From Epilithonimonas lactis (lineage in GTDB: Bacteria; Bacteroidota; Bacteroidia; Flavobacteriales; Weeksellaceae): DNA of 64,000 nt. Positions 1 to 64,000 of the stretch are shown here, piece by piece. The translations under genes and the position numbers were made by a program. Positions within the stretch are counted from its first letter, which is position 1. The number at the start of each line of letters is the position of its first letter. The notes under the pieces are model-generated. The model was not told the DNA's origin. It saw only the letters and a list, made by a program, of their open reading frames with translations, and ran no database searches. The stretch is from positions 558,001 through 622,000 of the forward strand of contig NZ_FOFI01000001.1 of the NCBI RefSeq assembly GCF_900110605.1. Direction: 5' to 3'.

Positions 1-128
1 CTACTAAAGTCATCTAGGTTTTGTTTGGCAATTAACAAAGTATCTTTCGGATTGATTTTCTTAGATTGATTTTCAGATTTATTGCAACTTAAAAACAGAA
101 TTAGAATAATTAATAAATTGATTTTCAT
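1..128 (-). CDS. Lipoprotein N-terminus, cut by window edge
   Basis: Reading the minus strand from the ATG at 126-128 gives an open frame to the window edge (about 42 residues). It starts with Lys, then a hydrophobic stretch, then a lipobox ending in Leu-Ser-Cys at about residue 14, followed by a Ser/Asn/Lys-rich segment. This is the usual shape of an exported lipoprotein. The rest of the gene lies outside the window, so no function can be assigned. Confidence 0.6.
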   Translation of the reverse strand, partial: MKINLLIILILFLSCNKSENQSKKINPKDTLLIAKQNLDDFS

Positions 129-174
129 TAGTTTTTTTATTAATAAATCAAATATCCGAAATTATTCTTCTGCA

Positions 175-207
175 ACAAAAAACTGCATCAGAATATCCAA
201 TGCAGTT
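175..207 (-). terminator. Rho-independent terminator of the ABC-F gene
   Basis: Inverted arms AACTGCAT (181-188) and ATGCAGTT (200-207). On the minus strand the hairpin is followed by a T run, and it sits just after the stop of the ABC-F gene. Confidence 0.7.
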
Positions 208-232
208 TATATTTTACCTTAAAGTTCAAATC

Positions 233-2158
233 CTAACCTTCCAGCTGAGTTCCCAAGAATTCCCATTCCTGCAAAGTCAAATCCAATTCTTCTTTGATTT
301 TATTGTAAGTTTCCAAAGTTTCTTCAGACGGATTTTCTTTGGTGAAAGAACCTTCGAATTCCTCGATTTTCAATTCAAGTTCAGAGATCTTTTCTTCGAC
401 TTTCTTGATCTTGTTTTGGATGTTCTTTTGTTCTTTGCTAACGATAATATTAGATTCTTTCACAGGCTCTTGAACCTTAACTTTTACTTCCGGGATCTCT
501 TCTTCCTGATGAAGTTTTGCTTTCTCAGCAGAGATCTCACGGATGCTTTCTTTCTGTCTAAATTCCAGATATTCGTTGATGTCACCAAGGAATTCCTTCA
601 TACGTCCATCACGGAATTCGAAGATCTTGTCAGACAATCCTTGTAGGAATTCACGGTCGTGAGAAATGACGATCAAGGTGCCTTCAAACTTCTGAAGTGC
701 CAATTTGATGATTTCCTTTGACTGGATATCCAAGTGATTCGTAGGCTCATCCATAATCAAGGTGTTGAACGGACGAAGCAACAATTTACAAAGCGCCAAA
801 CGGTTTCGCTCACCTCCGGAAAGGACTTTCGTTTTCTTGGTCACATCCTCGCCTTGGAAAAGGAAAGATCCCAAAAGATCACGAACTCTCGGTCTGGTTT
901 CCTCGGTTGCAGAATCTTCCGCTTCCTGTAGAACGGTTTTATCCGGCGTCAAAACTTCTTCCTGATTCTGAGCGAAATAACCGATATTAACATTGTGTCC
1001 AAGATTCCAACTTCCAGAAAAATCAGTAATGTCACCAGCAAGAATTTTTGCCAAAGTCGTTTTTCCTTGTCCATTTTGTCCAAGCAAAGCGATTCTAGCG
1101 CCTCTTTCTACGATGAAATCTACTTTGTCAAAAATCTGTTTTTTGCCATAAGCTTTCCCCAGATTTTGAGCTTCGAAGATCACTTTTCCAGGTTGTACAC
1201 TCGGTTGGAAACGGATATTGAATTTAGAAACGTCCTCATTCTCCACTTCAATGCGTTCTACTTTGTCTAGTTTTTTGATCAATGATTGCGCAAACGATGC
1301 TTTGGAAGCACTCGCACGGAATTTGTTGATCAATTCCTCTGTATGTTTTATTTCTGCATCCTGATTCTTTTTGGCCTGGATGAGTTTTTCTTTTCTGTCT
1401 TTTCTTAGTTCAAGATATTTGGAATAGTTGGCCTTGTAATCGTCGATTTTTCTATTGTTAACATCAAAAGTTCGGTTACAAGTAGAGGTCATAAATTGCT
1501 TGTCGTGACTTACAAGCAACATCGAGCCTTGATAATCTTTCAAGAAATCCTCCAGCCAGATGATAGATTCCATATCCAAGTGGTTGGTAGGTTCATCCAG
1601 AAGCATCAGATCATTTTGCTGAAGAAGTAATTTTGCCAGTTCGATTCTCATTCTCCAACCGCCGGAAAACTCATCGGTGATCTTTTGGAAATCATCCGCT
1701 TTGAAACCCAATCCAAATAGGATCTTCTCCACATCGCCTTCCAAATTGTAAGCATCGAAATTCATCAGAAGATCATTCAAATCTGTCATTCTGTTGATGA
1801 GATCGGTGTAGGCATCACTTTCGTAATCGGTTCTAGTGGCCAGTTGATGGTTGACTTCTTCCAATTCATCCTTCAAAGCATTGATCTGCTCAAAAGCCTG
1901 CATTGTCTCGTCCCAAACGGTTCTTCCTTTTACGAAGTCAAGGTCCTGTTTTAGGAAACCGATTGTGATCTTACCTTCTGTGACCACATTACCTTCGTAG
2001 AAATTGATCTCTCCGGAAAGTATTTTGAGAAGCGTGGATTTTCCAGCTCCGTTTTTTCCGACCAATCCGATCTTATCACCTTTTTTGATGGTAAAATTGG
2101 TGTCTTTGAAAAGATAATTTCCTGCGTGATGTAAACCTAATCCCTGAACCGAAAGCAT
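233..2158 (-). CDS. ABC-F family ATPase (ribosome-associated type)
   Basis: This is a 641-residue soluble protein with two ABC ATPase domains and no membrane segment. Domain 1 has Walker A GKNGAGKST (34-42), signature FSGGWRMR (about 164-171) and Walker B ending DEPTNHLD (about 188-195). Domain 2 has Walker A GQNGQGKTT (360-368), signature LSGGERNRLAL and a second DEPTNHLD. The segment between the domains is charged and helical, as in the P-site tRNA interaction motif linker, and the C-terminus (about 570-640) is a Glu/Lys-rich coiled coil as in Uup/YheS relatives. ABC-F proteins act on ribosomes as translation factors, and some protect against antibiotics. Sequence alone does not separate a housekeeping member from a resistance one. 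The gene is monocistronic, with its own terminator. Confidence 0.92.
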   Translation of the reverse strand: MLSVQGLGLHHAGNYLFKDTNFTIKKGDKIGLVGKNGAGKSTLLKILSGEINFYEGNVVTEGKITIGFLKQDLDFVKGRTVWDETMQAFEQINALKDELEEVNHQLATRTDYESDAYTDLINRMTDLNDLLMNFDAYNLEGDVEKILFGLGFKADDFQKITDEFSGGWRMRIELAKLLLQQNDLMLLDEPTNHLDMESIIWLEDFLKDYQGSMLLVSHDKQFMTSTCNRTFDVNNRKIDDYKANYSKYLELRKDRKEKLIQAKKNQDAEIKHTEELINKFRASASKASFAQSLIKKLDKVERIEVENEDVSKFNIRFQPSVQPGKVIFEAQNLGKAYGKKQIFDKVDFIVERGARIALLGQNGQGKTTLAKILAGDITDFSGSWNLGHNVNIGYFAQNQEEVLTPDKTVLQEAEDSATEETRPRVRDLLGSFLFQGEDVTKKTKVLSGGERNRLALCKLLLRPFNTLIMDEPTNHLDIQSKEIIKLALQKFEGTLIVISHDREFLQGLSDKIFEFRDGRMKEFLGDINEYLEFRQKESIREISAEKAKLHQEEEIPEVKVKVQEPVKESNIIVSKEQKNIQNKIKKVEEKISELELKIEEFEGSFTKENPSEETLETYNKIKEELDLTLQEWEFLGTQLEG

Positions 2159-2272
2159 TGTATTCTATATTTTATTTGAATTTGCAAAAGTAGTGAAATA
2201 TGATGGAAGATGGAAGCTGGATGTTGGAAGTTTATATTTGGTTAATAATTAAGACGTTATTGAAAGAGTAGT

Positions 2273-2298
2273 GGGCTTCGAGAGCCTCAGCTTGACAG
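2273..2298 (+). repeat. REP-like motif, CGAGAGCCTCAGC family, copy 1
   Basis: The sequence reads CTTCGAGAGCCTCAGCTTGA. Close copies occur at 30815-30840 and, inverted, at 46491-46515. It lies between two divergent genes. Similar TTCG...CTCAG...TGAC motifs are widespread between genes in Bacteroidetes; no function is known to me. Confidence 0.6.
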
Positions 2299-2358
2299 TT
2301 GTTGATTGATTATGGTCAACTTTTATTTAATGACAAAATTTAAATTTTATCCAGAAAC

Positions 2359-2446
2359 TTGCAGCCCGACTTGAGTGGAAATCCTTTTTTGTGGCAGGAA
2401 AAGCTAAGGCAAAAAGATTGGGAACGGAAGGCGGAAATAGCTGCCC
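2359..2446 (-). repeat. Structured interspersed element, copy A
   Basis: Read on the minus strand, it starts GGGCAGCTATTTCCG and ends with AAAAAAGGATTTCC, a short gap, and GTCGGGCTGC. The outer arms GCAGC and GCTGC are complementary, and a central CTTTTTG...CAAAAAAGG pairing surrounds a short variable loop. It forms a subgroup with copy D (35848-35954), which also lies between divergent genes and on the minus strand. Confidence 0.75.
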
Positions 2447-2495
2447 AAATAATTATTGTTAACAACATCCAACTTCCATCATCCAAACAAATCCT

Positions 2496-2503
2496 TATCT
2501 TTG
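2496..2503 (+). promoter_or_regulatory. -7 element TATCTTTG of the DHS-like gene
   Basis: TATCTTTG fits the Bacteroidetes -7 consensus TANNTTTG and lies 18 bases ahead of the ATG at 2521. This leaves a very short leader and argues against the longer upstream reading frame being translated. Confidence 0.55.
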
Positions 2504-2520
2504 CAAAAATCTTAAACAAA

Positions 2521-3495
2521 ATGAGCAAACCGATTACTGAGTTCATAGAAAAATATTATCTGCATTTCAATGCTGCGGCGTTGGTAGATGCGTCCAAAGG
2601 ATATGTTGCGCATCTTAAAGATGGCGGGAAAATGATGATCACGCTTGCTGGTGCAATGTCGACTGCGGAATTAGGAAAAATTCTTGCTGAGATGATCCGT
2701 CAGGGAAAAGTGGATTTCATTTCATGTACTGGTGCAAACCTTGAGGAAGACCTGATGAATCTTGTGGCGCACACGCATTACGAAAGAGTTCCAAACTATA
2801 GAGACCTTACACCGAAAGAAGAATGGGATTTGTTGGAAAGAGGCTTGAATAGAGTGACTGACACTTGTATCCCGGAAGAAGAAGCGTTCCGAAGATTGCA
2901 GAAGCATATCTACGAAATCTGGAAAGATGCAGACGAAAAAGGAGAAAGATATTTCCCGCACGAATATATGTACAAAATGATCTTGTCTGGCGTTCTTGAA
3001 CAGTATTACGAGATCCCGAGAGAAAATTCTTGGATGATCGCGGCGGCAGAGAAAAATTTACCAATCGTGGTACCAGGCTGGGAAGATTCTACAATGGGAA
3101 ATATTTTCACATCTTATTGTATCAAAGGCGATTTGAAGTTTTCTACAATGAAATCCGGAATCGAGTATATGGCCTATCTGGCTGAATGGTACCCGAAAAA
3201 TTCTGGTGGAAAAGGCGTTGGATTCTTCCAAGTTGGTGGTGGAATTGCAGGTGATTTCCCAATCTGTGTGGTGCCGATGTTGTACCAAGATATGGAGATG
3301 CATGATATTCCGTTCTGGAGTTATTTCTGTCAGATCTCAGATTCCACAACGTCTTACGGATCCTATTCCGGAGCAGTTCCGAATGAGAAGATCACTTGGG
3401 GGAAATTGGATATCAACACACCGAAGTTCATCGTGGAAAGTGATGCAACGATTTGTGCACCATTGATGTTCAGTTATATCTTAGAAAATTCATAA
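2521..3495 (+). CDS. Deoxyhypusine synthase-like enzyme
   Basis: The 324-residue protein has the deoxyhypusine synthase (DHS) fold family signature. Near the C-terminus it keeps the segment KITWGKL, whose Lys (about K295) matches the catalytic Lys that carries the aminobutyl intermediate in eukaryotic DHS. Other family-like stretches are SCTGANLEED (NAD-binding region) and GGGIAGDFPI. Bacteria lack eIF5A, so bacterial members are usually thought to work in polyamine chemistry such as homospermidine-type synthesis; that role is inference here. The frame is open back to 2359, but that part overlaps the repeat element and promoter, so I chose the ATG at 2521. It is monocistronic with a strong terminator. 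Confidence 0.88.
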   Translation: MSKPITEFIEKYYLHFNAAALVDASKGYVAHLKDGGKMMITLAGAMSTAELGKILAEMIRQGKVDFISCTGANLEEDLMNLVAHTHYERVPNYRDLTPKEEWDLLERGLNRVTDTCIPEEEAFRRLQKHIYEIWKDADEKGERYFPHEYMYKMILSGVLEQYYEIPRENSWMIAAAEKNLPIVVPGWEDSTMGNIFTSYCIKGDLKFSTMKSGIEYMAYLAEWYPKNSGGKGVGFFQVGGGIAGDFPICVVPMLYQDMEMHDIPFWSYFCQISDSTTSYGSYSGAVPNEKITWGKLDINTPKFIVESDATICAPLMFSYILENS

Positions 3496-3525
3496 AGTTA
3501 GAGGACGGAAGTCTTAGGCTTGAAG

Positions 3526-3570
3526 ATAAAAAAGAAAGCGTTCAAATTATTTTGAGCGCTTTCTTTTTTA
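3526..3570. terminator. Bidirectional terminator
   Basis: Long arms AAAAAAGAAAGCGTTCAAA and TTTGAGCGCTTTCTTTTTT flank a TTAT loop, with A and T tracts on both sides. It can serve the DHS-like gene on the plus strand and the small gene on the minus strand. Confidence 0.85.
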
Positions 3571-3588
3571 TGTTTTAATGTTGATGAT

Positions 3589-3735
3589 CTAGTCTAATGA
3601 ATTTACCAAAACCTTATATCGATAACCAAAAATGAGTTTCTGAAATTTGTTGAGTTTTGTAAAATCTCGTTTGCTATATTTTGGTAAAATCGCTTTGTTG
3701 ATGTTGTTCAGAACTCTGAAAAATGCTTTTTTCAT
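3589..3735 (-). CDS. Small conserved basic protein, 48 aa
   Basis: The ATG at 3733-3735 starts a 48-residue protein, MKKAFFRVLNNINK..., rich in Lys, Phe and Asn and ending VLVNSLD. It has an amphipathic helix-like N-terminus and no signal peptide. I recall very similar short proteins in Chryseobacterium genomes, sometimes loosely named SsrA-binding protein, but the sequence is not that of SmpB and I assign no function. A longer upstream frame exists, but its first 20 residues look unlike the rest. It lies downstream of the DUF493 gene and may be cotranscribed with it. Confidence 0.6.
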   Translation of the reverse strand: MKKAFFRVLNNINKAILPKYSKRDFTKLNKFQKLIFGYRYKVLVNSLD

Positions 3736-3789
3736 AACTTGAAATTTTAAAATACTGCTGGTTAAAATACAAGTTTCAAGCCACTCTAA

Positions 3790-3825
3790 AATCATTTATC
3801 AATCATCATTTATCAACTATAGTTA
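3790..3825. repeat. ATTTATCAAYYAT-type low-complexity repeat
   Basis: The stretch holds tandem-like ATTTATCAATCATC and ATTTATCAACTATAG words. The same vocabulary recurs at 25235-25296 and 43858-43895, always just beyond the 3' end of a minus-strand gene. Confidence 0.5.
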
Positions 3826-4128
3826 CAGCATCATCACATTTTCTATTTTCGCCACCTTTTGATAGATGTCGATGACTTGATCCGCGTCCATCACGAAACA
3901 TTGCAAAGAAACGGATGTGTATTTTCCTTTAGAACTTTCTCTGTTGGATAAAGTATATTTAAGGCCGTCAAAAACTCTTAAGATCTCTGTGATCTTTTCA
4001 GAATCTCCTGGAACAATGAACTTGAAAAGATATTCCTCTGGAAAGTTGTGCTGACTTTCTAATTTCTCCTTTAATGATTTGTAAAATTCTTCTGGATTAT
4101 TGTGGTTGGTTTCTACGATATCTGCCAT
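3823..4128 (-). CDS. DUF493 (YbeD-like) protein
   Basis: This 101-residue protein matches the DUF493/YbeD family in length and layout: an N-terminal EEFYKSLKEKLE helix, a FPEEYLFKFIVPG strand, and a ferredoxin-like (ACT-like) alpha/beta core ending in a VIDIYQKVAKIE helix. E. coli YbeD is a small cytosolic protein whose fold resembles regulatory ACT domains; the biochemical role is unsettled. It lies 75 bases after the ferritin gene on the same strand, with a terminator between them, so it probably has its own promoter. Confidence 0.85.
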   Translation of the reverse strand: MADIVETNHNNPEEFYKSLKEKLESQHNFPEEYLFKFIVPGDSEKITEILRVFDGLKYTLSNRESSKGKYTSVSLQCFVMDADQVIDIYQKVAKIENVMML

Positions 4129-4149
4129 TATTTTGAATATTAAATTAAT

Positions 4150-4177
4150 AAAAAAATCTCCGCTAAAAAACGGAGAT
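4150..4177 (-). terminator. Terminator of the ferritin gene
   Basis: Arms ATCTCCG (4156-4162) and CGGAGAT (4171-4177) are followed on the minus strand by TTTTTT, just after the ferritin stop codon. Confidence 0.85.
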
Positions 4178-4203
4178 CAAAGTTAGTGATATTTAATTTG
4201 TCG

Positions 4204-4758
4204 TTACGAAGGATTTTCAGCCGTCGCCTCTTGCGGAAGAGAAACGTCGTCTGGCGCAGATTCCAAAGCTTTGTCCAATGTGAAAAGAGATTCGTCTGAA
4301 GCGCTGTCTCCACCAGCGATTTTCAATTTGTCGATCAACTCAAGAGCTAATTTTTCTTCTTCGATTTGTTCTTTCACAAACCATTGCATGAAGTTCCACG
4401 TTGCCCAATCTTTCTCTTCAAAAGATAAGTTTACGATTTCATAAATGGCAGTTGTATTATCCACTTCGTGTTCAAAAACCTTATTGAAAGCGTCGGTTAG
4501 ATTGAAAGGATTTTCCGGTGGAGCAGGGATTGCTTCCACTCTTGCCTCGCCACCTCTGTCCAAGATGTAACGCATGAATTTGATCATGTGATTTCTCTCC
4601 TCCTGTGAGTGTCTGTAAAGGAAATTGGCAATTCCGCCGTATCCTTTGACGTCTGCCCAACAGCCGTAAGAAAGGAATATTTGTGAAGCATGTGCCTCTT
4701 TTGTCATTTGTTTTATCAGTGCCTCTTGCATCTGAGGCGATAGTCTGTTAGTGTTCAT
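4204..4758 (-). CDS. Non-haem ferritin
   Basis: The 184-residue four-helix-bundle ferritin stores iron in the cytosol by oxidising Fe2+ at the ferroxidase centre. Visible ligands align with E. coli FtnA: E21 in KEAHAS, E54 and H57 in QEERNHM, a Glu in FEHEVDN, and the KEQIEEEK segment of the last bundle helix. About 20 extra C-terminal residues (acidic, Pro-rich) extend past the usual FtnA length and look flexible. No haem-binding Met of bacterioferritin type is obvious. It stands alone with its own terminator. No Fur-like box was recognised upstream. Confidence 0.93.
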   Translation of the reverse strand: MNTNRLSPQMQEALIKQMTKEAHASQIFLSYGCWADVKGYGGIANFLYRHSQEERNHMIKFMRYILDRGGEARVEAIPAPPENPFNLTDAFNKVFEHEVDNTTAIYEIVNLSFEEKDWATWNFMQWFVKEQIEEEKLALELIDKLKIAGGDSASDESLFTLDKALESAPDDVSLPQEATAENPS

Positions 4759-4943
4759 ATATTTTGATTTTTGTATTTGTTCTCACTTTGAAATTGATAT
4801 TAGCTCATTTTGAAGCAATAAGTTTTAGATTTTCTTAAAATCACAAATATTGAGCCATAAACGGGGATTTTTTTTATTTGTATTTATTTCAAATAGAATC
4901 AAAACTTCGTTTTATTCTACTGATTTTTAGTTGATTAATTAAC

Positions 4944-4970
4944 TTGTTGTTAAAAATTTATTTATATTCG
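4944..4970 (+). promoter_or_regulatory. Putative promoter of the SusC/SusD operon
   Basis: TTG at 4944-4946 and TATATTCG at 4963-4970 resemble the Bacteroidetes -33/-7 pair (TTG, TANNTTTG), with a 16-base gap and one off-consensus base. It lies 28 bases ahead of the SusC start. Confidence 0.45.
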
Positions 4971-4998
4971 GTGTAAGAAAATAATACATAAGAACATT

Positions 4999-7814
4999 AT
5001 GAGAAAAAATTATGTGAAATTACCATTGCTCATTGCTGCGATCTATTTTGGAGGCAATTTGCATGCCCAATCCACACAGGATACAATTTCCAAAGAGAAC
5101 AAGATCGAGGAGGTAGTTGTGGTAGGATATGGTACTCAGAGAAAGGAGAATGTAACGGGAAGTATCGGGATTGTAACTGCAAAAGATCTAGCAGACAAGC
5201 CGAATGCGAATCCTTTGAACTCGGTTCAGGGACGATTGGCTGGTGTTAACGTGGTAACTTCTGGTACGCCTGGAGGATCACCAAGAGTTGATATCAGAGG
5301 TGTGGGTTCATTATCTGGAAATACAGTTTTCATCGTGGACGGAATGTTGACAGAAGATATCTCTTTCCTTAATCCTCAGGATATAGAATCCATGAGTGTC
5401 TTAAAAGATCCATCATCTTTAGCTATCTTTGGAGCAAAGGCAGCGAATGGCGCTGTGATCATTAAAACCAAAAGTGGAAAAGGTAAACCGGTTTTCAATC
5501 TTAATTCATATTTAGGGATTAAGACGGTGACCAATGTGCCTAAAATGGTAAATGCAGATCAGTATATCGAATTGTACAATGAGAAGTTGATCAACGATAA
5601 TGGTTCTTCTGAAGGGTCTATTTCCAGAGCAGATTTTCCAGCTGATACAGATTGGTTCAAAGAGATCCTTCGTACCAGTATCATCAATTCAAATGATTTC
5701 TCTGCATCTGGAAGTTTAGGAAAACTTAATTATTATGGTAGTGTTGGATATCTTCAGGATGAAGGTAACTTAGCTGCGGGACAAGGGATCAACTCTGGAA
5801 CTGGTTTCAATAGATTCAATACAAAATTGAACCTTAGTTATAAGATCACAGATAACATTACAATTGGAAATAATTTCTCTTATTCCAAAACACGTACAGA
5901 CGTTGCGCAAAATCCGTTGCTAAATGCACGTAACGCACCGCCTTTATTTGACCCTATGAATCCTACAACAGGAAGTTACCAGTTTTTCAATGGTTATTCT
6001 ATTGCCAATCCAAGAGCTCAGTTGGATCTTTACAGATCCCAGGTAAGACAGGATAGAATGTTGAACAATGTTTTTGCTGAAATCAAATTCCTAAAGGATT
6101 TTACTTTTAGAAGTAGTTACACTTTGGACAACTACAGTCCAAGACAGTATGAGTACACGCCAGCAATTACCTACACACCACAACCTTCTCTTTCCAACTT
6201 GGTAACAAGGAACATAGATATAGAAACTATGTTTGGGATAATACCATCAACTGGAAAAAAAGTTTTGGAAGCCATAATCTAGAATTATTGGGTGGTTTCT
6301 CAAGAATTAGAGATTCTAGATCAGAAGAAGTGAGAACTGCAAAGAATGTTTTCTATAACGGTACCAATGAATCTTTGAATATCTACGACGGAACAGATAT
6401 CTTCTATTACAATGATACCGCGCTGGCATCAGGAGGAAGACCTGAGGCAACTCAAGATCAACGTAGAATAGAATCTTTCTTCGGAAGGATCAACTATGAC
6501 TATGCAGGAAAATATCTATTGAACGCATCCGTACGTAGAGATGCTACATCACAAGTTTCTACAGATAGATACAAAACTTTTCCAGCTGTAAGTATTGGTT
6601 GGGTAGTTTCCAAAGAGGGCTTCATGAGTGGGCAGAATGTGTTCAATCTATTGAAGTTCAGAGCAAGTTATGGAGAGTTAGGAAATCCTAATGTAACAAG
6701 GAAATACAATCAAACCGTGACTGTGATCGGTGGTGGTGCATATTATGGAAATAATGGCTATCCAGCATCAACTATTGATGAGGTAATTGATCCAAGTATC
6801 GGTTGGGAAACTACTGTAGGTACAGATTTCGGTGTTGAGATGGCTTTCCTTAACAATGATTTGAAGGTTGAAGGGACTTATTTCAACAAAGAATCAAAAG
6901 ATGTGGTTTACGGAATTTTCCAAGGAACAATATCTGGAGCTAGTAACCCAAGAAACTTTATTACAAATGCATACTCTTTCAGAAACAAAGGTTTTGAGGT
7001 ATCGCTTAACTACAACAAGAATGTTAACGAAAATGTAAAACTTGGATTCTATGGTAACTTCACATCACTTAAAAATGAGATTACTGATGTTTTTGGAGGA
7101 TCTTTCTTAGAGACAGGTGCTAGTTTATTCGGTAACTCAATTGTTAGATTACAAACTGGACAAGCTGTTGGATCTTACTATGGATATGATGTTGCAGGTG
7201 TTTTCCAAACGGATGCAGAAGCAGCCGCATCTGGACAGACAGGAGCAAAAGCTGGTTGGTTCAAGTTTGCTGACCAAGATGGAAATGGCGTAATTGATAC
7301 CAGAGATAAAACATTCTTGGGAAGTCCTATTCCAAAAGGAACTTACGGTTTCGGTTTCACACTTAATGTTCATTCCATCGATTTTGGAATTGATTTCCAA
7401 GGTGTCTTCGGAAACAAGATCTATAACTACAACCGTGAGCAACGTTATGGTAACGAAAGTTGGGATCTAGATATGTACAATAACAGATGGAGAGGTGCAG
7501 GAACTTCCAACACCAATTCTATGATCACGTCTAACCAATCTATTATTTTACCAAACAGCTATTTTGTAGAAGATGGCAGCTATTTCAGAATCAGAAATAT
7601 CCAAGTAGGATACAACTTACCTTCAGTGATCGCTCAATCTTTATCTGTTAAAAAATTGAGGATCTATCTAAGTGCACAAAACCCTTGGACAAGCTTCAAA
7701 TACAACGGATTCTCTCCAGAGATTATGAATCAGGATAGAGTACAGATGGGTATCGATAATAACATTTATCCGATCTCTGCGATTTATACAATGGGTATGA
7801 ACTTAACATTTTAA
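4999..7814 (+). pseudogene. SusC-type TonB-dependent outer-membrane transporter, frameshifted
   Basis: The gene encodes a SusC/RagA-family glycan importer of about 938 residues if the frame is repaired. The first part (4999-6282) has a signal peptide ending LHAQS, a TonB-box-like EEVVVVGYG and the plug domain (NPLNSVQGRLAGVNV, DIRGVGSLSG). The second part (6288-7814) is beta-barrel and ends in an aromatic residue (NLTF), as outer-membrane barrels do. The frames join if two bases are removed from ATAGATATAG at about 6212-6221, giving a continuous TRNIDRNYVWDN. It lacks the N-terminal carboxypeptidase-like domain of many SusC proteins. SusD follows 10 bases later. Either the gene is really broken or the dinucleotide duplication is a sequence error. 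Confidence 0.88.
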
Positions 7815-7824
7815 TTAGAAAATC

Positions 7825-9252
7825 ATGAAAAAAATATTTTTAACACTCACCATATTATCAGTATTTGCTAGTTGTAGCGAGGATTTCGTGGATATCAAAC
7901 CAGAAGGTCAAATCATCGCAGAAGATTTCTTCAAAACACCGGATGATGCGATGAGAGCTACCAATGCTGTTTATAGCTTCCTGAGAAGTTGGGAAAATAC
8001 AGGTTTTCCTGCGCAATATGTATTTGGCGTAACAGGCGATGATGTAGAAAAAGGATCCAACCCTGGTGATGCATCTTTCATCAATGCTTATGACCGTTTT
8101 ACTTATACCATTAGTGATGACGGAGTTCATGGCTACTGGACAGGACAATGGCAAGCTGTTCAGAGAGCAAACCAGGTTATCACAAACGTTCCAAACATAG
8201 AGATGGACGCCACTCTTAAAACGAGGTTGGTTGCAGAAGCAAAAATGCTTAGAGCTTATTTCTATTTTAATTTAGTTAGAATTTACGGCGGCGTTCCAAT
8301 TTTTGACGGTTTGCCACCAGACAAAAGTTATTTGAAACCTAGAAATACTGCAGCAGAAGTTTACGCTTTCATCGTGAAAGATTTGACAGAAGCTTCAGAG
8401 ATCTTACCTCAAAACTATCCAGCTTCTGAGGTTGGAAGAGTGACGAAAGGTGGTGCACTGGGTTTACTTTCAAAAGTTTATCTTTATATGAAAGATTATC
8501 AGAAAGCTTATGACACATCTAGTTTGGTGATGGGAATGGGATATGGACTAGATCCTGACTTTAACCATTTATTCAGACAAGCTGGAGAATTTGGCTCAGA
8601 ATCTGTTTTCGAAGTGAACTGTGGATGTTCTGCGGAATTTGGCGGAAGTCAGTATGCAGAAGTTCAAGGCGTTAGAAATCAATTTGGATGGGGCTTCTTC
8701 ACACCGACTCAAGCTTTGGAAGATGCATTTGAGCCAGGTGATGTAAGAAAAGAATTTACAATCCTTAGAGAAGGCGAAACGACTTTGGAAGGAGACCTGA
8801 TCAAAAAAGGAGATCCTCAGGCTGGTAATACTTGGAATCAAAAAGTATATGTTCCAACTTCAGTTAATAACAACGCATGTGGTTACGGATCGATTCAAAA
8901 TCTTAGAATTTTAAGATTTGCCGATATTCTTTTAATTAATGCAGAGGCTGCGAACGAGCTAGGAAATACTGCCGCAGCAATTGCTAATATTAATAAGGTA
9001 AGACTAAGAGCCAATCTTGGTGAGACTACGGCAAGTACACAATCTGCACTTAGAGCTGCCATCTGGCAAGAAAGAAGAGTGGAGTTGGCAATGGAAATGG
9101 ACAGATTCCCAGATCTAGTAAGAACTGGTCAGGCTGGTACTGTTCTAGGACCATTAGGATTCCAAACAGGTAAGAACGAATTGTTCCCAATTCCTTTGCA
9201 GGCTATCACAGACAGTAAAGGTATTTTGACACAAAACCCAGGTTACAATTAA
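7825..9252 (+). CDS. SusD-type glycan-binding lipoprotein
   Basis: A 475-residue SusD/RagB-family surface lipoprotein that caps SusC and captures oligosaccharides. The signal peptide ends in a lipobox with Cys17 (FASC), followed by an acidic stretch that fits surface export of Bacteroidetes lipoproteins. Family features include VAEAKMLRAYFYFNLVRIYG in the TPR-like helices and the C-terminal pattern RADILLINAEAANELG-like, IWQERRVELAME and NELFPIP. It is immediately downstream of SusC. A strong terminator follows it, so the downstream enzymes may be expressed at a lower level or from another promoter. Confidence 0.95.
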   Translation: MKKIFLTLTILSVFASCSEDFVDIKPEGQIIAEDFFKTPDDAMRATNAVYSFLRSWENTGFPAQYVFGVTGDDVEKGSNPGDASFINAYDRFTYTISDDGVHGYWTGQWQAVQRANQVITNVPNIEMDATLKTRLVAEAKMLRAYFYFNLVRIYGGVPIFDGLPPDKSYLKPRNTAAEVYAFIVKDLTEASEILPQNYPASEVGRVTKGGALGLLSKVYLYMKDYQKAYDTSSLVMGMGYGLDPDFNHLFRQAGEFGSESVFEVNCGCSAEFGGSQYAEVQGVRNQFGWGFFTPTQALEDAFEPGDVRKEFTILREGETTLEGDLIKKGDPQAGNTWNQKVYVPTSVNNNACGYGSIQNLRILRFADILLINAEAANELGNTAAAIANINKVRLRANLGETTASTQSALRAAIWQERRVELAMEMDRFPDLVRTGQAGTVLGPLGFQTGKNELFPIPLQAITDSKGILTQNPGYN

Positions 9253-9275
9253 TAGTATTGTACACGATAATTTGT

Positions 9276-9306
9276 AAGAGGAGGATTTAGTCCTCCTCTT
9301 TTTTTA
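9276..9306 (+). terminator. Terminator after SusD
   Basis: A perfect AAGAGGAGGA / TCCTCCTCTT hairpin with a 5-base loop and a T run. It lies between SusD and the next gene of the same locus, only 27 bases ahead of that ATG. Confidence 0.88.
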
Positions 9307-9332
9307 TAATCAAAATTGAAAAAAGACCTTTT

Positions 9333-10721
9333 ATGAAAAATATTATAACAGGGATATTTCTGGCATCTTTAGGATTGGTTTCCTGCAAAACCGCTCAGTC
9401 ATCAGAAAACAAAGGTCCAGAAGGATCTCAGCAAAAAAAAATGACAGACAACCAGCTCATGGACAAGGTCCAAGGCGACGCGCTCAAATATTTTTGGGAC
9501 TTCGCAGAACCAAATTCCAAGTTGGGAAGAGAGCGCTATCACGAAGACAACATCTATCCGGACAATGACAAACATGTGATCACGACAGGTGGATCAGGTT
9601 TCGGTTTGATGACCATTTTAGTAGGTGTTGATAGAAAATTTATTCCACGCCAGGAAGCCGTAAAAAGGCTGACAACAATTGCCGATTTCTTAGAAAAGGC
9701 AGACCGTTTCCACGGTGCTTGGCCACACTGGATCAACGGAGAAACTGGCAAAGTCGTTCCTTTCGGTAAGAAAGACAACGGTGGCGATCTCGTGGAAACC
9801 GCATTTCTGACGCAAGGGATCATCTGCGTCCGCGAATATTTCAAAAACGGAAATGCTGAAGAAAAAGCATTAGCCGCAAAAATGGACAAACTCTGGAAAG
9901 GCGTAGAGTGGAATTGGTACACAAAAGGTGGCGAAAAAGTTCTCTACTGGCACTGGTCGCCAAGCTACGGCTGGGAAATGAATTTTCCTTTAGAAGGCTA
10001 TAACGAATGTCTGATCACCTATGTCTTGGCAGCTGCATCACCAGACCATTCCATAGATTCCGAAACCTACAACAAAGGCTGGACAAGAAACGGAACCTAC
10101 ACCACAGACCGCACAAAATACGGATTACCGCTTTACGTCAAACACAATTATGCAGAGGAATTTGGCGGACCACTATTCTGGTCACAATATTCCTATTTAG
10201 GACTGGATCCAAGAGGATTGTCCGATAAGTACGTGAAAAGTTATTGGGACCTGAACAGAAATCACGTTTTGATCGACTACAAATATTGCGTGGAAAATCC
10301 ACTTGGTTTCAAAGGTTATTCCGAGAAATATTGGGGACTCACCGCGGGTTACACCAGGAACAAAGATGGTTCCGTAGGTTACGCCGCACATCAGCCGATG
10401 AAGGAAGATCTGGGCGTGATCACACCAACTGCAGCACTTAGTTCTATGCCGTACACGCCAAAAGAATCAACGGCATTTCTAAGATTCCTTTACGAAGAGA
10501 AACCTAATTTCATAGGACAAGCAGGACCTTACGACGCGACTTCCATCAATTTTGATGACTGGACCACGCCGCGTTATCTCGCTATCGATCAGGGAACTAT
10601 AGCGCCAATGATCGAGAATTACCGTTCAGGATTGTTATGGAATCTCTTCATGAATGCACCAGAGATCAAAAACGGACTCAAAAAAATCGGATTTAAGTCC
10701 ACAGAACACAAGATCCAATAG
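9333..10721 (+). CDS. PF10091 glucoamylase-like lipoprotein, GH144-type glucanase
   Basis: A 462-residue lipoprotein with lipobox Cys18 (GLVSC) and a polar linker to about residue 40. The remainder matches the glycoamylase-like (alpha/alpha)6 barrel of PF10091: DALKYFWDFAEP at the start, HGAWPHWINGETG, GGDLVETAFLTQG, YNECLITYVLAAASP, GGPLFWSQYSYLGLDP and the final APMIENYRSGLLWNLFM. Family GH144 (endo-beta-1,2-glucanase, first described from Chitinophaga pinensis) belongs to this fold and is often encoded beside a GH3 beta-glucosidase, as here. I therefore infer an outer-membrane glucanase acting on beta-1,2-glucan or a related beta-glucan. The exact linkage is not shown by sequence alone. 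Confidence 0.85.
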   Translation: MKNIITGIFLASLGLVSCKTAQSSENKGPEGSQQKKMTDNQLMDKVQGDALKYFWDFAEPNSKLGRERYHEDNIYPDNDKHVITTGGSGFGLMTILVGVDRKFIPRQEAVKRLTTIADFLEKADRFHGAWPHWINGETGKVVPFGKKDNGGDLVETAFLTQGIICVREYFKNGNAEEKALAAKMDKLWKGVEWNWYTKGGEKVLYWHWSPSYGWEMNFPLEGYNECLITYVLAAASPDHSIDSETYNKGWTRNGTYTTDRTKYGLPLYVKHNYAEEFGGPLFWSQYSYLGLDPRGLSDKYVKSYWDLNRNHVLIDYKYCVENPLGFKGYSEKYWGLTAGYTRNKDGSVGYAAHQPMKEDLGVITPTAALSSMPYTPKESTAFLRFLYEEKPNFIGQAGPYDATSINFDDWTTPRYLAIDQGTIAPMIENYRSGLLWNLFMNAPEIKNGLKKIGFKSTEHKIQ

Positions 10722-10829
10722 ACAAAAAGTACTATCTTTAAAAACTAAATTTTATTGTATCATTTTGAGACATTAAATAGTTTTTAGGAGCTATGTAACT
10801 TTGTCGAACAGTACTTATTAGAAATTTTT

Positions 10830-10900
10830 GGAGCTGTTTCCCGCTTTCCACTACAATCTTTTTTTTTCAAAAAAGGATTTCCGTTGCAATCGGGGCTAGG
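10830..10900 (+). repeat. Structured interspersed element, copy B (shortest)
   Basis: It runs from GGAGCTGTTTCCCGC to AAAAAAGGATTTCCGTTGCA and TCGGGGCTA. Here the central part is only a T9-C-A6 mini-hairpin, making this the minimal form of the family. Outer pairings AGC/GCT and CCCG/CGGG are present. It fills much of the 254-base gap between two PUL genes. Confidence 0.8.
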
Positions 10901-10975
10901 GGTTTTCAGTTCAAAACAACATTCAACACAAATAGAAGTTTTAAATTTCCAACCGTGTTTTTGAAAATTAAAAAT

Positions 10976-11680
10976 ATGAAATTAAGAAACATCATTTTAT
11001 TGCTGATAGGATTTTCATCTTTTGCAACTGCGCAGGAGATCAGATCCGAATTCAATAAAGAGGTCAAGATCCCCAAAAAATTATCCTATATTCTGGATAT
11101 TCCCAAGAACGTAAAGTCCAAAATTCCGCTGATCGTTTTTCTCCACGGTTCCGGAGAAAGAGGAAATAACTTGGAGATTGTCAAAAATCACAGTCCTTTC
11201 ACCTACAAGAGTTTGATCAAAGAACCAGTGGCGATTTTGGCACCGCAATGCCCGGAAAATACTTGGTGGGATACAGATGCGATCTATTTCCTCATCAAAG
11301 AAGTTTCAGAGAAATACAAGATCGATAAGGAAAGAATCTATCTTACCGGACTTTCAATGGGCGGTTGGGGAACTTTGAAGTTGGCTGGTGAGCATCCTGA
11401 AATGTTTGCAGCAGTGTCAGCCATTTGTGCGCCTACGGACCGTGTGATGTTCGCAAATATTCACAATTACAAAGATCTCGACATCAAATTGTTTCACGGC
11501 GGAATGGATGATATCGTTCTGCCAGAAAATGCATTCAACTTCTATCAGAAATTACATCCAGTTAATCCAAAAGCAGAACTGACGATTTTCCCAAACGACA
11601 ATCACAATTCGTGGGATTCTACCTATTCTGACCAGAAATTATGGGACTGGATGCTATCTTTGAGAAAAATTAAAAATTAA
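10976..11680 (+). CDS. Secreted alpha/beta-hydrolase, esterase-like
   Basis: I chose the ATG at 10976 over the GTG at 10955 because it gives a proper signal peptide ending ATAQ. The mature protein is an alpha/beta hydrolase: FLHGSGERG (oxyanion-hole region), nucleophile elbow GLSMGG with Ser127, acidic candidate in HGGMDD and a His in NDNHNSW. This layout fits the phospholipase/carboxylesterase and CE1-like acetyl/feruloyl esterase group (234 residues). In a PUL it would remove acyl groups from the glycan, or trim ester-linked side groups; that is inference. It lies 22 bases upstream of the GH3 gene, so the two are probably cotranscribed. Confidence 0.85.
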   Translation: MKLRNIILLLIGFSSFATAQEIRSEFNKEVKIPKKLSYILDIPKNVKSKIPLIVFLHGSGERGNNLEIVKNHSPFTYKSLIKEPVAILAPQCPENTWWDTDAIYFLIKEVSEKYKIDKERIYLTGLSMGGWGTLKLAGEHPEMFAAVSAICAPTDRVMFANIHNYKDLDIKLFHGGMDDIVLPENAFNFYQKLHPVNPKAELTIFPNDNHNSWDSTYSDQKLWDWMLSLRKIKN

Positions 11681-11702
11681 AAAAAAATTAAATATAGAAA
11701 TA

Positions 11703-14030
11703 ATGAAAAAGTTTGTAATTCTAGCTGCGTTGGCCTTGTCGCCGTATTTTTTGGCGCAGGATATTATATCAAAACCTGTTCAGTCTTACCAATCCGCAAA
11801 TTATCAATCCAAGAAAAAAGCTTTCGTTGATAATTTGATTTCCAAAATGACTTTGGATGAGAAGATCGGTCAATTGAACTTGCCTTCTTCAGGAGATTTT
11901 ACAACCGGACAAACTCAGAATTCCGATATCGGAAAGAAAATAGAACAAGGATTAGTTGGTGGACTTTTCAATATCAAAGGTGTTGATAAGATTCGTGCGG
12001 TTCAAAAGGTGGCTGTTGAAAAAAGCCGACTGAAGATTCCAATGATCTTCGGGATGGATGTGATCCACGGTTACGAGACCACTTTTCCGATTCCATTGGG
12101 GATTGCATCTTCTTGGGATATGGATCTGATCCAAAGGTCAGCTCAGATCGCTGCTCAGGAATCGACTGCGGATGGGATCAACTGGACATTCTCACCAATG
12201 GTGGATGTTTCCAGAGATCCAAGATGGGGAAGGGTTTCCGAAGGTTCTGGTGAAGATCCGTACTTAGGCAGCCAAATTGCCAAAGCAATGGTTTACGGTT
12301 ACCAAGGTGATGACCTTTCCAAGAAAAATACCATGTTGGCTTGTGTGAAACACTTTGCACTTTATGGCGCGGCAGAAGCTGGTAGAGATTACAACACGGT
12401 GGACATGAGCCACGTTCAGATGTACAACACTTATTTTCCACCTTACAAAGCAGCTGTGGACGCTGGAGCGGCTTCTGTAATGGCTTCTTTCAATGAAGTA
12501 GACGGGATTCCTGCAACGGGGAACAAATGGTTGATGACCGATGTCCTTAGAAAACAATGGAACTTCAAAGGTTTTGTGGTGACGGATTACACAGGCATCA
12601 ATGAAATGATCGAACACGGAATGGGTGACCTTCAGCAAGTTTCTGCTTTGGCAATGAATGCTGGTGTGGACATGGATATGGTAGGTGAAGGGTTTCTGAA
12701 AACTTTGAAACAATCTGTTACAGAAGGGAAGGTTTCCGAGCAAACCATAACAGAAGCGACAAGAAGAATCCTTGAATCAAAATATGACCTGGGACTTTTT
12801 GATGATCCTTACAAATATACAGATTCCAAAAGAGCACAGAAAGAGGTTTTCAGCCCAAAACATTTGGAAGCTGCAAAAACGATCTCGTCTCAATCTATGG
12901 TTTTGATGAAGAACGACAAACAGATTCTTCCACTTAAAAAATCAGGAACTGTTGCAGTGATCGGTCCATTGGCAGACAATGCAGTGAACATGACCGGAAC
13001 TTGGAGTGTGGCTGCAAAACACGCCAATTCAATTTCAGTTTTAAGAGGTTTGAAGGAAACTGTGGGGAAAGACGTGAATTTCATCTATGCAAAAGGAAGC
13101 AACATCTACGAGTCCGAAGAGATGGAGAAAAAAGCGACGATGTTCGACAAAACTGCAGGTCGTGACAGTCGTTCTGCTGAGCAAATCAGAACAGAAGCAT
13201 TGGCCATTGCAAAACAAGCCGATGTGATTGTATTGACAATCGGAGAAAGTGCTGAGATGAGTGGTGAATCCAGCTCTAGAACAGATATCGGAATTCCAGA
13301 AACTCAGAAAGAACTTTTGAGAGAGCTTAAGAAAACTGGAAAACCGATCGTGGTGGTCCTATTCACAGGTCGACCATTGGTTTTGACGGAAGAATCCGAA
13401 TTGGCAGATGCTATCCTGAATGTTTGGTTCCCAGGAAGTATGGCTGGATATGCTGTTTCCGACGTTCTTTACGGAAAAGTGAATCCTTCCGCAAAATTGC
13501 CAATGACCTTCCCAAGAAGTGTAGGGCAAGTGCCACTTTATTACAACGCGAAAAATACAGGACGACCATTAAGTGTAGAAAATACAGAAAAATGTACGTT
13601 TGAGAAATTCCGATCCAATTATCTGGATGAATGTACAACGCCACTTTATCCTTTCGGATTTGGGTTGAGTTACACAACTTTCGGATATTCTGAGGTTTCT
13701 GTGAGCAATGCAAAACCAACAGGAAACACACCAGTCGAAGCTTCTGTAACATTGACCAACAGTGGGAAATATGATGGAGCGGAAGTGGTGCAGCTTTACA
13801 TCCGAGATGTGGTTGGAAGCATCACAAGACCAGTTAAAGAATTGAAAGGTTTCGAAAAAGTTTATTTGAAAGCTGGAGAAAGTAAAAAAGTTACTTTCAA
13901 GATCTCACCAGAAGATCTCAAATTCTATAATAATGATTTGAAGTTTGACTGGGAATCCGGCGATTTCGATATCATGATCGGAACCAATTCTCACGACGTG
14001 AAAACAACGAGAGTTAATTGGACCAAATAA
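11703..14030 (+). CDS. bglX: GH3 beta-glucosidase, BglX-like
   Basis: A 775-residue exported GH3 enzyme that releases glucose from the non-reducing end of beta-glucosides. The signal peptide ends FLAQD. Domain order is a TIM barrel with MTLDEKIGQL, the GMDVIHG motif and nucleophile Asp295 in FVVTDYTG, then the alpha/beta sandwich domain with IGESAEMSGES, then a C-terminal fibronectin-III-like domain (PVKELKGFEKVYLKAGESK). Length and order match E. coli BglX (periplasmic). It is the last gene of the locus before a strong terminator. With the GH144-like enzyme, the simplest scheme is that oligosaccharides entering through SusC/D are cut to glucose here. Preference for sophorose-type substrates is possible but unproven. 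Confidence 0.92.
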   Translation: MKKFVILAALALSPYFLAQDIISKPVQSYQSANYQSKKKAFVDNLISKMTLDEKIGQLNLPSSGDFTTGQTQNSDIGKKIEQGLVGGLFNIKGVDKIRAVQKVAVEKSRLKIPMIFGMDVIHGYETTFPIPLGIASSWDMDLIQRSAQIAAQESTADGINWTFSPMVDVSRDPRWGRVSEGSGEDPYLGSQIAKAMVYGYQGDDLSKKNTMLACVKHFALYGAAEAGRDYNTVDMSHVQMYNTYFPPYKAAVDAGAASVMASFNEVDGIPATGNKWLMTDVLRKQWNFKGFVVTDYTGINEMIEHGMGDLQQVSALAMNAGVDMDMVGEGFLKTLKQSVTEGKVSEQTITEATRRILESKYDLGLFDDPYKYTDSKRAQKEVFSPKHLEAAKTISSQSMVLMKNDKQILPLKKSGTVAVIGPLADNAVNMTGTWSVAAKHANSISVLRGLKETVGKDVNFIYAKGSNIYESEEMEKKATMFDKTAGRDSRSAEQIRTEALAIAKQADVIVLTIGESAEMSGESSSRTDIGIPETQKELLRELKKTGKPIVVVLFTGRPLVLTEESELADAILNVWFPGSMAGYAVSDVLYGKVNPSAKLPMTFPRSVGQVPLYYNAKNTGRPLSVENTEKCTFEKFRSNYLDECTTPLYPFGFGLSYTTFGYSEVSVSNAKPTGNTPVEASVTLTNSGKYDGAEVVQLYIRDVVGSITRPVKELKGFEKVYLKAGESKKVTFKISPEDLKFYNNDLKFDWESGDFDIMIGTNSHDVKTTRVNWTK

Positions 14031-14048
14031 GATTCGATTTTAAATAAT

Positions 14049-14086
14049 AAAAAAGCCTTTCAGATTTTCTCTGAAAGGCTTTTTTA
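14049..14086. terminator. Bidirectional terminator between bglX and the PQQ-type gene
   Basis: AAAAAAGCCTTTCAG and CTGAAAGGCTTTTTT arms pair across a 7-base loop. It serves the convergent genes on both strands. Confidence 0.9.
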
Positions 14087-14132
14087 ATAGAAAACTATAT
14101 AACTAATTACTCAGTAACTAAAAACTAGATCA

Positions 14133-15491
14133 CTATTCCTTAATGATTTTCTGACTCATCAATTTGATATCATCTTTCTTCAAAACCAAAATATAATCCC
14201 CGGATCTCAAAGTAGTCACGTCAATGCTTTTATCATTTTCAGCAACTTTGGTGTTTAGAATGACTCTTCCAGAAAGGTCCAGAATTTCTACGGAAAGATT
14301 TTTATCGATCACGTTTTTCAGGTAAATAAAATCTTTTGCAGGAATCGGTGTGATTTGAATGGGACTTTTATCAATATCATTTACGGCCAAGCTGTTCGTT
14401 TTTATTTTAAAGATCTTTCCATTTTGTGCCGCTACATAGAGTTGTTTGCTGTTGTCTTCCCCAAAAGTGGTGAAACTATTACCAGAGAATGCAGAACTCC
14501 AGGTAATGGTCGTATTGTCCAAGATTCCGATTTGTTGAGAACAGTAATCTGCAAAAATATATTTCCCAGCCAGATCAGAATATAAACCTCCTCTGTAAAC
14601 GTAGCCTCCTGTGATAGAACATTTTCCGCCAGAGTGGTCATAGGTTACAGCAGGGAAGGTCATCGTCGATTGACTTGCGCAGCCAGCAGCATTATAGGCA
14701 GCATTTCCTTCGTAACATCTCCAACCATAATTCACGGCTGGCGTGGTTGCGGAAACTCTGTTGATCTCTTCGATTAGATTTTGTCCAACGTCTGCAATCC
14801 AAATGTTGTTTGTGGTTCTGTCAAAGGAATATTTCCACCCGTTTCTTAGGCCGTAAGACCAAACTTCATCTGCACCATCCACGCCTACGAAAGGATTGGT
14901 AGATGGAATACTGTATGCGGCAGTGGAATTAACGTCAATTCTAAGTAGTTTTCCCAAAAGAGAGTTTTTATTTTGTGCATTGTTATCGGGATCGCCGCTA
15001 CCACCACCATCGCCGGTCGAAATGTATAGGAAACCATCCGCTCCAAAATGAATACTTCCACCATTGTGATTGGTATTATTCTTTGGAATTGATAACATGA
15101 TTTTTTCTGATGCTGGATCGGCTGTATTTGGATTGGCTGAGTTGGCTGTAAATCTAGAAACCGTGATGGTTCTGCCAGCTCTGTTGTAATAAACGTAAAA
15201 GTAGCGATTGGTTGCAAAATCCGGATGAAAAGCTAAGCCTAATAAGCCCATTTCCCCACTGAAGTTCACTCGGTCTGTAATGGTTAGGAAATTTGTCGCT
15301 TCAAATGTTCCATTGGTATTCAATATTCGGACGGTTCCGGATTGCTGCACCACGAATAATCGATTGTCATTGGTTGGTGAAGCTGTAATTTCCACTGGAT
15401 TGGAAGCTGTCGCAAACTCCTCCAGAATGATCTGCTGTGAATAGACTTCCGATGCAAAAGCAAAAGAAAGAACAAGTAGTAATTTTCGCAT
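14133..15491 (-). CDS. PQQ-dependent sugar dehydrogenase-like protein with T9SS tail
   Basis: A 452-residue secreted protein. The signal peptide ends EVYSQ. Residues about 25-360 form a six-bladed beta-propeller of the soluble glucose/sorbosone dehydrogenase family (PF07995): GEMGLLGLAFHPDF, NHNGGSIHFGADGFLYIS, GDGGGSGDP (Ca/PQQ region), WSYGLRNGWKYSFD and a YGWRCYEG stretch typical of hedgehog-interacting-like members. The last 70 residues are a type IX sorting domain (ITPIPAKDFIYLKN...SVEILDLSGRV...LRSGDYILVL), so the protein should reach the cell surface or medium. Substrate is unknown. PQQ synthesis genes are not in the window. Confidence 0.88.
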   Translation of the reverse strand: MRKLLLVLSFAFASEVYSQQIILEEFATASNPVEITASPTNDNRLFVVQQSGTVRILNTNGTFEATNFLTITDRVNFSGEMGLLGLAFHPDFATNRYFYVYYNRAGRTITVSRFTANSANPNTADPASEKIMLSIPKNNTNHNGGSIHFGADGFLYISTGDGGGSGDPDNNAQNKNSLLGKLLRIDVNSTAAYSIPSTNPFVGVDGADEVWSYGLRNGWKYSFDRTTNNIWIADVGQNLIEEINRVSATTPAVNYGWRCYEGNAAYNAAGCASQSTMTFPAVTYDHSGGKCSITGGYVYRGGLYSDLAGKYIFADYCSQQIGILDNTTITWSSAFSGNSFTTFGEDNSKQLYVAAQNGKIFKIKTNSLAVNDIDKSPIQITPIPAKDFIYLKNVIDKNLSVEILDLSGRVILNTKVAENDKSIDVTTLRSGDYILVLKKDDIKLMSQKIIKE

Positions 15492-15678
15492 AACTGATTA
15501 TTTTTGAGATTATTAATAATGTTACCAAATTATATGCCTTACCATTTTATAATTATTTAATTAACAACAAATGCCGATTATTTCCTTGTTTTTTCAAAGA
15601 AAATTGGGAATTAATTTCAATATAAAAACTATAATGCACTTTTCTCATTTTCAAATTCTTATTTCCGCTATAAATCAT

Positions 15679-15686
15679 TATATTTG
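15679..15686 (+). promoter_or_regulatory. -7 element TATATTTG upstream of secDF
   Basis: TATATTTG is an exact match to TANNTTTG, 29 bases ahead of the secDF ATG. No clear -33 TTG is seen at the expected distance. Confidence 0.5.
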
Positions 15687-15715
15687 CCGACTTAATTTAT
15701 ATATATCGTAAGAAA

Positions 15716-18625
15716 ATGCAAGGAAAAGGACTCGTTACATTAGTTGCCATCGTTCTTGGATTAATTTGCCTTAATGAGCTTCTGCCTTCTTTCTATGCCA
15801 ACAAAGTAGAAAAAGAAGCAAGAGCAATTGCCGGCGAAAATCCAGTGAAATACAATGCTGAGCTCGCAAGACTTTCTAAAGACACCCTGAATCTAGGTTT
15901 TACAAAACTGGATTATGCGTCTGCAAAACAGAAAGAAATGAAACTCGGATTGGACCTTAAAGGTGGTATCAACGTATTGCTAGAGATCAACCAAAGAGAC
16001 TTGGTGAATGATCTAAGTAATTACTCTACAAATGCTACTTTGATAGAAGCACTTGACAGAACAGACAAAGCGCAGAAAAACTCGAGCAAACAATACATCG
16101 AGGATTTCTTCATACAGTTTGATGCTGTCAATCAAGAAAAAGGGACCAACCTGAAACTTGCAGATCCTGAGATCTTCGGAAACACCAATCTTTCTGAGAT
16201 CAAATTCAACACGCCGGATGATCAGGTGAAGAATATCGTAAGAAAGAAGATCGACGCATCTGTCGGAACTGCTTTTGAAGTTCTTAGAACACGTATCGAC
16301 AAAATGGGTGTAACGCAACCAAACGTTCAGAGAGTTCCTGGAACTGGAAGGATCTTGGTAGAGATGCCTGGTACAAAAGATATCGATAAAGTTAAAAAAA
16401 TGCTTCAGACCTCTGCAAAACTTCAATTCTGGGAAGTGCAGTTGGGACAGGAAGTGCTTCCATATTTCTCTCAGCTAGACCAATTGGTTAAAACAAAAGG
16501 GGATTCAATAGGTGTTGCAAAAACAACCAACTTGATGAACCTGATCCAGTTGAATTCTACGCCTGGAAATGCTGTGGCAAATGTAAAATTGTCTGATACA
16601 GCAGTTGTCAATAAATTACTTAACAGTGCCATCGCTACAAAAGCGAGACCTGTTAACTTGAAATACACCCAGTTCATGTGGGGTTACAAACCAGAATCTA
16701 CTACTTCCAACAGTCTTGTTCTTTACGCGATCCGTGGGAACATCTCTCAGAATGCGCCAGTTGACGGTGCGGTAGAATCTGCAAACATCAACTATGACCA
16801 GTTGGGTCGTATCGTTGTAGACATGCAGATGGATTCTCAAGGTGCTCGTGATTGGAAAACCATGACGGAGAAGAACAACGGAAAAGTGGTAGCGGTAGCT
16901 TTGGACAACAGAGTTTACACGGCGCCTTCTGTAAACAGCGTGATCCCTGACGGTAGAACGCAAATCTCTGGAAACTTTACACAAGAGGAGGCTAAAGATC
17001 TAGTAGATGTTCTAGGTGCTGGTAAATTACCTGCAGGTGCGAAAATCGTACAGGCAGATGTTGTAGGTCCATCTCTTGGAGCTGAGTCTATCAACGATGG
17101 GGTGATGTCTTTCCTTATTGCATTTGCAGTGATCATTGTTTACATCATTTTCTACTACGGTGGGGCTGGTGTTTATGCCGTGATCGCGATGGTGATCAAC
17201 TTGTTCTACATCTTTGGGATCATGGATTCTTTGGATGCAACGTTGACTCTTCCTGGTATCGCTGGGGTTGTACTATCTATGGCAATGGCGGTGGATGCGA
17301 ACGTGATCATCTACGAAAGAACGAAAGAAGAACTATTCCGTGGGAAAAGTATTCTTGAGGCTTACAAAGATGGTTTCAAACATGCGATCTCTGCGATCAT
17401 CGATGGTCACGCGACGACTTTCATTACAGCTTTGATTCTTTACGTTTTCGGAACGGGACCTATCAAAGGGTTTGCAGTAACGTTGATGATCGGATTGGTG
17501 ATGACATTGTTCACCTCTGTATTGTTGTCTAGAGTTATGATCTTCAGCAGACTGGAGAAAGGGAAATCTCTTTCTGTATGGACTGCTCCAACTAAGAATC
17601 TTTTCAGAAACACTTGGATCGATTTCATCGGGAAAAGAAAGTATGCTTATTATTTCTCTGCCATCTTGATGGTGATTTCTATTGCTTCCATCGCTTATAA
17701 CGGATTCAAATATGGTATCGACTTCACAGGTGGACGTAATTATGTGGTAAGATTCGAAAAGCCGGTAGATGCGGAAAATGTTGAAGCCAACATTGGTAAA
17801 CTGATGAAAACCGCAGATGGTCAAAACAATATCGTAGAAGCTAAAACTTTCGGTAATTCTTCTCAGTTGAAGATCACTACCGATTATCTGATCGATGACG
17901 AATCTTTGGCAGCGGATCAAACCGTAGAGCAAAAAATATACGAAGGTCTTAAATCTGAATTGCCTGCTGGGATGACCATTGCAGATTTCAAATCAGCGGA
18001 CAAAGGTCATGCAGGAATTGTTTCCTCAACCAAAGTAGGACCTACAGTGGCAGATGACATCAAGACCCACGGGATCTTGGCAGTAGCTGCATCACTATTG
18101 GGGATTTTCATCTATATTTTGGTAAGATTCGACAAATGGCAGTTCTCTCTTGGAGCGGTGGCTGGTCTATTCCACGATGCGGTAGTGATCCTTGGGGTTT
18201 ACTCATTGTTCTACAAAGTAATGCCGTTCAACATGGAGATCAATCAGGATTTCATTGCGGCGATCCTTACCGTGATCGGATATTCCATCAATGATACGGT
18301 GATCATCTTCGATAGAATTAGAGAGTACCTACGTGAGAAAAAAGCAATTACACTTGCGGGATTATTCGATGACTCTATCTCTAGTACGATTGGTAGAACC
18401 TTCAACACTTCTTTCACAACGATCTTGGTGATCCTTGCGATCTTCATCTTCGGTGGAGACAACTTGAGAGGTTTCATGTTCTGTCTATTGATCGGTATCG
18501 GATTCGGTACTTATTCATCTATCTTTATTGCATCAGCTACGGCTTATGACTTCCTTAGAGGTAAGAAGAAAGAAGATAAGGTCACTGGAAAATCTTCTAT
18601 CAGCAATGCTGAAATAGTGGAGTAA
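15716..18625 (+). CDS. secDF: Protein translocase subunit SecDF (fused)
   Basis: A 969-residue fusion of SecD and SecF, the proton-driven RND-like partners of SecYEG that pull proteins across the inner membrane. The SecD half has an N-terminal membrane segment, the D1 motif LGLDLKGGINVLL (about 77-89), a large periplasmic region containing RTRIDKMGVTQPNVQ, and the membrane bundle with GIAGVVLSMAMAVDANV. The SecF half starts near residue 640 with YGIDFTGGRNYVV and has GYSINDTVIIFDRIREYLR. Single-chain SecDF is normal in Bacteroidetes. The gene is monocistronic with its own terminator. Long and intact, it shows no indel. Confidence 0.96.
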   Translation: MQGKGLVTLVAIVLGLICLNELLPSFYANKVEKEARAIAGENPVKYNAELARLSKDTLNLGFTKLDYASAKQKEMKLGLDLKGGINVLLEINQRDLVNDLSNYSTNATLIEALDRTDKAQKNSSKQYIEDFFIQFDAVNQEKGTNLKLADPEIFGNTNLSEIKFNTPDDQVKNIVRKKIDASVGTAFEVLRTRIDKMGVTQPNVQRVPGTGRILVEMPGTKDIDKVKKMLQTSAKLQFWEVQLGQEVLPYFSQLDQLVKTKGDSIGVAKTTNLMNLIQLNSTPGNAVANVKLSDTAVVNKLLNSAIATKARPVNLKYTQFMWGYKPESTTSNSLVLYAIRGNISQNAPVDGAVESANINYDQLGRIVVDMQMDSQGARDWKTMTEKNNGKVVAVALDNRVYTAPSVNSVIPDGRTQISGNFTQEEAKDLVDVLGAGKLPAGAKIVQADVVGPSLGAESINDGVMSFLIAFAVIIVYIIFYYGGAGVYAVIAMVINLFYIFGIMDSLDATLTLPGIAGVVLSMAMAVDANVIIYERTKEELFRGKSILEAYKDGFKHAISAIIDGHATTFITALILYVFGTGPIKGFAVTLMIGLVMTLFTSVLLSRVMIFSRLEKGKSLSVWTAPTKNLFRNTWIDFIGKRKYAYYFSAILMVISIASIAYNGFKYGIDFTGGRNYVVRFEKPVDAENVEANIGKLMKTADGQNNIVEAKTFGNSSQLKITTDYLIDDESLAADQTVEQKIYEGLKSELPAGMTIADFKSADKGHAGIVSSTKVGPTVADDIKTHGILAVAASLLGIFIYILVRFDKWQFSLGAVAGLFHDAVVILGVYSLFYKVMPFNMEINQDFIAAILTVIGYSINDTVIIFDRIREYLREKKAITLAGLFDDSISSTIGRTFNTSFTTILVILAIFIFGGDNLRGFMFCLLIGIGFGTYSSIFIASATAYDFLRGKKKEDKVTGKSSISNAEIVE

Positions 18626-18645
18626 TTTTCCTTAAAATATATTAT

Positions 18646-18676
18646 AAAAGCCCTCAAGAGATTGAGGGCTTTTTTT
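18646..18676 (+). terminator. Terminator of secDF
   Basis: Arms AAAGCCCTCAA and TTGAGGGCTTT are followed by a T7 run, 21 bases after the stop codon. Confidence 0.9.
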
Positions 18677-18681
18677 ATTCA

Positions 18682-18839
18682 GGCGCCTGAGCGTAGCCGA
18701 AGCCACCGGAGGGCGCGTGTTCAGTTAGAAGACCATTTTGTCATTCCAAAGGAATCGAGATATCATACACCACATTTTTTAATCAACCATCATTCTTTTT
18801 TTAATGGTGTCTAAGCGTAGCCGAAGACCCATTAAAAAA
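18682..18839. repeat. Two GCGTAGCCGAAG repeats with a palindromic ATTCC motif between
   Basis: CTGAGCGTAGCCGAAG at 18687-18702 and CTAAGCGTAGCCGAAG at 18811-18826 match in 15 of 16 bases. The second sits in the loop of a hairpin with arms at 18797-18812 (TTTTTTAATGGTGTCT) and 18825-18839 (AGACCCATTAAAAAA). Between them, CATTCCAAAGGAATC (18742-18756) is a palindrome of a GTCATTCC-NNN-GGAAT type, also seen inverted at 42886-42902. These look like intergenic REP-type elements. Confidence 0.6.
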
Positions 18840-18864
18840 TCCTACAGAAAAATATCTGTAGGAT
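18833..18864 (-). terminator. Terminator of the GC-rich hypothetical gene
   Basis: ATCCTACAGA (18839-18848) pairs with TCTGTAGGAT (18855-18864). On the minus strand a T6 run follows. Confidence 0.75.
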
Positions 18865-18933
18865 CCAAATTGGCTGAACCATTATGACACATAAAAACAC
18901 ACTAAATGAAAACCAAAATCAGCCAATCTTTTA

Positions 18934-19626
18934 TTATTGAATAGGTGGCGGTACAACTTCTGGGAGACCACTTGGCGTATCATAGATGATGTAGTCATTG
19001 TACTTCGCTTCGTCGACCTCGTAGAAGATATCTTGTCCGATGCCCGCATATTTGGTCAGCAGTCGGTAGAGGGTATTGAGGGTTTCCACGCGGTCTTCCG
19101 TGGCAACATCCCGGTCCGAGATGCCTTTGGCTTGCGCATCCAAGGCGAGGTCCAGGGTTTCGCGCTGCGAAGTGAGCGTATCGATTTTGGCCGTCGTAAG
19201 ACCTTCCGGTTCCAATTCCCGCAGGTACTTGTCTGCTGCGGCTATCATTATTCTGGCGTTGCGGACGAGCTCTGCATCTGGCTGTCGGCTGACATCCGAG
19301 GCACCAAACTCCTTGTGCTTGGCACTGGTGAATCCAAAGACATTCTCTGCCATGTTCAGGATGGTGCGCATCGTTTTTTCCAATGCGCGGCGGGCATTAT
19401 CTTTCTGCGCGGTAAGGTCTATTTTAATGGCTTCCAGTTGTTCATCGGATGGGAACTCATCCACGGCATTGCGGGCATTGGTCAGTTCTGTTTTCTTGGC
19501 AGGCGAGTAGCCCCGGTCTGTGAATTCTACAATATCGCGGTCCAAGAGGTTGATAAATTCATCTGCTTTTTGTTTCAGGACGGCGTCGGTGAGATGGAAC
19601 TCCCGAATTACAGGTTCTTTTTTCAT
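18934..19626 (-). CDS. GC-rich hypothetical helical protein
   Basis: The 230-residue protein is acidic, nearly all alpha-helical, cytosolic (no signal or membrane segment) and ends with a Pro-rich tail VVPPPIQ. I do not recognise a characterised family, although similar hypothetical proteins seem common and sometimes multi-copy in Chryseobacterium. Codon use stands out: the gene is visibly richer in G and C at third positions than its neighbours, and the opposite strand is open over the same span. I prefer the minus strand because its protein has ordinary composition and heptad-like helices, and a terminator sits just downstream. The compositional contrast suggests later acquisition or unusual selection. 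Confidence 0.7.
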   Translation of the reverse strand: MKKEPVIREFHLTDAVLKQKADEFINLLDRDIVEFTDRGYSPAKKTELTNARNAVDEFPSDEQLEAIKIDLTAQKDNARRALEKTMRTILNMAENVFGFTSAKHKEFGASDVSRQPDAELVRNARIMIAAADKYLRELEPEGLTTAKIDTLTSQRETLDLALDAQAKGISDRDVATEDRVETLNTLYRLLTKYAGIGQDIFYEVDEAKYNDYIIYDTPSGLPEVVPPPIQ

Positions 19627-19740
19627 TATATGATCATTTGATGTTTGTGATTCTAAAATAAAAAAATATTCTTATATCAGGATAATCAGTAGAAATTTAT
19701 TTTGAAAAAACACGTAACTCATTCATTAATAGTGAATTTG

Positions 19741-19929
19741 CCTCATCGTAATGAATCAACGCCTCATCGTAATGCTTCAACGGCTCGTCGTAATAAATCA
19801 ATGGCTCATCGTAATGATTCACGGATACTTCGTAATCCTTCAAAAGCTCATTGTAATGAATCAAAGACCCGACGAAGTAAATCGATGGTTTGTTGTACTG
19901 GATCAGCAATGCGACGTAATGTGTATTTG
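19741..19929. repeat. 21-bp minisatellite, nine degenerate units
   Basis: Nine consecutive 21-base units, consensus about GCTCATCGTAATGAATCAAC plus one base, run without gaps. The first four are well conserved and the last three diverge. Because 21 is a multiple of three, both strands stay open: minus reads a heptapeptide resembling LIHYDEP, plus reads HRNES-like words. A terminator for the next minus-strand gene lies inside the start of the minus frame, so translation from that transcript is unlikely and I do not call a CDS. Confidence 0.85.
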
Positions 19930-19949
19930 ATACTTTTGATGATTTCAAT

Positions 19950-19982
19950 AAAAAAACAGACATTGTTGGTGTCTGTTTTTGA
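19950..19982 (-). terminator. Terminator of the small lipoprotein gene
   Basis: AAAAACAGAC and GTCTGTTTTT arms surround a 9-base loop. On the minus strand a T7 run follows, beginning about 40 bases after the lipoprotein stop. Confidence 0.8.
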
Positions 19983-20020
19983 TTATCGTTTGTGGATGCG
20001 TTTGGCATCAATGAAAAATA

Positions 20021-20392
20021 TTACTGTTTGGTAAGCGTCCAATCGCCTGTTAGATCGCCATTTTTCCAAGTTCCTTTTTTGGTGTTGAGGCTTCCGTACA
20101 TGGTGAAAATAGGTGTTTCGGAAATGACCGGTGTCAAAGCACCGTCATCTAATACAAATCCGAGAACCATATCGTTGTTTGGACCATAATTGCCCGTGAT
20201 GCTGCCACTTTTTGCAACCGAAATAATTAGTGTTCCATTGCCTTGTCCAGTGTAATTTCCGACCCATTTTCCCATGTAGGGAGAAGTATAGTTTTCTTGG
20301 GCTTGCTGCTCGTAGTAGTTGTCTATGATCCTATCGCAAGAGGTCAAAAATAATAGCGTGATAAAAAAGGGTAGGAGGGTTTTAAGTTTCAT
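20021..20392 (-). CDS. Small hypothetical lipoprotein
   Basis: A 123-residue exported lipoprotein with lipobox Cys19 (LFLTSC). The mature part begins with a charged DRIIDNYYEQQ stretch, then about 80 residues with alternating strands and conserved-looking Gly-Trp positions (GKWVGNYTGQGNG, GTWKNGDLTGDW). That suggests a small beta-barrel or lipocalin-like fold. No catalytic motif is seen and I do not recognise the family. It has its own terminator; upstream lies the nuclease-like gene on the same strand, 105 bases away. Confidence 0.75.
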   Translation of the reverse strand: MKLKTLLPFFITLLFLTSCDRIIDNYYEQQAQENYTSPYMGKWVGNYTGQGNGTLIISVAKSGSITGNYGPNNDMVLGFVLDDGALTPVISETPIFTMYGSLNTKKGTWKNGDLTGDWTLTKQ

Positions 20393-20497
20393 GAGTGGTT
20401 TTTAGTTTGGGTAAATTTAATAAAAAACAGACGGGTGGGTGCCTATTTTTTTATATTTGTTGTAAGCGGGATGCTCGCAGCACTGTTGGATATTTTA

Positions 20498-21331
20498 TTA
20501 GCTATCGTATTTACTCACAATATATTCTTTAAATTTTTCAGCAAAATTATTAATATGATTTTCTAAGAAACTTTCTAAATTTTCTTTAGTAATAAAGTCT
20601 ATTAAATATTTATTATTTTGTTTTTTCGATTCAATTTCTCGTGTAAATGAAATATTTCCTATTTCATTTACCTTATTTATATCGATATGAGAGTCTATGG
20701 AAAAAATTTTTGAATTTAGTACAACTATGGGAAAGTAAATAATATAGTTTTTCCAGGTTTCACTTCTGATTGCTTTATCTTTACTTTTATAGTATTCCAA
20801 ACATTTACTCAATGGTAATAAAATAGAATCATAAATACCATCGTGAAAAGCATTCCACTCTTTGTTTTTTTGAACGAGCTTACAAAATTGCACAGCTTTA
20901 CTATCATCTAAGTTGTAAGGGAAAATTTCTTTGAGATTATAGTAGATGAATCCATCCCTTCTATAAAATGAGTTCTGTCCATCATCTGTAGGAATCATAT
21001 ATTCATCCTTTGGGTAAAGAAAATTTGGAGGAGAATAACTATTATCAATTTTACCTTTATTTCGAGTTATAAAAACAAAAGGATTTTTATTGTTTTTGCA
21101 TTCACACAATATTCTAATTCCAATTGAAATTTTGTTTTCTTCATCAAAATAGAATCTTTTATAGCCAGTTACATCTATTTCTCTAGATTTTTCTTCCTCA
21201 ATGTCCTTAAAAGCAGAATTTGTTTGAATGTTAAATCCAAATTTCTCAATTATGGATCCAATTTCTTGTTCGAAAAGATATCCAGATTCATTGATGGCAT
21301 TAAGTATATCTGCTGGCGAAGGTATGTTCAT
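20498..21331 (-). CDS. Solitary PD-(D/E)XK nuclease-like protein
   Basis: The 277-residue protein has the hallmark spacing of the PD-(D/E)XK nuclease core: an early helix with FEQEIGSIIEKFGF (about 20-33), then REIDVTGYKR with Asp53, then LCECKNN with Glu77 and Lys79. The remaining 200 residues are alpha/beta with several aromatic-rich stretches and an AT-rich coding sequence. Restriction-endonuclease-like folds occur in defence systems, Holliday junction enzymes and tRNA or RNA nucleases, so the exact role cannot be given. No methylase, helicase or partner gene lies next to it. I infer an orphan nuclease, perhaps a remnant of a defence locus. Confidence 0.65.
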   Translation of the reverse strand: MNIPSPADILNAINESGYLFEQEIGSIIEKFGFNIQTNSAFKDIEEEKSREIDVTGYKRFYFDEENKISIGIRILCECKNNKNPFVFITRNKGKIDNSYSPPNFLYPKDEYMIPTDDGQNSFYRRDGFIYYNLKEIFPYNLDDSKAVQFCKLVQKNKEWNAFHDGIYDSILLPLSKCLEYYKSKDKAIRSETWKNYIIYFPIVVLNSKIFSIDSHIDINKVNEIGNISFTREIESKKQNNKYLIDFITKENLESFLENHINNFAEKFKEYIVSKYDS

Positions 21332-21456
21332 AATTGGTCTTTATAAGTTAAAGGTTAATAGTTGTAATTTAGTCATTTTCTTTTAAATCAATTTTCCAAG
21401 CTTTTAACAACCGAAATTCTAAATTCCAAAATCAAAAAAATACTATCTTCGCAGAC

Positions 21457-22674
21457 ATGAAAACAAATCAAAAATCTGCTGCCATTGGTTTCATCTTTAT
21501 CACGCTGCTGATAGATATTACGGGTTGGGGAATCATCATTCCCGTAGTGCCGAAACTGATTGAAGAACTGATCCACGCAGACATCAGCGAGGCAGCGAAA
21601 TATGGTGGTTGGCTGAGTTTTGCTTATGCCTTTATCCAGTTTGTTTTCTCGCCATTCGTAGGAAATCTGAGTGACAAATATGGGCGCCGACCTGTGATCT
21701 TGCTTTCGCTTTTTGGCTTCTCCATCGATTATATTTTCCTGGCTTTGGCTCCGAGTATCTGGTGGCTTTTTGTAGGGCGGATCATTGCAGGGATCACTGG
21801 CGCAAGTATCACGACGGCAAGTGCTTACATCGCAGATATCTCAAATGACGAAGACCGTGCGAAGAACTTCGGGATGATCGGGGCGGCGTTTGGTCTTGGG
21901 TTTATCATCGGGCCCGTGTTGGGTGGCGTTTTGGGACATTATGGCGCGCGTGTTCCGTTCTATGCGGCGGCGGTCTTGTGTATGATCAATTTTATCTATG
22001 GCTACTTCGTGTTGCCAGAAAGTCTCAGCAAAGAAAACCGACGGGAGTTCAGTTGGAAACGCGCCAACCCGATCGGGTCTTTCAAATTCCTGAAAAAACA
22101 TCCCGAGATCTCAGCCCTTACAACGGCTTTGATCCTGATCTATATTGGCGGACATGCGGTGCAAAGCAACTGGAGTTTCTACACGATGTACCGATTTAAT
22201 TGGGATGAGCGCATGGTGGGGATCTCGCTTGGGGTCGTTGGTCTGTTGGTAGGTTTGGTGCAAGGTTTGTTGATCCGGTGGATCAATCCGAAGATCGGTG
22301 ATCAGAAAAGTATCTTTTACGGCTTGATGCTCTATGCGATTGGAATGCTGTTGTATGCCTTTGCGACGGAAGGTTGGATGATGTTGGTCTTCACAATCCC
22401 TTACTGTTTGGGTGGGATCTGTGGCCCGGCGTTGCAATCGATCATTACCAAGAATATTCCGTCCAACGAACAAGGCGAACTGCAAGGGGCATTGACCAGT
22501 TTGATGAGTGCCACTTCCATCATCGGTCCGCCGCTGATGACGAATCTATTCTATTATTTCACGCATAAGTATGCACCGTTTTTGTTTCCGGGTGCGCCAT
22601 TCTTTTTGGCATTCTTGCTGTTTGCGGTGAGTATTTATTTTGTTTTGATCAGTTTTAAGGGGAAGAAATCTTAA
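21457..22674 (+). CDS. MFS drug-efflux transporter, TetA-like
   Basis: A 405-residue inner-membrane pump with about 12 membrane helices. Motif A between helices 2 and 3 is [11 protein letters not shown], and motif C of the drug/H+ antiporter group is visible as [16 protein letters not shown]. Helix 1 carries [16 protein letters not shown], typical of the Tet/TCR branch. Substrates could be tetracyclines or unrelated compounds; sequence alone does not tell. No TetR-type regulator is adjacent. It stands alone between two minus-strand genes and has no obvious terminator before the convergent ClC gene. Confidence 0.88.
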
Positions 22675-22769
22675 AGATGAATCTCTTGCATATCGAATTG
22701 TTTTTGCGGATTTTTAAAGAAATCTGCTTTATTTGCTGGATCTGTGAGATTTGATTTTTAAAATAGATT

Positions 22770-24020
22770 TTAAGCTTTCGGAGCGTAAGTGTAAACGTTG
22801 TAAGGCAAAATTCTCTGAGCTGTTTTCTGAGCGAGGATACATCCCAATAAGATAGGAAAGAATAAAGCATATCCGTTTGGTACCAAACTGCAGGTCAAGA
22901 TCAGCGCGGTGAAAGGCGCGTAGATTGCGGCAGATAATGTGGCGGCGATGCCTATCAAAACAAAATTGATCAAAATCAAAGACGTTCCGAAAAAAGTGTT
23001 GCACGCAATGGCAAACGCCAATCCCAAGTAGGCACCTACAACAATACTTGGTGCAAAAACACCACCGTCGCCACCAGCGCCTAAGGTGAGAGACGAGGCC
23101 AATGGCTTCAGCAAGATCAAAGCAAAAAGGAACATCAGTGAATAACTTTGTGGATGATCGATCAATTCATTCAAAGAATGATAACTGTCGCCGTACAGGA
23201 ATGGGAAAATACAGATCAAAGTTCCAACGGCCAAGGCACCGAGATTGACTCTGATAAAATTGTTGTTGATCCCAGAAAAGAATTCCTTCATCTTGATGAC
23301 CAAGAACGTGAAATAGACCGACAAAGTTCCGCTGAGTAAACTTAGAACGACCATAAATGGAATCGCTACCCAATGCCACTCTGTAACTGGTAAACTGATC
23401 AAAGAAGTGGAAGGGAAAAAGTATAGGAACAGCCACGACAACAAGGCCGAAGCAGAACAACTGATGAACAAGGTCTTACTGAATTTCCTAGCGATCACTT
23501 CCAAAGCAAACAGAAAACCGACCAATGGATTTCCGAAAAGCACACCAACACCAGCCACGACACCAGCACAGATCAGTTCCAACTTATAGACATTCGCGGC
23601 AAACTCTTTCTCATAAACCGAATTCCCCACAGTCGCCGTCGCTACAACTGTTGAAACCTCGATGCCTGTTGACCCACCGAAAATGACGGTCAAAAATCCA
23701 TTGAAGTAGTGCGATGGAATTTTGAAGAAAGGCAGATGGTCTTTCCGCTGATCCACCGTTTTGTAGATCTCTGTAATGCCTTTGTTCTTTCTGTTTTTGA
23801 AAAGGTATTTTCTTAAAAAATAAATGGCGGTGATCCCGATGGTAGGAAGAATGATGAAAAGATAGGAATTGTTTTTCTCCGCAAATTCGAAGAGATGTTC
23901 CTGGCAAAATTCTGTGATCTTTTTAAGAGAAAGCGCTAGAAAAGAAGCAATGATTGCGATGAATAATGATGATGTGATCAATTTGAAATAATTGTGCGCC
24001 TGTACTTTTTGTCTTTTCAT
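22770..24020 (-). CDS. ClC-family chloride channel/antiporter, divergent filter
   Basis: The 416-residue integral membrane protein has the ClC fold. GGDGGVFAPSIVVGAYLG corresponds to the conserved GxFxP selectivity motif, and GIEVS keeps the gating glutamate of the usual GREGP. The GSGIP motif, whose Ser coordinates the central anion, reads NKGIT here, with Lys in place of Ser. No CBS domains follow. It could be an H+/Cl- exchanger or work on another anion. Convergent with the MFS gene, divergent from tatA. Confidence 0.85.
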   Translation of the reverse strand: MKRQKVQAHNYFKLITSSLFIAIIASFLALSLKKITEFCQEHLFEFAEKNNSYLFIILPTIGITAIYFLRKYLFKNRKNKGITEIYKTVDQRKDHLPFFKIPSHYFNGFLTVIFGGSTGIEVSTVVATATVGNSVYEKEFAANVYKLELICAGVVAGVGVLFGNPLVGFLFALEVIARKFSKTLFISCSASALLSWLFLYFFPSTSLISLPVTEWHWVAIPFMVVLSLLSGTLSVYFTFLVIKMKEFFSGINNNFIRVNLGALAVGTLICIFPFLYGDSYHSLNELIDHPQSYSLMFLFALILLKPLASSLTLGAGGDGGVFAPSIVVGAYLGLAFAIACNTFFGTSLILINFVLIGIAATLSAAIYAPFTALILTCSLVPNGYALFFPILLGCILAQKTAQRILPYNVYTYAPKA

Positions 24021-24169
24021 TTCCCTAAACTCTTACTGGTCACAAATTTACGATAAAATGTCCAAAATCTCCTGAGAGAGAAGATGACAAATCTCTTTTT
24101 ATCAATTTTATAATAAATTTAATAATGATCTGTATATCTCTTTTCTAAATCTTTGCTTAATTTTGTCAC

Positions 24170-24496
24170 ATGGAATTGAGTATTGGTGAAATGCTGATGA
24201 TCGCTTTGGCGATCGTTGTTTTATTTGGTCCCGACAAATTACCCGAAATCGCAAGAGGTCTGGGCGAAGGTGTGCGTAAGATGCGAGGTGCCGTAGACGA
24301 TATCAAAACCGAGATCATGAAGGAAGCAGACAATCCTGTTTCCGAGATCAAAAAAGAGATCGACAAAGTGAAGCAGTCCGCACAGGATTACAATCCTTTG
24401 GCCGATAGAAAGACCGAAACCTTCATCAACGAAGAAACACCTAAAAAGATCGACCTTTCCGAAGACGATTCCCACGAAGGACCTGTAAGCCGATAA
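24170..24496 (+). CDS. tatA: Sec-independent translocase subunit TatA/TatE
   Basis: A 108-residue TatA-type protein: N-terminal membrane helix MLMIALAIVVLFGPDKLPEI with the Phe-Gly hinge, amphipathic helix ARGLGEGVRKMRGAVDD, then a charged, disordered tail. It forms the pore of the twin-arginine pathway that exports folded proteins. TatC is not nearby. The stop is 5 bases ahead of the PAP2 gene, so the two form an operon. Confidence 0.9.
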   Translation: MELSIGEMLMIALAIVVLFGPDKLPEIARGLGEGVRKMRGAVDDIKTEIMKEADNPVSEIKKEIDKVKQSAQDYNPLADRKTETFINEETPKKIDLSEDDSHEGPVSR

Positions 24497-24501
24497 TTTT
24501 T

Positions 24502-25062
24502 ATGAACGGATTGATTGAAAAAGACCAAGAACTTCTTCTTTTCCTCAATGGATTGGGCAATTCTGCCTTTGATCCATTTTGGTTGACCGTTACCGGAAAA
24601 TGGTTCTGGATCCCGTTTTACGCCATTTTACTTTATTTGCTTTACAAGAGTTTTCCGCTTAAGAAATTACTTTTCATTTTAATTTTTATCACCATCGGAA
24701 TTACAATTTCTGACCAGTTGGCTGGGATTTTTAAGCACGGGATTGCGAGATACAGACCTTGCCACACAGATTCTTTGATTTCGCAGATGCGTCTGGTGAT
24801 TTGTGGCGGCAATTACGGATTCTATTCTTCACACGCTTCCAATTCATTTTTCCTATTCAGTTTTCTCACGATCCTGATTGGAAAGAAGTACAAATATCTG
24901 CCTTACATTTTATTCGTTTGGGCGAGTATCGTTTCTTACAGCCGAATCTATCTCGGCGTTCATTTTCCTTTTGACATTGCGTTTGGTGCTGCCGTTGGAT
25001 TTTTGCTTGGCGGTGTTTTGGCGAATCTTGCCAGGAAAGTGGTGAACAGAAACATGGCTTAG
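24502..25062 (+). CDS. PAP2-family membrane phosphatase
   Basis: A 186-residue membrane protein with about six helices and all three PAP2 signature motifs: KHGIARYRP (76-84), YSSHAS (variant of PSGH, keeping the catalytic His) and SRIYLGVHFPFD. Bacterial members dephosphorylate undecaprenyl pyrophosphate, phosphatidylglycerol phosphate or lipid A on the outer face of the inner membrane. Undecaprenyl pyrophosphate recycling is the most common role, but the target is not proven. It follows tatA closely. Confidence 0.88.
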   Translation: MNGLIEKDQELLLFLNGLGNSAFDPFWLTVTGKWFWIPFYAILLYLLYKSFPLKKLLFILIFITIGITISDQLAGIFKHGIARYRPCHTDSLISQMRLVICGGNYGFYSSHASNSFFLFSFLTILIGKKYKYLPYILFVWASIVSYSRIYLGVHFPFDIAFGAAVGFLLGGVLANLARKVVNRNMA

Positions 25063-25072
25063 CTATTCTTTT

Positions 25073-25177
25073 GGAGCTATTTCCCGCTATCCACTATATC
25101 TTTTTTGTCCTCGACGTTTCGTAAACAATAGAACATTTGCACTAAGACAAAAAAGGATGCCGTTCCTATCGGGGCTA
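25073..25177 (+). repeat. Structured interspersed element, copy C
   Basis: It starts GGAGCTATTTCCCGC, has CTATCCACTATATC before the T6 run, and ends AAAAAAGGATGCC ... TATCGGGGCTA. Central arms TTTTTTGTC and GACAAAAAA differ from other copies yet still pair. It begins 11 bases after the PAP2 stop, between convergent genes. Confidence 0.85.
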
Positions 25178-25234
25178 TTGGCAATTCGGTATTCAAATTA
25201 AGATCCAGGATTTAAGAATCAAGAATTAATTTTG

Positions 25235-25296
25235 CAACTATCAACTATCAACTATCAACTATCAACTATCAACTATCAACTATCAACTATCAACTA
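25235..25296. repeat. CAACTAT tandem repeat, about nine units
   Basis: The 7-base unit CAACTAT is repeated without error for 62 bases. Its last bases form the TAG stop codon of rlmH on the minus strand. Such a run can change length by slippage without altering the protein. Confidence 0.95.
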
Positions 25297-25767
25297 ATCG
25301 TTATGATAAGGTTTTCCTTGCAAGATCGTAGCTGCTCGGTAGATCTGTTCCACGAAAAATAAGCGGATCATTTGATGCGTGAAGGTCATTTTTGATAAGG
25401 AGATTTTTTCATTCGAACGCTGATAGATCTCTTCCGAAAAACCATACGCGCCACCAACCAGGAAATTGATCTTCTTCACAGAACTTCCCATCCAAAAATC
25501 TATTTTTTCCGAGAATTCACGACTTGTGAACTGTTTTCCCTTCTCATCCAGAAGAATCACAAGTTCATTGGATTCTATTTGATTCAGGAACAATTTGGCC
25601 TCTTCTTTCTTCAGTTGGTCAGGAGTCAGGTTTTTAGCATTCTTGATATCAGGTATTTCGATGAGGTCAAAATTCCAATGTTTCGGGATTCTGGGAAGAT
25701 AATATTTGATGAGAGAGATGATTTCTTTGTCATCCGTCTTCCCGATGCAGATCAAATTAATACGCAT
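25294..25767 (-). CDS. rlmH: 23S rRNA pseudouridine1915 N3-methyltransferase RlmH
   Basis: This 157-residue SPOUT-class enzyme methylates pseudouridine 1915 in helix 69 of 23S rRNA. Seen directly: MRINLICIGKTDD start, LLDEKGKQFTS, and the knotted C-terminal half with FLVGGAYGF (SAM-binding loop) and SLSKMTFTHQMIRLFFVEQIYRA, all strongly conserved in RlmH (E. coli protein 155 residues). It is divergent from the BrkB-like gene with only 30 bases between the starts, so the promoters must overlap. The stop codon falls in a tandem repeat. Confidence 0.96.
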   Translation of the reverse strand: MRINLICIGKTDDKEIISLIKYYLPRIPKHWNFDLIEIPDIKNAKNLTPDQLKKEEAKLFLNQIESNELVILLDEKGKQFTSREFSEKIDFWMGSSVKKINFLVGGAYGFSEEIYQRSNEKISLSKMTFTHQMIRLFFVEQIYRAATILQGKPYHND

Positions 25768-25771
25768 TCAC

Positions 25772-25779
25772 TATATTTG
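25772..25779 (+). promoter_or_regulatory. -7 element TATATTTG upstream of the BrkB-like gene
   Basis: An exact TANNTTTG match lies 18 bases ahead of the ATG, within the 30-base gap to the divergent rlmH. Confidence 0.5.
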
Positions 25780-25797
25780 TGCGGCAAAGATAACTGA

Positions 25798-26736
25798 ATG
25801 GCAAAAAAAATACAGCGTTTTTTCCTGAATATCAAAAACTTTTTCGAAGGGATCCATATTCCGGTTTTGGGAATCTCTCTGTGGAAGATGTTTTCGATAT
25901 ACTCGGATGCGATCTTCAAAAATCCTTTGGGCAGACAGGCCGCGAGTATTTCGTGGAACTTTTTCCTAAGTCTTTTTCCGATGATCCTGTTCTTTCTGTC
26001 GGTGCTACCATTTATGCCACATTACGACAAACTTCAGTTCTACATCTTCGAAGTTTTGATGCCGAGGGTTTTTCCGTCCCACATGCAAAGCGACGTTACA
26101 TCCTACATCCAAGAAAGCATCATTCCGAATATGAAATCAATCAGCAACTTGACGATCTTATTATCTTTCGTTTTTGCGACAAATGGTTGTTTTACCTTGA
26201 TCAATGGATTTAATCGAAATACGGAACTCTCGAGAACCTTTGTCAAAGAATACCTTTTGGCGATGCTCGTGACAATCTGTTTCCTGACCTTGGTTTGTCT
26301 TTCGATTTTCGGAATTTACTACAGTGAGGTTGTTTTGAAGCTCTACACACCAACATACGACGTCACGTGGTTTACCAAAAATTTAACGAAAATCATCAGT
26401 TTTGTATCGTTTCCGATATTCTATTTTGTTTTGTTGACTTTGTTCTATTGGGTCGGCTGTCTGAAGATCACACGGATTCGTGAGGCTTTTCCAGGCGCGA
26501 TCTTAACGACTGTCCTCTTTGTTCTTTTAACCTATTTCTTTGCCATCTATGTAGCGAATATTGCGAGATATAACGTCCTTTATGGTTCCATCGGATCCAT
26601 TATTTTGGTCATGGTCTGGGTAAACGTGAATGTGTTTTTGGTTTTGATGGGAAATGAACTCAATCTCGCTATCAAAAAAGTGAAGCTGGAAAAGATCGTT
26701 CGCGATGAGATGAGGACCATTAACGAAATAAATTAA
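25798..26736 (+). CDS. YihY/BrkB-family membrane protein
   Basis: A 312-residue inner-membrane protein of the YihY/BrkB (UPF0761) family with about six helices. Typical segments are AASISWNFFLSLFPMILFFLS, an aromatic loop, and the conserved C-terminal GSIGSIILVMVWVNVNVFLVLMGNELN. Members were once called ribonuclease BN by mistake; the real function is unclear, with envelope integrity and transport proposed. It is probably the sole gene of its transcript or shares it with the next small gene. Confidence 0.85.
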   Translation: MAKKIQRFFLNIKNFFEGIHIPVLGISLWKMFSIYSDAIFKNPLGRQAASISWNFFLSLFPMILFFLSVLPFMPHYDKLQFYIFEVLMPRVFPSHMQSDVTSYIQESIIPNMKSISNLTILLSFVFATNGCFTLINGFNRNTELSRTFVKEYLLAMLVTICFLTLVCLSIFGIYYSEVVLKLYTPTYDVTWFTKNLTKIISFVSFPIFYFVLLTLFYWVGCLKITRIREAFPGAILTTVLFVLLTYFFAIYVANIARYNVLYGSIGSIILVMVWVNVNVFLVLMGNELNLAIKKVKLEKIVRDEMRTINEIN

Positions 26737-26816
26737 ATCATTATTAAATGAAATAATTAGCCAAAATCATTATATTTACAATAGTTAAAAAGCAACCAAC
26801 ATTAAAATATAATAAA

Positions 26817-26927
26817 ATGGCAAAAGGTCAAGACGTAAAAAAGGCTGTGAAAAAAGAGCCTTTGAAAACAGCAAAAGAAAAAAAAGAAGCCAAAAGAGAA
26901 AAGAAAAATGCTTCTAAAAGAGATTAA
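26817..26927 (+). CDS. Small Lys-rich protein, 36 aa
   Basis: An ATG with good spacing from the promoter-like TATATTTAC (26771 region) opens a 36-residue frame: MAKGQDVKKAVKKEPLKT..., about 40% Lys plus Arg, with Glu/Ala and no hydrophobic core. The composition fits a disordered nucleic-acid-binding or ribosome-associated peptide. I recall similar short proteins in Bacteroidetes but know no function. A strong terminator follows at once, supporting a real transcribed gene. Confidence 0.7.
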   Translation: MAKGQDVKKAVKKEPLKTAKEKKEAKREKKNASKRD

Positions 26928-26934
26928 TAATGAC

Positions 26935-26967
26935 AAACCTTTCAACTAAACACTGAAAGGTTTTTTA
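26935..26967. terminator. Terminator of the 36-aa gene, overlapping the nhaA 3' end
   Basis: AAACCTTTCA (26935-26944) pairs with TGAAAGGTTT (26954-26963), followed by T residues. The hairpin overlaps the last codons and stop of the convergent nhaA gene. Confidence 0.82.
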
Positions 26968-28112
26968 TTGGATTTTAATAAAAGATATCCTGTAATTCCA
27001 GATAGAACAGAAGCAATCAAAATACTGATCTTCGAAATGTTCTGGATCTCAACTTCATCTGGAAAGGCCAAAAGCGAAACAAAGATGGACATTGTAAAAC
27101 CTATTCCCGCCAAAAATCCTACACCGATCATAGCTTTCCAGCCCGAGAAAGCTGGTAATTCTGCCCACTTCATTTTTATCGATAACCAAGAAAATAGATT
27201 GATCCCTACCACTTTACCTACAAATAATCCACCAATAATTCCCAAACTCAAAGGATTGATGAAACCTTCGAAAACTTCTTTTTGAAAGGTGATATTCGTG
27301 TTTGCCAGCGCAAATAATGGCATGATCACAAAACTAACGGGAATATGAAGTTTGCCCTCTAATTTTTCTAAAGGTGAAATCTCAGTTTCAGAACTATTGG
27401 TCGGAATGGTGAAGGCCAAGATCACGCCCGCAATCGTCGCATGAATGCCGGAATGGTGCATAAAATACCAAAGAAACAAACCCGGAATCAAATAGAAAGT
27501 CAAATTTTTGACGCCAGCTCTATTAAAAATAATTAATAAGGCGGTGATGCCTGCGCAAATTCCCAAAGATATCCAATCGATTTGAGCTGTGTAAAATAAT
27601 GCGATGACAATGATGGCTCCCAGATCATCCACAATTGCCAAAGCGCTTAGAAATATTTTGAGAGAATTTGGAACGCTTTTTCCAAGCAAAGAAATGATGG
27701 CCAAAGAAAACGCAATATCCGTCGCCATGGGAATTGCCCAACCGTTTTTATAATCTGTATTGTGATTTAAGCTAAAGTAGATCAGAGCAGGAATCAGCAT
27801 TCCACCAACGGCCGCAAAAATCGGAAGACTCGCTTTTTTGATGTCAGACAATTCGCCTTCCAGCAATTCCCTTTTGATTTCCAAACCCACCAAAAGAAAG
27901 AAAATCGCCATCAATCCATCATTCACCCAAACGGAAACCGAATAGTTAAGATGAAAGACCTTAATACCAAACTTCGAATCCAATAAACCCTGAAAACTAT
28001 CAGACAAAGAACTATTAGCAATCAGTAAGGAGATCACGACAAAAGTGATCAAGACGATTCCTGAACTTTTGCTGTTGTGAAAAAATTGCTGAAAGTATTT
28101 TGATAAGATCAT
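26946..28112 (-). CDS. nhaA: Na+/H+ antiporter NhaA
   Basis: The 388-residue NhaA swaps external protons for internal sodium across the inner membrane. Family residues are clear: GWAIPMATDIAFSLAI on helix 4, and the paired aspartates D162-D163 in ALAIVDDLGA, equal to D163-D164 of E. coli. About 12 helices fit the length. Its ATG overlaps the stop of the Rel gene by one base (TAATG), so translation is coupled to the upstream stringent-response gene. Confidence 0.95.
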   Translation of the reverse strand: MILSKYFQQFFHNSKSSGIVLITFVVISLLIANSSLSDSFQGLLDSKFGIKVFHLNYSVSVWVNDGLMAIFFLLVGLEIKRELLEGELSDIKKASLPIFAAVGGMLIPALIYFSLNHNTDYKNGWAIPMATDIAFSLAIISLLGKSVPNSLKIFLSALAIVDDLGAIIVIALFYTAQIDWISLGICAGITALLIIFNRAGVKNLTFYLIPGLFLWYFMHHSGIHATIAGVILAFTIPTNSSETEISPLEKLEGKLHIPVSFVIMPLFALANTNITFQKEVFEGFINPLSLGIIGGLFVGKVVGINLFSWLSIKMKWAELPAFSGWKAMIGVGFLAGIGFTMSIFVSLLAFPDEVEIQNISKISILIASVLSGITGYLLLKSNKKPFSV

Positions 28113-30313
28113 TACGTTCGTTTCACTTTTGAAACGCCATTAATTCCTTTCAGTTGTTTGAATGTTTCCTCCAGTTGGCTTTTGTTCTTGACTTCCAGAT
28201 TGATATTTCCGGTGAAGATCCCATCGTTGGAGGAGATGCTCATGCTTTTCATATCCATGTTCATAGAGCCAGAGATGACCGCTGTGATGTCATTGATCAT
28301 TCCTATTCTGTCCAGACCTTCGATCTCGATCTTGATCCTGTTTTTGAAGCTTTCTGCATTCACCCACTTCGCCTGCAAAACTCTGTAATCGTAGTTTGCT
28401 CTCAGATTGATGGCATTCGGGCAGCTGTCATTATGGATCTTGATCCCGTCGGAAATGGTGATGAATCCAAAGATCTTGTCGCCTGGAATCACCGTACAAC
28501 ATTTTGCAAAGGAGTAATTCAGTTTTTCCTCATCTTTCCCAAAGACGATCATGTCCAGATTAGAATCTACCTTTTCTATGAAATCTTCTTTGTTGGAAGT
28601 CTTTCTAAAGCGCTGGAAAAGGTTGCTGAGAATGCTTTTTCCGTCCGCGTATCGTTTGATGTCGCCAATGTCGAATGTTCCGTTCTGAAAACCTAAGAAA
28701 AGGTCTTGGGACGTTTTCAGGTTCAAGGATTTTTGCAGACCATTGATCTCTTCGTCAGAAAAATTCAGTTTGGCGTGGCGCATTTTTCTCTGCAGAATTT
28801 CCTTTCCTTCGGAGGTATTGATGTTCTTTTCAGAATTAAGGATATTCTTGATCTTCGATTTGGCTTTGGAAGTCACTACAAAATCCAGCCAATCCGGTTT
28901 TGGCTTTTGGTTTTGAGAAGAAAGGATATCGATCTGATCTCCGTTTTGCAGTACATAACTGATTGGAACCAATTTACCATTGATCTTTGCGCCAAGACAT
29001 TTTGTTCCTAGATCAGAGTGAACCGAGAATGCAAAATCTAACGCTGTTGCTCCTGTTGGAAGGATTTTGATCTCACCTTTTGGGGTGAAGACGAAAACTT
29101 CTTTGGAGTAGAGATTTAATTTGATATTATCAAGAAGTTCGGATGTGGAAAGGTTTTGTTGTTGTTCCAAAACATCGCGGATCTCCGTTACCCAATTTTC
29201 AAATCTCTGATCATCGGTGTTTTTACGATAGCCTTCTTTGTATTTGTAATGCGCTGCAACGCCTTTTTCTGCGATCTCATTCATCCTTTCGGAGCGGATC
29301 TGCACTTCGATCCATTTTTTGTCAGGACCCATTACGGTCAAGTGGAGACTTTCGTAGCCTGTCGATCTTGGTTGCGAGATCCAGTCGCGCATTCGCGAAG
29401 GATTGCTTTGATACAGGTCGGTTACAATTGAGTAAATTTTCCAGGCCAGGAATTTTTCATTTCTTGGATCGGATTTATAAATAATTCGAATGGCGTAATT
29501 ATCATAAACTTCCTCAAAGGTTACGTTCTGCTTCTGCATTTTCCGATAGATGGAGCTGATGGCTTTTGCACGTCCTTTGATCGTGAAGTTGAGATTTTCC
29601 TCCTGCAATTGTTCAGACACTTCTTTGGTGAATTCCTCAACATATTTTTCACGACCTTCTTTTGCTGTTTCCAATTTACCAAGGATCTCTTGGTAAACGT
29701 CGGGATTATTATATTTCAGAGAAAGGTCCTCGAGCTCGGACTTGATGGAATAAAGTCCGAATCTGTGCGCCAGTGGTGCGTAGATGTAGGCTGTTTCCGA
29801 AGCGATCTTTTTCTGCTTCACAGGATGCATGCTGTCCAACGTTCGCATATTGTGAAGCCTGTCTGCGATCTTGATCAGGATCACACGGAAATCTTCAGAA
29901 AGCGTTAGGAGTAATTTTCTGTAATTTTCGGATTGAACAGAGATATTCTGCTGGTTCATCACCGAGATCTTCGTCAGTCCACTTACGATGTCTGCAATGG
30001 TTTTCCCGAATATCTTTTCCAGATCCTCATAAGTATATTCAGAATCTTCGATCACGTCGTGGAGTAGGGCGCAGGCAATGCTTGTCGCACCCAGACCAAC
30101 TTCATTGGCTACGATCTTTGCAACTTCTATCGGATGGTAGATGTACGGCTCGCCAGTTTTTCTGCGCTGGTCTTTGTGCGCATCCAAAGCAATGTCAAAA
30201 GCCTTTCGGATCAGCTTATTCTGTTCCTCATCCAACGTCCGGTAGGTGTTGTTGATAAGGTCTTTATATCGGGCAAGGATTTCCTTGTTTTCTTTCTCTA
30301 AATCGTAGATCAT
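28112..30313 (-). CDS. Bifunctional (p)ppGpp synthetase/hydrolase (Rel/SpoT)
   Basis: A 733-residue long RSH protein. Order: HD hydrolase domain (HPIEVAKIVANEVGLG, ALLHDVIEDS), synthetase domain (RAKAISSIYRKM, STGYESLHLTV), TGS domain (VFVFTPKGEIKILPTGATALDFAFSVHSDLG begins near 390), helical region, zinc-finger-like AKCCTVIPGD and a C-terminal ACT domain (RIKIEIEGLDRIGMINDIT). The intact HD motif means it can also degrade (p)ppGpp, as Bacteroidetes Rel proteins do. It is first in an operon with nhaA. Confidence 0.94.
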   Translation of the reverse strand: MIYDLEKENKEILARYKDLINNTYRTLDEEQNKLIRKAFDIALDAHKDQRRKTGEPYIYHPIEVAKIVANEVGLGATSIACALLHDVIEDSEYTYEDLEKIFGKTIADIVSGLTKISVMNQQNISVQSENYRKLLLTLSEDFRVILIKIADRLHNMRTLDSMHPVKQKKIASETAYIYAPLAHRFGLYSIKSELEDLSLKYNNPDVYQEILGKLETAKEGREKYVEEFTKEVSEQLQEENLNFTIKGRAKAISSIYRKMQKQNVTFEEVYDNYAIRIIYKSDPRNEKFLAWKIYSIVTDLYQSNPSRMRDWISQPRSTGYESLHLTVMGPDKKWIEVQIRSERMNEIAEKGVAAHYKYKEGYRKNTDDQRFENWVTEIRDVLEQQQNLSTSELLDNIKLNLYSKEVFVFTPKGEIKILPTGATALDFAFSVHSDLGTKCLGAKINGKLVPISYVLQNGDQIDILSSQNQKPKPDWLDFVVTSKAKSKIKNILNSEKNINTSEGKEILQRKMRHAKLNFSDEEINGLQKSLNLKTSQDLFLGFQNGTFDIGDIKRYADGKSILSNLFQRFRKTSNKEDFIEKVDSNLDMIVFGKDEEKLNYSFAKCCTVIPGDKIFGFITISDGIKIHNDSCPNAINLRANYDYRVLQAKWVNAESFKNRIKIEIEGLDRIGMINDITAVISGSMNMDMKSMSISSNDGIFTGNINLEVKNKSQLEETFKQLKGINGVSKVKRT

Positions 30314-30366
30314 CGGTTGGCTTTATCTCTAAACGAATATAAGAAAATTAATACAGATTATCAAGC

Positions 30367-30374
30367 TATATTTG
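30367..30374 (+). promoter_or_regulatory. -7 element TATATTTG of the VanZ-like gene
   Basis: An exact TANNTTTG match 29 bases upstream of the ATG. No -33 TTG is visible at normal spacing. Confidence 0.45.
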
Positions 30375-30402
30375 TACAGCTTTTTTATAATTAATTGGTT
30401 TA

Positions 30403-30837
30403 ATGAGAGAAAAATATTGGAAAATATTCAGGAAGTTTTACAGGATCTTTATTCCGTTTTACACGATTTTTCTTTTGTATCTGATGTTTTTCGGATTCGG
30501 GAGAAGTCAGTACGATATTAATATTGTAAGGCTTTCACCGCTGATTTCAACCTTTAGTTTTGTGAAGGAAACGATTCTGTGGAAAACGATTGTTATCAAT
30601 GTTTTCGGGAACATCATCATGTTCACACCTTTCGGCTTTTTAGGAATTGGCTTTCCGAATCTCAATGATTTTAAAACTTTAATGATCAACTTTCTTTCCG
30701 GAATTATCATCATCGAAAGTCTTCAGTATTTCACCAGACTTGGCGTATTCGATATTGATGATATTATTTTAAATACGATTGGTGTAGTAATAGGATTTTG
30801 GTTTTACAAATTTTGCGCTGCGAGAGCCTCAGCCTGA
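30403..30837 (+). CDS. VanZ-like membrane protein ending in a REP motif
   Basis: A 144-residue membrane protein with four to five helices and VanZ-family features: NVFGNIIMFTPFGFLG and the C-terminal ESLQYFTRLGVFDIDDIILNTIGVVIGF. VanZ gives low teicoplanin resistance in enterococci; most chromosomal homologues have no tested function. The last codons, Ala-Arg-Ala-Ser-Ala and the TGA stop, are encoded by a REP-like intergenic repeat, so the natural C-terminus was probably replaced or extended by repeat insertion. Confidence 0.85.
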   Translation: MREKYWKIFRKFYRIFIPFYTIFLLYLMFFGFGRSQYDINIVRLSPLISTFSFVKETILWKTIVINVFGNIIMFTPFGFLGIGFPNLNDFKTLMINFLSGIIIIESLQYFTRLGVFDIDDIILNTIGVVIGFWFYKFCAARASA

Positions 30838-30840
30838 CAC
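30815..30840 (+). repeat. REP-like motif, CGAGAGCCTCAGC family, copy 2
   Basis: CTGCGAGAGCCTCAGCCTGA matches copy 1 (2273-2298) and the inverted copy 3 (46491-46515). It overlaps the 3' end of the VanZ-like gene. Confidence 0.65.
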
Positions 30841-30876
30841 CCTCAAATTCTCCGACTCTCTACTCTCCAACTCAAA

Positions 30877-31680
30877 TTACTTATTCAATTCCTTAGCACG
30901 ATTTTCCGCCGCCAATATTCCTTTTTGTAAAATAGATTTTAATTGATTTTCATCAAAAGTTTTCAAAGCCGCTTCTGTTGTTCCACCTTTTGACGCGACA
31001 TCTTTGATTAATTCTTCCAGAGATCTGTCCGAATTATTGATGAGGTGATAAGCGCCTAACATCGTTTGTTTCACGAAAAGTTTCGAAAGATTTTCATCGA
31101 TTCCCATTTCGGTTCCGGCTTTTATCATCGCATCGATGATGTAATAGAAATATGCTGGGCCACTTCCTGAAAGTGCCGTTACGCCGTCCAGAAGACTTTC
31201 GTCTTCCAAATAAACAGAGCGTCCAGTGGAATTCAATAATCGCTCGACATTCATTAATTCTGAAAAATAAATTCCGTCTGCCGCTGTATAACCCGTGATT
31301 CCCATTCCCAGAAGCGTAGGGGAATTTGGCATTGCGCGAACCACGAATTTATGATTCAAAAGTTTCTGGATTTTCTCTATGGAAATTCCTGCCATTATCG
31401 ACAAGACCAAAGATTTTTCTGAAATTTTGAAAGGCAGATTTTCCGCAACGAAAGTGAAATCCTGAGGCTTCACAGCGATGATGATTAAATCAGCTTCCAG
31501 ATTTTTGATTTCCTCAAACGTTGAGATTGCTGAGTCGGGAAAAGATTCTTTTAGTTTGGATTTTTTACTTTCATTTCGTGTGATGAGATGGAGGTTTTGC
31601 GGTTTTATCAATTCATATTTCAAGAACGATCTCGAAAACGAAATGCCCATATTTCCTGCTCCTAAAACTGCGATTTTCAT
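30877..31680 (-). CDS. proC: Pyrroline-5-carboxylate reductase ProC
   Basis: The 267-residue enzyme makes the last step of proline synthesis, reducing pyrroline-5-carboxylate with NAD(P)H. Rossmann motif AVLGAGNMGISF starts at residue 4. Later signatures include AMPNSPTLLGMGITG and the P5CR hallmark ALSGSGPAYFYYIIDAM, followed by VASKGGTTEAALK. No other proline gene lies next to it; its transcript seems to be monocistronic. Confidence 0.95.
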   Translation of the reverse strand: MKIAVLGAGNMGISFSRSFLKYELIKPQNLHLITRNESKKSKLKESFPDSAISTFEEIKNLEADLIIIAVKPQDFTFVAENLPFKISEKSLVLSIMAGISIEKIQKLLNHKFVVRAMPNSPTLLGMGITGYTAADGIYFSELMNVERLLNSTGRSVYLEDESLLDGVTALSGSGPAYFYYIIDAMIKAGTEMGIDENLSKLFVKQTMLGAYHLINNSDRSLEELIKDVASKGGTTEAALKTFDENQLKSILQKGILAAENRAKELNK

Positions 31681-31763
31681 TTGTGTTTTTTAGTTTTAAA
31701 TCTTTTACGAATTACAATTTACTGTCGTAATTTGCTAATTTAATAGTAAAGCTAAGAATTTAT

Positions 31764-32265
31764 TTATTTCCATTTTGCTCCGAAGGATACAATTAAGAAA
31801 TAAATAATAAACATTATTAAATTGGTTGTTAAGTTTACAAATATGAAAGGTCTAAGTAAATTCCAGCCTCTCATTTTCTGTTTTAATGCGAGTAAGTAAA
31901 ATGGAAATTCGATTATTAAAGTAGCAAGAAAAGAAACAAACATTCCAACTACAAAACCTTTTAATTCATATTCTCCTAATCTTGTTTTTCCTCCCCAAAA
32001 ATCAGTATTTCCACTAAGCTCAGAAAAATGTGGAGCGATATAATCCAACAAACATTGAAATATAATTCGCAAGAACAATGAGCCATTTTCTATTTAAAAC
32101 ATGGAACTTAGAAGTCAATGTTTTACTTTCATAAATTCCAATTATGGCGTTTATCCAAATTAAATGTAAGAATCCAAACCACATCATTGGTGAGCCTGCA
32201 TTTGCCAGAACAAAAATCGGTAATAAAATTAAAGCTAAAAGGATTAATGAATTTTCTTTACTCAT
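31764..32265 (-). pseudogene. Small membrane protein, split by a 2-base deletion
   Basis: Two frames abut. The upstream one starts with MSKENSLILL at 32265 and runs through LANYISMFVGLY before stopping. The downstream one resumes with IAPHFSELSGN and ends FGAKWK at 31764. Adding back one AT in the TTATATC run (about 32036-32042) joins them as VGLYIAPHF and restores a roughly 168-residue protein with four membrane helices. I do not recognise the family. It lies 20 bases after the DsbA-like gene on the same strand. The break may be real or an error. Confidence 0.7.
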
Positions 32266-32285
32266 TAAGATTCGTGTTCTTTGTT

Positions 32286-32987
32286 TTAGCAATTTCCATC
32301 AATTTTACAGGAATCACCTTCTTCGATAATTTTTAATTTGGAATCGTTTTCAGAAAATTCTGACCAGCTTTTTTCCAAAACTTCGGAAAAAAGGTCGATA
32401 GGTTGAGCACCGGAAACGCCATATTTTTCATTAAAAACAAAAAATGGAACACCTTTTATCCCTAAGGAATTGGCGGCGAAAATATCATTCTTTACCAACT
32501 TTGCCAACTCCGGAGATTGTACAGCGTCTTGGATTTCTTCTTTTGGAAATCCCAATTTTTCTCCAATTTCTGAAAGCACTTCAACATCATCAATATCTTT
32601 TCCTGATTTGAAATAAGCTTCAAAAAGAAGTTCTTCCATTTCATTCGCTTTTCCTTTTTCTTTCGCGATTTGAACCAACATTTGACTTTTGAAAGAATTA
32701 GAAACCTTCACGTCATCAAAATTAAAATCAATCCCAGCATTTTTCCCTGATTGGATCAGGTTTTCGTGCATTTGCATAATTTGAGCCATCGGAAAACCTT
32801 TCACTTCAGATAGATATTCGTAATGATTTTTGGCCAAATCGGTTTTCATATTGGGGTCGAGTTGGAACGAATGCCAATTGACCTCGACTTTATCATTCTG
32901 AGAAAATGTCTGAAGTGCTTTCTCAAAATTTCTTTTTCCGATGAAACAAAACGGACAACGTGTGTCACTCCAAATATCTACTTTCAT
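32286..32987 (-). CDS. DsbA-family oxidoreductase, FrnE-like
   Basis: A 233-residue cytosolic thioredoxin-fold protein (no signal peptide) of the DsbA/FrnE/2-hydroxychromene isomerase-like family. The active-site CPFC is at residues 11-14, right after strand one. The inserted helical domain follows, then the cis-Pro region GVPFFVFNEKYGVSGAQP near residue 175, typical of FrnE. The C-terminus has an unusual Cys-rich tail EGDSCKIDGNC. Such proteins are thought to act in redox or stress chemistry of the cytosol. It is probably cotranscribed with the broken membrane gene downstream. Confidence 0.88.
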   Translation of the reverse strand: MKVDIWSDTRCPFCFIGKRNFEKALQTFSQNDKVEVNWHSFQLDPNMKTDLAKNHYEYLSEVKGFPMAQIMQMHENLIQSGKNAGIDFNFDDVKVSNSFKSQMLVQIAKEKGKANEMEELLFEAYFKSGKDIDDVEVLSEIGEKLGFPKEEIQDAVQSPELAKLVKNDIFAANSLGIKGVPFFVFNEKYGVSGAQPIDLFSEVLEKSWSEFSENDSKLKIIEEGDSCKIDGNC

Positions 32988-33017
32988 TTTTTTATTTTCA
33001 GTATTTTCTAATTCTAC

Positions 33018-33050
33018 AACCCCTTCAGAGTTTCAAACTGTGAAGGGGTT
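33018..33050 (-). terminator. Terminator of murB
   Basis: AACCCCTTCA (33018-33027) and TGAAGGGGTT (33041-33050) form a GC-rich hairpin 11 bases after the murB stop. Confidence 0.75.
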
Positions 33051-33060
33051 TCTGATGTTT

Positions 33061-34074
33061 TTAAATAATATTCACTTCCCGTTCCAGCTCAATTCCGTAT
33101 TTTTCTTTTACGGAATCAATAATCATTGTTGAGAAATCAAAAATCTCCTTTCCAGTCGCATTCCCAGTTGCATTGATGATGACCAGAGCCTGAAGTTTAT
33201 GTGAAGCCACATTCCCGATTTGCTTTCCTTTCCAGCCACATTGTTCAATGAGCCAACCTGCAGGAACTTTTACAAAATCACCATTAGGATAACCAGGAAT
33301 ATTTTCGAATTTTAGTTTCAAAGTTTCATATTGTGCGAGCGGAATTGTCGGATTTTTGAAAAAACTTCCAGCATTTCCAATCTCTTTTGGGTCGGGCAAT
33401 TTGCTTTGTCTGATATTGATGACCGCTCTGGAAACATCTTGAATCGTCGGATTGATGATTCCCAAATTTTCCAATTCAGATTGGATGGCGCCATATTCCA
33501 CATCAATTCTATGGGTTTTTGTGGTCAGTCGGAAAGTCACTTCCAAAATCACATATTTCCCTTTTCCTTCCTGCTTGAAAATCGAATCTCTGTAACCAAA
33601 TCGGCATTGTTCCGAGTTCAGGGTTTCGAGTTCAAGGGTTTTAAGATTCAAAACTTTGCAACTTTCAAATACGTCCTTGATTTCCGTACCGTAAGCGCCA
33701 ATATTTTGCATCGGCGAAGTTCCGACGTTTCCTGGAATCAACGACAGATTTTCCAATCCACCATAATTTTTTTCCAGACAAAACATCACAAATTGATGCC
33801 AGTTTTCACCAGCTTTTGCAGTAACTAAAATTTCATTATCATTGATGATCTCCTCCGTAATTCCCTTCAGATTCAATCTAATTGCCAAACCTTCAAAATC
33901 CTTTGTCAAAAGCAGATTGCTTCCGCCACCTAGGAAGAGTTTGAGCGTTTGAGTGTTTGAGGATTTGAGAGTTTCTGTGAGTTCTTCTACTGAATTGACT
34001 TCAGCAAAAAATCTTGCGGATGCATCTACGCCAAATGTGTTGAAAGGTTTGAGAGAAATGTTTTCCTGGATCAT
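33061..34074 (-). CDS. murB: UDP-N-acetylenolpyruvoylglucosamine reductase MurB
   Basis: The 337-residue FAD enzyme reduces the enolpyruvyl group to give UDP-MurNAc in peptidoglycan synthesis. Visible: the start NTFGVDASARFF, FAD-binding GGGSNLLLT, PGNVGTSPMQNIGAYG, and the catalytic Ser in GNAGSFFKNP. Length fits the E. coli-type (type I) enzyme. The start overlaps the preceding lipoprotein stop by one base (TAATG), indicating coupling. Confidence 0.96.
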   Translation of the reverse strand: MIQENISLKPFNTFGVDASARFFAEVNSVEELTETLKSSNTQTLKLFLGGGSNLLLTKDFEGLAIRLNLKGITEEIINDNEILVTAKAGENWHQFVMFCLEKNYGGLENLSLIPGNVGTSPMQNIGAYGTEIKDVFESCKVLNLKTLELETLNSEQCRFGYRDSIFKQEGKGKYVILEVTFRLTTKTHRIDVEYGAIQSELENLGIINPTIQDVSRAVINIRQSKLPDPKEIGNAGSFFKNPTIPLAQYETLKLKFENIPGYPNGDFVKVPAGWLIEQCGWKGKQIGNVASHKLQALVIINATGNATGKEIFDFSTMIIDSVKEKYGIELEREVNII

Positions 34075-34523
34075 TATTTATACTGAGGAAGCAAATTATT
34101 CAATTCGGTTTTCAGTTTTTCCAATTGTTTGTAACCTACAGATCCAACGGGAACATTGTAAAATTCATATTCTTTGGAATCTGTAACGATGGTAAAGATC
34201 TGGTCTGGACCGTCATAATGTCCGCGTCTTTCGCCACTTTGGGTTTTTTCTAAAATTGAGATATCAATTCCGGAAACTAATTTTGTCCAATCCTTCGTGT
34301 TTATTTTCTTTTTGAAGCTTGGGAATTCCTCAGTTCTTCCACCTCTCGCAGATGATTCCAAAGAGTCTTTGCTCGCATTGATAAACGTTGCGCCGCCTCG
34401 TCCCATTGTATGTCTGTACGAAACCGATTTGATGGACGAAGTAGTTTGAGCAGTTGTTTTGCAGCTAAGCAAAAACAAACTGATTGCTGAAAGGACGAAT
34501 CCTATTTTGATAATTTTCATCAC
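34074..34523 (-). CDS. Hypothetical lipoprotein upstream of murB
   Basis: A 149-residue lipoprotein; lipobox Cys21 in LFLLSCKT. The mature part contains HTMGRGGATFINASKDS and ends with a helix KQLEKLKTELNNLL. It resembles short lipoproteins often found next to murB in Flavobacteriia, but I know no function. A second Met immediately after the first is an equally good start. It lies 14 bases after the aminotransferase and overlaps murB, so aminotransferase, lipoprotein and murB form one operon. Confidence 0.8.
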   Translation of the reverse strand: MMKIIKIGFVLSAISLFLLSCKTTAQTTSSIKSVSYRHTMGRGGATFINASKDSLESSARGGRTEEFPSFKKKINTKDWTKLVSGIDISILEKTQSGERRGHYDGPDQIFTIVTDSKEYEFYNVPVGSVGYKQLEKLKTELNNLLPQYK

Positions 34524-34537
34524 TGTATTTTTTTATT

Positions 34538-35740
34538 TTAATTAAATTCAGAATTGTATTGGGTGATCGCATCTTTCAGGATCTCAACACTTCTTTTCAG
34601 ATCTTCCTGTTTCAAAACGTAAGCGATCCTCACTTGTTTTTTTCCAAGTTCAGGATTGCTGTAGAAGCCACCCATTGGCGCGACCATTACGGTTTCACCG
34701 TTGTTAGAATAGCTTTCCAAAAGCCATTGTGCAAACTTCTCTGTGTCATCCACCGGCAATTCTACACCGCAGTAAAATGCGCCTTTTGGTTTTGGACAGA
34801 TAACACCGGGAATCTCATTCAATAATCCGACCAAAAGGTCACGGCGCTGTTTGTATTCCTCTCTTACTTTAGCAATATATTCTGCATCATTTTTGTGCGC
34901 AGCAGTTGCAGCAATCTGTCCCAATAGAACTGGACTCAATCTTGCCTGAGCAAAAAGAATTGCCGCGTCGTGGATTTTTTTGGAACGCGTGATCAGACAG
35001 CCAATTCTTGCACCACACATCGAATATCTTTTTGATTCAGAGTCGATGACGATGACGTTGTCTGCCACTTCTGGAAACTCGAACATAGAGATCTGTTGTT
35101 CTCCGTCGTAGACATATTCTCTGTAAACTTCGTCGGAAATAATGACGATATCGTGTTTCTTTGCGATCTCTGCCAATTGCTGAAGTTCTTCTCTTGAATA
35201 TAAATAGCCTGTTGGGTTTCCTGGATTACAGATAACAATCGCTCTTGTTTTATCTGTAATTCTCTCTTCAAATTCTTCGATTGCTGGTAAAGCAAATCCT
35301 GTATCAATCGTAGATGGAACAGCAACGATATTGATGTTGAAAGTTCCTGCAAATCCGTTATAATTTGCATAATATGGTTCTGGAATAATGATTTCGTCTC
35401 CATCATCACAAAGTGTGGAAATGGCGAAGTTCAGAGCTTCGGAACCACCGTTGGTTACGATGAAATTATCTGTGGTCAAATCTGTGAATCCTAAAGAATG
35501 GTAGTAATCTCTAAGCGCAGTTCTGTATTCCAGATTACCTTCGGAAAGTGCGTATTCGTAGATTTTGAGGTGGTTGTTTTTGATGGCTTCCAGCGCAGTT
35601 TCCGGCGTTTCGATATCGGGTTGACCAATATTGAGGTGGTAAACTTTGATTCCTTTCTGTTTTGCTGCTGTTGCAAACGGAACTAATTTTCTAACTGGAG
35701 AAGCGGGCATATGCTGAGCGCGCTGAGATATTTTCGGCAT
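34538..35740 (-). CDS. Class I/II PLP aminotransferase, aspartate-type
   Basis: A 400-residue fold-type I aminotransferase of the AspC/AraT group. PLP-linked Lys237 is in SESKRYSMCGARIG; VTNGGSEAL binds the phosphate; NPGNPTG and the DEVYREYVYDG segment are family constants, and the final Arg of VRIAYVL binds the substrate carboxylate. Likely interconverts aspartate or similar amino acids with 2-oxoglutarate; exact substrate not clear. First gene of a three-gene operon ending with murB, and divergent from the YiiX-like gene across a 307-base gap holding element copy D. Confidence 0.9.
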   Translation of the reverse strand: MPKISQRAQHMPASPVRKLVPFATAAKQKGIKVYHLNIGQPDIETPETALEAIKNNHLKIYEYALSEGNLEYRTALRDYYHSLGFTDLTTDNFIVTNGGSEALNFAISTLCDDGDEIIIPEPYYANYNGFAGTFNINIVAVPSTIDTGFALPAIEEFEERITDKTRAIVICNPGNPTGYLYSREELQQLAEIAKKHDIVIISDEVYREYVYDGEQQISMFEFPEVADNVIVIDSESKRYSMCGARIGCLITRSKKIHDAAILFAQARLSPVLLGQIAATAAHKNDAEYIAKVREEYKQRRDLLVGLLNEIPGVICPKPKGAFYCGVELPVDDTEKFAQWLLESYSNNGETVMVAPMGGFYSNPELGKKQVRIAYVLKQEDLKRSVEILKDAITQYNSEFN

Positions 35741-35847
35741 TGTTTATTGACTTTGGGATACAAAAATAGTGATTTTTTGGTTGTCAGTTGATAGTTTTCA
35801 AAATTCGAGAGAATGTGATTTGATGACAGATCGTGAACATTTGCGAA

Positions 35848-35954
35848 GCTGCAGCCCGGCCTGAGTGGAAATCCTTTTTTGCTTGTACTTACATTCTATT
35901 TGAACTGGAAACTTTCTGCAAAAAAGATTGGGAACGGAGGACGGAAAAGCTGCC
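35848..35954 (-). repeat. Structured interspersed element, copy D
   Basis: On the minus strand it reads GGCAGCTTTTCCG ... CGTTCCCAATCTTTTTTGC, a variable centre, GCAAAAAAGGATTTCC, and a closing CCGGGCTGC. Outer arms GCAGC/GCTGC match copy A. Central arms TTTTTTGC and GCAAAAAA pair. It sits between divergent genes, like copy A. Confidence 0.8.
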
Positions 35955-36034
35955 ATAAAAATATTTGTAAATAGCTTTCAACTCAAAGTCTAAAAATTAA
36001 TAAGTAAATGCTTTCTGTAATTTGAATCTTCAAT

Positions 36035-36042
36035 TATCTTTG
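36035..36042 (+). promoter_or_regulatory. -7 element TATCTTTG of the YiiX-like gene
   Basis: A TANNTTTG match only 5 bases ahead of the ATG, so the transcript would be nearly leaderless. The same TATCTTTGCA word occurs upstream of the DHS-like gene. Confidence 0.4.
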
Positions 36043-36047
36043 CAGCT

Positions 36048-36674
36048 ATGAAAAAATCGGTTTTACTTTTTTTGTTCTTGTTGACATTAAGTTGTAAAAC
36101 TTACAATACCTCAATTTTGGAAAACGGAGATCTGCTTTTTGTGCCTGCTGTGGAAACGGGATTGTCTGGCGCGATCAACAATGTGACGCAAACGGAAAAG
36201 AAAACTTCGTACGACCATATCGGAATCGTGAAGAAGGAATCTGAGCATTTGTACGTGCTCCACGCTGCTCCGAAAGGCGGCTCTCAGAAACAAAAACTCA
36301 ATTCTTTTTTGAAGGAGCAAACCAAACTTGGACAAAAAATTGACGTTTATCGTCTGAAAGAAGAATATCAAAGTATCATTCCAAATTCTGTTTCGAAGGC
36401 AGAAACTTTGGTTGGGAAACCTTATAATTTCAATTATATTCTCGACGAAAATTCCTATTACTGTTCAGATTTTGTGGAAAGGGCGTTTCGTGAGAATCAA
36501 ATCTTCACTTTGGAACCAATGACTTTCATCGACCCGAAAACGAAAACGACCAATGCGTTTTGGGAAAAATTCTATCAAGAAAGAAACCTGAAAGTTCCGG
36601 AAGGTGAGCCAGGCTGTAATCCCAATGGATTGGCGGCTTCTGAAAAATTGAGTAAAGTCGGGGAACTGAAATAA
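36048..36674 (+). CDS. YiiX-like permuted papain-fold lipoprotein
   Basis: A 208-residue lipoprotein (lipobox Cys16, LTLSC). The mature protein matches the YiiX/NlpC-P60-like permuted papain family: catalytic His57 in SYDHIGIV comes before catalytic Cys139 in YYCSDFVERAF, the inverted order that defines the permuted group. Such enzymes act as amidases or peptidases on cell-wall peptides or acyl bonds, probably in the periplasm here. The protein seems intact and alone in its transcript. Confidence 0.85.
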   Translation: MKKSVLLFLFLLTLSCKTYNTSILENGDLLFVPAVETGLSGAINNVTQTEKKTSYDHIGIVKKESEHLYVLHAAPKGGSQKQKLNSFLKEQTKLGQKIDVYRLKEEYQSIIPNSVSKAETLVGKPYNFNYILDENSYYCSDFVERAFRENQIFTLEPMTFIDPKTKTTNAFWEKFYQERNLKVPEGEPGCNPNGLAASEKLSKVGELK

Positions 36675-36701
36675 AATTTTTTAAATTTAATTCATACTTA
36701 T

Positions 36702-36731
36702 TTGGTGGGAATTAAATAATTTATATATTTG
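36702..36731 (+). promoter_or_regulatory. Consensus Bacteroidetes promoter of the leader RNA
   Basis: TTG at 36702-36704, a 19-base gap, then TATATTTG at 36724-36731. This is the best -33/-7 pair in the window. The predicted transcript start is at about 36737. Confidence 0.7.
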
Positions 36732-36737
36732 CAGTAG

Positions 36738-36852
36738 AATTAGAATTAAATGAAAGGCATCTTCTCTCAAATCATAATGTGTAACTCCAAGTAAATCATT
36801 GGATAGGAGAGAATATGTCATAAGCTTTACCTTTCCGGTAGAGCTTTTTTTA
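36738..36852 (+). ncRNA. Candidate structured leader or small RNA ahead of DUF4395
   Basis: Downstream of a consensus promoter, GGCATCTTCTCTC (36756-36768) pairs with GAGAGAATATGTC (36807-36819) in a 13-bp helix with one mismatch and one wobble. Inside it, TCCAA (36786-36790) pairs with TTGGA (36799-36803). A terminator hairpin AAGCTTTACC/GGTAGAGCTT with a T run follows (36822-36851), just 20 bases before the DUF4395 start. A 14-codon frame (36750-36794) could encode MKGIFSQIIMCNSK, overlapping the long helix. It may be an attenuator, a riboswitch or a free small RNA. It matches no riboswitch class I know. Confidence 0.6.
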
Positions 36853-36871
36853 TTTAAAAATTTTAAGAACG

Positions 36872-37303
36872 ATGAATCAAACAAATAAATTTTACACGGA
36901 CGAAAATACAATCAGATCGACTGCGTTTTTGGTGATCATTGTTCTCGCGGTAGCCCTTATTTTCAAGTGGCCGTATTTGGTTTTACTCTTAGTTTTTGAT
37001 TTTATTATGAGGGCTTTAGGCTTATCACTTTCTCCTTTAGCCCTTTTTTCAAGATCGATCTCGAAAATATTGGGATGGAAAAGGAAACCGATCTTCGCGG
37101 CACCTAAAAGATTTGCGGCGACACTGGGTTCTCTTTTTACATTATTGGTTTTTTTATTGATGCTCAATGGATTGTATGATCCGGCTTTCGCAGTCGGGTT
37201 TCTCCTGATCATCTTAGCAAGTCTGGAAAGCTTTTTCAAAATTTGTGTCGGCTGTTATCTCTATCAATTCCTTGTCGCTCCAATCCAAAATAAATTTAAA
37301 TAA
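36872..37303 (+). CDS. DUF4395 membrane protein
   Basis: A 143-residue inner-membrane protein with about four helices. The central RSISKILGWKRKPIFAAPKRFAA loop and the final ESFFKICVGCYLYQF, with Cys125 and Cys128, are family features of DUF4395. The paired cysteines in a membrane context suggest thiol or sulfur chemistry, but no function is known. It is 26 bases ahead of the NIL-domain gene, and both lie behind a promoter-terminator leader. Confidence 0.82.
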   Translation: MNQTNKFYTDENTIRSTAFLVIIVLAVALIFKWPYLVLLLVFDFIMRALGLSLSPLALFSRSISKILGWKRKPIFAAPKRFAATLGSLFTLLVFLLMLNGLYDPAFAVGFLLIILASLESFFKICVGCYLYQFLVAPIQNKFK

Positions 37304-37328
37304 TCAACTCACCAAAAAATATTCAATT

Positions 37329-37640
37329 ATGATCTATCCACAAGAAACGCAGAAAGGAGGCTTCTTTCAAAAGCCCACAAAGGAAATAATCCTGGAAATA
37401 GAACTGAATGGTAAAATAAGATTTGATATCCTGCTTTACACGATCTACAATCATTACAAGATCAGCTACAAGATCGTGAACGCGCATATCGAATATCTGA
37501 ATGGCAATAACTTCGGCAACGTAAAACTTCTTCTGAAGATCACGGATGACGAAATAGATAAGATCGAAAATTACCTTGGTGAATATAAACTGATGAGTTG
37601 CAAAATACCAGTCCTACAACAAACAAAGGAAGCTTCATAA
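37329..37640 (+). CDS. NIL-domain protein
   Basis: The ATG at 37329 gives a 103-residue protein; the longer frame starts inside the preceding gene. Residues about 20-95 look like a NIL domain (ACT-like fold): EIILEIELNGKIRFDILLYTI, then NFGNVKLLLKITDDEIDKIENYL. NIL domains sit at the C-terminus of methionine-importer ATPases (MetN) and in some ferredoxins, where they sense or bind ligands. A stand-alone copy behind DUF4395 hints at a sulfur-amino-acid link, which is inference. Confidence 0.75.
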   Translation: MIYPQETQKGGFFQKPTKEIILEIELNGKIRFDILLYTIYNHYKISYKIVNAHIEYLNGNNFGNVKLLLKITDDEIDKIENYLGEYKLMSCKIPVLQQTKEAS

Positions 37641-37657
37641 TGAGCTTCCTTTAATTT
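37624..37657 (+). terminator. Terminator overlapping the NIL gene stop
   Basis: AAGGAAGCT (37624-37632) pairs with AGCTTCCTT (37641-37649); T-rich tail follows. The stem begins inside the last codons. Confidence 0.8.
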
Positions 37658-37700
37658 TTTATAAATGATCAAGCTGTCGGCTGACAACTAAAATTACTAG

Positions 37701-39014
37701 TTATTGTTCGATTCTTCTGATGTCTGCGCCGATCGCTCTCAATCTTTCGTCGATATTCTCATAACCACGATCGATCTGTTCGATGTTCTGAATGATGGAT
37801 TTTCCTTCTGCAGAAAGCGCCGCGATCAACAAAGCATTTCCAGCTCTGATGTCTGGCGAAACCATAGATGTTCCTCTCAACGGTGTTTCCTGATTCATTC
37901 CGATGACGGTTGCTCTGTGTGGATCGCAAAGGATGATCTGCGCGCCCATATCAATTAATTTATCGACGAAGAACAAACGGCTCTCGAACATTTTTTGGTG
38001 GATCAAAACAGAACCTTTGGCCTGAGTTGCCACAACCAATATGATTGATAATAGATCCGGCGTAAATCCTGGCCAAGGTGCATCTGAAACAGTCAAGATC
38101 GATCCATCGATGAATTTCTGGATCTTGTAATTTTCCTGAGAAGGAATATAAATATCATCGCCTCTTTGTTCCAATTCAATTCCTAGTTTTCTGAAAGTAT
38201 TCGGGATCACGCCCAGTTCATTCCAGTTTACATCTTTGATGGTGATCTCCGATTTGGTCATCGCAGCTAACCCGATCCAAGAGCCGATCTCTACCATGTC
38301 TGGTAACATTCTGTGGTCTGTTCCATTCAATTTGTCAACACCTTCTACAATTAGAAGATTGGAACCGATTCCGGAAATATTTGCGCCCATTCTGTTCAGC
38401 ATCTTGCATAGTTGCTGAAGGTATGGTTCGCAAGCTGCATTGTAAATACTCGTTTTTCCTTTTGCCAAAACGGCAGCCATTACGATATTGGCTGTTCCGG
38501 TTACAGAAGCTTCTTCAAGAAGAATGAATTTTCCTTTCAATTCTTTAGCTCTTAGAGAATAATAAGCTTCTTCTTCATCATAAGTGAATTCTGCGCCCAA
38601 TTCCACAAAACCTTGGAAATGCGTGTCCAGACGTCTTCTTCCAATCTTGTCTCCGCCAGGTGTTGGCAAATAGGCTTCACCAAATCTCGCCAACATTGGA
38701 CCCAAGATCATCACAGAACCTCTCAGTTTTGCGCCATCTTTCTTGAATTCCTGAGATTTTATATAATCGAAATTGACCTCATCTGCTTTGAAAGTGTAGT
38801 CTCCTTTTCCGTTTTTCGTAACTTTTACGTTAAAATCCTGTAAGATGTCAATCAATTTGTTGACATCTTTAATATCCGGAATATTACTGATTCGCACCTC
38901 ATCTTCAGTCAACAAAACAGCACAAAGGATTTGTAAAGCTTCATTTTTCGCACCTTGTGGTGTGATCTCTCCGCTTAGTTTTTTTCCTCCTCGTATTTCG
39001 AACGCATTACTCAT
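37701..39014 (-). CDS. murA: UDP-GlcNAc 1-carboxyvinyltransferase MurA with Asp in place of the active Cys
   Basis: The 437-residue enzyme starts peptidoglycan synthesis by moving enolpyruvate to UDP-GlcNAc. It has the two-domain inside-out barrel with GAKNEALQIL near residue 21, SVMILGPMLARFG and PGFTPDLLSIILVVATQ. In E. coli the catalytic loop is PGGC, where Cys115 is the fosfomycin target; here it reads PGGDKIGRRRLD, with Asp122. The same change occurs in naturally fosfomycin-resistant groups such as mycobacteria and chlamydiae. The start overlaps the DUF4290 stop by one base. Confidence 0.96.
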   Translation of the reverse strand: MSNAFEIRGGKKLSGEITPQGAKNEALQILCAVLLTEDEVRISNIPDIKDVNKLIDILQDFNVKVTKNGKGDYTFKADEVNFDYIKSQEFKKDGAKLRGSVMILGPMLARFGEAYLPTPGGDKIGRRRLDTHFQGFVELGAEFTYDEEEAYYSLRAKELKGKFILLEEASVTGTANIVMAAVLAKGKTSIYNAACEPYLQQLCKMLNRMGANISGIGSNLLIVEGVDKLNGTDHRMLPDMVEIGSWIGLAAMTKSEITIKDVNWNELGVIPNTFRKLGIELEQRGDDIYIPSQENYKIQKFIDGSILTVSDAPWPGFTPDLLSIILVVATQAKGSVLIHQKMFESRLFFVDKLIDMGAQIILCDPHRATVIGMNQETPLRGTSMVSPDIRAGNALLIAALSAEGKSIIQNIEQIDRGYENIDERLRAIGADIRRIEQ

Positions 39015-39682
39015 TATTTTCTCTTGTTTTTATGGTTTTGGAAGTTATTCCTTCTGTTATTGTTGTTATTATTTTGATTTGGATTCCTGTTGTTACTATT
39101 GGGGTTCCTGTTGTTATTATTTCTGTTGGCAGCGTAGTAGATCTTGCTTCTTTCCAACGATTCCAAAGTGGTGAGGTCCAGTTTGTCATTCGAAAGTTCC
39201 TTCAAGTGGCGGAAGATCACATCATCCTGCACGTGTTCCTTGTTGTAGACATTGTAGGACTTTTTCATATTATTGGCGATCACGTGGGTCAAAGCTTCTT
39301 TCTCGTCGCCTTCTTCCAGTGCGATGGCTTTTTCTATCAATTGCAGGATGCTTTTCCCGTAGAATTTATAAGCATTATCCAAAGAAGGATAGTCCATTTT
39401 TCTAGGTTTTGTGATCAGGTCATCCGCAGAAAGTACCGGATACGGAGAATCTACGTCCAGATTGTGGTCTGCCAAAATAAACAAGTGGTCCCAAAGCTTG
39501 TGCTTGTAGTTTTCCTCATCGCGGAGATGTGGGTTTCTCTGTCCCATAAACTCGATGATGGCAAGCGCCATTTCATTTCTTTCTTCTTTGGTTTGCAGGG
39601 TTTTGCAATGCTCCACCAGCTGCTGTATGTTGCGCCCATATTCGGGCAGTAATAGTTGTGTTCTGTCGGTATTATAATCCAT
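39014..39682 (-). CDS. DUF4290 protein with Asn/Arg-rich tail
   Basis: I start at the ATG of MDYNTDRTQLLLPEYGRN; a Met three codons earlier is possible. Residues 1-185 are a helical DUF4290 domain found across Bacteroidetes (HLRDEENYKHKLWDHLF). The last 35 residues are almost only Asn, Arg and Lys, a disordered basic tail that may bind RNA or DNA. Translation is coupled to murA by a TAATG overlap, which suggests an envelope-linked role, still unproven. Confidence 0.85.
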   Translation of the reverse strand: MDYNTDRTQLLLPEYGRNIQQLVEHCKTLQTKEERNEMALAIIEFMGQRNPHLRDEENYKHKLWDHLFILADHNLDVDSPYPVLSADDLITKPRKMDYPSLDNAYKFYGKSILQLIEKAIALEEGDEKEALTHVIANNMKKSYNVYNKEHVQDDVIFRHLKELSNDKLDLTTLESLERSKIYYAANRNNNNRNPNSNNRNPNQNNNNNNRRNNFQNHKNKRK

Positions 39683-39755
39683 AATGTGCAAATATAAAAA
39701 TATAAAATCAGAAAAAATTCAATTTTAAAATTTTAGAAAAAACTAACAATTATTT

Positions 39756-39890
39756 GGGCGTGTCCCTTTGTTTCCCAACCGCAAGATCCCAACGCAAAAC
39801 AAGCGGGCCGTGCTTTCCGCTATATCTTTTTTCCACAGCCGCATTTTCCACCATCAAAAAAAGGATGCCGCTGCAATCACTCACGCAGCT
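39756..39890 (+). repeat. Structured interspersed element, copy E (chimeric outer part)
   Basis: The core blocks CTTTCCGCTATATC, the T6 run, AAAAAAAGGATGCCGCTGCA and ATCAC are those of the family. The left part (GGGCGTGTCCCTTTGTTTCCC to CAAGCGGGCCGTG) is not seen in the other copies. The outer arms are GCGTG and CACGC, again complementary but different in sequence. Confidence 0.75.
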
Positions 39891-39916
39891 ACAACGTCAA
39901 TTCACGCTACAACCAG

Positions 39917-40339
39917 TTAATTGATGAATTTTTTCCGCTGGTCCGCACTTGGTAAGAAACATTGGTTTGCAGCCAATTTTTTACGATTTCTGGAAACGAG
40001 ATTGTAGAATTGATTTCCAATTGCGTCAGGAAGTATCTTCCCAATTGAAGCTAACGAATAGATACCGCCAATTTCTGAAGCAATTTCCAAAATCGCCTGA
40101 TATTTGGTCAAATAGAAACTATCTGGTTTCCAAAGGTAAAGCGTATCAAAAACCTGGTTGGGCAGATTTCGTTCATTCAAAAACTTCTGCCCAAATTCCG
40201 ATTGTAATGACGAGAACAAGAACTTGTCATTTTTATCCTTCTCCAAGATCCATTGCACCCAATGGTTGCAAAATCCACATTCGCCATCATAGAAAACGAT
40301 GTTCTTGTCTTTGAAACTTACTGAGATATCTGTGGTCAT
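39917..40339 (-). CDS. DUF393 thiol-disulfide oxidoreductase-like (DCC) protein
   Basis: A 140-residue protein of the DCC/DUF393 family. The hallmark DxxCxxC is YDGECGFC, with Cys21 and Cys24 after the first strand, as in thioredoxin-like folds. Lys/Arg-rich SRNRKKLA follows near the C-terminus. Likely a cytosolic redox protein, role unknown. Its ATG overlaps the stop of the haem-binding gene by four bases (ATGA), so the two are translated together. Confidence 0.88.
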   Translation of the reverse strand: MTTDISVSFKDKNIVFYDGECGFCNHWVQWILEKDKNDKFLFSSLQSEFGQKFLNERNLPNQVFDTLYLWKPDSFYLTKYQAILEIASEIGGIYSLASIGKILPDAIGNQFYNLVSRNRKKLAANQCFLPSADQRKKFIN

Positions 40340-40797
40340 AAGGCGTTGGCTTGTTGGATTTGTTTCTGGACCATTCGGAAATAATCCACTAATTGTTTTC
40401 TTTGTTCATCGGTTAATTTCGCATCAGGATGTCCGAGCGTGTAACTTTCCAAAGGCATTTTCTTTTGCTCCACATATTCCGCAGCCTCTTCCAATTTATG
40501 AATTTGACGTTTGGAATCGTAGGTTGCAAATGTAGAGAAATTAAGTTCCAGTCTTGCTTCATCAATATGACTTTTCAAAAGCCAACCCGCTGGCTGAATG
40601 TAACTGTAAGCCGGATATTTGGTCTCGTTGGAATGACAATCGTAGCAAGAATTTCTGATGATGTTGGCAATCGGTTCCGGCGTGTTTTTAATCTTTATAA
40701 AATCCATTCCGTCGTTGGTCGCGGGATTCACTTTATCAATTTGAAAAAACTGGATCATAATGAAAGCCACCAATAGAATAATTAATACTTTTTTCAT
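40336..40797 (-). CDS. Haem-binding domain protein (CxxCH)
   Basis: I start at MKKVLIILLV (40797) rather than at the longer frame. The 153-residue protein has an uncleaved N-terminal membrane helix (residues 3-20) and a periplasmic domain with a c-type haem site SCYDCHSNE (Cys51, Cys54, His55). PF14376-type haem_bd features follow: YPAYSYIQPAGWLL and the final LTDEQRKQLVDYF. It could pass electrons or sense redox state. Coupled to the DCC gene, making a plausible thiol/haem redox pair. Confidence 0.88.
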   Translation of the reverse strand: MKKVLIILLVAFIMIQFFQIDKVNPATNDGMDFIKIKNTPEPIANIIRNSCYDCHSNETKYPAYSYIQPAGWLLKSHIDEARLELNFSTFATYDSKRQIHKLEEAAEYVEQKKMPLESYTLGHPDAKLTDEQRKQLVDYFRMVQKQIQQANAL

Positions 40798-41196
40798 AGT
40801 TTGATTTTGCATTAATATAACAAAATCTCGTCCAAAACTTAAAATCAAGAAGGAAGGCAGAATAATAATAGTGTATATGAAGTTTAATTTATCATAGTAG
40901 AATATTTAGCACTTAAGTTTAGATTAATTATAAAATAGTAGTTCACATTAGAACACATAAGTGATTCCTTAAGTGAACTCTAATAAGCATTTTATTTATG
41001 CTCTAAAGTGACTTTAGTGTTAAAATTAAAACATCAGTAGTCTCTAATCTCACAATCAAAACAATAAACCCAATCAAAACAACAATATTTCGTACATTTG
41101 CAAAAATTTTGGGCTTCGAAAGTCGAAGTAACCCATTCTTAACCAAGTCTTACGCTCAATGATTCTTAACCTGAGCTGAGACCAAGAAACAAATTT
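40798..41196. other. Intergenic region with der promoter and leader hairpin
   Basis: A 399-base AT-rich gap. TACATTTG at 41093-41100 fits the -7 consensus. The roughly 90-base leader holds a hairpin CTTCG-AAAGT-CGAAG with flanking GGG/CCC (41111-41135) and two copies of ATTCTTAACC. Further upstream is a near-palindrome CTAAAGTGACTTTAG and a degenerate duplication of GTTCACATTAGA/GTGAACTCTAATA. No open frame looks real. Confidence 0.5.
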
Positions 41197-42507
41197 ATGT
41201 CAAATATTGTCGCAATCGTTGGGCGTCCCAACGTAGGAAAATCCACATTATTTAATCGATTATTAGAAAGAAGAGAAGCTATCGTAGATTCCACTGCCGG
41301 CGTTACCAGAGACCGTCATTACGGAAAATCTGACTGGAACGGCGTTGATTTTACCGTGATCGACACAGGTGGTTACGACGTAGGAACAGACGACGTTTTC
41401 GAAGTGGAGATCCGCAAGCAGGTTCAATTGGCTGTGGACGAAGCAACCTCTATCATCTTTATGGTAAGCGTGGACGATGGACTTACAGACACCGATCAAG
41501 AGATCTTCGAATTATTAAGAAAATCAAACAAGCCTTTATATTTGGTAGTCAACAAAGTGGATTCTTCCAAAGAAGAACTTCCTGCAACCGAGTTTTACCA
41601 ATTAGGCGTTGAAAAATATTTCACTTTATCTTCCGCAACAGGCTCCGGAACTGGAGAATTGCTAGATGCTGTCGTGAGAGACTTCCCGACTACAGATTAC
41701 AAAGATCCGTTCGAAGGTTTACCAAAGATCACCATCGCAGGTCGTCCAAACGTAGGGAAATCTACAATGACGAACGCACTTCTCGATGTTGAAAGAAATA
41801 TCGTAACCGATGTTGCCGGAACTACAAGAGACAGTATCCAGACTTTGTACAACAAATTCGGACACGAGTTTGTGTTGGTAGACACTGCCGGAATGCGTCG
41901 TAAAGCGAAAGTTTCCGAGGATCTGGAATTTTATTCCGTAATGAGATCCATCCGCTCCATCGAATATTCCGATGTTGTGATCTTGATGGTAGATGCCACA
42001 CAGGGTTGGGAATCTCAGGATATGAATATCTTCGGATTGGCTCAAAAAAACAGAAAAGGAATCGTGATCCTTGTCAACAAATGGGATCTCATCGAGGACA
42101 AACACACCAACACGATCCGTGATTTCGAACAATCCATCAGAGACAAGATCGGTCAGTTCAACGATATTCCCATTCTTTTCGTTTCCGCTTTGACAAAACA
42201 AAGGATCCTGAAAGCCGTAGAAATGGCAATGGTCGTTTACGAAGACCGTAAGAAAAAGATCAAAACGTCCAAACTGAATGAAGTGATGTTGCCGATCTTC
42301 GAAGCAATGCCACCGCCATCCAACAAAGGAAAATACATTAAGATCAAATATTGTGTGCAGTTGCCAACGCCATCGCCACAGTTCGTATTCTTCTGCAACC
42401 TTCCGCAATATGTGAAGGAGCCGTACAAGCGATTCACCGAAAATCAACTTCGAAAAAACTTTGGTTTCACCGGAGTGCCAATCGAGATTTACTTCAGACA
42501 AAAATAA
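41197..42507 (+). CDS. der: Ribosome biogenesis GTPase Der (EngA)
   Basis: A 436-residue protein with two GTPase domains in tandem and a C-terminal KH-like domain, the arrangement unique to Der. G1 motifs GRPNVGKS occur at residue 8 and again near 182; G3 DTGGY and DTAGM; G4 NKVD and NKWD. Der helps assemble the 50S subunit. The promoter-like TACATTTG and a roughly 90-base structured leader precede it, and a terminator follows. Confidence 0.96.
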   Translation: MSNIVAIVGRPNVGKSTLFNRLLERREAIVDSTAGVTRDRHYGKSDWNGVDFTVIDTGGYDVGTDDVFEVEIRKQVQLAVDEATSIIFMVSVDDGLTDTDQEIFELLRKSNKPLYLVVNKVDSSKEELPATEFYQLGVEKYFTLSSATGSGTGELLDAVVRDFPTTDYKDPFEGLPKITIAGRPNVGKSTMTNALLDVERNIVTDVAGTTRDSIQTLYNKFGHEFVLVDTAGMRRKAKVSEDLEFYSVMRSIRSIEYSDVVILMVDATQGWESQDMNIFGLAQKNRKGIVILVNKWDLIEDKHTNTIRDFEQSIRDKIGQFNDIPILFVSALTKQRILKAVEMAMVVYEDRKKKIKTSKLNEVMLPIFEAMPPPSNKGKYIKIKYCVQLPTPSPQFVFFCNLPQYVKEPYKRFTENQLRKNFGFTGVPIEIYFRQK

Positions 42508-42512
42508 AATCC

Positions 42513-42550
42513 AAACCCTTTCTTAGTTCAAACTTCGAGAGGGTTTTTTA
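42513..42550 (+). terminator. Terminator of der
   Basis: AAACCCT and AGGGTTT arms around a 20-base loop, followed by a T run, 6 bases after the stop. Confidence 0.65.
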
Positions 42551-42555
42551 TTTTA

Positions 42556-42683
42556 GGAGCATCACGTGTCTATTTCTTTTCACCATTCCAACCCGCTATC
42601 CACTATATCTTTTTCTTTCAGGTTGCCACAGCTCGGACCAATGCAACCTAAAAGAAAAAGGATGCCGTTGCTATCGGGGCTAT
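42556..42683 (+). repeat. Structured interspersed element, copy F (long central stem)
   Basis: GGAGC is followed by a roughly 30-base insert, then ACCCGCTATCCACTATATC. The central arms TTTTTCTTTCAGGTTGC and GCAACCTAAAAGAAAAA pair over 17 positions with one mismatch. It closes with GGATGCCGTTGCTATCGGGG and CTA. It sits immediately after the der terminator. Confidence 0.85.
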
Positions 42684-42732
42684 GTTGAGGTTTTCAACCA
42701 TCTTTCAAGTTTTCAAAGTGCTTCAAAGCAAA

Positions 42733-43085
42733 GTTGTCTCGACGAAAGTCGCGGAGCGATGATTTATTGGTAGAAAAAGAATTGTAGTATTTTCAAAGCT
42801 CCAGAGGAGCGAACTGTTACAATAAGATAATATTATGTATTACCAACGCAATTATATCTTCCGAGAAAATCCAAACAGTCTACATTCCTACGGAATGACA
42901 AAGTAATGATAAAAAAATCTGATGTTGGCAACATCACCAAAGCCTAAGATTTAGAAAGAAACCACAGCGTGGCGAACTATTGGTAGAAAGTAATTGAACG
43001 ATTGTCAGAGCTCCAGAGGAGCGACCTGTTGGTAGGAAAAAAATCAACACCATTAGCAAAGCTCCAGAGGAGCGACCTATAACCA
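42733..43085. repeat. Cluster of palindromic GCTCCAGAGGAGC units
   Basis: GCTCCAGAGGAGC recurs at 42798, 43010 and 43061, each followed by GA(A/C)CTGTT-like bases, and twice by TTGGTAG. A variant unit at 42962 keeps the tail GGCGAACTATTGGTAGAAA but has stem CCAC-AGC-GTGG, so both arms changed together. The last three units are spaced 48 and 51 bases apart. Also here are GATGTTGGCAACATC (42921-42935) and ATTCCTACGGAAT (42887-42899) palindromes. A REP-like cluster filling the gap before upp. Confidence 0.75.
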
Positions 43086-43184
43086 TCAAAATATCATTAA
43101 ATAACGTATTTCATCAAAAATTATTTGGAACCAAATCCAGACAATTTCCAAATTTTTACGATATTTACCCACAAAATAAACGAA

Positions 43185-43835
43185 ATGCTAAAAGTTTTAT
43201 CAGAAGAATTCTCATTGGTGAACTCCTGGATCAATGACCTTCGAAATGTTGAGGTACAAAATGACCGCTTAAAATTCCGTAGAAATATGGAACGCATCGG
43301 CGAAATTGCCGCTTTCGAGATCAGTAAAACTTTGAATTTCATCGACATTGAAATCACCACGCCACTGGAAAAGATCTCCGTCAAAGAAATCGAAACACAG
43401 CCTGTGATCACTACGATCCTTAGAGCTGGAGTTCCGCTATTCCAAGGGATTCTCAATTATTTTGATAAGGCAGATTGTGGATTTGTGGCGGCGTACAGAA
43501 AGCACGACATCAACGATTATTTTTCCATCAAACAAGATTATCTCACCTGCCCGAAATTGGACGGTCGTCCACTGATTGTAGCTGATCCCATGTTGGCAAC
43601 CGGCGCATCCCTAATCGAAGCCATCAAAGATCTTTTGACCAACGGAAAACCAACTTCCATTCATATCGTCGCGGCTATTGCAAGCCGACAAGGTGTAGAA
43701 ACCATCCAAAAAGCGTATCCTGACGCAAAGATCTGGATTGGTGCATTGGACGAAAGTCTGACTCCAAAAGGTTACATTACGCCAGGTTTGGGCGACGCGG
43801 GCGATTTGAGTTACGGCGAGAAACTTCAGAGATAG
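43185..43835 (+). CDS. upp: Uracil phosphoribosyltransferase
   Basis: The ATG at 43185 (MLKVLSEEF) starts a 216-residue protein; the longer frame adds residues unlike the family. It turns uracil and PRPP into UMP. Seen: TTILRAGVPLFQG near residue 80, the PRPP loop VADPMLATGAS, and the uracil-binding GYITPGLGDAGD at the C-terminus. Alone in its transcript, with a palindrome-rich gap upstream. Confidence 0.94.
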   Translation: MLKVLSEEFSLVNSWINDLRNVEVQNDRLKFRRNMERIGEIAAFEISKTLNFIDIEITTPLEKISVKEIETQPVITTILRAGVPLFQGILNYFDKADCGFVAAYRKHDINDYFSIKQDYLTCPKLDGRPLIVADPMLATGASLIEAIKDLLTNGKPTSIHIVAAIASRQGVETIQKAYPDAKIWIGALDESLTPKGYITPGLGDAGDLSYGEKLQR

Positions 43836-43857
43836 ATCATTATAAATGATAATCGAT

Positions 43858-43895
43858 TGCCACTCATCATTTATCAACTATCAACCATCATTTAT
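43858..43895. repeat. ATTTATCAACTATCA-type repeat
   Basis: CATCATTTATCAACTATCA followed by ACCATCATTTATA lies between convergent genes, ending at the comF stop. It shares words with 3790-3825 and 25235-25296. Confidence 0.5.
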
Positions 43896-43897
43896 AT

Positions 43898-44554
43898 TTA
43901 CACGTCCATCGCCATCACAAGCAAACTGACCTTCACATTGTCAGAATTGTTTATGATTTCCCAGGCAATGTTGGAACTTGTGTTTCCAGTGGTGTAAACA
44001 TCATCGATCAATAATAGATGCTTATCACGGATCTTCTCGGTCAGTTGGTAGGCATTTTTTGTTTTCAGGCGTTCATGCTGGTCTTTCTTTGCTTGTGCTT
44101 TGGAATGTTTTGTTCGCTGAAGAAGGGAATGACTGATTGGAATCTGAAAATGCTTTGACAACTCATTCGCGAAAATATGAAGTTGATTGTAGCCTCTTTG
44201 TTTCAGCTTTTTGGGATGGAGTGGAACGGTGGCGATGAGGTCTGGCTTTTTGTCTTCGAAGTTTAATTTCTCGATGGTCCATTCTGCGATATTCTTTCCT
44301 ATCTTTTCCCGGTGGTTGTATTTCAGTTGTTGGATGATCTTCTGCGCCAGGCTTTCCTTTTCGTAAAGCATTAATGAAAATGCATTTTCGACCGGAAATA
44401 GGAGAGAAGCCTTTTCCTTCAAACCATTGTTTTCTGAGAATCGATGATGGGAAAAATGGATCTTGTCTTTGCAGATCTCGCACACGATCTCTCTTTTGTC
44501 AATCAACTGATTGCAATCCAGACAGCGGTTTGGGAATAGGAAATCGAAGATCAT
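43898..44554 (-). CDS. ComF-family phosphoribosyltransferase-like protein
   Basis: A 218-residue ComF protein. The N-terminal zinc finger has CLDC (11-14) and CEIC (25-28). The C-terminal phosphoribosyltransferase-like domain has TVPLHPKKLKQRGYNQ and the PRPP loop LLLIDDVYTTGNT. ComF proteins are linked to DNA uptake or to DNA repair; in Bacteroidetes their role is not settled. Convergent with upp. Confidence 0.88.
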   Translation of the reverse strand: MIFDFLFPNRCLDCNQLIDKREIVCEICKDKIHFSHHRFSENNGLKEKASLLFPVENAFSLMLYEKESLAQKIIQQLKYNHREKIGKNIAEWTIEKLNFEDKKPDLIATVPLHPKKLKQRGYNQLHIFANELSKHFQIPISHSLLQRTKHSKAQAKKDQHERLKTKNAYQLTEKIRDKHLLLIDDVYTTGNTSSNIAWEIINNSDNVKVSLLVMAMDV

Positions 44555-44596
44555 AGGTTGTATTTTTCTTAAAACTAAATTAAAAAATTAATTCAA

Positions 44597-44628
44597 ATAA
44601 AAAAGCCTTTCAGAAAATCCGAAAGGCT
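44597..44628 (-). terminator. Terminator of the glycogen phosphorylase-like gene
   Basis: AGCCTTT (44604-44610) pairs with AAAGGCT (44622-44628); a T run follows on the minus strand. It uses the same CCTTTC stem words as the bglX terminator. Confidence 0.82.
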
Positions 44629-44653
44629 AGAGTTATTTTTAATGGAAGAAGAA

Positions 44654-46306
44654 TTAATACATCAATTTGTAATATTCGTCTGCCATTCTATCACTATTGA
44701 ACTGCGTTTTGACATCGTCCATCGAGGTATGGACAATCTTTCTCCATTGGTCTGGCTTCTCGTAATATGCTGGGATGATCTCATTTTCCAAAACTTCATA
44801 AAGATTATTAAGGTCAAATTGATCTTGCTCTAGTGTTGGCCAGTTGTCATAATCTGCTTTTGGAACCACGAATGAGTTTTCTCCGTGTTTCGCAAATTCC
44901 GGGATCCATCCGTCATCTGTTGATAAGTTCACAGATCCATTCATGGCTGCTGTCATTCCGCTGGTTCCGGAGGCTTCTCTAGGCACTCTTGGGTTGTTCA
45001 ACCAAATGTCAGAACCTTGTTTTAATGATTTGCTTAATGATAATTCGTAACCTGTAAGCACGGCCATATTTTTATGATTCTTGCTTTCTTCAACTAAATT
45101 GTTGAAAGTGGAGATTGAGCCATAATCCATTGGATATGGTTTTCCTGCCCAAATGATCTGCACCGGATGTTCTTTGTTCGAAAGCATTTTTCTGAAACGC
45201 TCTTTGTCCGCCAAAAGAAGGTCGGCTCTTTTGTAGCCTGCGAAACGTCTTGCCCAAACAATAGTCAATACTTTCGGGTCAAACATATTTCCGGTCTGGT
45301 CTGCCACAATTCGGAAAGCTCTTTTCTTAAGGTAAGCTTTTCTGATGTCGAATTCCACATTGTCGCCATCTTCCTTATGTTGGTAAAGCGCTTTGTCTGC
45401 CCAATATTTGAACTCCTGAGCATTGGTGATCGATTTGATCTCACAGATGCCTTCGTACTTGTTCCACATCTCTCTGGAAACTACGCCGTGCAGCTGGGAA
45501 ACACCATTCGCAACTCTCGCCATTCTCAAAGCACAAAGTGAGTGGTTGAATTTGTCATCTTCTACACCTTCAATCGTCTTAACCTCGTCTATTGTCAATC
45601 CGCAGAAGTAGGACATATCGTGGCAAAGGTGGATGTTGTGTTTTTCATTTCCGGCTTCTTCTGGTGTGTGTGTGGTGAAAACCAATTTTTCTTTTACTTT
45701 GGCCAGGTCGCCACCATATTTTCTTAATAAATAGAATGCTGCCGGCAATCCGTGCGCTTCGTTCAAGTGGTAAACCTCTCTTTCGAAATTCATCTCGTCC
45801 AACAATTTTGCACCACCTTTTCCTAGAAGGATGTATTGGGCAACTTTGGTAGATTCGTTCGCGTCGTATAGTTTGTGGCAGATGGTCTTTGATAAATGGT
45901 CATTCTCAGGAACATCTGTGCTCAAGAAGAACATCGGGCAAGTTTTGAAAGTCTCTGGAGCCAAGTACCAAACTTTTACCCAAACCGGAGCATTGTGAAT
46001 CTCGATCTGGAATTTGATGCCTGTGTCTTCCAGGAAGCTGTACATTTTCTTGGTCCAGATCGGATTCAGGGTTTGATCCATATTTCTACTTTGGTCGTAG
46101 TAGCCATATTTCCACAAGATCCCGATTCCCACGAAATCCTGTTTCAAATTGTAAGCACTTTTCATATGAGAACCCGCCAGGAATCCAAGACCACCGCTGT
46201 AGATCTTGAGCGATTGGTCGATTGCGAATTCCATGGAGAAATAAGCTGTTTTTTTGGCGTAATCTGGATTGATGCTGTAAGGCATCTTGAAGTTTTTAAA
46301 ATCCAT
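44654..46306 (-). CDS. glgP: Alpha-glucan phosphorylase-like protein lacking the PLP lysine
   Basis: A 550-residue GT35-family protein of the short (archaeal-like) type. Family segments: AYFSMEFAIDQSLKIYSGGLG at the start (FSMEFA, YSGGLG), VYHLNEAHG, TTHTPEEAGN, WARRFAGYKRADL. The C-terminal PLP loop of active phosphorylases reads GTSGMKAAxNG or GTGNMKFMLNG; here it is GTSGMTAAMNG, so Thr452 replaces the Lys that binds PLP. Unless PLP is bound another way, it should be inactive as a phosphorylase, or it may be a different glycosyltransferase subgroup. No other glycogen gene is nearby. Confidence 0.82.
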   Translation of the reverse strand: MDFKNFKMPYSINPDYAKKTAYFSMEFAIDQSLKIYSGGLGFLAGSHMKSAYNLKQDFVGIGILWKYGYYDQSRNMDQTLNPIWTKKMYSFLEDTGIKFQIEIHNAPVWVKVWYLAPETFKTCPMFFLSTDVPENDHLSKTICHKLYDANESTKVAQYILLGKGGAKLLDEMNFEREVYHLNEAHGLPAAFYLLRKYGGDLAKVKEKLVFTTHTPEEAGNEKHNIHLCHDMSYFCGLTIDEVKTIEGVEDDKFNHSLCALRMARVANGVSQLHGVVSREMWNKYEGICEIKSITNAQEFKYWADKALYQHKEDGDNVEFDIRKAYLKKRAFRIVADQTGNMFDPKVLTIVWARRFAGYKRADLLLADKERFRKMLSNKEHPVQIIWAGKPYPMDYGSISTFNNLVEESKNHKNMAVLTGYELSLSKSLKQGSDIWLNNPRVPREASGTSGMTAAMNGSVNLSTDDGWIPEFAKHGENSFVVPKADYDNWPTLEQDQFDLNNLYEVLENEIIPAYYEKPDQWRKIVHTSMDDVKTQFNSDRMADEYYKLMY

Positions 46307-46490
46307 TCGTTTTAATTTTTAAGGTCTTGTCTATATGCCTGCAAATATAACAATTAGTTTTTTGTACAGTCAGTTACAGTCTTATATTATGCAAAAATGT
46401 AACCATCAAATGAAGGATCACGCTGTCATTGCTTGTTCATGAAGTTTATCTTAATTTTTTGTAACCTTTATTTTGCCGCTTGTTGCTGTA

Positions 46491-46515
46491 TCGTCAGGCT
46501 GAGGTTCTCGCCGCC
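46491..46515 (-). repeat. REP-like motif, CGAGAGCCTCAGC family, copy 3 (inverted)
   Basis: On the minus strand it reads GGCGGCGAGAACCTCAGCCT followed by GACGA, near-identical to copies 1 and 2. It lies in a 300-base gap ahead of the nuclease-like gene. The rest of the gap is AT-rich with no visible gene. Confidence 0.6.
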
Positions 46516-46607
46516 TTTTGATTTTATTATTAATTTTAATTCATATAAGTATTTAGTGTTCAATTATTTATTAAATTTAAACAGGTTTAATTTCTAATAA
46601 AATCAAG

Positions 46608-47387
46608 ATGATCTATTGTGAAGACCTTCAGAAGAATTTGGACGTTTGTATGGCCTCCAAAACCGGCAAGTCGGATAATCTGGTCAAATGGTATGACTCC
46701 ATCGGCAGCGCCAATCTGCATGAGCGCGAGGAATATCAGAAGAAGACCGAGCTTCTCTTGCTGAGTACTTTGTTCGCGCATTATCCCGATATCGAGATAG
46801 AAAATCTGACGGGCGAGAGTCCGGATTTTATTATTAATTATCAAGGGCAAAGCATCGGTGTAGAAGTTTCGGAGATCATCAATCATTTTGAACTCAAAAA
46901 AAAGGAAAGCTACATCAATCACATTTTCCGAACCGTGGAGAGTTTGCTGGCGGATTATAAAAGTCTTTCCGGTATCTACTACCTCAGCATCGATTATCAT
47001 CAGGACGATTTTTATCAACAACCAGAGCAATTGATCAAGGAGATATCATCTGCGATCACCAACAACAAGAACACCAAATTTGTCAAACATATCAGAAGAA
47101 CGCCCCATCACAAGGGCGTTCTTTTGTTTTTGGAGTACCGCTTTTCTTTGTTTGATGAGCTCCATTCCGAGAAGATCCGCCAAGTGATTGAGAAGAAGAA
47201 CAGCAAGTACAAACTTTATCATTCCAAGGCGAAAGAATGCTGGCTGGTGCTGGTCTCTAACATGTACAACATCGCTTCCCGCTACACCTACATCCACGCC
47301 AAAGAAGAGTTGAAGAATATCAGCAGCCCCTTCTCCAGGATTCTGCATATTGAGAATCTGCATAGTCAGATGATGGTGATCAAATGA
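46608..47387 (+). CDS. Hypothetical protein, degenerate PD-(D/E)XK-like
   Basis: The 259-residue protein starts MIYCEDLQKN and is rich in charged residues. An N-terminal helical part leads to TELLLLSTLF, then SPDFIINYQGQSIGVEVSEI (71-90), which resembles the Asp...Glu-X-Lys core of PD-(D/E)XK nucleases but has Ser where the Lys should be. The rest is alpha/beta with no clear motif. I do not recognise a named family. It could be an inactive nuclease relative or a different enzyme. Codon use is ordinary. Confidence 0.6.
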   Translation: MIYCEDLQKNLDVCMASKTGKSDNLVKWYDSIGSANLHEREEYQKKTELLLLSTLFAHYPDIEIENLTGESPDFIINYQGQSIGVEVSEIINHFELKKKESYINHIFRTVESLLADYKSLSGIYYLSIDYHQDDFYQQPEQLIKEISSAITNNKNTKFVKHIRRTPHHKGVLLFLEYRFSLFDELHSEKIRQVIEKKNSKYKLYHSKAKECWLVLVSNMYNIASRYTYIHAKEELKNISSPFSRILHIENLHSQMMVIK

Positions 47388-47414
47388 TCGTATTGATTTA
47401 ATCTTTTGTTTTTG

Positions 47415-47466
47415 AAATATTATGTTAAATATATAGTGTTTTTGATGTAAAATATTATGTTAAATA
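47415..47466. repeat. Direct repeat AAATATTATGTTAAATA, two copies
   Basis: The 17-base word occurs at 47415-47431 and 47450-47466, each preceded by GTTTTTGA. The 35-base spacing is about three helical turns plus a little, upstream of the HU-like gene; a duplicated operator or promoter is possible. Confidence 0.5.
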
Positions 47467-47568
47467 GAATTTTATTTGTGTTTTTGTTAAATATTTTTCT
47501 TTTTACGTCAATTTTATTTATTAATTTCAGCCCAATGCAATCATGCAGAAACACAAATATTTTTTATT

Positions 47569-47955
47569 ATGCCAATCAAGTACAAATTGATGCACAGAAC
47601 ACAGCCTGGTGTTGCAGGTGGAGGAAGAAAAAGGTGGTATGCCGCCATTGCCAGCGATGGAGAAGTCACTATAGATGATCTAGTAAAGCAAATCGAAAAA
47701 TTCTCAGCGCTGAGTGAAGCCGACATCCGTGGGGTGATCATTGCATTGGAGAATGTCATCCAAGATCAGCTTGTCAATGGAAAGATCATCCGACTGGATA
47801 AGTTGGGTAGTTTCTATCCTAGTCTTTCCAGCGAAGGTGTTGAAAAAGATGTGGATTTCACAGTTGCCAACATCAAGGGAGCAAAGGTCAATTACAGACC
47901 TGGAAAACGCATCAGCGATTCATTGTCTACAGCCAGCTTCAAGAAAAAGGACTAA
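47569..47955 (+). CDS. HU-like DNA-binding protein (Bacteroidetes HU-HIG type)
   Basis: A 128-residue protein with an HU/IHF-type core preceded by a short N-terminal extension (MPIKYKLMHRTQPG). The dimerisation helices (LVKQIEKFSALSEADIRGVI) and GKIIRLDKLGSFYPSL are clear, and the tail is GKRISDSLSTASFKKKD. These HU-like proteins are common and multi-copy in Bacteroidetes and are thought to compact or bend DNA. It has repeats on both sides: a direct repeat upstream and four near-identical palindromes immediately downstream. Confidence 0.85.
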   Translation: MPIKYKLMHRTQPGVAGGGRKRWYAAIASDGEVTIDDLVKQIEKFSALSEADIRGVIIALENVIQDQLVNGKIIRLDKLGSFYPSLSSEGVEKDVDFTVANIKGAKVNYRPGKRISDSLSTASFKKKD

Positions 47956-47964
47956 GGCTTTAAA

Positions 47965-48048
47965 AAAGTAAGCTTACTTTCACCCAAAAGTAAGCTTACT
48001 CTTGACCCAAAGTAAGCTTACTTTTCCAAAAGAGTAGGCTTACTTTTT
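47965..48048. repeat. Four tandem AGTAAGCTTACT palindromes
   Basis: AAAGTAAGCTTACTTT occurs at 47965-47980, again with core at 47989-48000, 48011-48022, and a variant AGTAGGCTTACT at 48033-48044, about 21-22 bases apart. Each core is a perfect HindIII-centred palindrome, except the last. T runs follow the last one, so it may act as a terminator; the regular spacing also fits arrayed binding sites of a dimeric protein. Confidence 0.85.
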
Positions 48049-48346
48049 TTTTGACAAGGTAACAATGTATTCTCCGCTGGCAGTTCAACCTATTTTTTAG
48101 TGATCATGTGCAGCCTTGGACAATATGTTGTATGAAATATCAGGAAGGCCCATACCAAGATATCTTTGTATTATTGAATAAATTTACCTGCTGCAATGGC
48201 AATGCGAAGTGAAAAACTTTATCATAATGGCATTGATATTAAACAATAGTTTAGTCTATTAATTACGGTAATGTTAAATTTTTGAAGAAGTAGCAATGGA
48301 TTGGGTAAAAAGTTTAAATTTGCCTACCACAATAAAAATTTGATTG
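48049..48346. other. Gene-free gap ahead of the first T9SS protein
   Basis: About 300 AT-rich bases. A candidate -7 element TAAATTTG lies at 48315-48322, with TTG at 48300-48302. I see no gene, hairpin or further repeat. Confidence 0.4.
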
Positions 48347-51300
48347 ATGAAAAAATTTTATTCTCCGTTCTGCCACAGAACCGTGTTCTTTTTACTTTTT
48401 ATGCTGACATTCGTGAGAGGGTGGGGGCAGGTTTTTTCCGAAAGTATGGGAACAACTGCTACCACTGGACAGGCCATTGCTACGTATACAGGATTTCAGA
48501 ATACTGGCTCATTAACTTTTTCAGGTTCAGCAGTTATGAGAAATACCTCACCTTCTTCAGGTTATACTGGCGCAAGTGCTTCAATTAATGTTTCATTTGA
48601 ATCTTTTGACAAAGACTTTATTATAGATAATATTAATGCAAATTCATACACTGATTTAGTTTTGTCATTTGGATTAATCAAAGTTAATGCAGCTTCTAAT
48701 ACACACTTTAAAATATCTTACAGTACTACTGGTTCAACAGGTGTTTTCACAGATATTCCTGTGTATTAAGTGGAAGTACTTGGGCATTATACAGTTCAAC
48801 GACTGTAATTCCTAATAATGTTACCTCAATACGTTTTCATAGAAACTCTACTGGAACAAGTGGTTGGAATTTTAGATTAGATGATGTAAAATTAACAGGT
48901 ACCAGTGCGCCTACTTGCTCAACTCCGGCAGACCCTACAGGAACAGTTACAGCAACTCCAGCTTGTGGTTCTACAAGCCTTAGTTTCTCGGGAACTGCAC
49001 CAACAGATGTGAAATATTTTTGGCAAACTACAGCTGGTGGAACTTCAACTTCTTTTCCTACCACTGGTGCCTATGCGCCTACTACATCAGGTACTTATTA
49101 TGTTCGTGCAAAGTCTGATGCTGGAGAATGTTGGTCTGCAGGAACTGTTTCACAGGCAATCACGGTGACAGCAGCACCTATAATTACTACTCAACCTGTC
49201 AATCAGACCGTAACTGAGCCTGCAACTGCAACTTTTTCAGTGGTAGCTTCTAATGTGCTAAGTTATCAATGGCAAGAAAAAATCGGAGCAGCGGCGTGGA
49301 CCAATGTGGGAACAAATTCCAGCTCATACACTACAACGGCAACATCGGTTGCTATGAGTGGGCGTCAATATAAAGTAATATTAACGGGTAGCTCACCTTG
49401 TGCACCTGTGGAGTCGGACGTTAGAACTTTGACCGTTAATGCCATTGTACCGCCAGTAATCTCAAGTTCTCAAACCAAATCTAATATGTATGGAACAGCG
49501 GATACATATACCATTACAGCATCTAGTTCACCAACATATAGTACGGGACCGTTACCTGTGGGATTTACATTTACAGGTAACGTCATCACAAAGGCGAACA
49601 ATGTAGATGTTGGAACATACAATATAAGTATAACTGCTACCAATGGCGGAGGGAGCGATACCAAGAATTTGGCGTGGACGGTGACAGCCAAGCCATTAAG
49701 TGTTACAGGAATTACTGGACAGAATAAAGTTTATGATGGAACAACAGCTACTTTTGTCACGGGGATTGCATCATTAAGTGGGATTGTTGGTACAGACGAT
49801 GTGACTTTGTCTGGAAACCCTACCTTCAGTTTTTCTAATGCAAACGTTGGGACATCAAAGCCTATCTTAGTGAGCGGATATACCCTAGGTGGAACAAAAT
49901 CAGGAAATTACTCACTAGCACAGCCAACAACATTGACCGCAAATGTAACCCCAAAAGGACTTGCAGTAACTACGCCGAGCATTGCTTCAAAAGTATATGA
50001 TGGGTCTTCAGCTACCGGAGCGATTTCTGTCGGAACGCTTTCAGGATTTATTGCTGCAGAAACAGTGACTGCAACGGCAACAGGAGTTTATGCAGATGCT
50101 AACGCAGGAGTAGCTAAAACAGCAACTGTCACATATGTGTTGGCGAATGGCGCCAATGGTGGTTTGTCCACAAATTACTCTTTGGCTAGTGGAACGGGAA
50201 CGGGGAATGTGACGAAAGCACCAGCTGTGCTTACAACGTCTTCTATTGGAATTACCACTGGAGGAACCTATGCACTGCCTGGCTCAACTATCTCTTCCAC
50301 ATCAAACGGAGTATATACTTATACGCTCACGAATAATGGGTTTGCAACTTTAAGTGGAACGACTATAACTGCAGGTTCAACTGTAGGTTCAGAGACACTA
50401 ACCGTAAATCAAGCTGAAGGAACAAATCATTTGGCACAAAGTACAATGGTTACGGTGAATGTAGTGACGGTTGCTGATGGGGCTTGGAAATCAACTTCAT
50501 CGGGGATATGGAGTAGCACAGCATCTGGGAGTACTGTTACATGGTCAAGAAGAATTAATGGAAGTTGGGTGCCGCAAACACTTCCAACGCAACCACCTAC
50601 ATCAGGTTCTGCGAATAAAATTTATATTTATACTGATGTAAAATTATTAGGAAACAATACAGCAAAGGATATTGTTATTGGTGTCGATTCCGAAGATGCA
50701 ACAAAAATTGGAATATTGCATGCTTCAATTTCTACAACATTCGGTAAGTTAATTATTGAAGATGGCGGAACGTTTAGCAAAGAGGCAAATGGTGTAAGTA
50801 TAGATACAGAGGCAAATGGTGGTGTATTAGAAGTTAAAGATGGTGGAGTATTTTTATATAATCATTCTGCAGCAGCTTCATCATCAATTTGGAATGCGAA
50901 AGAAATGTTTCATGCAAACTCAATATTTAAGGTTGTTACAGTTAATTCTAGTGCAATGTTAGTCGTTCCAAATCCTACAGATATATCTTTGTATACTGAT
51001 GCGATAAATGGTACTACAGCATGTTTCGGAAATATTATTATTGATAACTCGACTGGCAAAATGAATCTTGTTCCTGGAGGTTTTAATTTACAATTAACAC
51101 ATAGAGATTTAATTTTCAGAAATAATTCTGATACAACACCATTATCGACGGGCAATATTACTACAATTATCGGGGGAAATGTGATTATAGAGAATTCTTA
51201 TGCAGAAGCTATTAGTTTTTTAAGTACACCTTCAGTATTGAATATAACTGTAAAAGGAAACTTTATTCATAATGGAACAAAAGCATTTAGACCTACAGCA

Positions 51301-54168
51301 AATCTTGGCTCTAATTCATCATTCACAATTGAAGGTGATTTAACAATAAGTAATGGAGGTGCGTTTGTTTTGAATGGAGCTACTGGTGTAATTACAGGAT
51401 CATCTATTTTAAATCTCAAAGGAGATTTATCAGTATCTGGTACGTCGATTATTAATTCTAATGCGACTGGAGCTAATACTTTCAACTTGACAGGAACAGG
51501 AAATGGTTCAACAGCATCGATGACCCAAACCTTAGATATAGCCAATCCTGCAACAGCAGGCAACATCACGTTTAATGTAAATTCTGGAGCATATGTGAAA
51601 TTGATTAATCAAAACTTTGCGTTAGGAACCAACTCCAAATTCAATGTATTATCTGGTGGAACTTTGGATTTTGGTTTTGCAGGAACAACTGCACTTAATA
51701 TCTTAGGAAACGGTACTACAGGAACAGGTTTTAGTGCAGCTGCTGGGTCATATCTTAAAATAACATCTCCCGCAGGTGTAAATAGTACATCTGGAACAGT
51801 TGGTAATATTCAAACCAATACCGCTCCTGTCTTTACGCAGCCTCTTACTTATCATTATACTGGTAATACAGATCAAGTTATGGGAACTGGTGTGGGTGCC
51901 ACGTCTAGTGGGAAAGCTATTATTGTGGATCTCGCAACCAAAGATCTGACACTCACGCCAAGCACATCATTTGGAATTACAAATGCAATCAACGCAAATG
52001 TAAATTCTGGAAATGGTGGGATTTTAGATATTCGCAAAGGAAGATTGGTGGAAACTGACGCATTATACATCAATGGAGGTTCTGGTATTGCAAATGGTGG
52101 AGCATTACAAATGTTACCAGATACTTATTATAAAATTACTAGACCATCTGATGTGGCCGATTTCGATTATATTCCAAGATTTTACAATACTTCTATTACT
52201 GGTGGTGAGATAGACTTAGCATCTAATTCGGGAGGTCAAACCCTACGTGGCGGAAGAACTTATTTTGATCTTACATTTTCAAATGGAGGTACAAAAGAAA
52301 TATCAAGTGCTACGGAAGAGATTAATGGTCTGGTCAGCATCATGGCAAATACAACTTTAGACGGCAAAAGCTTTACAGTAGGGAAATCTGTTACAGAACT
52401 GTTGATGGATAGTGGTTCTAGATTCAAAACAGGTGGTAATGGTGCAAAACCTGATGCAGGTGGAGCATATGTTCTAGACCCAACCTCAACCATCGAATTC
52501 CAAGGTGACTCGGCGACTAAAATCAAAGTAACGCCACAGTATGAAAACGTTGATGTTTCCGGAAGCAACGTAGAAACTGGCGGTAAAAACTTTACCGTCA
52601 ATAATTTACTGAAGGTTACAAATTCAACAGCTATGCTTACTGTGTCAGAAGTATTAACAGATTCTGATACTCCATATGTTGTCACTGCTAAAAAAGGAAT
52701 CCAGGTTGTGACAGGTGGTAAAGCCATCTTCGGAAACAATGCCAACCTCTTGCAGGATGTAGATGCTGCCAATACAGGTAACATCACGATGTTGAGAAAT
52801 GCCACGGTGCCAAATGTACAGTTCAATTTCTGGTCCTCGCCGGTCAAAGATCAGACTTTGTACAGTTTGTACACAGGCGTTCCACTTGTCATGGAATACA
52901 ACTCAGCCAATGACCTTTTCAAGACCTTACCTGCTGCAAGCAATCCTAAATCTGTGTTTGGCAAAGGATACTCTATCCAAGGGCCTTCTTCTAGTACAAC
53001 AGCGCCGTACTTGATCACTGCGAAGTTTGAGGGCGTTCCAAACAACGAAAGTTCAGCAGTGGGTAGCAACACTGTTCCTTTGTCTACAGCGGGTTTCAAT
53101 TACAATCTGATAGGAAATCCTTTTCCTTCGAATCTTAATCTTGTAGAGTTGTACAATGCCAACTCCTCTCAGTTCTATAACGATGGGACCAGTGCCACAC
53201 CCACCGCTTTTCTTTGGGATAATACTGGGAATACACAAATGACCCAACTAGGGTCGGCGTATTCGGGATATGCTCTTAACAATTATGCAACGGTCAATCT
53301 GTCGTCTGGTATCGGAACGCCTGCTTCAATCCTTGGTTCAAGCGGAAAGAAACCTAACGGGATCATAAGACCAGGGCAAGGCTTTATTATGAGAGCCTCA
53401 GAAACAGCGACAGGTCTTGTCTTCAAAAATAATCTGATGAGAACTTCGGCCATTGTCAATAATGGTACCAATTCTCAGTATTTTAAGAATAATTCTACTG
53501 AGGCGAATGATCATTTTTGGCTTAAGCTTTCAACTTCTCGCAATGTAAATATCGTGATAGCGTTGTCTTATAATCGCGACGCTACCAATGCTTTCGAACG
53601 CTTCGATAGTGCCGTATTGAACGAAGGTGTAACGGAGAATTTCTATTCATTAAGTTCGGACTCTAAAAAATTGGCAATTCAGACCAGAAAAGGAGATTTG
53701 GATCCGCAAGATGTCATCCCATTGGTGATCAAAATATCCGAAAATGGAGATCAAAAAATAAGCATCGATGATAAGACCGGAATTTTCAAGGAAAATCAAA
53801 ACATCTATCTGAAAGATAAGTTGATGAGTAAAACAGTCAACTTAAGTAATGGTGATTATACATTCTCCGCAACCAAAGGAACAGATGCGACCCGTTTTGA
53901 GATCGTGTTCAAGGATGACCTTGTGTTAGGCACGGCTGCATCCAGTAAATCTGATTTCACTGTTTACAGGGACGGCTCAGATTATGTCATCCAGTCCTCC
54001 AAGATCCTCGGAAACGTAGAGGTCTATGATGCAGCAGGCAGATTGGTCAGAAGTCTGAAATCGACTCAGAAGACTGTGAGGTTACATGGAGCAACGCTCA
54101 ATGAAGGGCTTTACATTATTCGTGCAGAAAATTCTGGAGATATCAGAACCAAAAAGATATTGAAGTAG
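48347..54168 (+). pseudogene. Large T9SS surface protein with YDG repeats, frameshifted near the start
   Basis: From ATG 48347 the signal peptide ends GWGQ, and the first 140 residues end at TAA 48769 in a different frame from the main part. Adding one T in TATTAAG (about 48764-48769) joins it as DIPVYLSGSTW and gives about 1940 residues. Order: an N-terminal beta-sandwich, Ig-like PKD-type repeats, two YDG-type repeats (NKVYDGTT and SKVYDGSS), a long parallel-beta-like region, then a roughly 480-residue module shared with the next protein, ending in a T9SS type A sorting domain (VEVYDAAGRLVRS). Likely a cell-surface adhesin. The break may be real or an error. Confidence 0.85.
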
Positions 54169-54190
54169 AATTTTTACAACATAATTTACC

Positions 54191-54219
54191 AAAAACACCT
54201 CGTGAGAGGTGTTTTTTTT
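54191..54219 (+). terminator. Terminator of the first T9SS gene
   Basis: AACACCTC and GAGGTGTT arms around a GTGA loop, with a T8 run, about 25 bases after the stop. Confidence 0.88.
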
Positions 54220-54337
54220 ATGTCAAGCGATATTTCAGTTAAAAAAAGTAAACATTCGTTTGTTAAATTACCTTTAATAGCGATTAAACGTAATTTAATT
54301 CTTTGATAATGTTGTTGTTAAATAATAATTAAATGAA

Positions 54338-54369
54338 TTGAGGTAAATCAAATAAAAAATCTATTTTTG
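54338..54369 (+). promoter_or_regulatory. Promoter of the second T9SS gene
   Basis: TTG at 54338-54340, a 21-base gap, then TATTTTTG at 54362-54369, matching TTG/TANNTTTG. It lies 30 bases upstream of the ATG. Confidence 0.6.
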
Positions 54370-54398
54370 CGGCAGACTTTAAAAAAAACACAAACCTG

Positions 54399-57300
54399 AT
54401 GAGAAAATTTTTCTTTTGGTTATTCCTTTGTGGAGTAACTATGCTTTTTGGGCAAAGATATATTGTAGATTCCGACGGAATTGGAAAGTACGGTTATCTT
54501 GACAAAAATGCAACGACATACATGCGCCTGAATTCTGGAAATGAATCAAACATTTATGAACTTTTCGGAAGAACATGGACGGGTTCTTCTAGTGTATTAA
54601 CCTACGGCACCGCAGTTAATATCTGTGGCGGAACTCAAAATGTAAATCAATCTACAGGAGATTATACTTTTGCATCGGGTATGTTACCAGGAAGTATTGC
54701 TTACACTTCCGTTCATGCGAATTATTGCGGAAATGGTAATTCCTATGGCGGAAATCCGCACAATACTGGACTTAACGAGAAACAGCATTATATTTTCGAA
54801 CTCACGACAAGAGGTTCAGATCTATCATCCAACATTGTAGTGGGAAACAAAAATGTAGTCATGTCGGCAAAGATAGATTTTGGGTCTTTGAGTGACCGGA
54901 AACTTCAGAGGTTTTGGATTAAAAATAATGGAACTTTTGCGGAAAGTACAGAAATAGCAAACGATGGTTTTAAAATTTATTATGAACCGGCAACAGGTTC
55001 AGAAACTTTCGATGGAACAGAAAATAATGCAACTATTTACGGTGAATACGGAGGGAACTCAATTACAAATAATGAGTATGGACATGATGCACTTAATATT
55101 GATATTCCTGCTGGAGGCTTACGTGTTTATGTTGTGCTAGAGACTTTAGTAGCTTGTTCCCCGGGAAAAACAATTAATGTTAATCTTTTAAATGATGGTT
55201 TAAGTTTTTCACCAATACCACCATCTAACTCCAAATCCATAGCTCGTGTTAATGCACTTCCGATAACGCCGATATCTATTTCTTATAATTATCCATCGAC
55301 TTCTATCACGCCAATTTCCCAAACAGTTGATCTCTACGCAGCGGTTACAAACCTATCGGTTTCTGTGGCTGGTACTATTTCATACCAGTGGTATAGAAAC
55401 ACTGTTGCAAACAATTATGGTGGCACTTCCATTGCAGGTGCAACATCATATACCTATGAACCTCCAACAGGACCTTCTGCTGTTTTTAATAATCCTGGAA
55501 CCAACTATTATTATTGTATTGCTACGACTGGTGTTGGGGCTTGTGATAAAGTGGTTAGTTCCGTTTCAGCTGTTACAGTCAATAACTCCAATGTTGCCAA
55601 CTGGGCAAACATCCAGTCTCCGAAAGTCCACCAGAATATGTATGAAGGTATTGGAGTAGACATTTTTGCACAAGTTTATATTAATGGTTCAACGCCAGGA
55701 GACGGACGAGCTCCAAATGTCAATGCATGGATCGGATATAGTATAAACAATTCTAACCCAAATATCGATGCGGATTGGACTTGGAAAGTAGCGAATTATA
55801 ATGAGGCGCAGGCTTTCCGAAAAGAATATAATGATGAATACTGGATCAAAGATTTTGGTAAAGATTTACCAGCAGGAACTTATTACGTGGCTTCCAGATT
55901 TCAAAAAGAAAGTGGCGCATATGTCTACGGTGCTATAGATGGTACGACGAGTAATGAAAGTGGTGGTATCTGGGATGGAAGCAATTATTACAATTTGAAA
56001 CTGATGAATGACCAAACTGTCACTTGGACAGGTACTGCGTGGAATAATATCAGTGGTCCAAATATCACAAGCCCTGCGATTATCTCGGGAGATTCAACCC
56101 CGCCACCATCTTTCTCAGCAAAAACATTAACAATCAATAGCGGTGTAGGACTTACAATTGGAGATGAACAATCTGTCACATTGGAAAATGAATTGATTAA
56201 TAACAATGGAACTTCCAGTTCTAAAACATTGATTGTTGAAAGTGGTGGCAATTTCATCCAAAATAATCCTTCGACTTCCAATGTCGGCAACATCAAGGTA
56301 AAGAGAGAGGCGGTTGTCCCAAAAACACAATACAACTTCTGGAGTTCCCCTGTTTCTGGACAGAATCTCTACGGATTGTACCAGTCAGGAAACGCTGTAG
56401 TAGCAAACCGAGTGTATACTTACAACACACTTACAGATTATTATACCGCTGTTCCGTCCGGTAACTTTGCATCTGGCATCGGGTATTCAATCCAGGGAGA
56501 ATCATTCAGTAATTCTAGTGCGGCATTTTTTGGACTGCCAAATAACGGTGACATTTCAGTAGAATTACGTACAACTGGAAATAGATACAATCTGATAGGA
56601 AATCCGTATCCTTCTAATATTTCAGCTGAAGTTTTCTACACTTCAAATCTTAGTCAAATAGAAAATACACTATGGTTTTGGGACAATACAGGAAATACGG
56701 CAGCAGTACAGATGGGCTCAGGCTATTCTGCCTACGGTACGAATAATTTTGCAACATACAATTTGCCTTCTGGTGTCGGGAATCCGGGAACAGGAACACA
56801 GAATAATGCCAGCAAAATACCAAACGGCAAAATAGTTGTTGGACAAGGTTTTATCGTGAAAGCCAAAAATATTTCTTCCCCCACAGCTATTTTCAAAAAT
56901 AATATGCGTACCTCGAACAGTGGTGTTTTTTTTGCCAAGCAATCTGCCGCCAAAGATGTATTTTGGTTGCAACTGGCCACACCTACTAATTTGATCAATA
57001 CTACAGCAGTAGTTTATAATGATAATGCGCAGAATAACCTCGACGAATTTGATTCTGATTTTCCCTCTTTATCATCGGATGCTCTCTACACGCTAGCTGA
57101 TAATGATTACAAAAAATTGAGTATTCAAGGTAGAAATAATACTGGTTTGGAAAATGACAGGTTAAAGGTTGGTGCGCAATTTTACAGAGATGGGACCTAT
57201 ACATTTATTATGAAAGAAAGACAAGGCATATTTGAAAGCGGTCAAAAAATATATCTTAAAGATAAAAAGACAAACATTTATACCGATTTGACTTCCCAAT

Positions 57301-57614
57301 CTTACAGCTTTGAGGCAACAAAAGGAATAGATGAGAATCGATTTGAAATAGTCTACAAAAACCTTCAAGTGCTTGGAGTTGATAATAACAGAAAATCTGA
57401 ATTTGTATTATATAAAGATGGAGACTCTTTTGTGGTCAAATCTTCACAGGTATTAGGGAAAGTTGAAGTCTATGATGTTGCCGGAAGATTGGTTCGTGAA
57501 TCATCATCTAGAGAGAAGGAGCTAAGAATGGTTGTATCGGACTTACCAAACGCTGTCTACATTATTAAGGCTGAAAACTCAGGAGACCCGAAGATGAAAA
57601 AAATTTTTAAGTAA
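54399..57614 (+). CDS. Large T9SS surface protein, paralogue of the preceding one
   Basis: The 1071-residue protein has a signal peptide ending LFGQ, an N-terminal domain not seen in its neighbour, Ig-like segments, and a C-terminal module of about 480 residues clearly homologous to that of the preceding protein (YNFWSSPV, GYSIQG, YNLIGNPYPSN, FWDNTGNT, GQGFIVKA). It ends in a type A sorting domain (KVEVYDVAGRLVRES). It should be exported through T9SS and anchored or released at the surface. The frame is intact. Function unknown; adhesion is plausible. Confidence 0.88.
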   Translation: MRKFFFWLFLCGVTMLFGQRYIVDSDGIGKYGYLDKNATTYMRLNSGNESNIYELFGRTWTGSSSVLTYGTAVNICGGTQNVNQSTGDYTFASGMLPGSIAYTSVHANYCGNGNSYGGNPHNTGLNEKQHYIFELTTRGSDLSSNIVVGNKNVVMSAKIDFGSLSDRKLQRFWIKNNGTFAESTEIANDGFKIYYEPATGSETFDGTENNATIYGEYGGNSITNNEYGHDALNIDIPAGGLRVYVVLETLVACSPGKTINVNLLNDGLSFSPIPPSNSKSIARVNALPITPISISYNYPSTSITPISQTVDLYAAVTNLSVSVAGTISYQWYRNTVANNYGGTSIAGATSYTYEPPTGPSAVFNNPGTNYYYCIATTGVGACDKVVSSVSAVTVNNSNVANWANIQSPKVHQNMYEGIGVDIFAQVYINGSTPGDGRAPNVNAWIGYSINNSNPNIDADWTWKVANYNEAQAFRKEYNDEYWIKDFGKDLPAGTYYVASRFQKESGAYVYGAIDGTTSNESGGIWDGSNYYNLKLMNDQTVTWTGTAWNNISGPNITSPAIISGDSTPPPSFSAKTLTINSGVGLTIGDEQSVTLENELINNNGTSSSKTLIVESGGNFIQNNPSTSNVGNIKVKREAVVPKTQYNFWSSPVSGQNLYGLYQSGNAVVANRVYTYNTLTDYYTAVPSGNFASGIGYSIQGESFSNSSAAFFGLPNNGDISVELRTTGNRYNLIGNPYPSNISAEVFYTSNLSQIENTLWFWDNTGNTAAVQMGSGYSAYGTNNFATYNLPSGVGNPGTGTQNNASKIPNGKIVVGQGFIVKAKNISSPTAIFKNNMRTSNSGVFFAKQSAAKDVFWLQLATPTNLINTTAVVYNDNAQNNLDEFDSDFPSLSSDALYTLADNDYKKLSIQGRNNTGLENDRLKVGAQFYRDGTYTFIMKERQGIFESGQKIYLKDKKTNIYTDLTSQSYSFEATKGIDENRFEIVYKNLQVLGVDNNRKSEFVLYKDGDSFVVKSSQVLGKVEVYDVAGRLVRESSSREKELRMVVSDLPNAVYIIKAENSGDPKMKKIFK

Positions 57615-57766
57615 AAAATACCGTTTGATAGTGACGAATCAATGAGTTTTGACCGCTTTGATTACCTAATTCACAGGATTAATATAATTTAATATCAAAA
57701 TTTAAAAATAATGCCAATTTTTTATATCTTTACGCCTTGAAAATCATGTTTAGTATTAAACAATCA

Positions 57767-58063
57767 ATGAAGAAATATTTCATACTTTTACTTATAACAT
57801 TCAGTGTTATGTCTTTCGCTCAGTTCTCAGAGAATACCTTTGATGGTAATCAGGCGAATATGGAAAGGCAAACTTCGTCCAACTCGACGGAGGTTTCTTC
57901 AAATTTGGAAAGTGAGGGAAGCTCGCTGGATGAAGGTGGTTGGACTCCAGGTAATCCAGGAGCACCAAAAGCACCAATCGATGACTATATCCCATGGTTA
58001 CTTTTCGCTGGAATGTCTATTATCATTTATTCTCAGAGGAAAAATAAAAAAGTTAACATCTAA
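57767..58063 (+). CDS. Small exported protein with C-terminal sorting-like segment
   Basis: I choose the ATG at 57767, giving 98 residues: signal peptide ending MSFAQ, a Ser/Asn-rich middle, WTPGNPGAPKAPIDDY, then one membrane helix (IPWLLFAGMSIIIYS) and a basic end RKNKKVN. The Pro-helix-basic end resembles tripartite sorting signals. I recall similar short proteins before polysaccharide genes in Chryseobacterium but know no function. It is just upstream of the sugar transferase, with a terminator between. Confidence 0.65.
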   Translation: MKKYFILLLITFSVMSFAQFSENTFDGNQANMERQTSSNSTEVSSNLESEGSSLDEGGWTPGNPGAPKAPIDDYIPWLLFAGMSIIIYSQRKNKKVNI

Positions 58064-58069
58064 ATATTT

Positions 58070-58102
58070 AAATCCGAAATTTCTTAATTTCGGATTTATT
58101 TT
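58070..58102 (+). terminator. Terminator before the sugar transferase gene
   Basis: AAATCCGAAATT and AATTTCGGATTT arms pair with a 4-base loop; a T-rich tail leads directly to the next ATG at 58109. It could attenuate expression of the glycan operon. Confidence 0.78.
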
Positions 58103-58108
58103 GTCATC

Positions 58109-58717
58109 ATGTACAGAAACATCTTCAAACCTTTTTTTGATTTCCTTTCGGCGCTGGTGATGATCATCATTCTTTCTCCTGTATTTATTTTATTGATCTT
58201 CTTGCTTTATCTTTTCAACCAAGGAAATGTTTTCTTTTTTCAAGAGAGGCCAGGCAAAGATGAGAAGGTTTTCAACATTATAAAGTTCAAGACCATGACC
58301 GATCAGCGGGATGAAAATGGAGATCTGCTTCCTGATGCAATGAGACTTACCCGGCTTGGTAAATTTGTCCGTAAAACTTCTTTGGACGAACTGCCACAAC
58401 TCATCAATGTTTTGAAGGGAGAAATGAGCTTCATAGGACCAAGACCACTTTTGGTTAACTACCTGTCACTTTACAATGATGAACAAAAGAAGCGTCACTT
58501 GATCAAACCTGGCATTACAGGCTGGGCCCAAGTGAATGGCAGGAATACGATAAGTTGGGAGAAAAAATTCGAGTTTGATGTGTGGTACGTGAAACATATG
58601 TCGTTTTATTTGGACCTCAAAATATTATTTCTGACTGTAAAAAAAGTCATACAAAGCGAAGGTATCAATACAGTGGGACAAGCAACAACAGAAAATTTTA
58701 AAGGGAACAATGGCTAA
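58109..58717 (+). CDS. PglC/WcaJ-like phosphoglycosyl transferase
   Basis: A 202-residue bacterial sugar transferase with a re-entrant membrane helix ([18 protein letters not shown]), the catalytic Asp-Glu in [11 protein letters not shown], and FIGPRPLLV. The size matches the minimal PglC form. It puts a phospho-sugar onto undecaprenyl phosphate to begin glycan building. With the three genes behind it, the first sugar may be a bacillosamine-like diamino sugar. It overlaps the next start by 8 bases. Confidence 0.9.
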
Positions 58718-59323
58718 GGAGATTCGTATACTGGGCGCAGGTGGACATGCAAAAGTAGTGATAGAGATTGCTGAGTTGCTAGGCTATAAGATTGTGGAGA
58801 TCTTTGACCAAGATAGGAATGTGAAAACAATTTTGGAGTATCCTGTCAATCATAATTTTCAAAAAATATCTGACACCAAAATATTTTCCTTGGCTTAGGG
58901 AGCAATAAAAGTCGAAAGGAAAACCTCGGAAAATTTCTGGAAAATCCTATTAATCTGATTCATCCTTCTGCCGTTATTTCTAGTAGGGTAGTGATGGGTT
59001 TTGGTAATGTGATGATGGCCGGATCCATTGTCAACTCCTCTACCAAGATTGGCAACTATTGCATAGTGAATACTGGAGCTAGCGTCGATCACGATTGTAC
59101 GATTGAAGACTATGTGCATATTTCGCCGAGAGTCGCTGTTGCAGGAAATGTTAAAGTGATGGAAGGTGCGCACCTCGGAATCGGTGCATGTGTAAAGCAA
59201 AATATTACTATTGGAAAATGGTCCATTGTTGGGGCTGGAGCCGTTGTAGTGGATGATGTGCCAGATTATACCGTGGTAGTTGGGAACCCAGCAAAACCAA
59301 TTAAAACGGTCACAGTTGTTTAA
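58710..59323 (+). pseudogene. PglD/NeuD-like sugar O/N-acetyltransferase, frameshifted
   Basis: The first 62 codons give [20 protein letters not shown], a Rossmann-like start of PglD/NeuD. It stops at 58896-58898. The rest, in another frame, reads NKSRKENLGKFLENP, then a left-handed beta-helix with hexapeptide repeats (SSTKIGNYCIVNTGASVDHDC begins near 59035) and ends VVVGNPAKPIK. Adding one C in TTTTCCTTGG (about 58884-58893) joins them. Repaired, it would have about 205 residues and acetylate a UDP-4-amino sugar. May be a sequence error. Confidence 0.85.
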
Positions 59324-59499
59324 ATAGAAATGAAAGATTGATTTAAAAAAAAAACATGCATTTGACAAATTCTAATAATTAAAGGAAATTAGATTATAAA
59401 AAATATCGGATATTCTAAAATTGTTCTGAACTATTCTAAATTAGGTGATCAATTTAATTAATAATTTAAGATTGATCAAAACAAATACAGATATTGTAA

Positions 59500-59507
59500 T
59501 ATATTTG
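59500..59507 (+). promoter_or_regulatory. -7 element TATATTTG before the aminotransferase
   Basis: An exact TANNTTTG match 22 bases ahead of the ATG. The nearest upstream TTG is 25 bases away, longer than usual. The 206-base gap has no gene. Confidence 0.45.
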
Positions 59508-59528
59508 CATCCTCAAAAACAAATAACA

Positions 59529-60662
59529 ATGGAATCTAAAATTTGGCTTTCATCGCCTCATATGGGAGGAGGAGAGATGAGGTACATTCAGGAAGCATTT
59601 GACCACAATTGGGTGGCGCCATTGGGAAAGAATGTGGATGAATTCGAGATTGCCATAGAAGATTTCCTGCAAGAAAATAAATTCGCTGCAGCACTTAGTT
59701 CTGGAACTGCAGCTTTACATTTGGCATTAATACAGTTAGGTGTGGGCTACGGCGATGAGGTGATCTGCCAATCTTTCACATTTTCTGCTTCGGCAAATCC
59801 CATCAAATATCTTGGAGCAACTCCTGTGTTTGTAGATTCTGATAAGACCAACTGGAACATGTCACCTGAGTTTTTGGAAATTGCGATCCAAGACAGGATC
59901 CAGAATCATAAGAAACCAAAAGCTGTGATCGTGGTTCATCTTTACGGCATGCCCGCGATGATGGATGAGATATTGGAGATTTGCACTAAGTACGAAATTC
60001 CGCTCATCGAAGATAGCGCAGAATCCATAGGTTCTACTTATAAAGGACAAAAATGCGGAACCTTTGGAGCGTTCTCAGTACTTTCTTTTAATGGTAACAA
60101 GATCATCACCACTTCAGGAGGCGGTGCATTGATATGTGGTACATGGGAGCAAAAGGCTAAAACGATATTCTTGTCCACCCAGGCCAGGGATCAGGCGCCA
60201 CATTATCAGCACTCAGAAGTCGGATACAATTATAGATTGAGCAACATCTCCGCTGGGATTGGAAGAGGACAGATGGAAGTTTTAGAAGAAAGAGTCAAAC
60301 TAAGAAGGGCAAATCATGATTTCTACAAAGAGATTTTTGCTAACATAGAAGCTGTGAACATCTTTACCGAAGCGAGTTCAGATTTTTTTTCCAACCATTG
60401 GCTCACAAGTATTACATTAGATAAAAATATAACAGCAAAGACGAATCATGATCTGATGGCTTCCTTTGCCGAGAAAAATATAGAAACGCGGCCATTGTGG
60501 AAGCCTATGCACCTTCAGCCGGTTTTCAAAGATTGTCCATACTACGGAGAGAATGTAGCTGAAGAATTATTTGACCAAGGTCTTTGCCTGCCCTCTGGCT
60601 CCAACCTTAAAGATGAAGATAAAAAAAGAATTCTTGATGTGATCATCAATTTTCAATTTTAA
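59529..60662 (+). CDS. DegT/DnrJ/EryC1 sugar aminotransferase (PglE-like)
   Basis: Starting at MESKIWLSSPHMGG gives 377 residues; the longer frame runs through the promoter. PLP Lys191 is in SFNGNKIITTSGGG. Other family marks are ALSSGTAALHLAL, EDSAESIGSTYKG and the C-terminal RPLWKPMHLQP. It transaminates a UDP-4-keto-6-deoxy sugar, the step between the 4,6-dehydratase and the acetyltransferase in bacillosamine-type pathways. The gene precedes the dehydratase by 18 bases. Confidence 0.92.
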   Translation: MESKIWLSSPHMGGGEMRYIQEAFDHNWVAPLGKNVDEFEIAIEDFLQENKFAAALSSGTAALHLALIQLGVGYGDEVICQSFTFSASANPIKYLGATPVFVDSDKTNWNMSPEFLEIAIQDRIQNHKKPKAVIVVHLYGMPAMMDEILEICTKYEIPLIEDSAESIGSTYKGQKCGTFGAFSVLSFNGNKIITTSGGGALICGTWEQKAKTIFLSTQARDQAPHYQHSEVGYNYRLSNISAGIGRGQMEVLEERVKLRRANHDFYKEIFANIEAVNIFTEASSDFFSNHWLTSITLDKNITAKTNHDLMASFAEKNIETRPLWKPMHLQPVFKDCPYYGENVAEELFDQGLCLPSGSNLKDEDKKRILDVIINFQF

Positions 60663-60680
60663 AATTGCGACCTAAAAGAA

Positions 60681-62612
60681 ATGGAGAAGGTTAAAAATCT
60701 CAAGGGATTTTCGCTTAATGATAATGTGTTGGATCTCGCAGATCTCAAATTTCTGCCGAGATGGATCATCTTGGTCATTGACGTATTTATTATATTACTA
60801 TCATTATTAGCTTCGCATTTGCTAATACTTGGGCTGGAAGTAAAACATTATAAAGTGTTTCCTTTGGTGTATGTTTTCATGTTTATGATGGGCGTCAATG
60901 TTTTTTATATGTATGTCTTCAAAACGTATCTTGGAGTCATCAGGCATTCTACATTTGTTGATCTCTTCAAGATATTCTTTGCCAACTTATGTGGAGTGCT
61001 TACCATTGTGATCATTAATTATACTTACTATCTAACTTTCCACACGAAGGTTGTCCTAATGCCTTTTTTAGGATTGTATTTTGCCATTTCGTGTTTGTTT
61101 TTGTTCGTTTTTCGCCTATGTGTAAAAGGTTTTTTCAATATTATCAAGGAAAATAAAAGAAGCTCTACCAGAAAGAAAATTTATATCTTGGGAGATGATG
61201 ATACTTCTGTGGCCATTGCTCAAGTCGTCCTTTCAAATCCCAATTTGCCATTTGATATCCAAGGTTTTATATCTTATCATGATAAAAGGGTAAGTATTAA
61301 ATTATTGGACCGGCCGATTATTACCAAGATCAACTTCATTAATAATCTAAAAGAAGGGAAAAAGGATGTCGACGGTGTCTTGGTCATCAAGGAAACTTTG
61401 CGGAAGGGAGAGTTGGATTTTTGGGTAAATGTATTGTTGGAAAACAACCTTAAAATCTACAAAGCTCCGAGTTTGAGAAAACTAAGGAGTAGTGAAAACA
61501 TCGATTCTATCAAGACCATCCAGATCGAAGATCTCCTCAACAGGAGGCAGATCAAATTGGATAATATTGAGGTAAAAAAGATACATTTTCAAAAAACCAT
61601 ATTGGTCACTGGAGGTGCGGGCTCTATTGGTCGCGAAATAGTAAGGCAGGTTGCACTTCTGGAGCCATTGCAAATCATCATTCTGGACCAATCCGAAACA
61701 CCACTTTATGAGACGGAGTTGGAGATGAGGGAAACTTATCCACACATCAACTTCAAATTTGTTTTGGCAGATATTTCCAACAAAGGTCGCCTCGAGCCTA
61801 TCTTTAAAAAGTATAATTTTTCAATGGTTTATCATGCCGCTGCCTACAAACATGTTCCGATCGTAGAAGAGAATCCACACGAAGCTGTGCTTGTGAATGT
61901 CATGGGAACAAAGAATTTGGCATTATTGTCCTGCAAGTATCAAGTCAATAGGTTTGTGATGGTTTCTACAGATAAGGCTGTGAATCCTACCAATGTGATG
62001 GGAGCGTCCAAAAGGGTTGCGGAGTTATTTGTACAGTCATTGCAAAACTTGGAAGGCACACGCACAAAGTTCATCACAACCCGTTTTGGTAATGTTTTAG
62101 GTTCCAACGGTTCTGTGATCCCACACTTTAGAAAACAAATAGCAAAAGGAGGTCCAGTCACGATCACGCATCCTGATATTGTGAGATATTTCATGACCAT
62201 TGCCGAAGCCTGTGAATTGGTTCTAAATGCCGGAACCATGGGACAGGGTGGTGAGATCTTTGTTTTCGATATGGGAGAGCCGGTAAAGATCATGGATCTC
62301 GCAAAACGGATGATCAAACTTTCCGGTTTCGAGCCAGATATTGATGTCAAGATAATCTGTACAGGACTGCGACCTGGTGAAAAGTTGTACGAGGAGTTGC
62401 TAAGCAACAATGCCAGCACGCTGCCAACGTCCCACGAAAAGATCATGATCTCCAAGGATCCTTCCATGCATTTCAATGAAATTGATGAGTTGACAGAGCT
62501 TGTGATAGACTTTTCCAGAAAGGAGGAAAAGCACGAAATTGTAAGAGTATTAAAAACTATCGTAAAAGAATTTAAAAGCAATAATTCTATTTATGAATCG
62601 TTAGATAAATAA
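60681..62612 (+). CDS. Membrane UDP-sugar 4,6-dehydratase (PglF/WbpM/CapD family)
   Basis: A 643-residue protein. Residues 1-160 hold four membrane helices, then a nucleotide-fold region, then an extended SDR domain with NAD motif TGGAGSIGR near residue 310, YHAAAYKHVPIVEENP, and STDKAVNPTNVMGASKR, the dehydratase catalytic region. It makes a UDP-4-keto-6-deoxy-hexose from UDP-GlcNAc in PglF. Together with the aminotransferase, acetyltransferase and transferase upstream this completes a PglC/D/E/F set. Confidence 0.93.
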   Translation: MEKVKNLKGFSLNDNVLDLADLKFLPRWIILVIDVFIILLSLLASHLLILGLEVKHYKVFPLVYVFMFMMGVNVFYMYVFKTYLGVIRHSTFVDLFKIFFANLCGVLTIVIINYTYYLTFHTKVVLMPFLGLYFAISCLFLFVFRLCVKGFFNIIKENKRSSTRKKIYILGDDDTSVAIAQVVLSNPNLPFDIQGFISYHDKRVSIKLLDRPIITKINFINNLKEGKKDVDGVLVIKETLRKGELDFWVNVLLENNLKIYKAPSLRKLRSSENIDSIKTIQIEDLLNRRQIKLDNIEVKKIHFQKTILVTGGAGSIGREIVRQVALLEPLQIIILDQSETPLYETELEMRETYPHINFKFVLADISNKGRLEPIFKKYNFSMVYHAAAYKHVPIVEENPHEAVLVNVMGTKNLALLSCKYQVNRFVMVSTDKAVNPTNVMGASKRVAELFVQSLQNLEGTRTKFITTRFGNVLGSNGSVIPHFRKQIAKGGPVTITHPDIVRYFMTIAEACELVLNAGTMGQGGEIFVFDMGEPVKIMDLAKRMIKLSGFEPDIDVKIICTGLRPGEKLYEELLSNNASTLPTSHEKIMISKDPSMHFNEIDELTELVIDFSRKEEKHEIVRVLKTIVKEFKSNNSIYESLDK

Positions 62613-62619
62613 GAATCCC

Positions 62620-62627
62620 TATATTTG
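62620..62627 (+). promoter_or_regulatory. -7 element TATATTTG before the export gene
   Basis: An exact TANNTTTG match, 27 bases ahead of the ATG and just after the dehydratase stop, suggesting an internal promoter. Confidence 0.45.
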
Positions 62628-62653
62628 CAGACCTTAAATTTAAGACAACATTT

Positions 62654-63457
62654 ATGAAAAGAGTTTTATCCATAATTTTTATGGCTTCATTGTTTTGTGT
62701 AATCTTTTCATGTAAATCGAAAGATAATATCGATTACATGACGAATATTGAACAGACAGCGATCAATACGTCTCTTCAGACATCTACTTTCACAATACAG
62801 CCAGGAGATCAATTGATGATATCGGTGACGGCTAAAGATAATGACGTGGTGAAACCTTTCAACCAGAATTATTCTTCTGGAGAAATTTCACAATATTCAC
62901 TTTCCAGTAGTAACTTGCCAATGCAAGGGCAGACTTCTGTCTCTGGACCTTCGTACCTTGTTGATTCTAAAGGCAACATTCAATATCCTATCCTAGGGGA
63001 GTTGAGTACAAGTGGCAAGACCATCGAACAGTTTCGTGATGTGGTAAGAGAAAGATTGAAACAATATGTAAAGGATCCGGGAGTCAATGTGCGAAATACA
63101 AATTTCAAAGTAACAGTTCTTGGAGAAGTTAGCAAAACTGGAACCTTTTTGATTCCGGATGGACAATCTGTGACCATTCTCAGCATGCTGGGTATGGCAG
63201 GAGACCTCACGATCTACGGACAAAGACAGAATGTTCTAATTGTTAGGAATATAGATGGTACTACTACGAAAGAATATATTGACCTTACCAACGCAGAGTT
63301 CATCAACTCACCTTATTACTATGTGAAACAAAATGATGTCATCTATGTTGCTCCAAATAAAGCAAAAAAGGGATCGTCTTCATTCGGACCACAGACTGGT
63401 ATCTTCATCTCCGTTGCATCGGTTGTTGTAGGGCTTTTGGCTTTGCTATTCAGATAA
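62654..63457 (+). CDS. Polysaccharide export lipoprotein (Wza-like)
   Basis: A 267-residue outer-membrane lipoprotein, lipobox Cys20 (VIFSC). Poly_export domain (TIQPGDQLMISVTAKD, PILGELSTSGKT) followed by an SLBB-type repeat (VTVLGEVSKTGTF) and a C-terminal helix of about 20 hydrophobic residues (VASVVVGLLALLF), as in Bacteroidetes Wza homologues. It forms the export channel for a capsule or exopolysaccharide, working with the next gene. Confidence 0.92.
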   Translation: MKRVLSIIFMASLFCVIFSCKSKDNIDYMTNIEQTAINTSLQTSTFTIQPGDQLMISVTAKDNDVVKPFNQNYSSGEISQYSLSSSNLPMQGQTSVSGPSYLVDSKGNIQYPILGELSTSGKTIEQFRDVVRERLKQYVKDPGVNVRNTNFKVTVLGEVSKTGTFLIPDGQSVTILSMLGMAGDLTIYGQRQNVLIVRNIDGTTTKEYIDLTNAEFINSPYYYVKQNDVIYVAPNKAKKGSSSFGPQTGIFISVASVVVGLLALLFR

Positions 63458-63470
63458 CACACAGTACATA

Positions 63471-64000
63471 ATGATGGAAAAAAACACAAATAACACTTCA
63501 GATTTTGATATTAATTCGTTGATAAAGCCGTACCTCACAAGATGGTATTGGTTTCTTATCAGCATTGTATTGGCTGTAATTTTGGGCCTTTTGTTTATTA
63601 AAACGTCCGTGCCAGTTTATAACGTGAAAAGTGCAGTCCTTATCAAAGATGCCCAAAAGTCTCTGGGAGCAGGTGTTGATGATATGGGCGTTCTGGGAGG
63701 ACTTTCTGGTTTCGGAGGGATGAGCACCAATAGTATAGAAAATGAGGTTGAGGTTTTTAAAACCAAAAAGCTGGCGCGAGATGTTGCAGCTATCAATCAT
63801 CTTCAGACCTCTGTGTTTTCAAACCAGGAATTCCAGAAGAGAGAACTTTTTGGCGATACTTCTCCGATTATTATTCATGTGATCAATGAGAAGAAGAACA
63901 AAGATTTTCCTACGGAGTCTTTCTTGATCAGTTTTGAAAAAAACAAGGTAAGTTTGAGATCGGAAGAATTTAACTTTGATCAAAATGTTGAATATGGCAG
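63471..64000 (+). CDS. Wzc-like polysaccharide co-polymerase, cut by window edge
   Basis: Starting at 63471 (or at the next ATG, 63474) the frame is open to the window end, 176 residues. After a polar N-terminus comes a membrane helix WYWFLISIVLAVILGLLFI, then a periplasmic Wzz domain (VYNVKSAVLIKDAQKS, NSIENEVEVFKTKKLARDV). The tyrosine-kinase domain expected of Wzc proteins would lie beyond the edge. It partners the Wza-like protein 13 bases upstream in chain-length control and export. Confidence 0.88.
   Translation, partial: MMEKNTNNTSDFDINSLIKPYLTRWYWFLISIVLAVILGLLFIKTSVPVYNVKSAVLIKDAQKSLGAGVDDMGVLGGLSGFGGMSTNSIENEVEVFKTKKLARDVAAINHLQTSVFSNQEFQKRELFGDTSPIIIHVINEKKNKDFPTESFLISFEKNKVSLRSEEFNFDQNVEYG

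Follow-up and report, generated by a model that had tools for sequence, protein, structure and literature searches.

Integron attC sites are folded single-stranded sites with a conserved stem, unpaired spacers and a variable terminal structure, marked by RYYYAAC/GTTRRRY boxes and by the integrase IntI. Repeats of the BOX, ERIC, RUP and Correia types are non-coding and intergenic, with conserved ends around a variable centre. REP/BIME repeats, connected with RAYT (Y1) transposases, form many dispersed, irregular intergenic stem-loops, and in E. coli, REPs lying ≤15 nt from a stop codon are reported to stall ribosomes (PMC12306157). Flavo-1 (Rfam RF01705), described from Bacteroidota (Weinberg et al. 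2010), was published in 2010, and the accessible parts of the sources consulted gave no function for it up to 2022 (PMC9723704, PMC2864571, PMC9029176).

The window analyzed here comprises 64,000 nt of the Epilithonimonas lactis genome (NZ_FOFI01000001.1, positions 558,001 to 622,000), in which the original prediction had placed a six-copy structured family in gene gaps, fitting no named family and possibly a mobile stem-loop, a structured RNA or a DNA-binding site. All six stretches were present at or near the coordinates that it gave, and the Infernal covariance model of Flavo-1 matched at every one, with the modelled structure on the complement of the strands first reported in all six. The copies were thus shown to be members of RF01705, two of them under the Rfam gathering score of 42 bits, which the other four exceeded. 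The structured intergenic family and its three candidate interpretations stood, but the family was not unnamed; the Rfam search that had been proposed returned a known family, the outcome named in advance as counting against the prediction.

Both sub-gathering copies belong to subfamily B, with ends GCAGCCCGACTTGA.., and lie on the plus strand. The copy at 2345..2442 (CTGCAGCCCGACTTGAGYGG..GGCGG..GCTGCC) has a short apex and scored 37.5 bits (E 0.00022), and 77.5 bits with a second model, R1, in whose training set it was included. The copy at 35849..35951 has a long centre and scored 34.7 bits (E 0.0013), and 61.7 bits with R1, from whose training set it was absent. The four above gathering lie on the minus strand: 10833..10901 (subfamily A, minimal apex, 71.2 bits), 25076..25180 (subfamily A, T6..A6 apical stem, long centre, 69.2 bits), 39802..39894 (different terminal stem, 52.3 bits) and 42585..42685 (subfamily A with a 3' tail module, 63.5 bits). 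The last follows directly on an inverted repeat and T run behind der, the repeat being read by eye and absent from a terminator-type scan that allowed loops up to 8. Among the four copies within the scanned 24500-43300, a terminator-like pattern was found in one (39802), on the complementary strand, and in none on the Flavo-1 strand.

Five of the six copies lie between called ORFs, as predicted. The sixth, at 2345..2442, overlaps the start of a called ORF (2359-3495, TTG start), and it is probably intergenic too, because a deoxyhypusine-synthase match (residues 13-296 of 301) is contained in the translation starting at 2590. A core scan by regular expression, demanding at least four of five core pairs, recovered five of the window copies, including 2345, and missed 35849; when applied to a related genome it returned 34 matches over 800 kb, versus 0 in five base-composition shuffles, so the family is not a product of chance.

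The lack of further copies in the same genome, which would have spoken against the prediction, was not what the search returned: at least 131 matches to the Rfam model were found at E ≤ 0.001 among 150 candidates scored, 75 of them above gathering. Model R1 was trained on 39 copies (34 from Epilithonimonas sp. JDS and 5 from the window) and matched all 150 candidates scored, 54 of which were outside the Rfam-model list, partly through a differing apex; conversely, 35 Rfam-model matches were outside those of R1, giving a union of at least 185. Flavo-1 was present in every genome searched from the genus (23 of 23, with 46-124 matches) and, under stricter filters and a per-genome ceiling on hits that make these lower bounds, in at least 73 of 196 genomes of the order and at least 44 of 296 of the phylum, which bears out its occurrence in Bacteroidota. 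It was found in 0 of 14 control genomes, the only ones outside Bacteroidota covered by the search. Viral contigs gave 0 exact matches to two Flavo-1 patterns, and one copy compared with plasmids and another with phages gave no match; spread via viruses or plasmids is therefore unsupported by these searches, which used few patterns and copies.

The anatomy of the hairpin was drawn from at least 100 listed copies and the alignment of 39. From the base, a terminal stem is followed by an outer stem around GAT/AGC, loop 1 (GnA or TGA opposite GGA), a 2-bp RY helix, loop 2 (GGA opposite GnA, or GGC/ATA or GGT/ATA) and an apical module. Because both pair-count parsers demanded the GGA in the 3' half of loop 1, its occurrence in 114/114 copies is by construction. 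The conserved part was shown to be a dyadic core, with 5'-GnA-RY-GGA-3' or close variants in both arms, modelled as an outer stem enclosing the 2-bp helix between two purine internal loops. The loop end consists of modules that can be swapped, and so does the 3' tail of some subfamilies: in 78/100 copies the parser recognized an apex of T-run..A-run type around a centre of 4-54 nt, others had CCCAC..GAGG or TCCCGAT..ATCGGGA, and two had minimal GAAA/GAAAA apices. In subfamily A, 53 of 73 copies end in GCTCC followed by about 6 A-rich nt, after which the consensus stops; this sharp 3' edge differs from a weaker 5' extension of about 25 nt.

Pairing in the core was close to strict. In 114 copies drawn from the Rfam model (5 of 119 were unparsed, and the counted pairs were unused in selection), 561 of 570 cells of the five core pairs were Watson-Crick, 7 were G.T and 2 other, compared with about 98 G.T expected under independence. 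When three pairs were left unconstrained in a scan, 400 of 405 cells were Watson-Crick in 135 distinct copies, with 4 G.T and 1 other, and at the X pair all four Watson-Crick states (A:T, T:A, G:C and C:G) were found. Over eight pairs of the 39-copy alignment, 73 cells had changed on both sides and 1 on one side; these copies were pre-selected for pairing, the core scan and R1 also lean towards paired copies, and the related copies counted are not independent events. The outermost aligned pair (column 8) does not form in 22 of the 39 and so cannot count as a general feature of the fold. Arm-by-arm templated correction is an unlikely source of the pairing, as the loop mismatches, which it would be expected to erase, are kept. 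A few G.T pairs persist, one of them in both orthologues (C6:103024). By predicted folding energy, the Flavo-1 strand was favoured in 83 of 95 copies as DNA and in 71 of 95 as RNA.

Copies were not oriented with transcription. In the E. lactis genome, 98 of 100 copies had two neighbours and were antisense to both genes (42), sense (22), or in convergent (19) or divergent (15) gaps, the antisense excess between co-directional neighbours being 42/64 (p 0.017). In a second genome (G201), 12 were antisense, 11 sense, 4 convergent and 2 divergent among 29 placed of the 30 best copies. ORF calls were mechanical in these counts, as in those of overlap and stop distance: 23 of 100 copies overlap some called ORF by >40 nt, the family otherwise consisting of dispersed intergenic imperfect palindromes, and where the 3' end of a copy faces the 3' end of a gene, the stop is ≤13 nt away in 15/61 copies versus 3/41 for the other end. 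No clustering was found, as distances between neighbouring copies match random placement.

A true structured RNA, such as a hairpin bound by a protein within mRNA leaders, mRNA tails or antisense transcripts, is a possible identity for Flavo-1, if not the reading that we favour. Internal loops made of purines are a typical feature of folded RNA, and the two minimal apices suit an RNA as well. Rfam types the family as 'Gene; sRNA', the table in the available text of Weinberg et al. 2010 has it as 'probably RNA, probably not cis-regulatory' (PMC2864571), and some 5' transcribed regions of F. psychrophilum coincide with Flavo-1 matches in the part of that study at hand (PMC9723704). In the same material, however, the matches are sense or antisense alike, without consistent orientation, and many lie outside transcribed regions (PMC9723704), in agreement with our orientation counts in two genomes. 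The pairing also speaks against RNA, since wobble amounts to about 1% in the Flavo-1 core versus 10% in tRNA stems (65 of 651 pairs G.U in 31 distinct tRNAs from related genomes, none from E. lactis itself; Fisher p 5e-12 against the 570-cell count). The evidence here thus leans to a role at the level of DNA, in contrast to the RNA typing of the family. The G.U argument is indirect, as wobble may be disfavoured as well in RNA helices that are tightly confined by purine loops.

Orthologous sites were compared with JDS, in which the EPSP-synthase protein of the window is 99% identical (98% in Chryseobacterium sp. FP211-J200). Both flanks of 26 of 100 copies lay inside 800 kb of JDS; two sites were unparsed, and among the 24 parsed the core was present in both genomes at 19, whereas JDS lacked an intact core at 5, one of which (C7:276659) is a clean absence with no target duplication evident. 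In the 19 orthologous pairs, median identity was 0.97 in the core arms, 0.68 in the flank and 0.50 in the centre, with gaps in the flank counted as mismatches and a parsing score that rewards pairing; the arms stood above the flank (p 7e-5), and the centre was not significantly below it (p 0.06). Centre identity was ≤0.55 in 11 and ≥0.65 in 8. The apical class differed at six sites (C7:382087, C7:537670, C6:55083, C6:247099, C7:493571 and C7:281549), and at the last three the core pairs changed along with it. The five-pair haplotype was kept in 12 of 19 orthologues versus 228 of 4465 paralogue pairs, and compensated pair changes occurred at C6:164926 (T:A to C:G) and at C7:600585 (A:T to G:C, with the apex also different). 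With haplotypes kept and centres diverged, most sites appear to be inherited with the core specific to them, and exchange often affects the apex. These comparisons support the view that, once a copy has inserted, its core is probably under selection as a folded single strand at that site.

Presence also varied among relatives at the window copies. The gap at 39802 held an alignable copy in one of five relatives (L095; not in L093, L128, L096 or L097), and that at 42585 held a copy in four of six (L092, L093, L096 and L097), none being alignable in L128 and L095. The L097 gap at 35849 was rejected as an empty site, since remnants there point to a deleted copy.

Such presence and absence at orthologous gaps, together with the high copy number, the patchy occurrence within the order and the sharp 3' edge, would suit a purely selfish, non-autonomous mobile element of MITE or REP type, functionless after insertion, with the constraint reflecting young copies and gene conversion. 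We consider this improbable, as the near-identical orthologous arms stand beside diverged flanks, locus-specific haplotypes are mostly kept and pairs have changed with compensation at two sites.

Transposases of the Y1 type were surveyed in this context. Among 196 genomes of the order, 61 had both Y1 and Flavo-1, 12 Flavo-1 only, 21 Y1 only and 102 neither (Fisher p 1e-20, in genomes that share ancestry), and a Y1 match was missing from 4 of 35 copy-rich genomes (≥22 matches each). Repeats flank the Y1 gene in REP/RAYT systems, but Flavo-1 did not do so at the two Y1 genes inspected: the single Y1 of the E. lactis genome (L031) is flanked by another repeat and its 3.3 kb are without a Flavo-1 match, and a second Y1 (L305), 243 bp from a Flavo-1 copy, nevertheless carries its own repeats. 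With Y1-free copy-rich genomes and other repeats at both genes, Y1/RAYT was left unproven as the mobilizing enzyme.

Strand polarity was assessed in two complete genomes. In one, a member of the genus, the strands of 76 of 106 copies agreed with two half-chromosome arcs (best of 2000 permutations, 75); in the other, from another family, it was 72 of 111 (p 0.127), and gene-symmetric gaps on three contigs gave 16 on the major versus 10 on the minor strand (p 0.33). Replication polarity was set aside, being significant in one of the two genomes and confounded with gene direction. A duplex DNA-binding site for a nucleoid or chromosome-organizing protein, which the mostly intergenic, genome-wide placement and the polarity in the first genome might suggest, is highly improbable, because pair identity is free while pairing is kept, indicating intrastrand pairing and not a base-specific duplex, the loops are not reverse-complementary, and the polarity shows the weaknesses just given.

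Flavo-1 is best explained, tentatively, as a REP/BIME-like stem-loop repeat whose core would be selected as a folded single strand of DNA and whose copies would owe their spread to a trans-acting factor. DNA is a likelier folded species than a transcript, given how rare wobble is and that copies are not aligned with the direction of transcription. Intrastrand pairing with free pair identity, strict Watson-Crick matching and fixed purine loops on one strand fit a protein that recognizes a folded single strand. In outline, the core would fold as a hairpin on single-stranded or cruciform DNA, a putative protein would bind the folded core, a putative trans-acting factor would spread the copies, and the apex would be exchanged in place, candidate routes being gene conversion, template switching and re-insertion. 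No protein partner or mobilizing enzyme was found in this analysis. A fuller claim, that Flavo-1 is a class of chromosomal single-stranded DNA hairpin with a protein-bound G.A-loop core, well over 100 selected sites per genome and apices swapped in place, and not an RNA gene, is doubtful at present.

Judged by analogy, REP/BIME repeats are the closest working analogue; besides their irregular, dispersed stem-loops, they share with Flavo-1 the position of some copies close behind stop codons. The folded form and variable terminal structure of attC sites are likewise paralleled, but Flavo-1 copies are dispersed singly and not in arrays. Repeats of the BOX, ERIC, RUP and Correia types are similar in layout, whereas the pairs of Flavo-1 covary while loop bases are fixed, and its one clean absent site lacks an evident target duplication.

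The copies add to an orphan family already on record, and what is new here is a conserved dyadic core combined with loop ends that can be interchanged. The article text examined, from freely accessible papers, did not describe Flavo-1 as a DNA element, nor its pairing rules, in-place conservation or apical exchange. The small core and its natural mutant variants make the DNA, RNA and duplex forms directly comparable. If wobble is truly excluded, Flavo-1 may be mislabelled as RNA, and part of the Flavobacteriales would then carry in it an abundant DNA fold under selection.

The only match to a Y1 transposase in the genome of Epilithonimonas lactis was a 155-aa open reading frame at positions 1396-1863 of locus L031 (near 318 kb on contig C7 of genome G000), flanked by GTCGC[AG]GAGCGAC hairpins together with CTATTGGTAG. 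With its own flanking hairpins, this frame resembles a REP/RAYT system that is separate from Flavo-1. A second Y1 gene, located at positions 1823-2284 of locus L305 in genome G173 and 243 bp from a Flavo-1 copy, was likewise surrounded by a repeat family of its own, centred on GTCCCGTAGGGAC and TTTGGGTA.

Repeats akin to those in L031 also adjoined the Flavo-1 copy in the gap between der and the UPRTase gene (about 42700-43100 of the window). The strong hairpin at 14000-14092 of the window, followed by a T run and giving sub-threshold matches to rli40 and others, is probably an ordinary terminator.

In G022, a single-contig genome of the same genus, the strand of 76 of the 106 Flavo-1 copies fitted two half-chromosome arcs; the preferred strand changed close to 0.7-0.8 Mb and 2.76 Mb and not at dnaA (position 439).

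When the apex centres were parsed, and in locus L096 of a relative, stretches similar to TTCGACTTCGCTCAG and CATTGCGA, which resemble other intergenic repeats, were seen inside the apex or one arm of Flavo-1 copies, a pattern that would fit the nesting of repeats within them.
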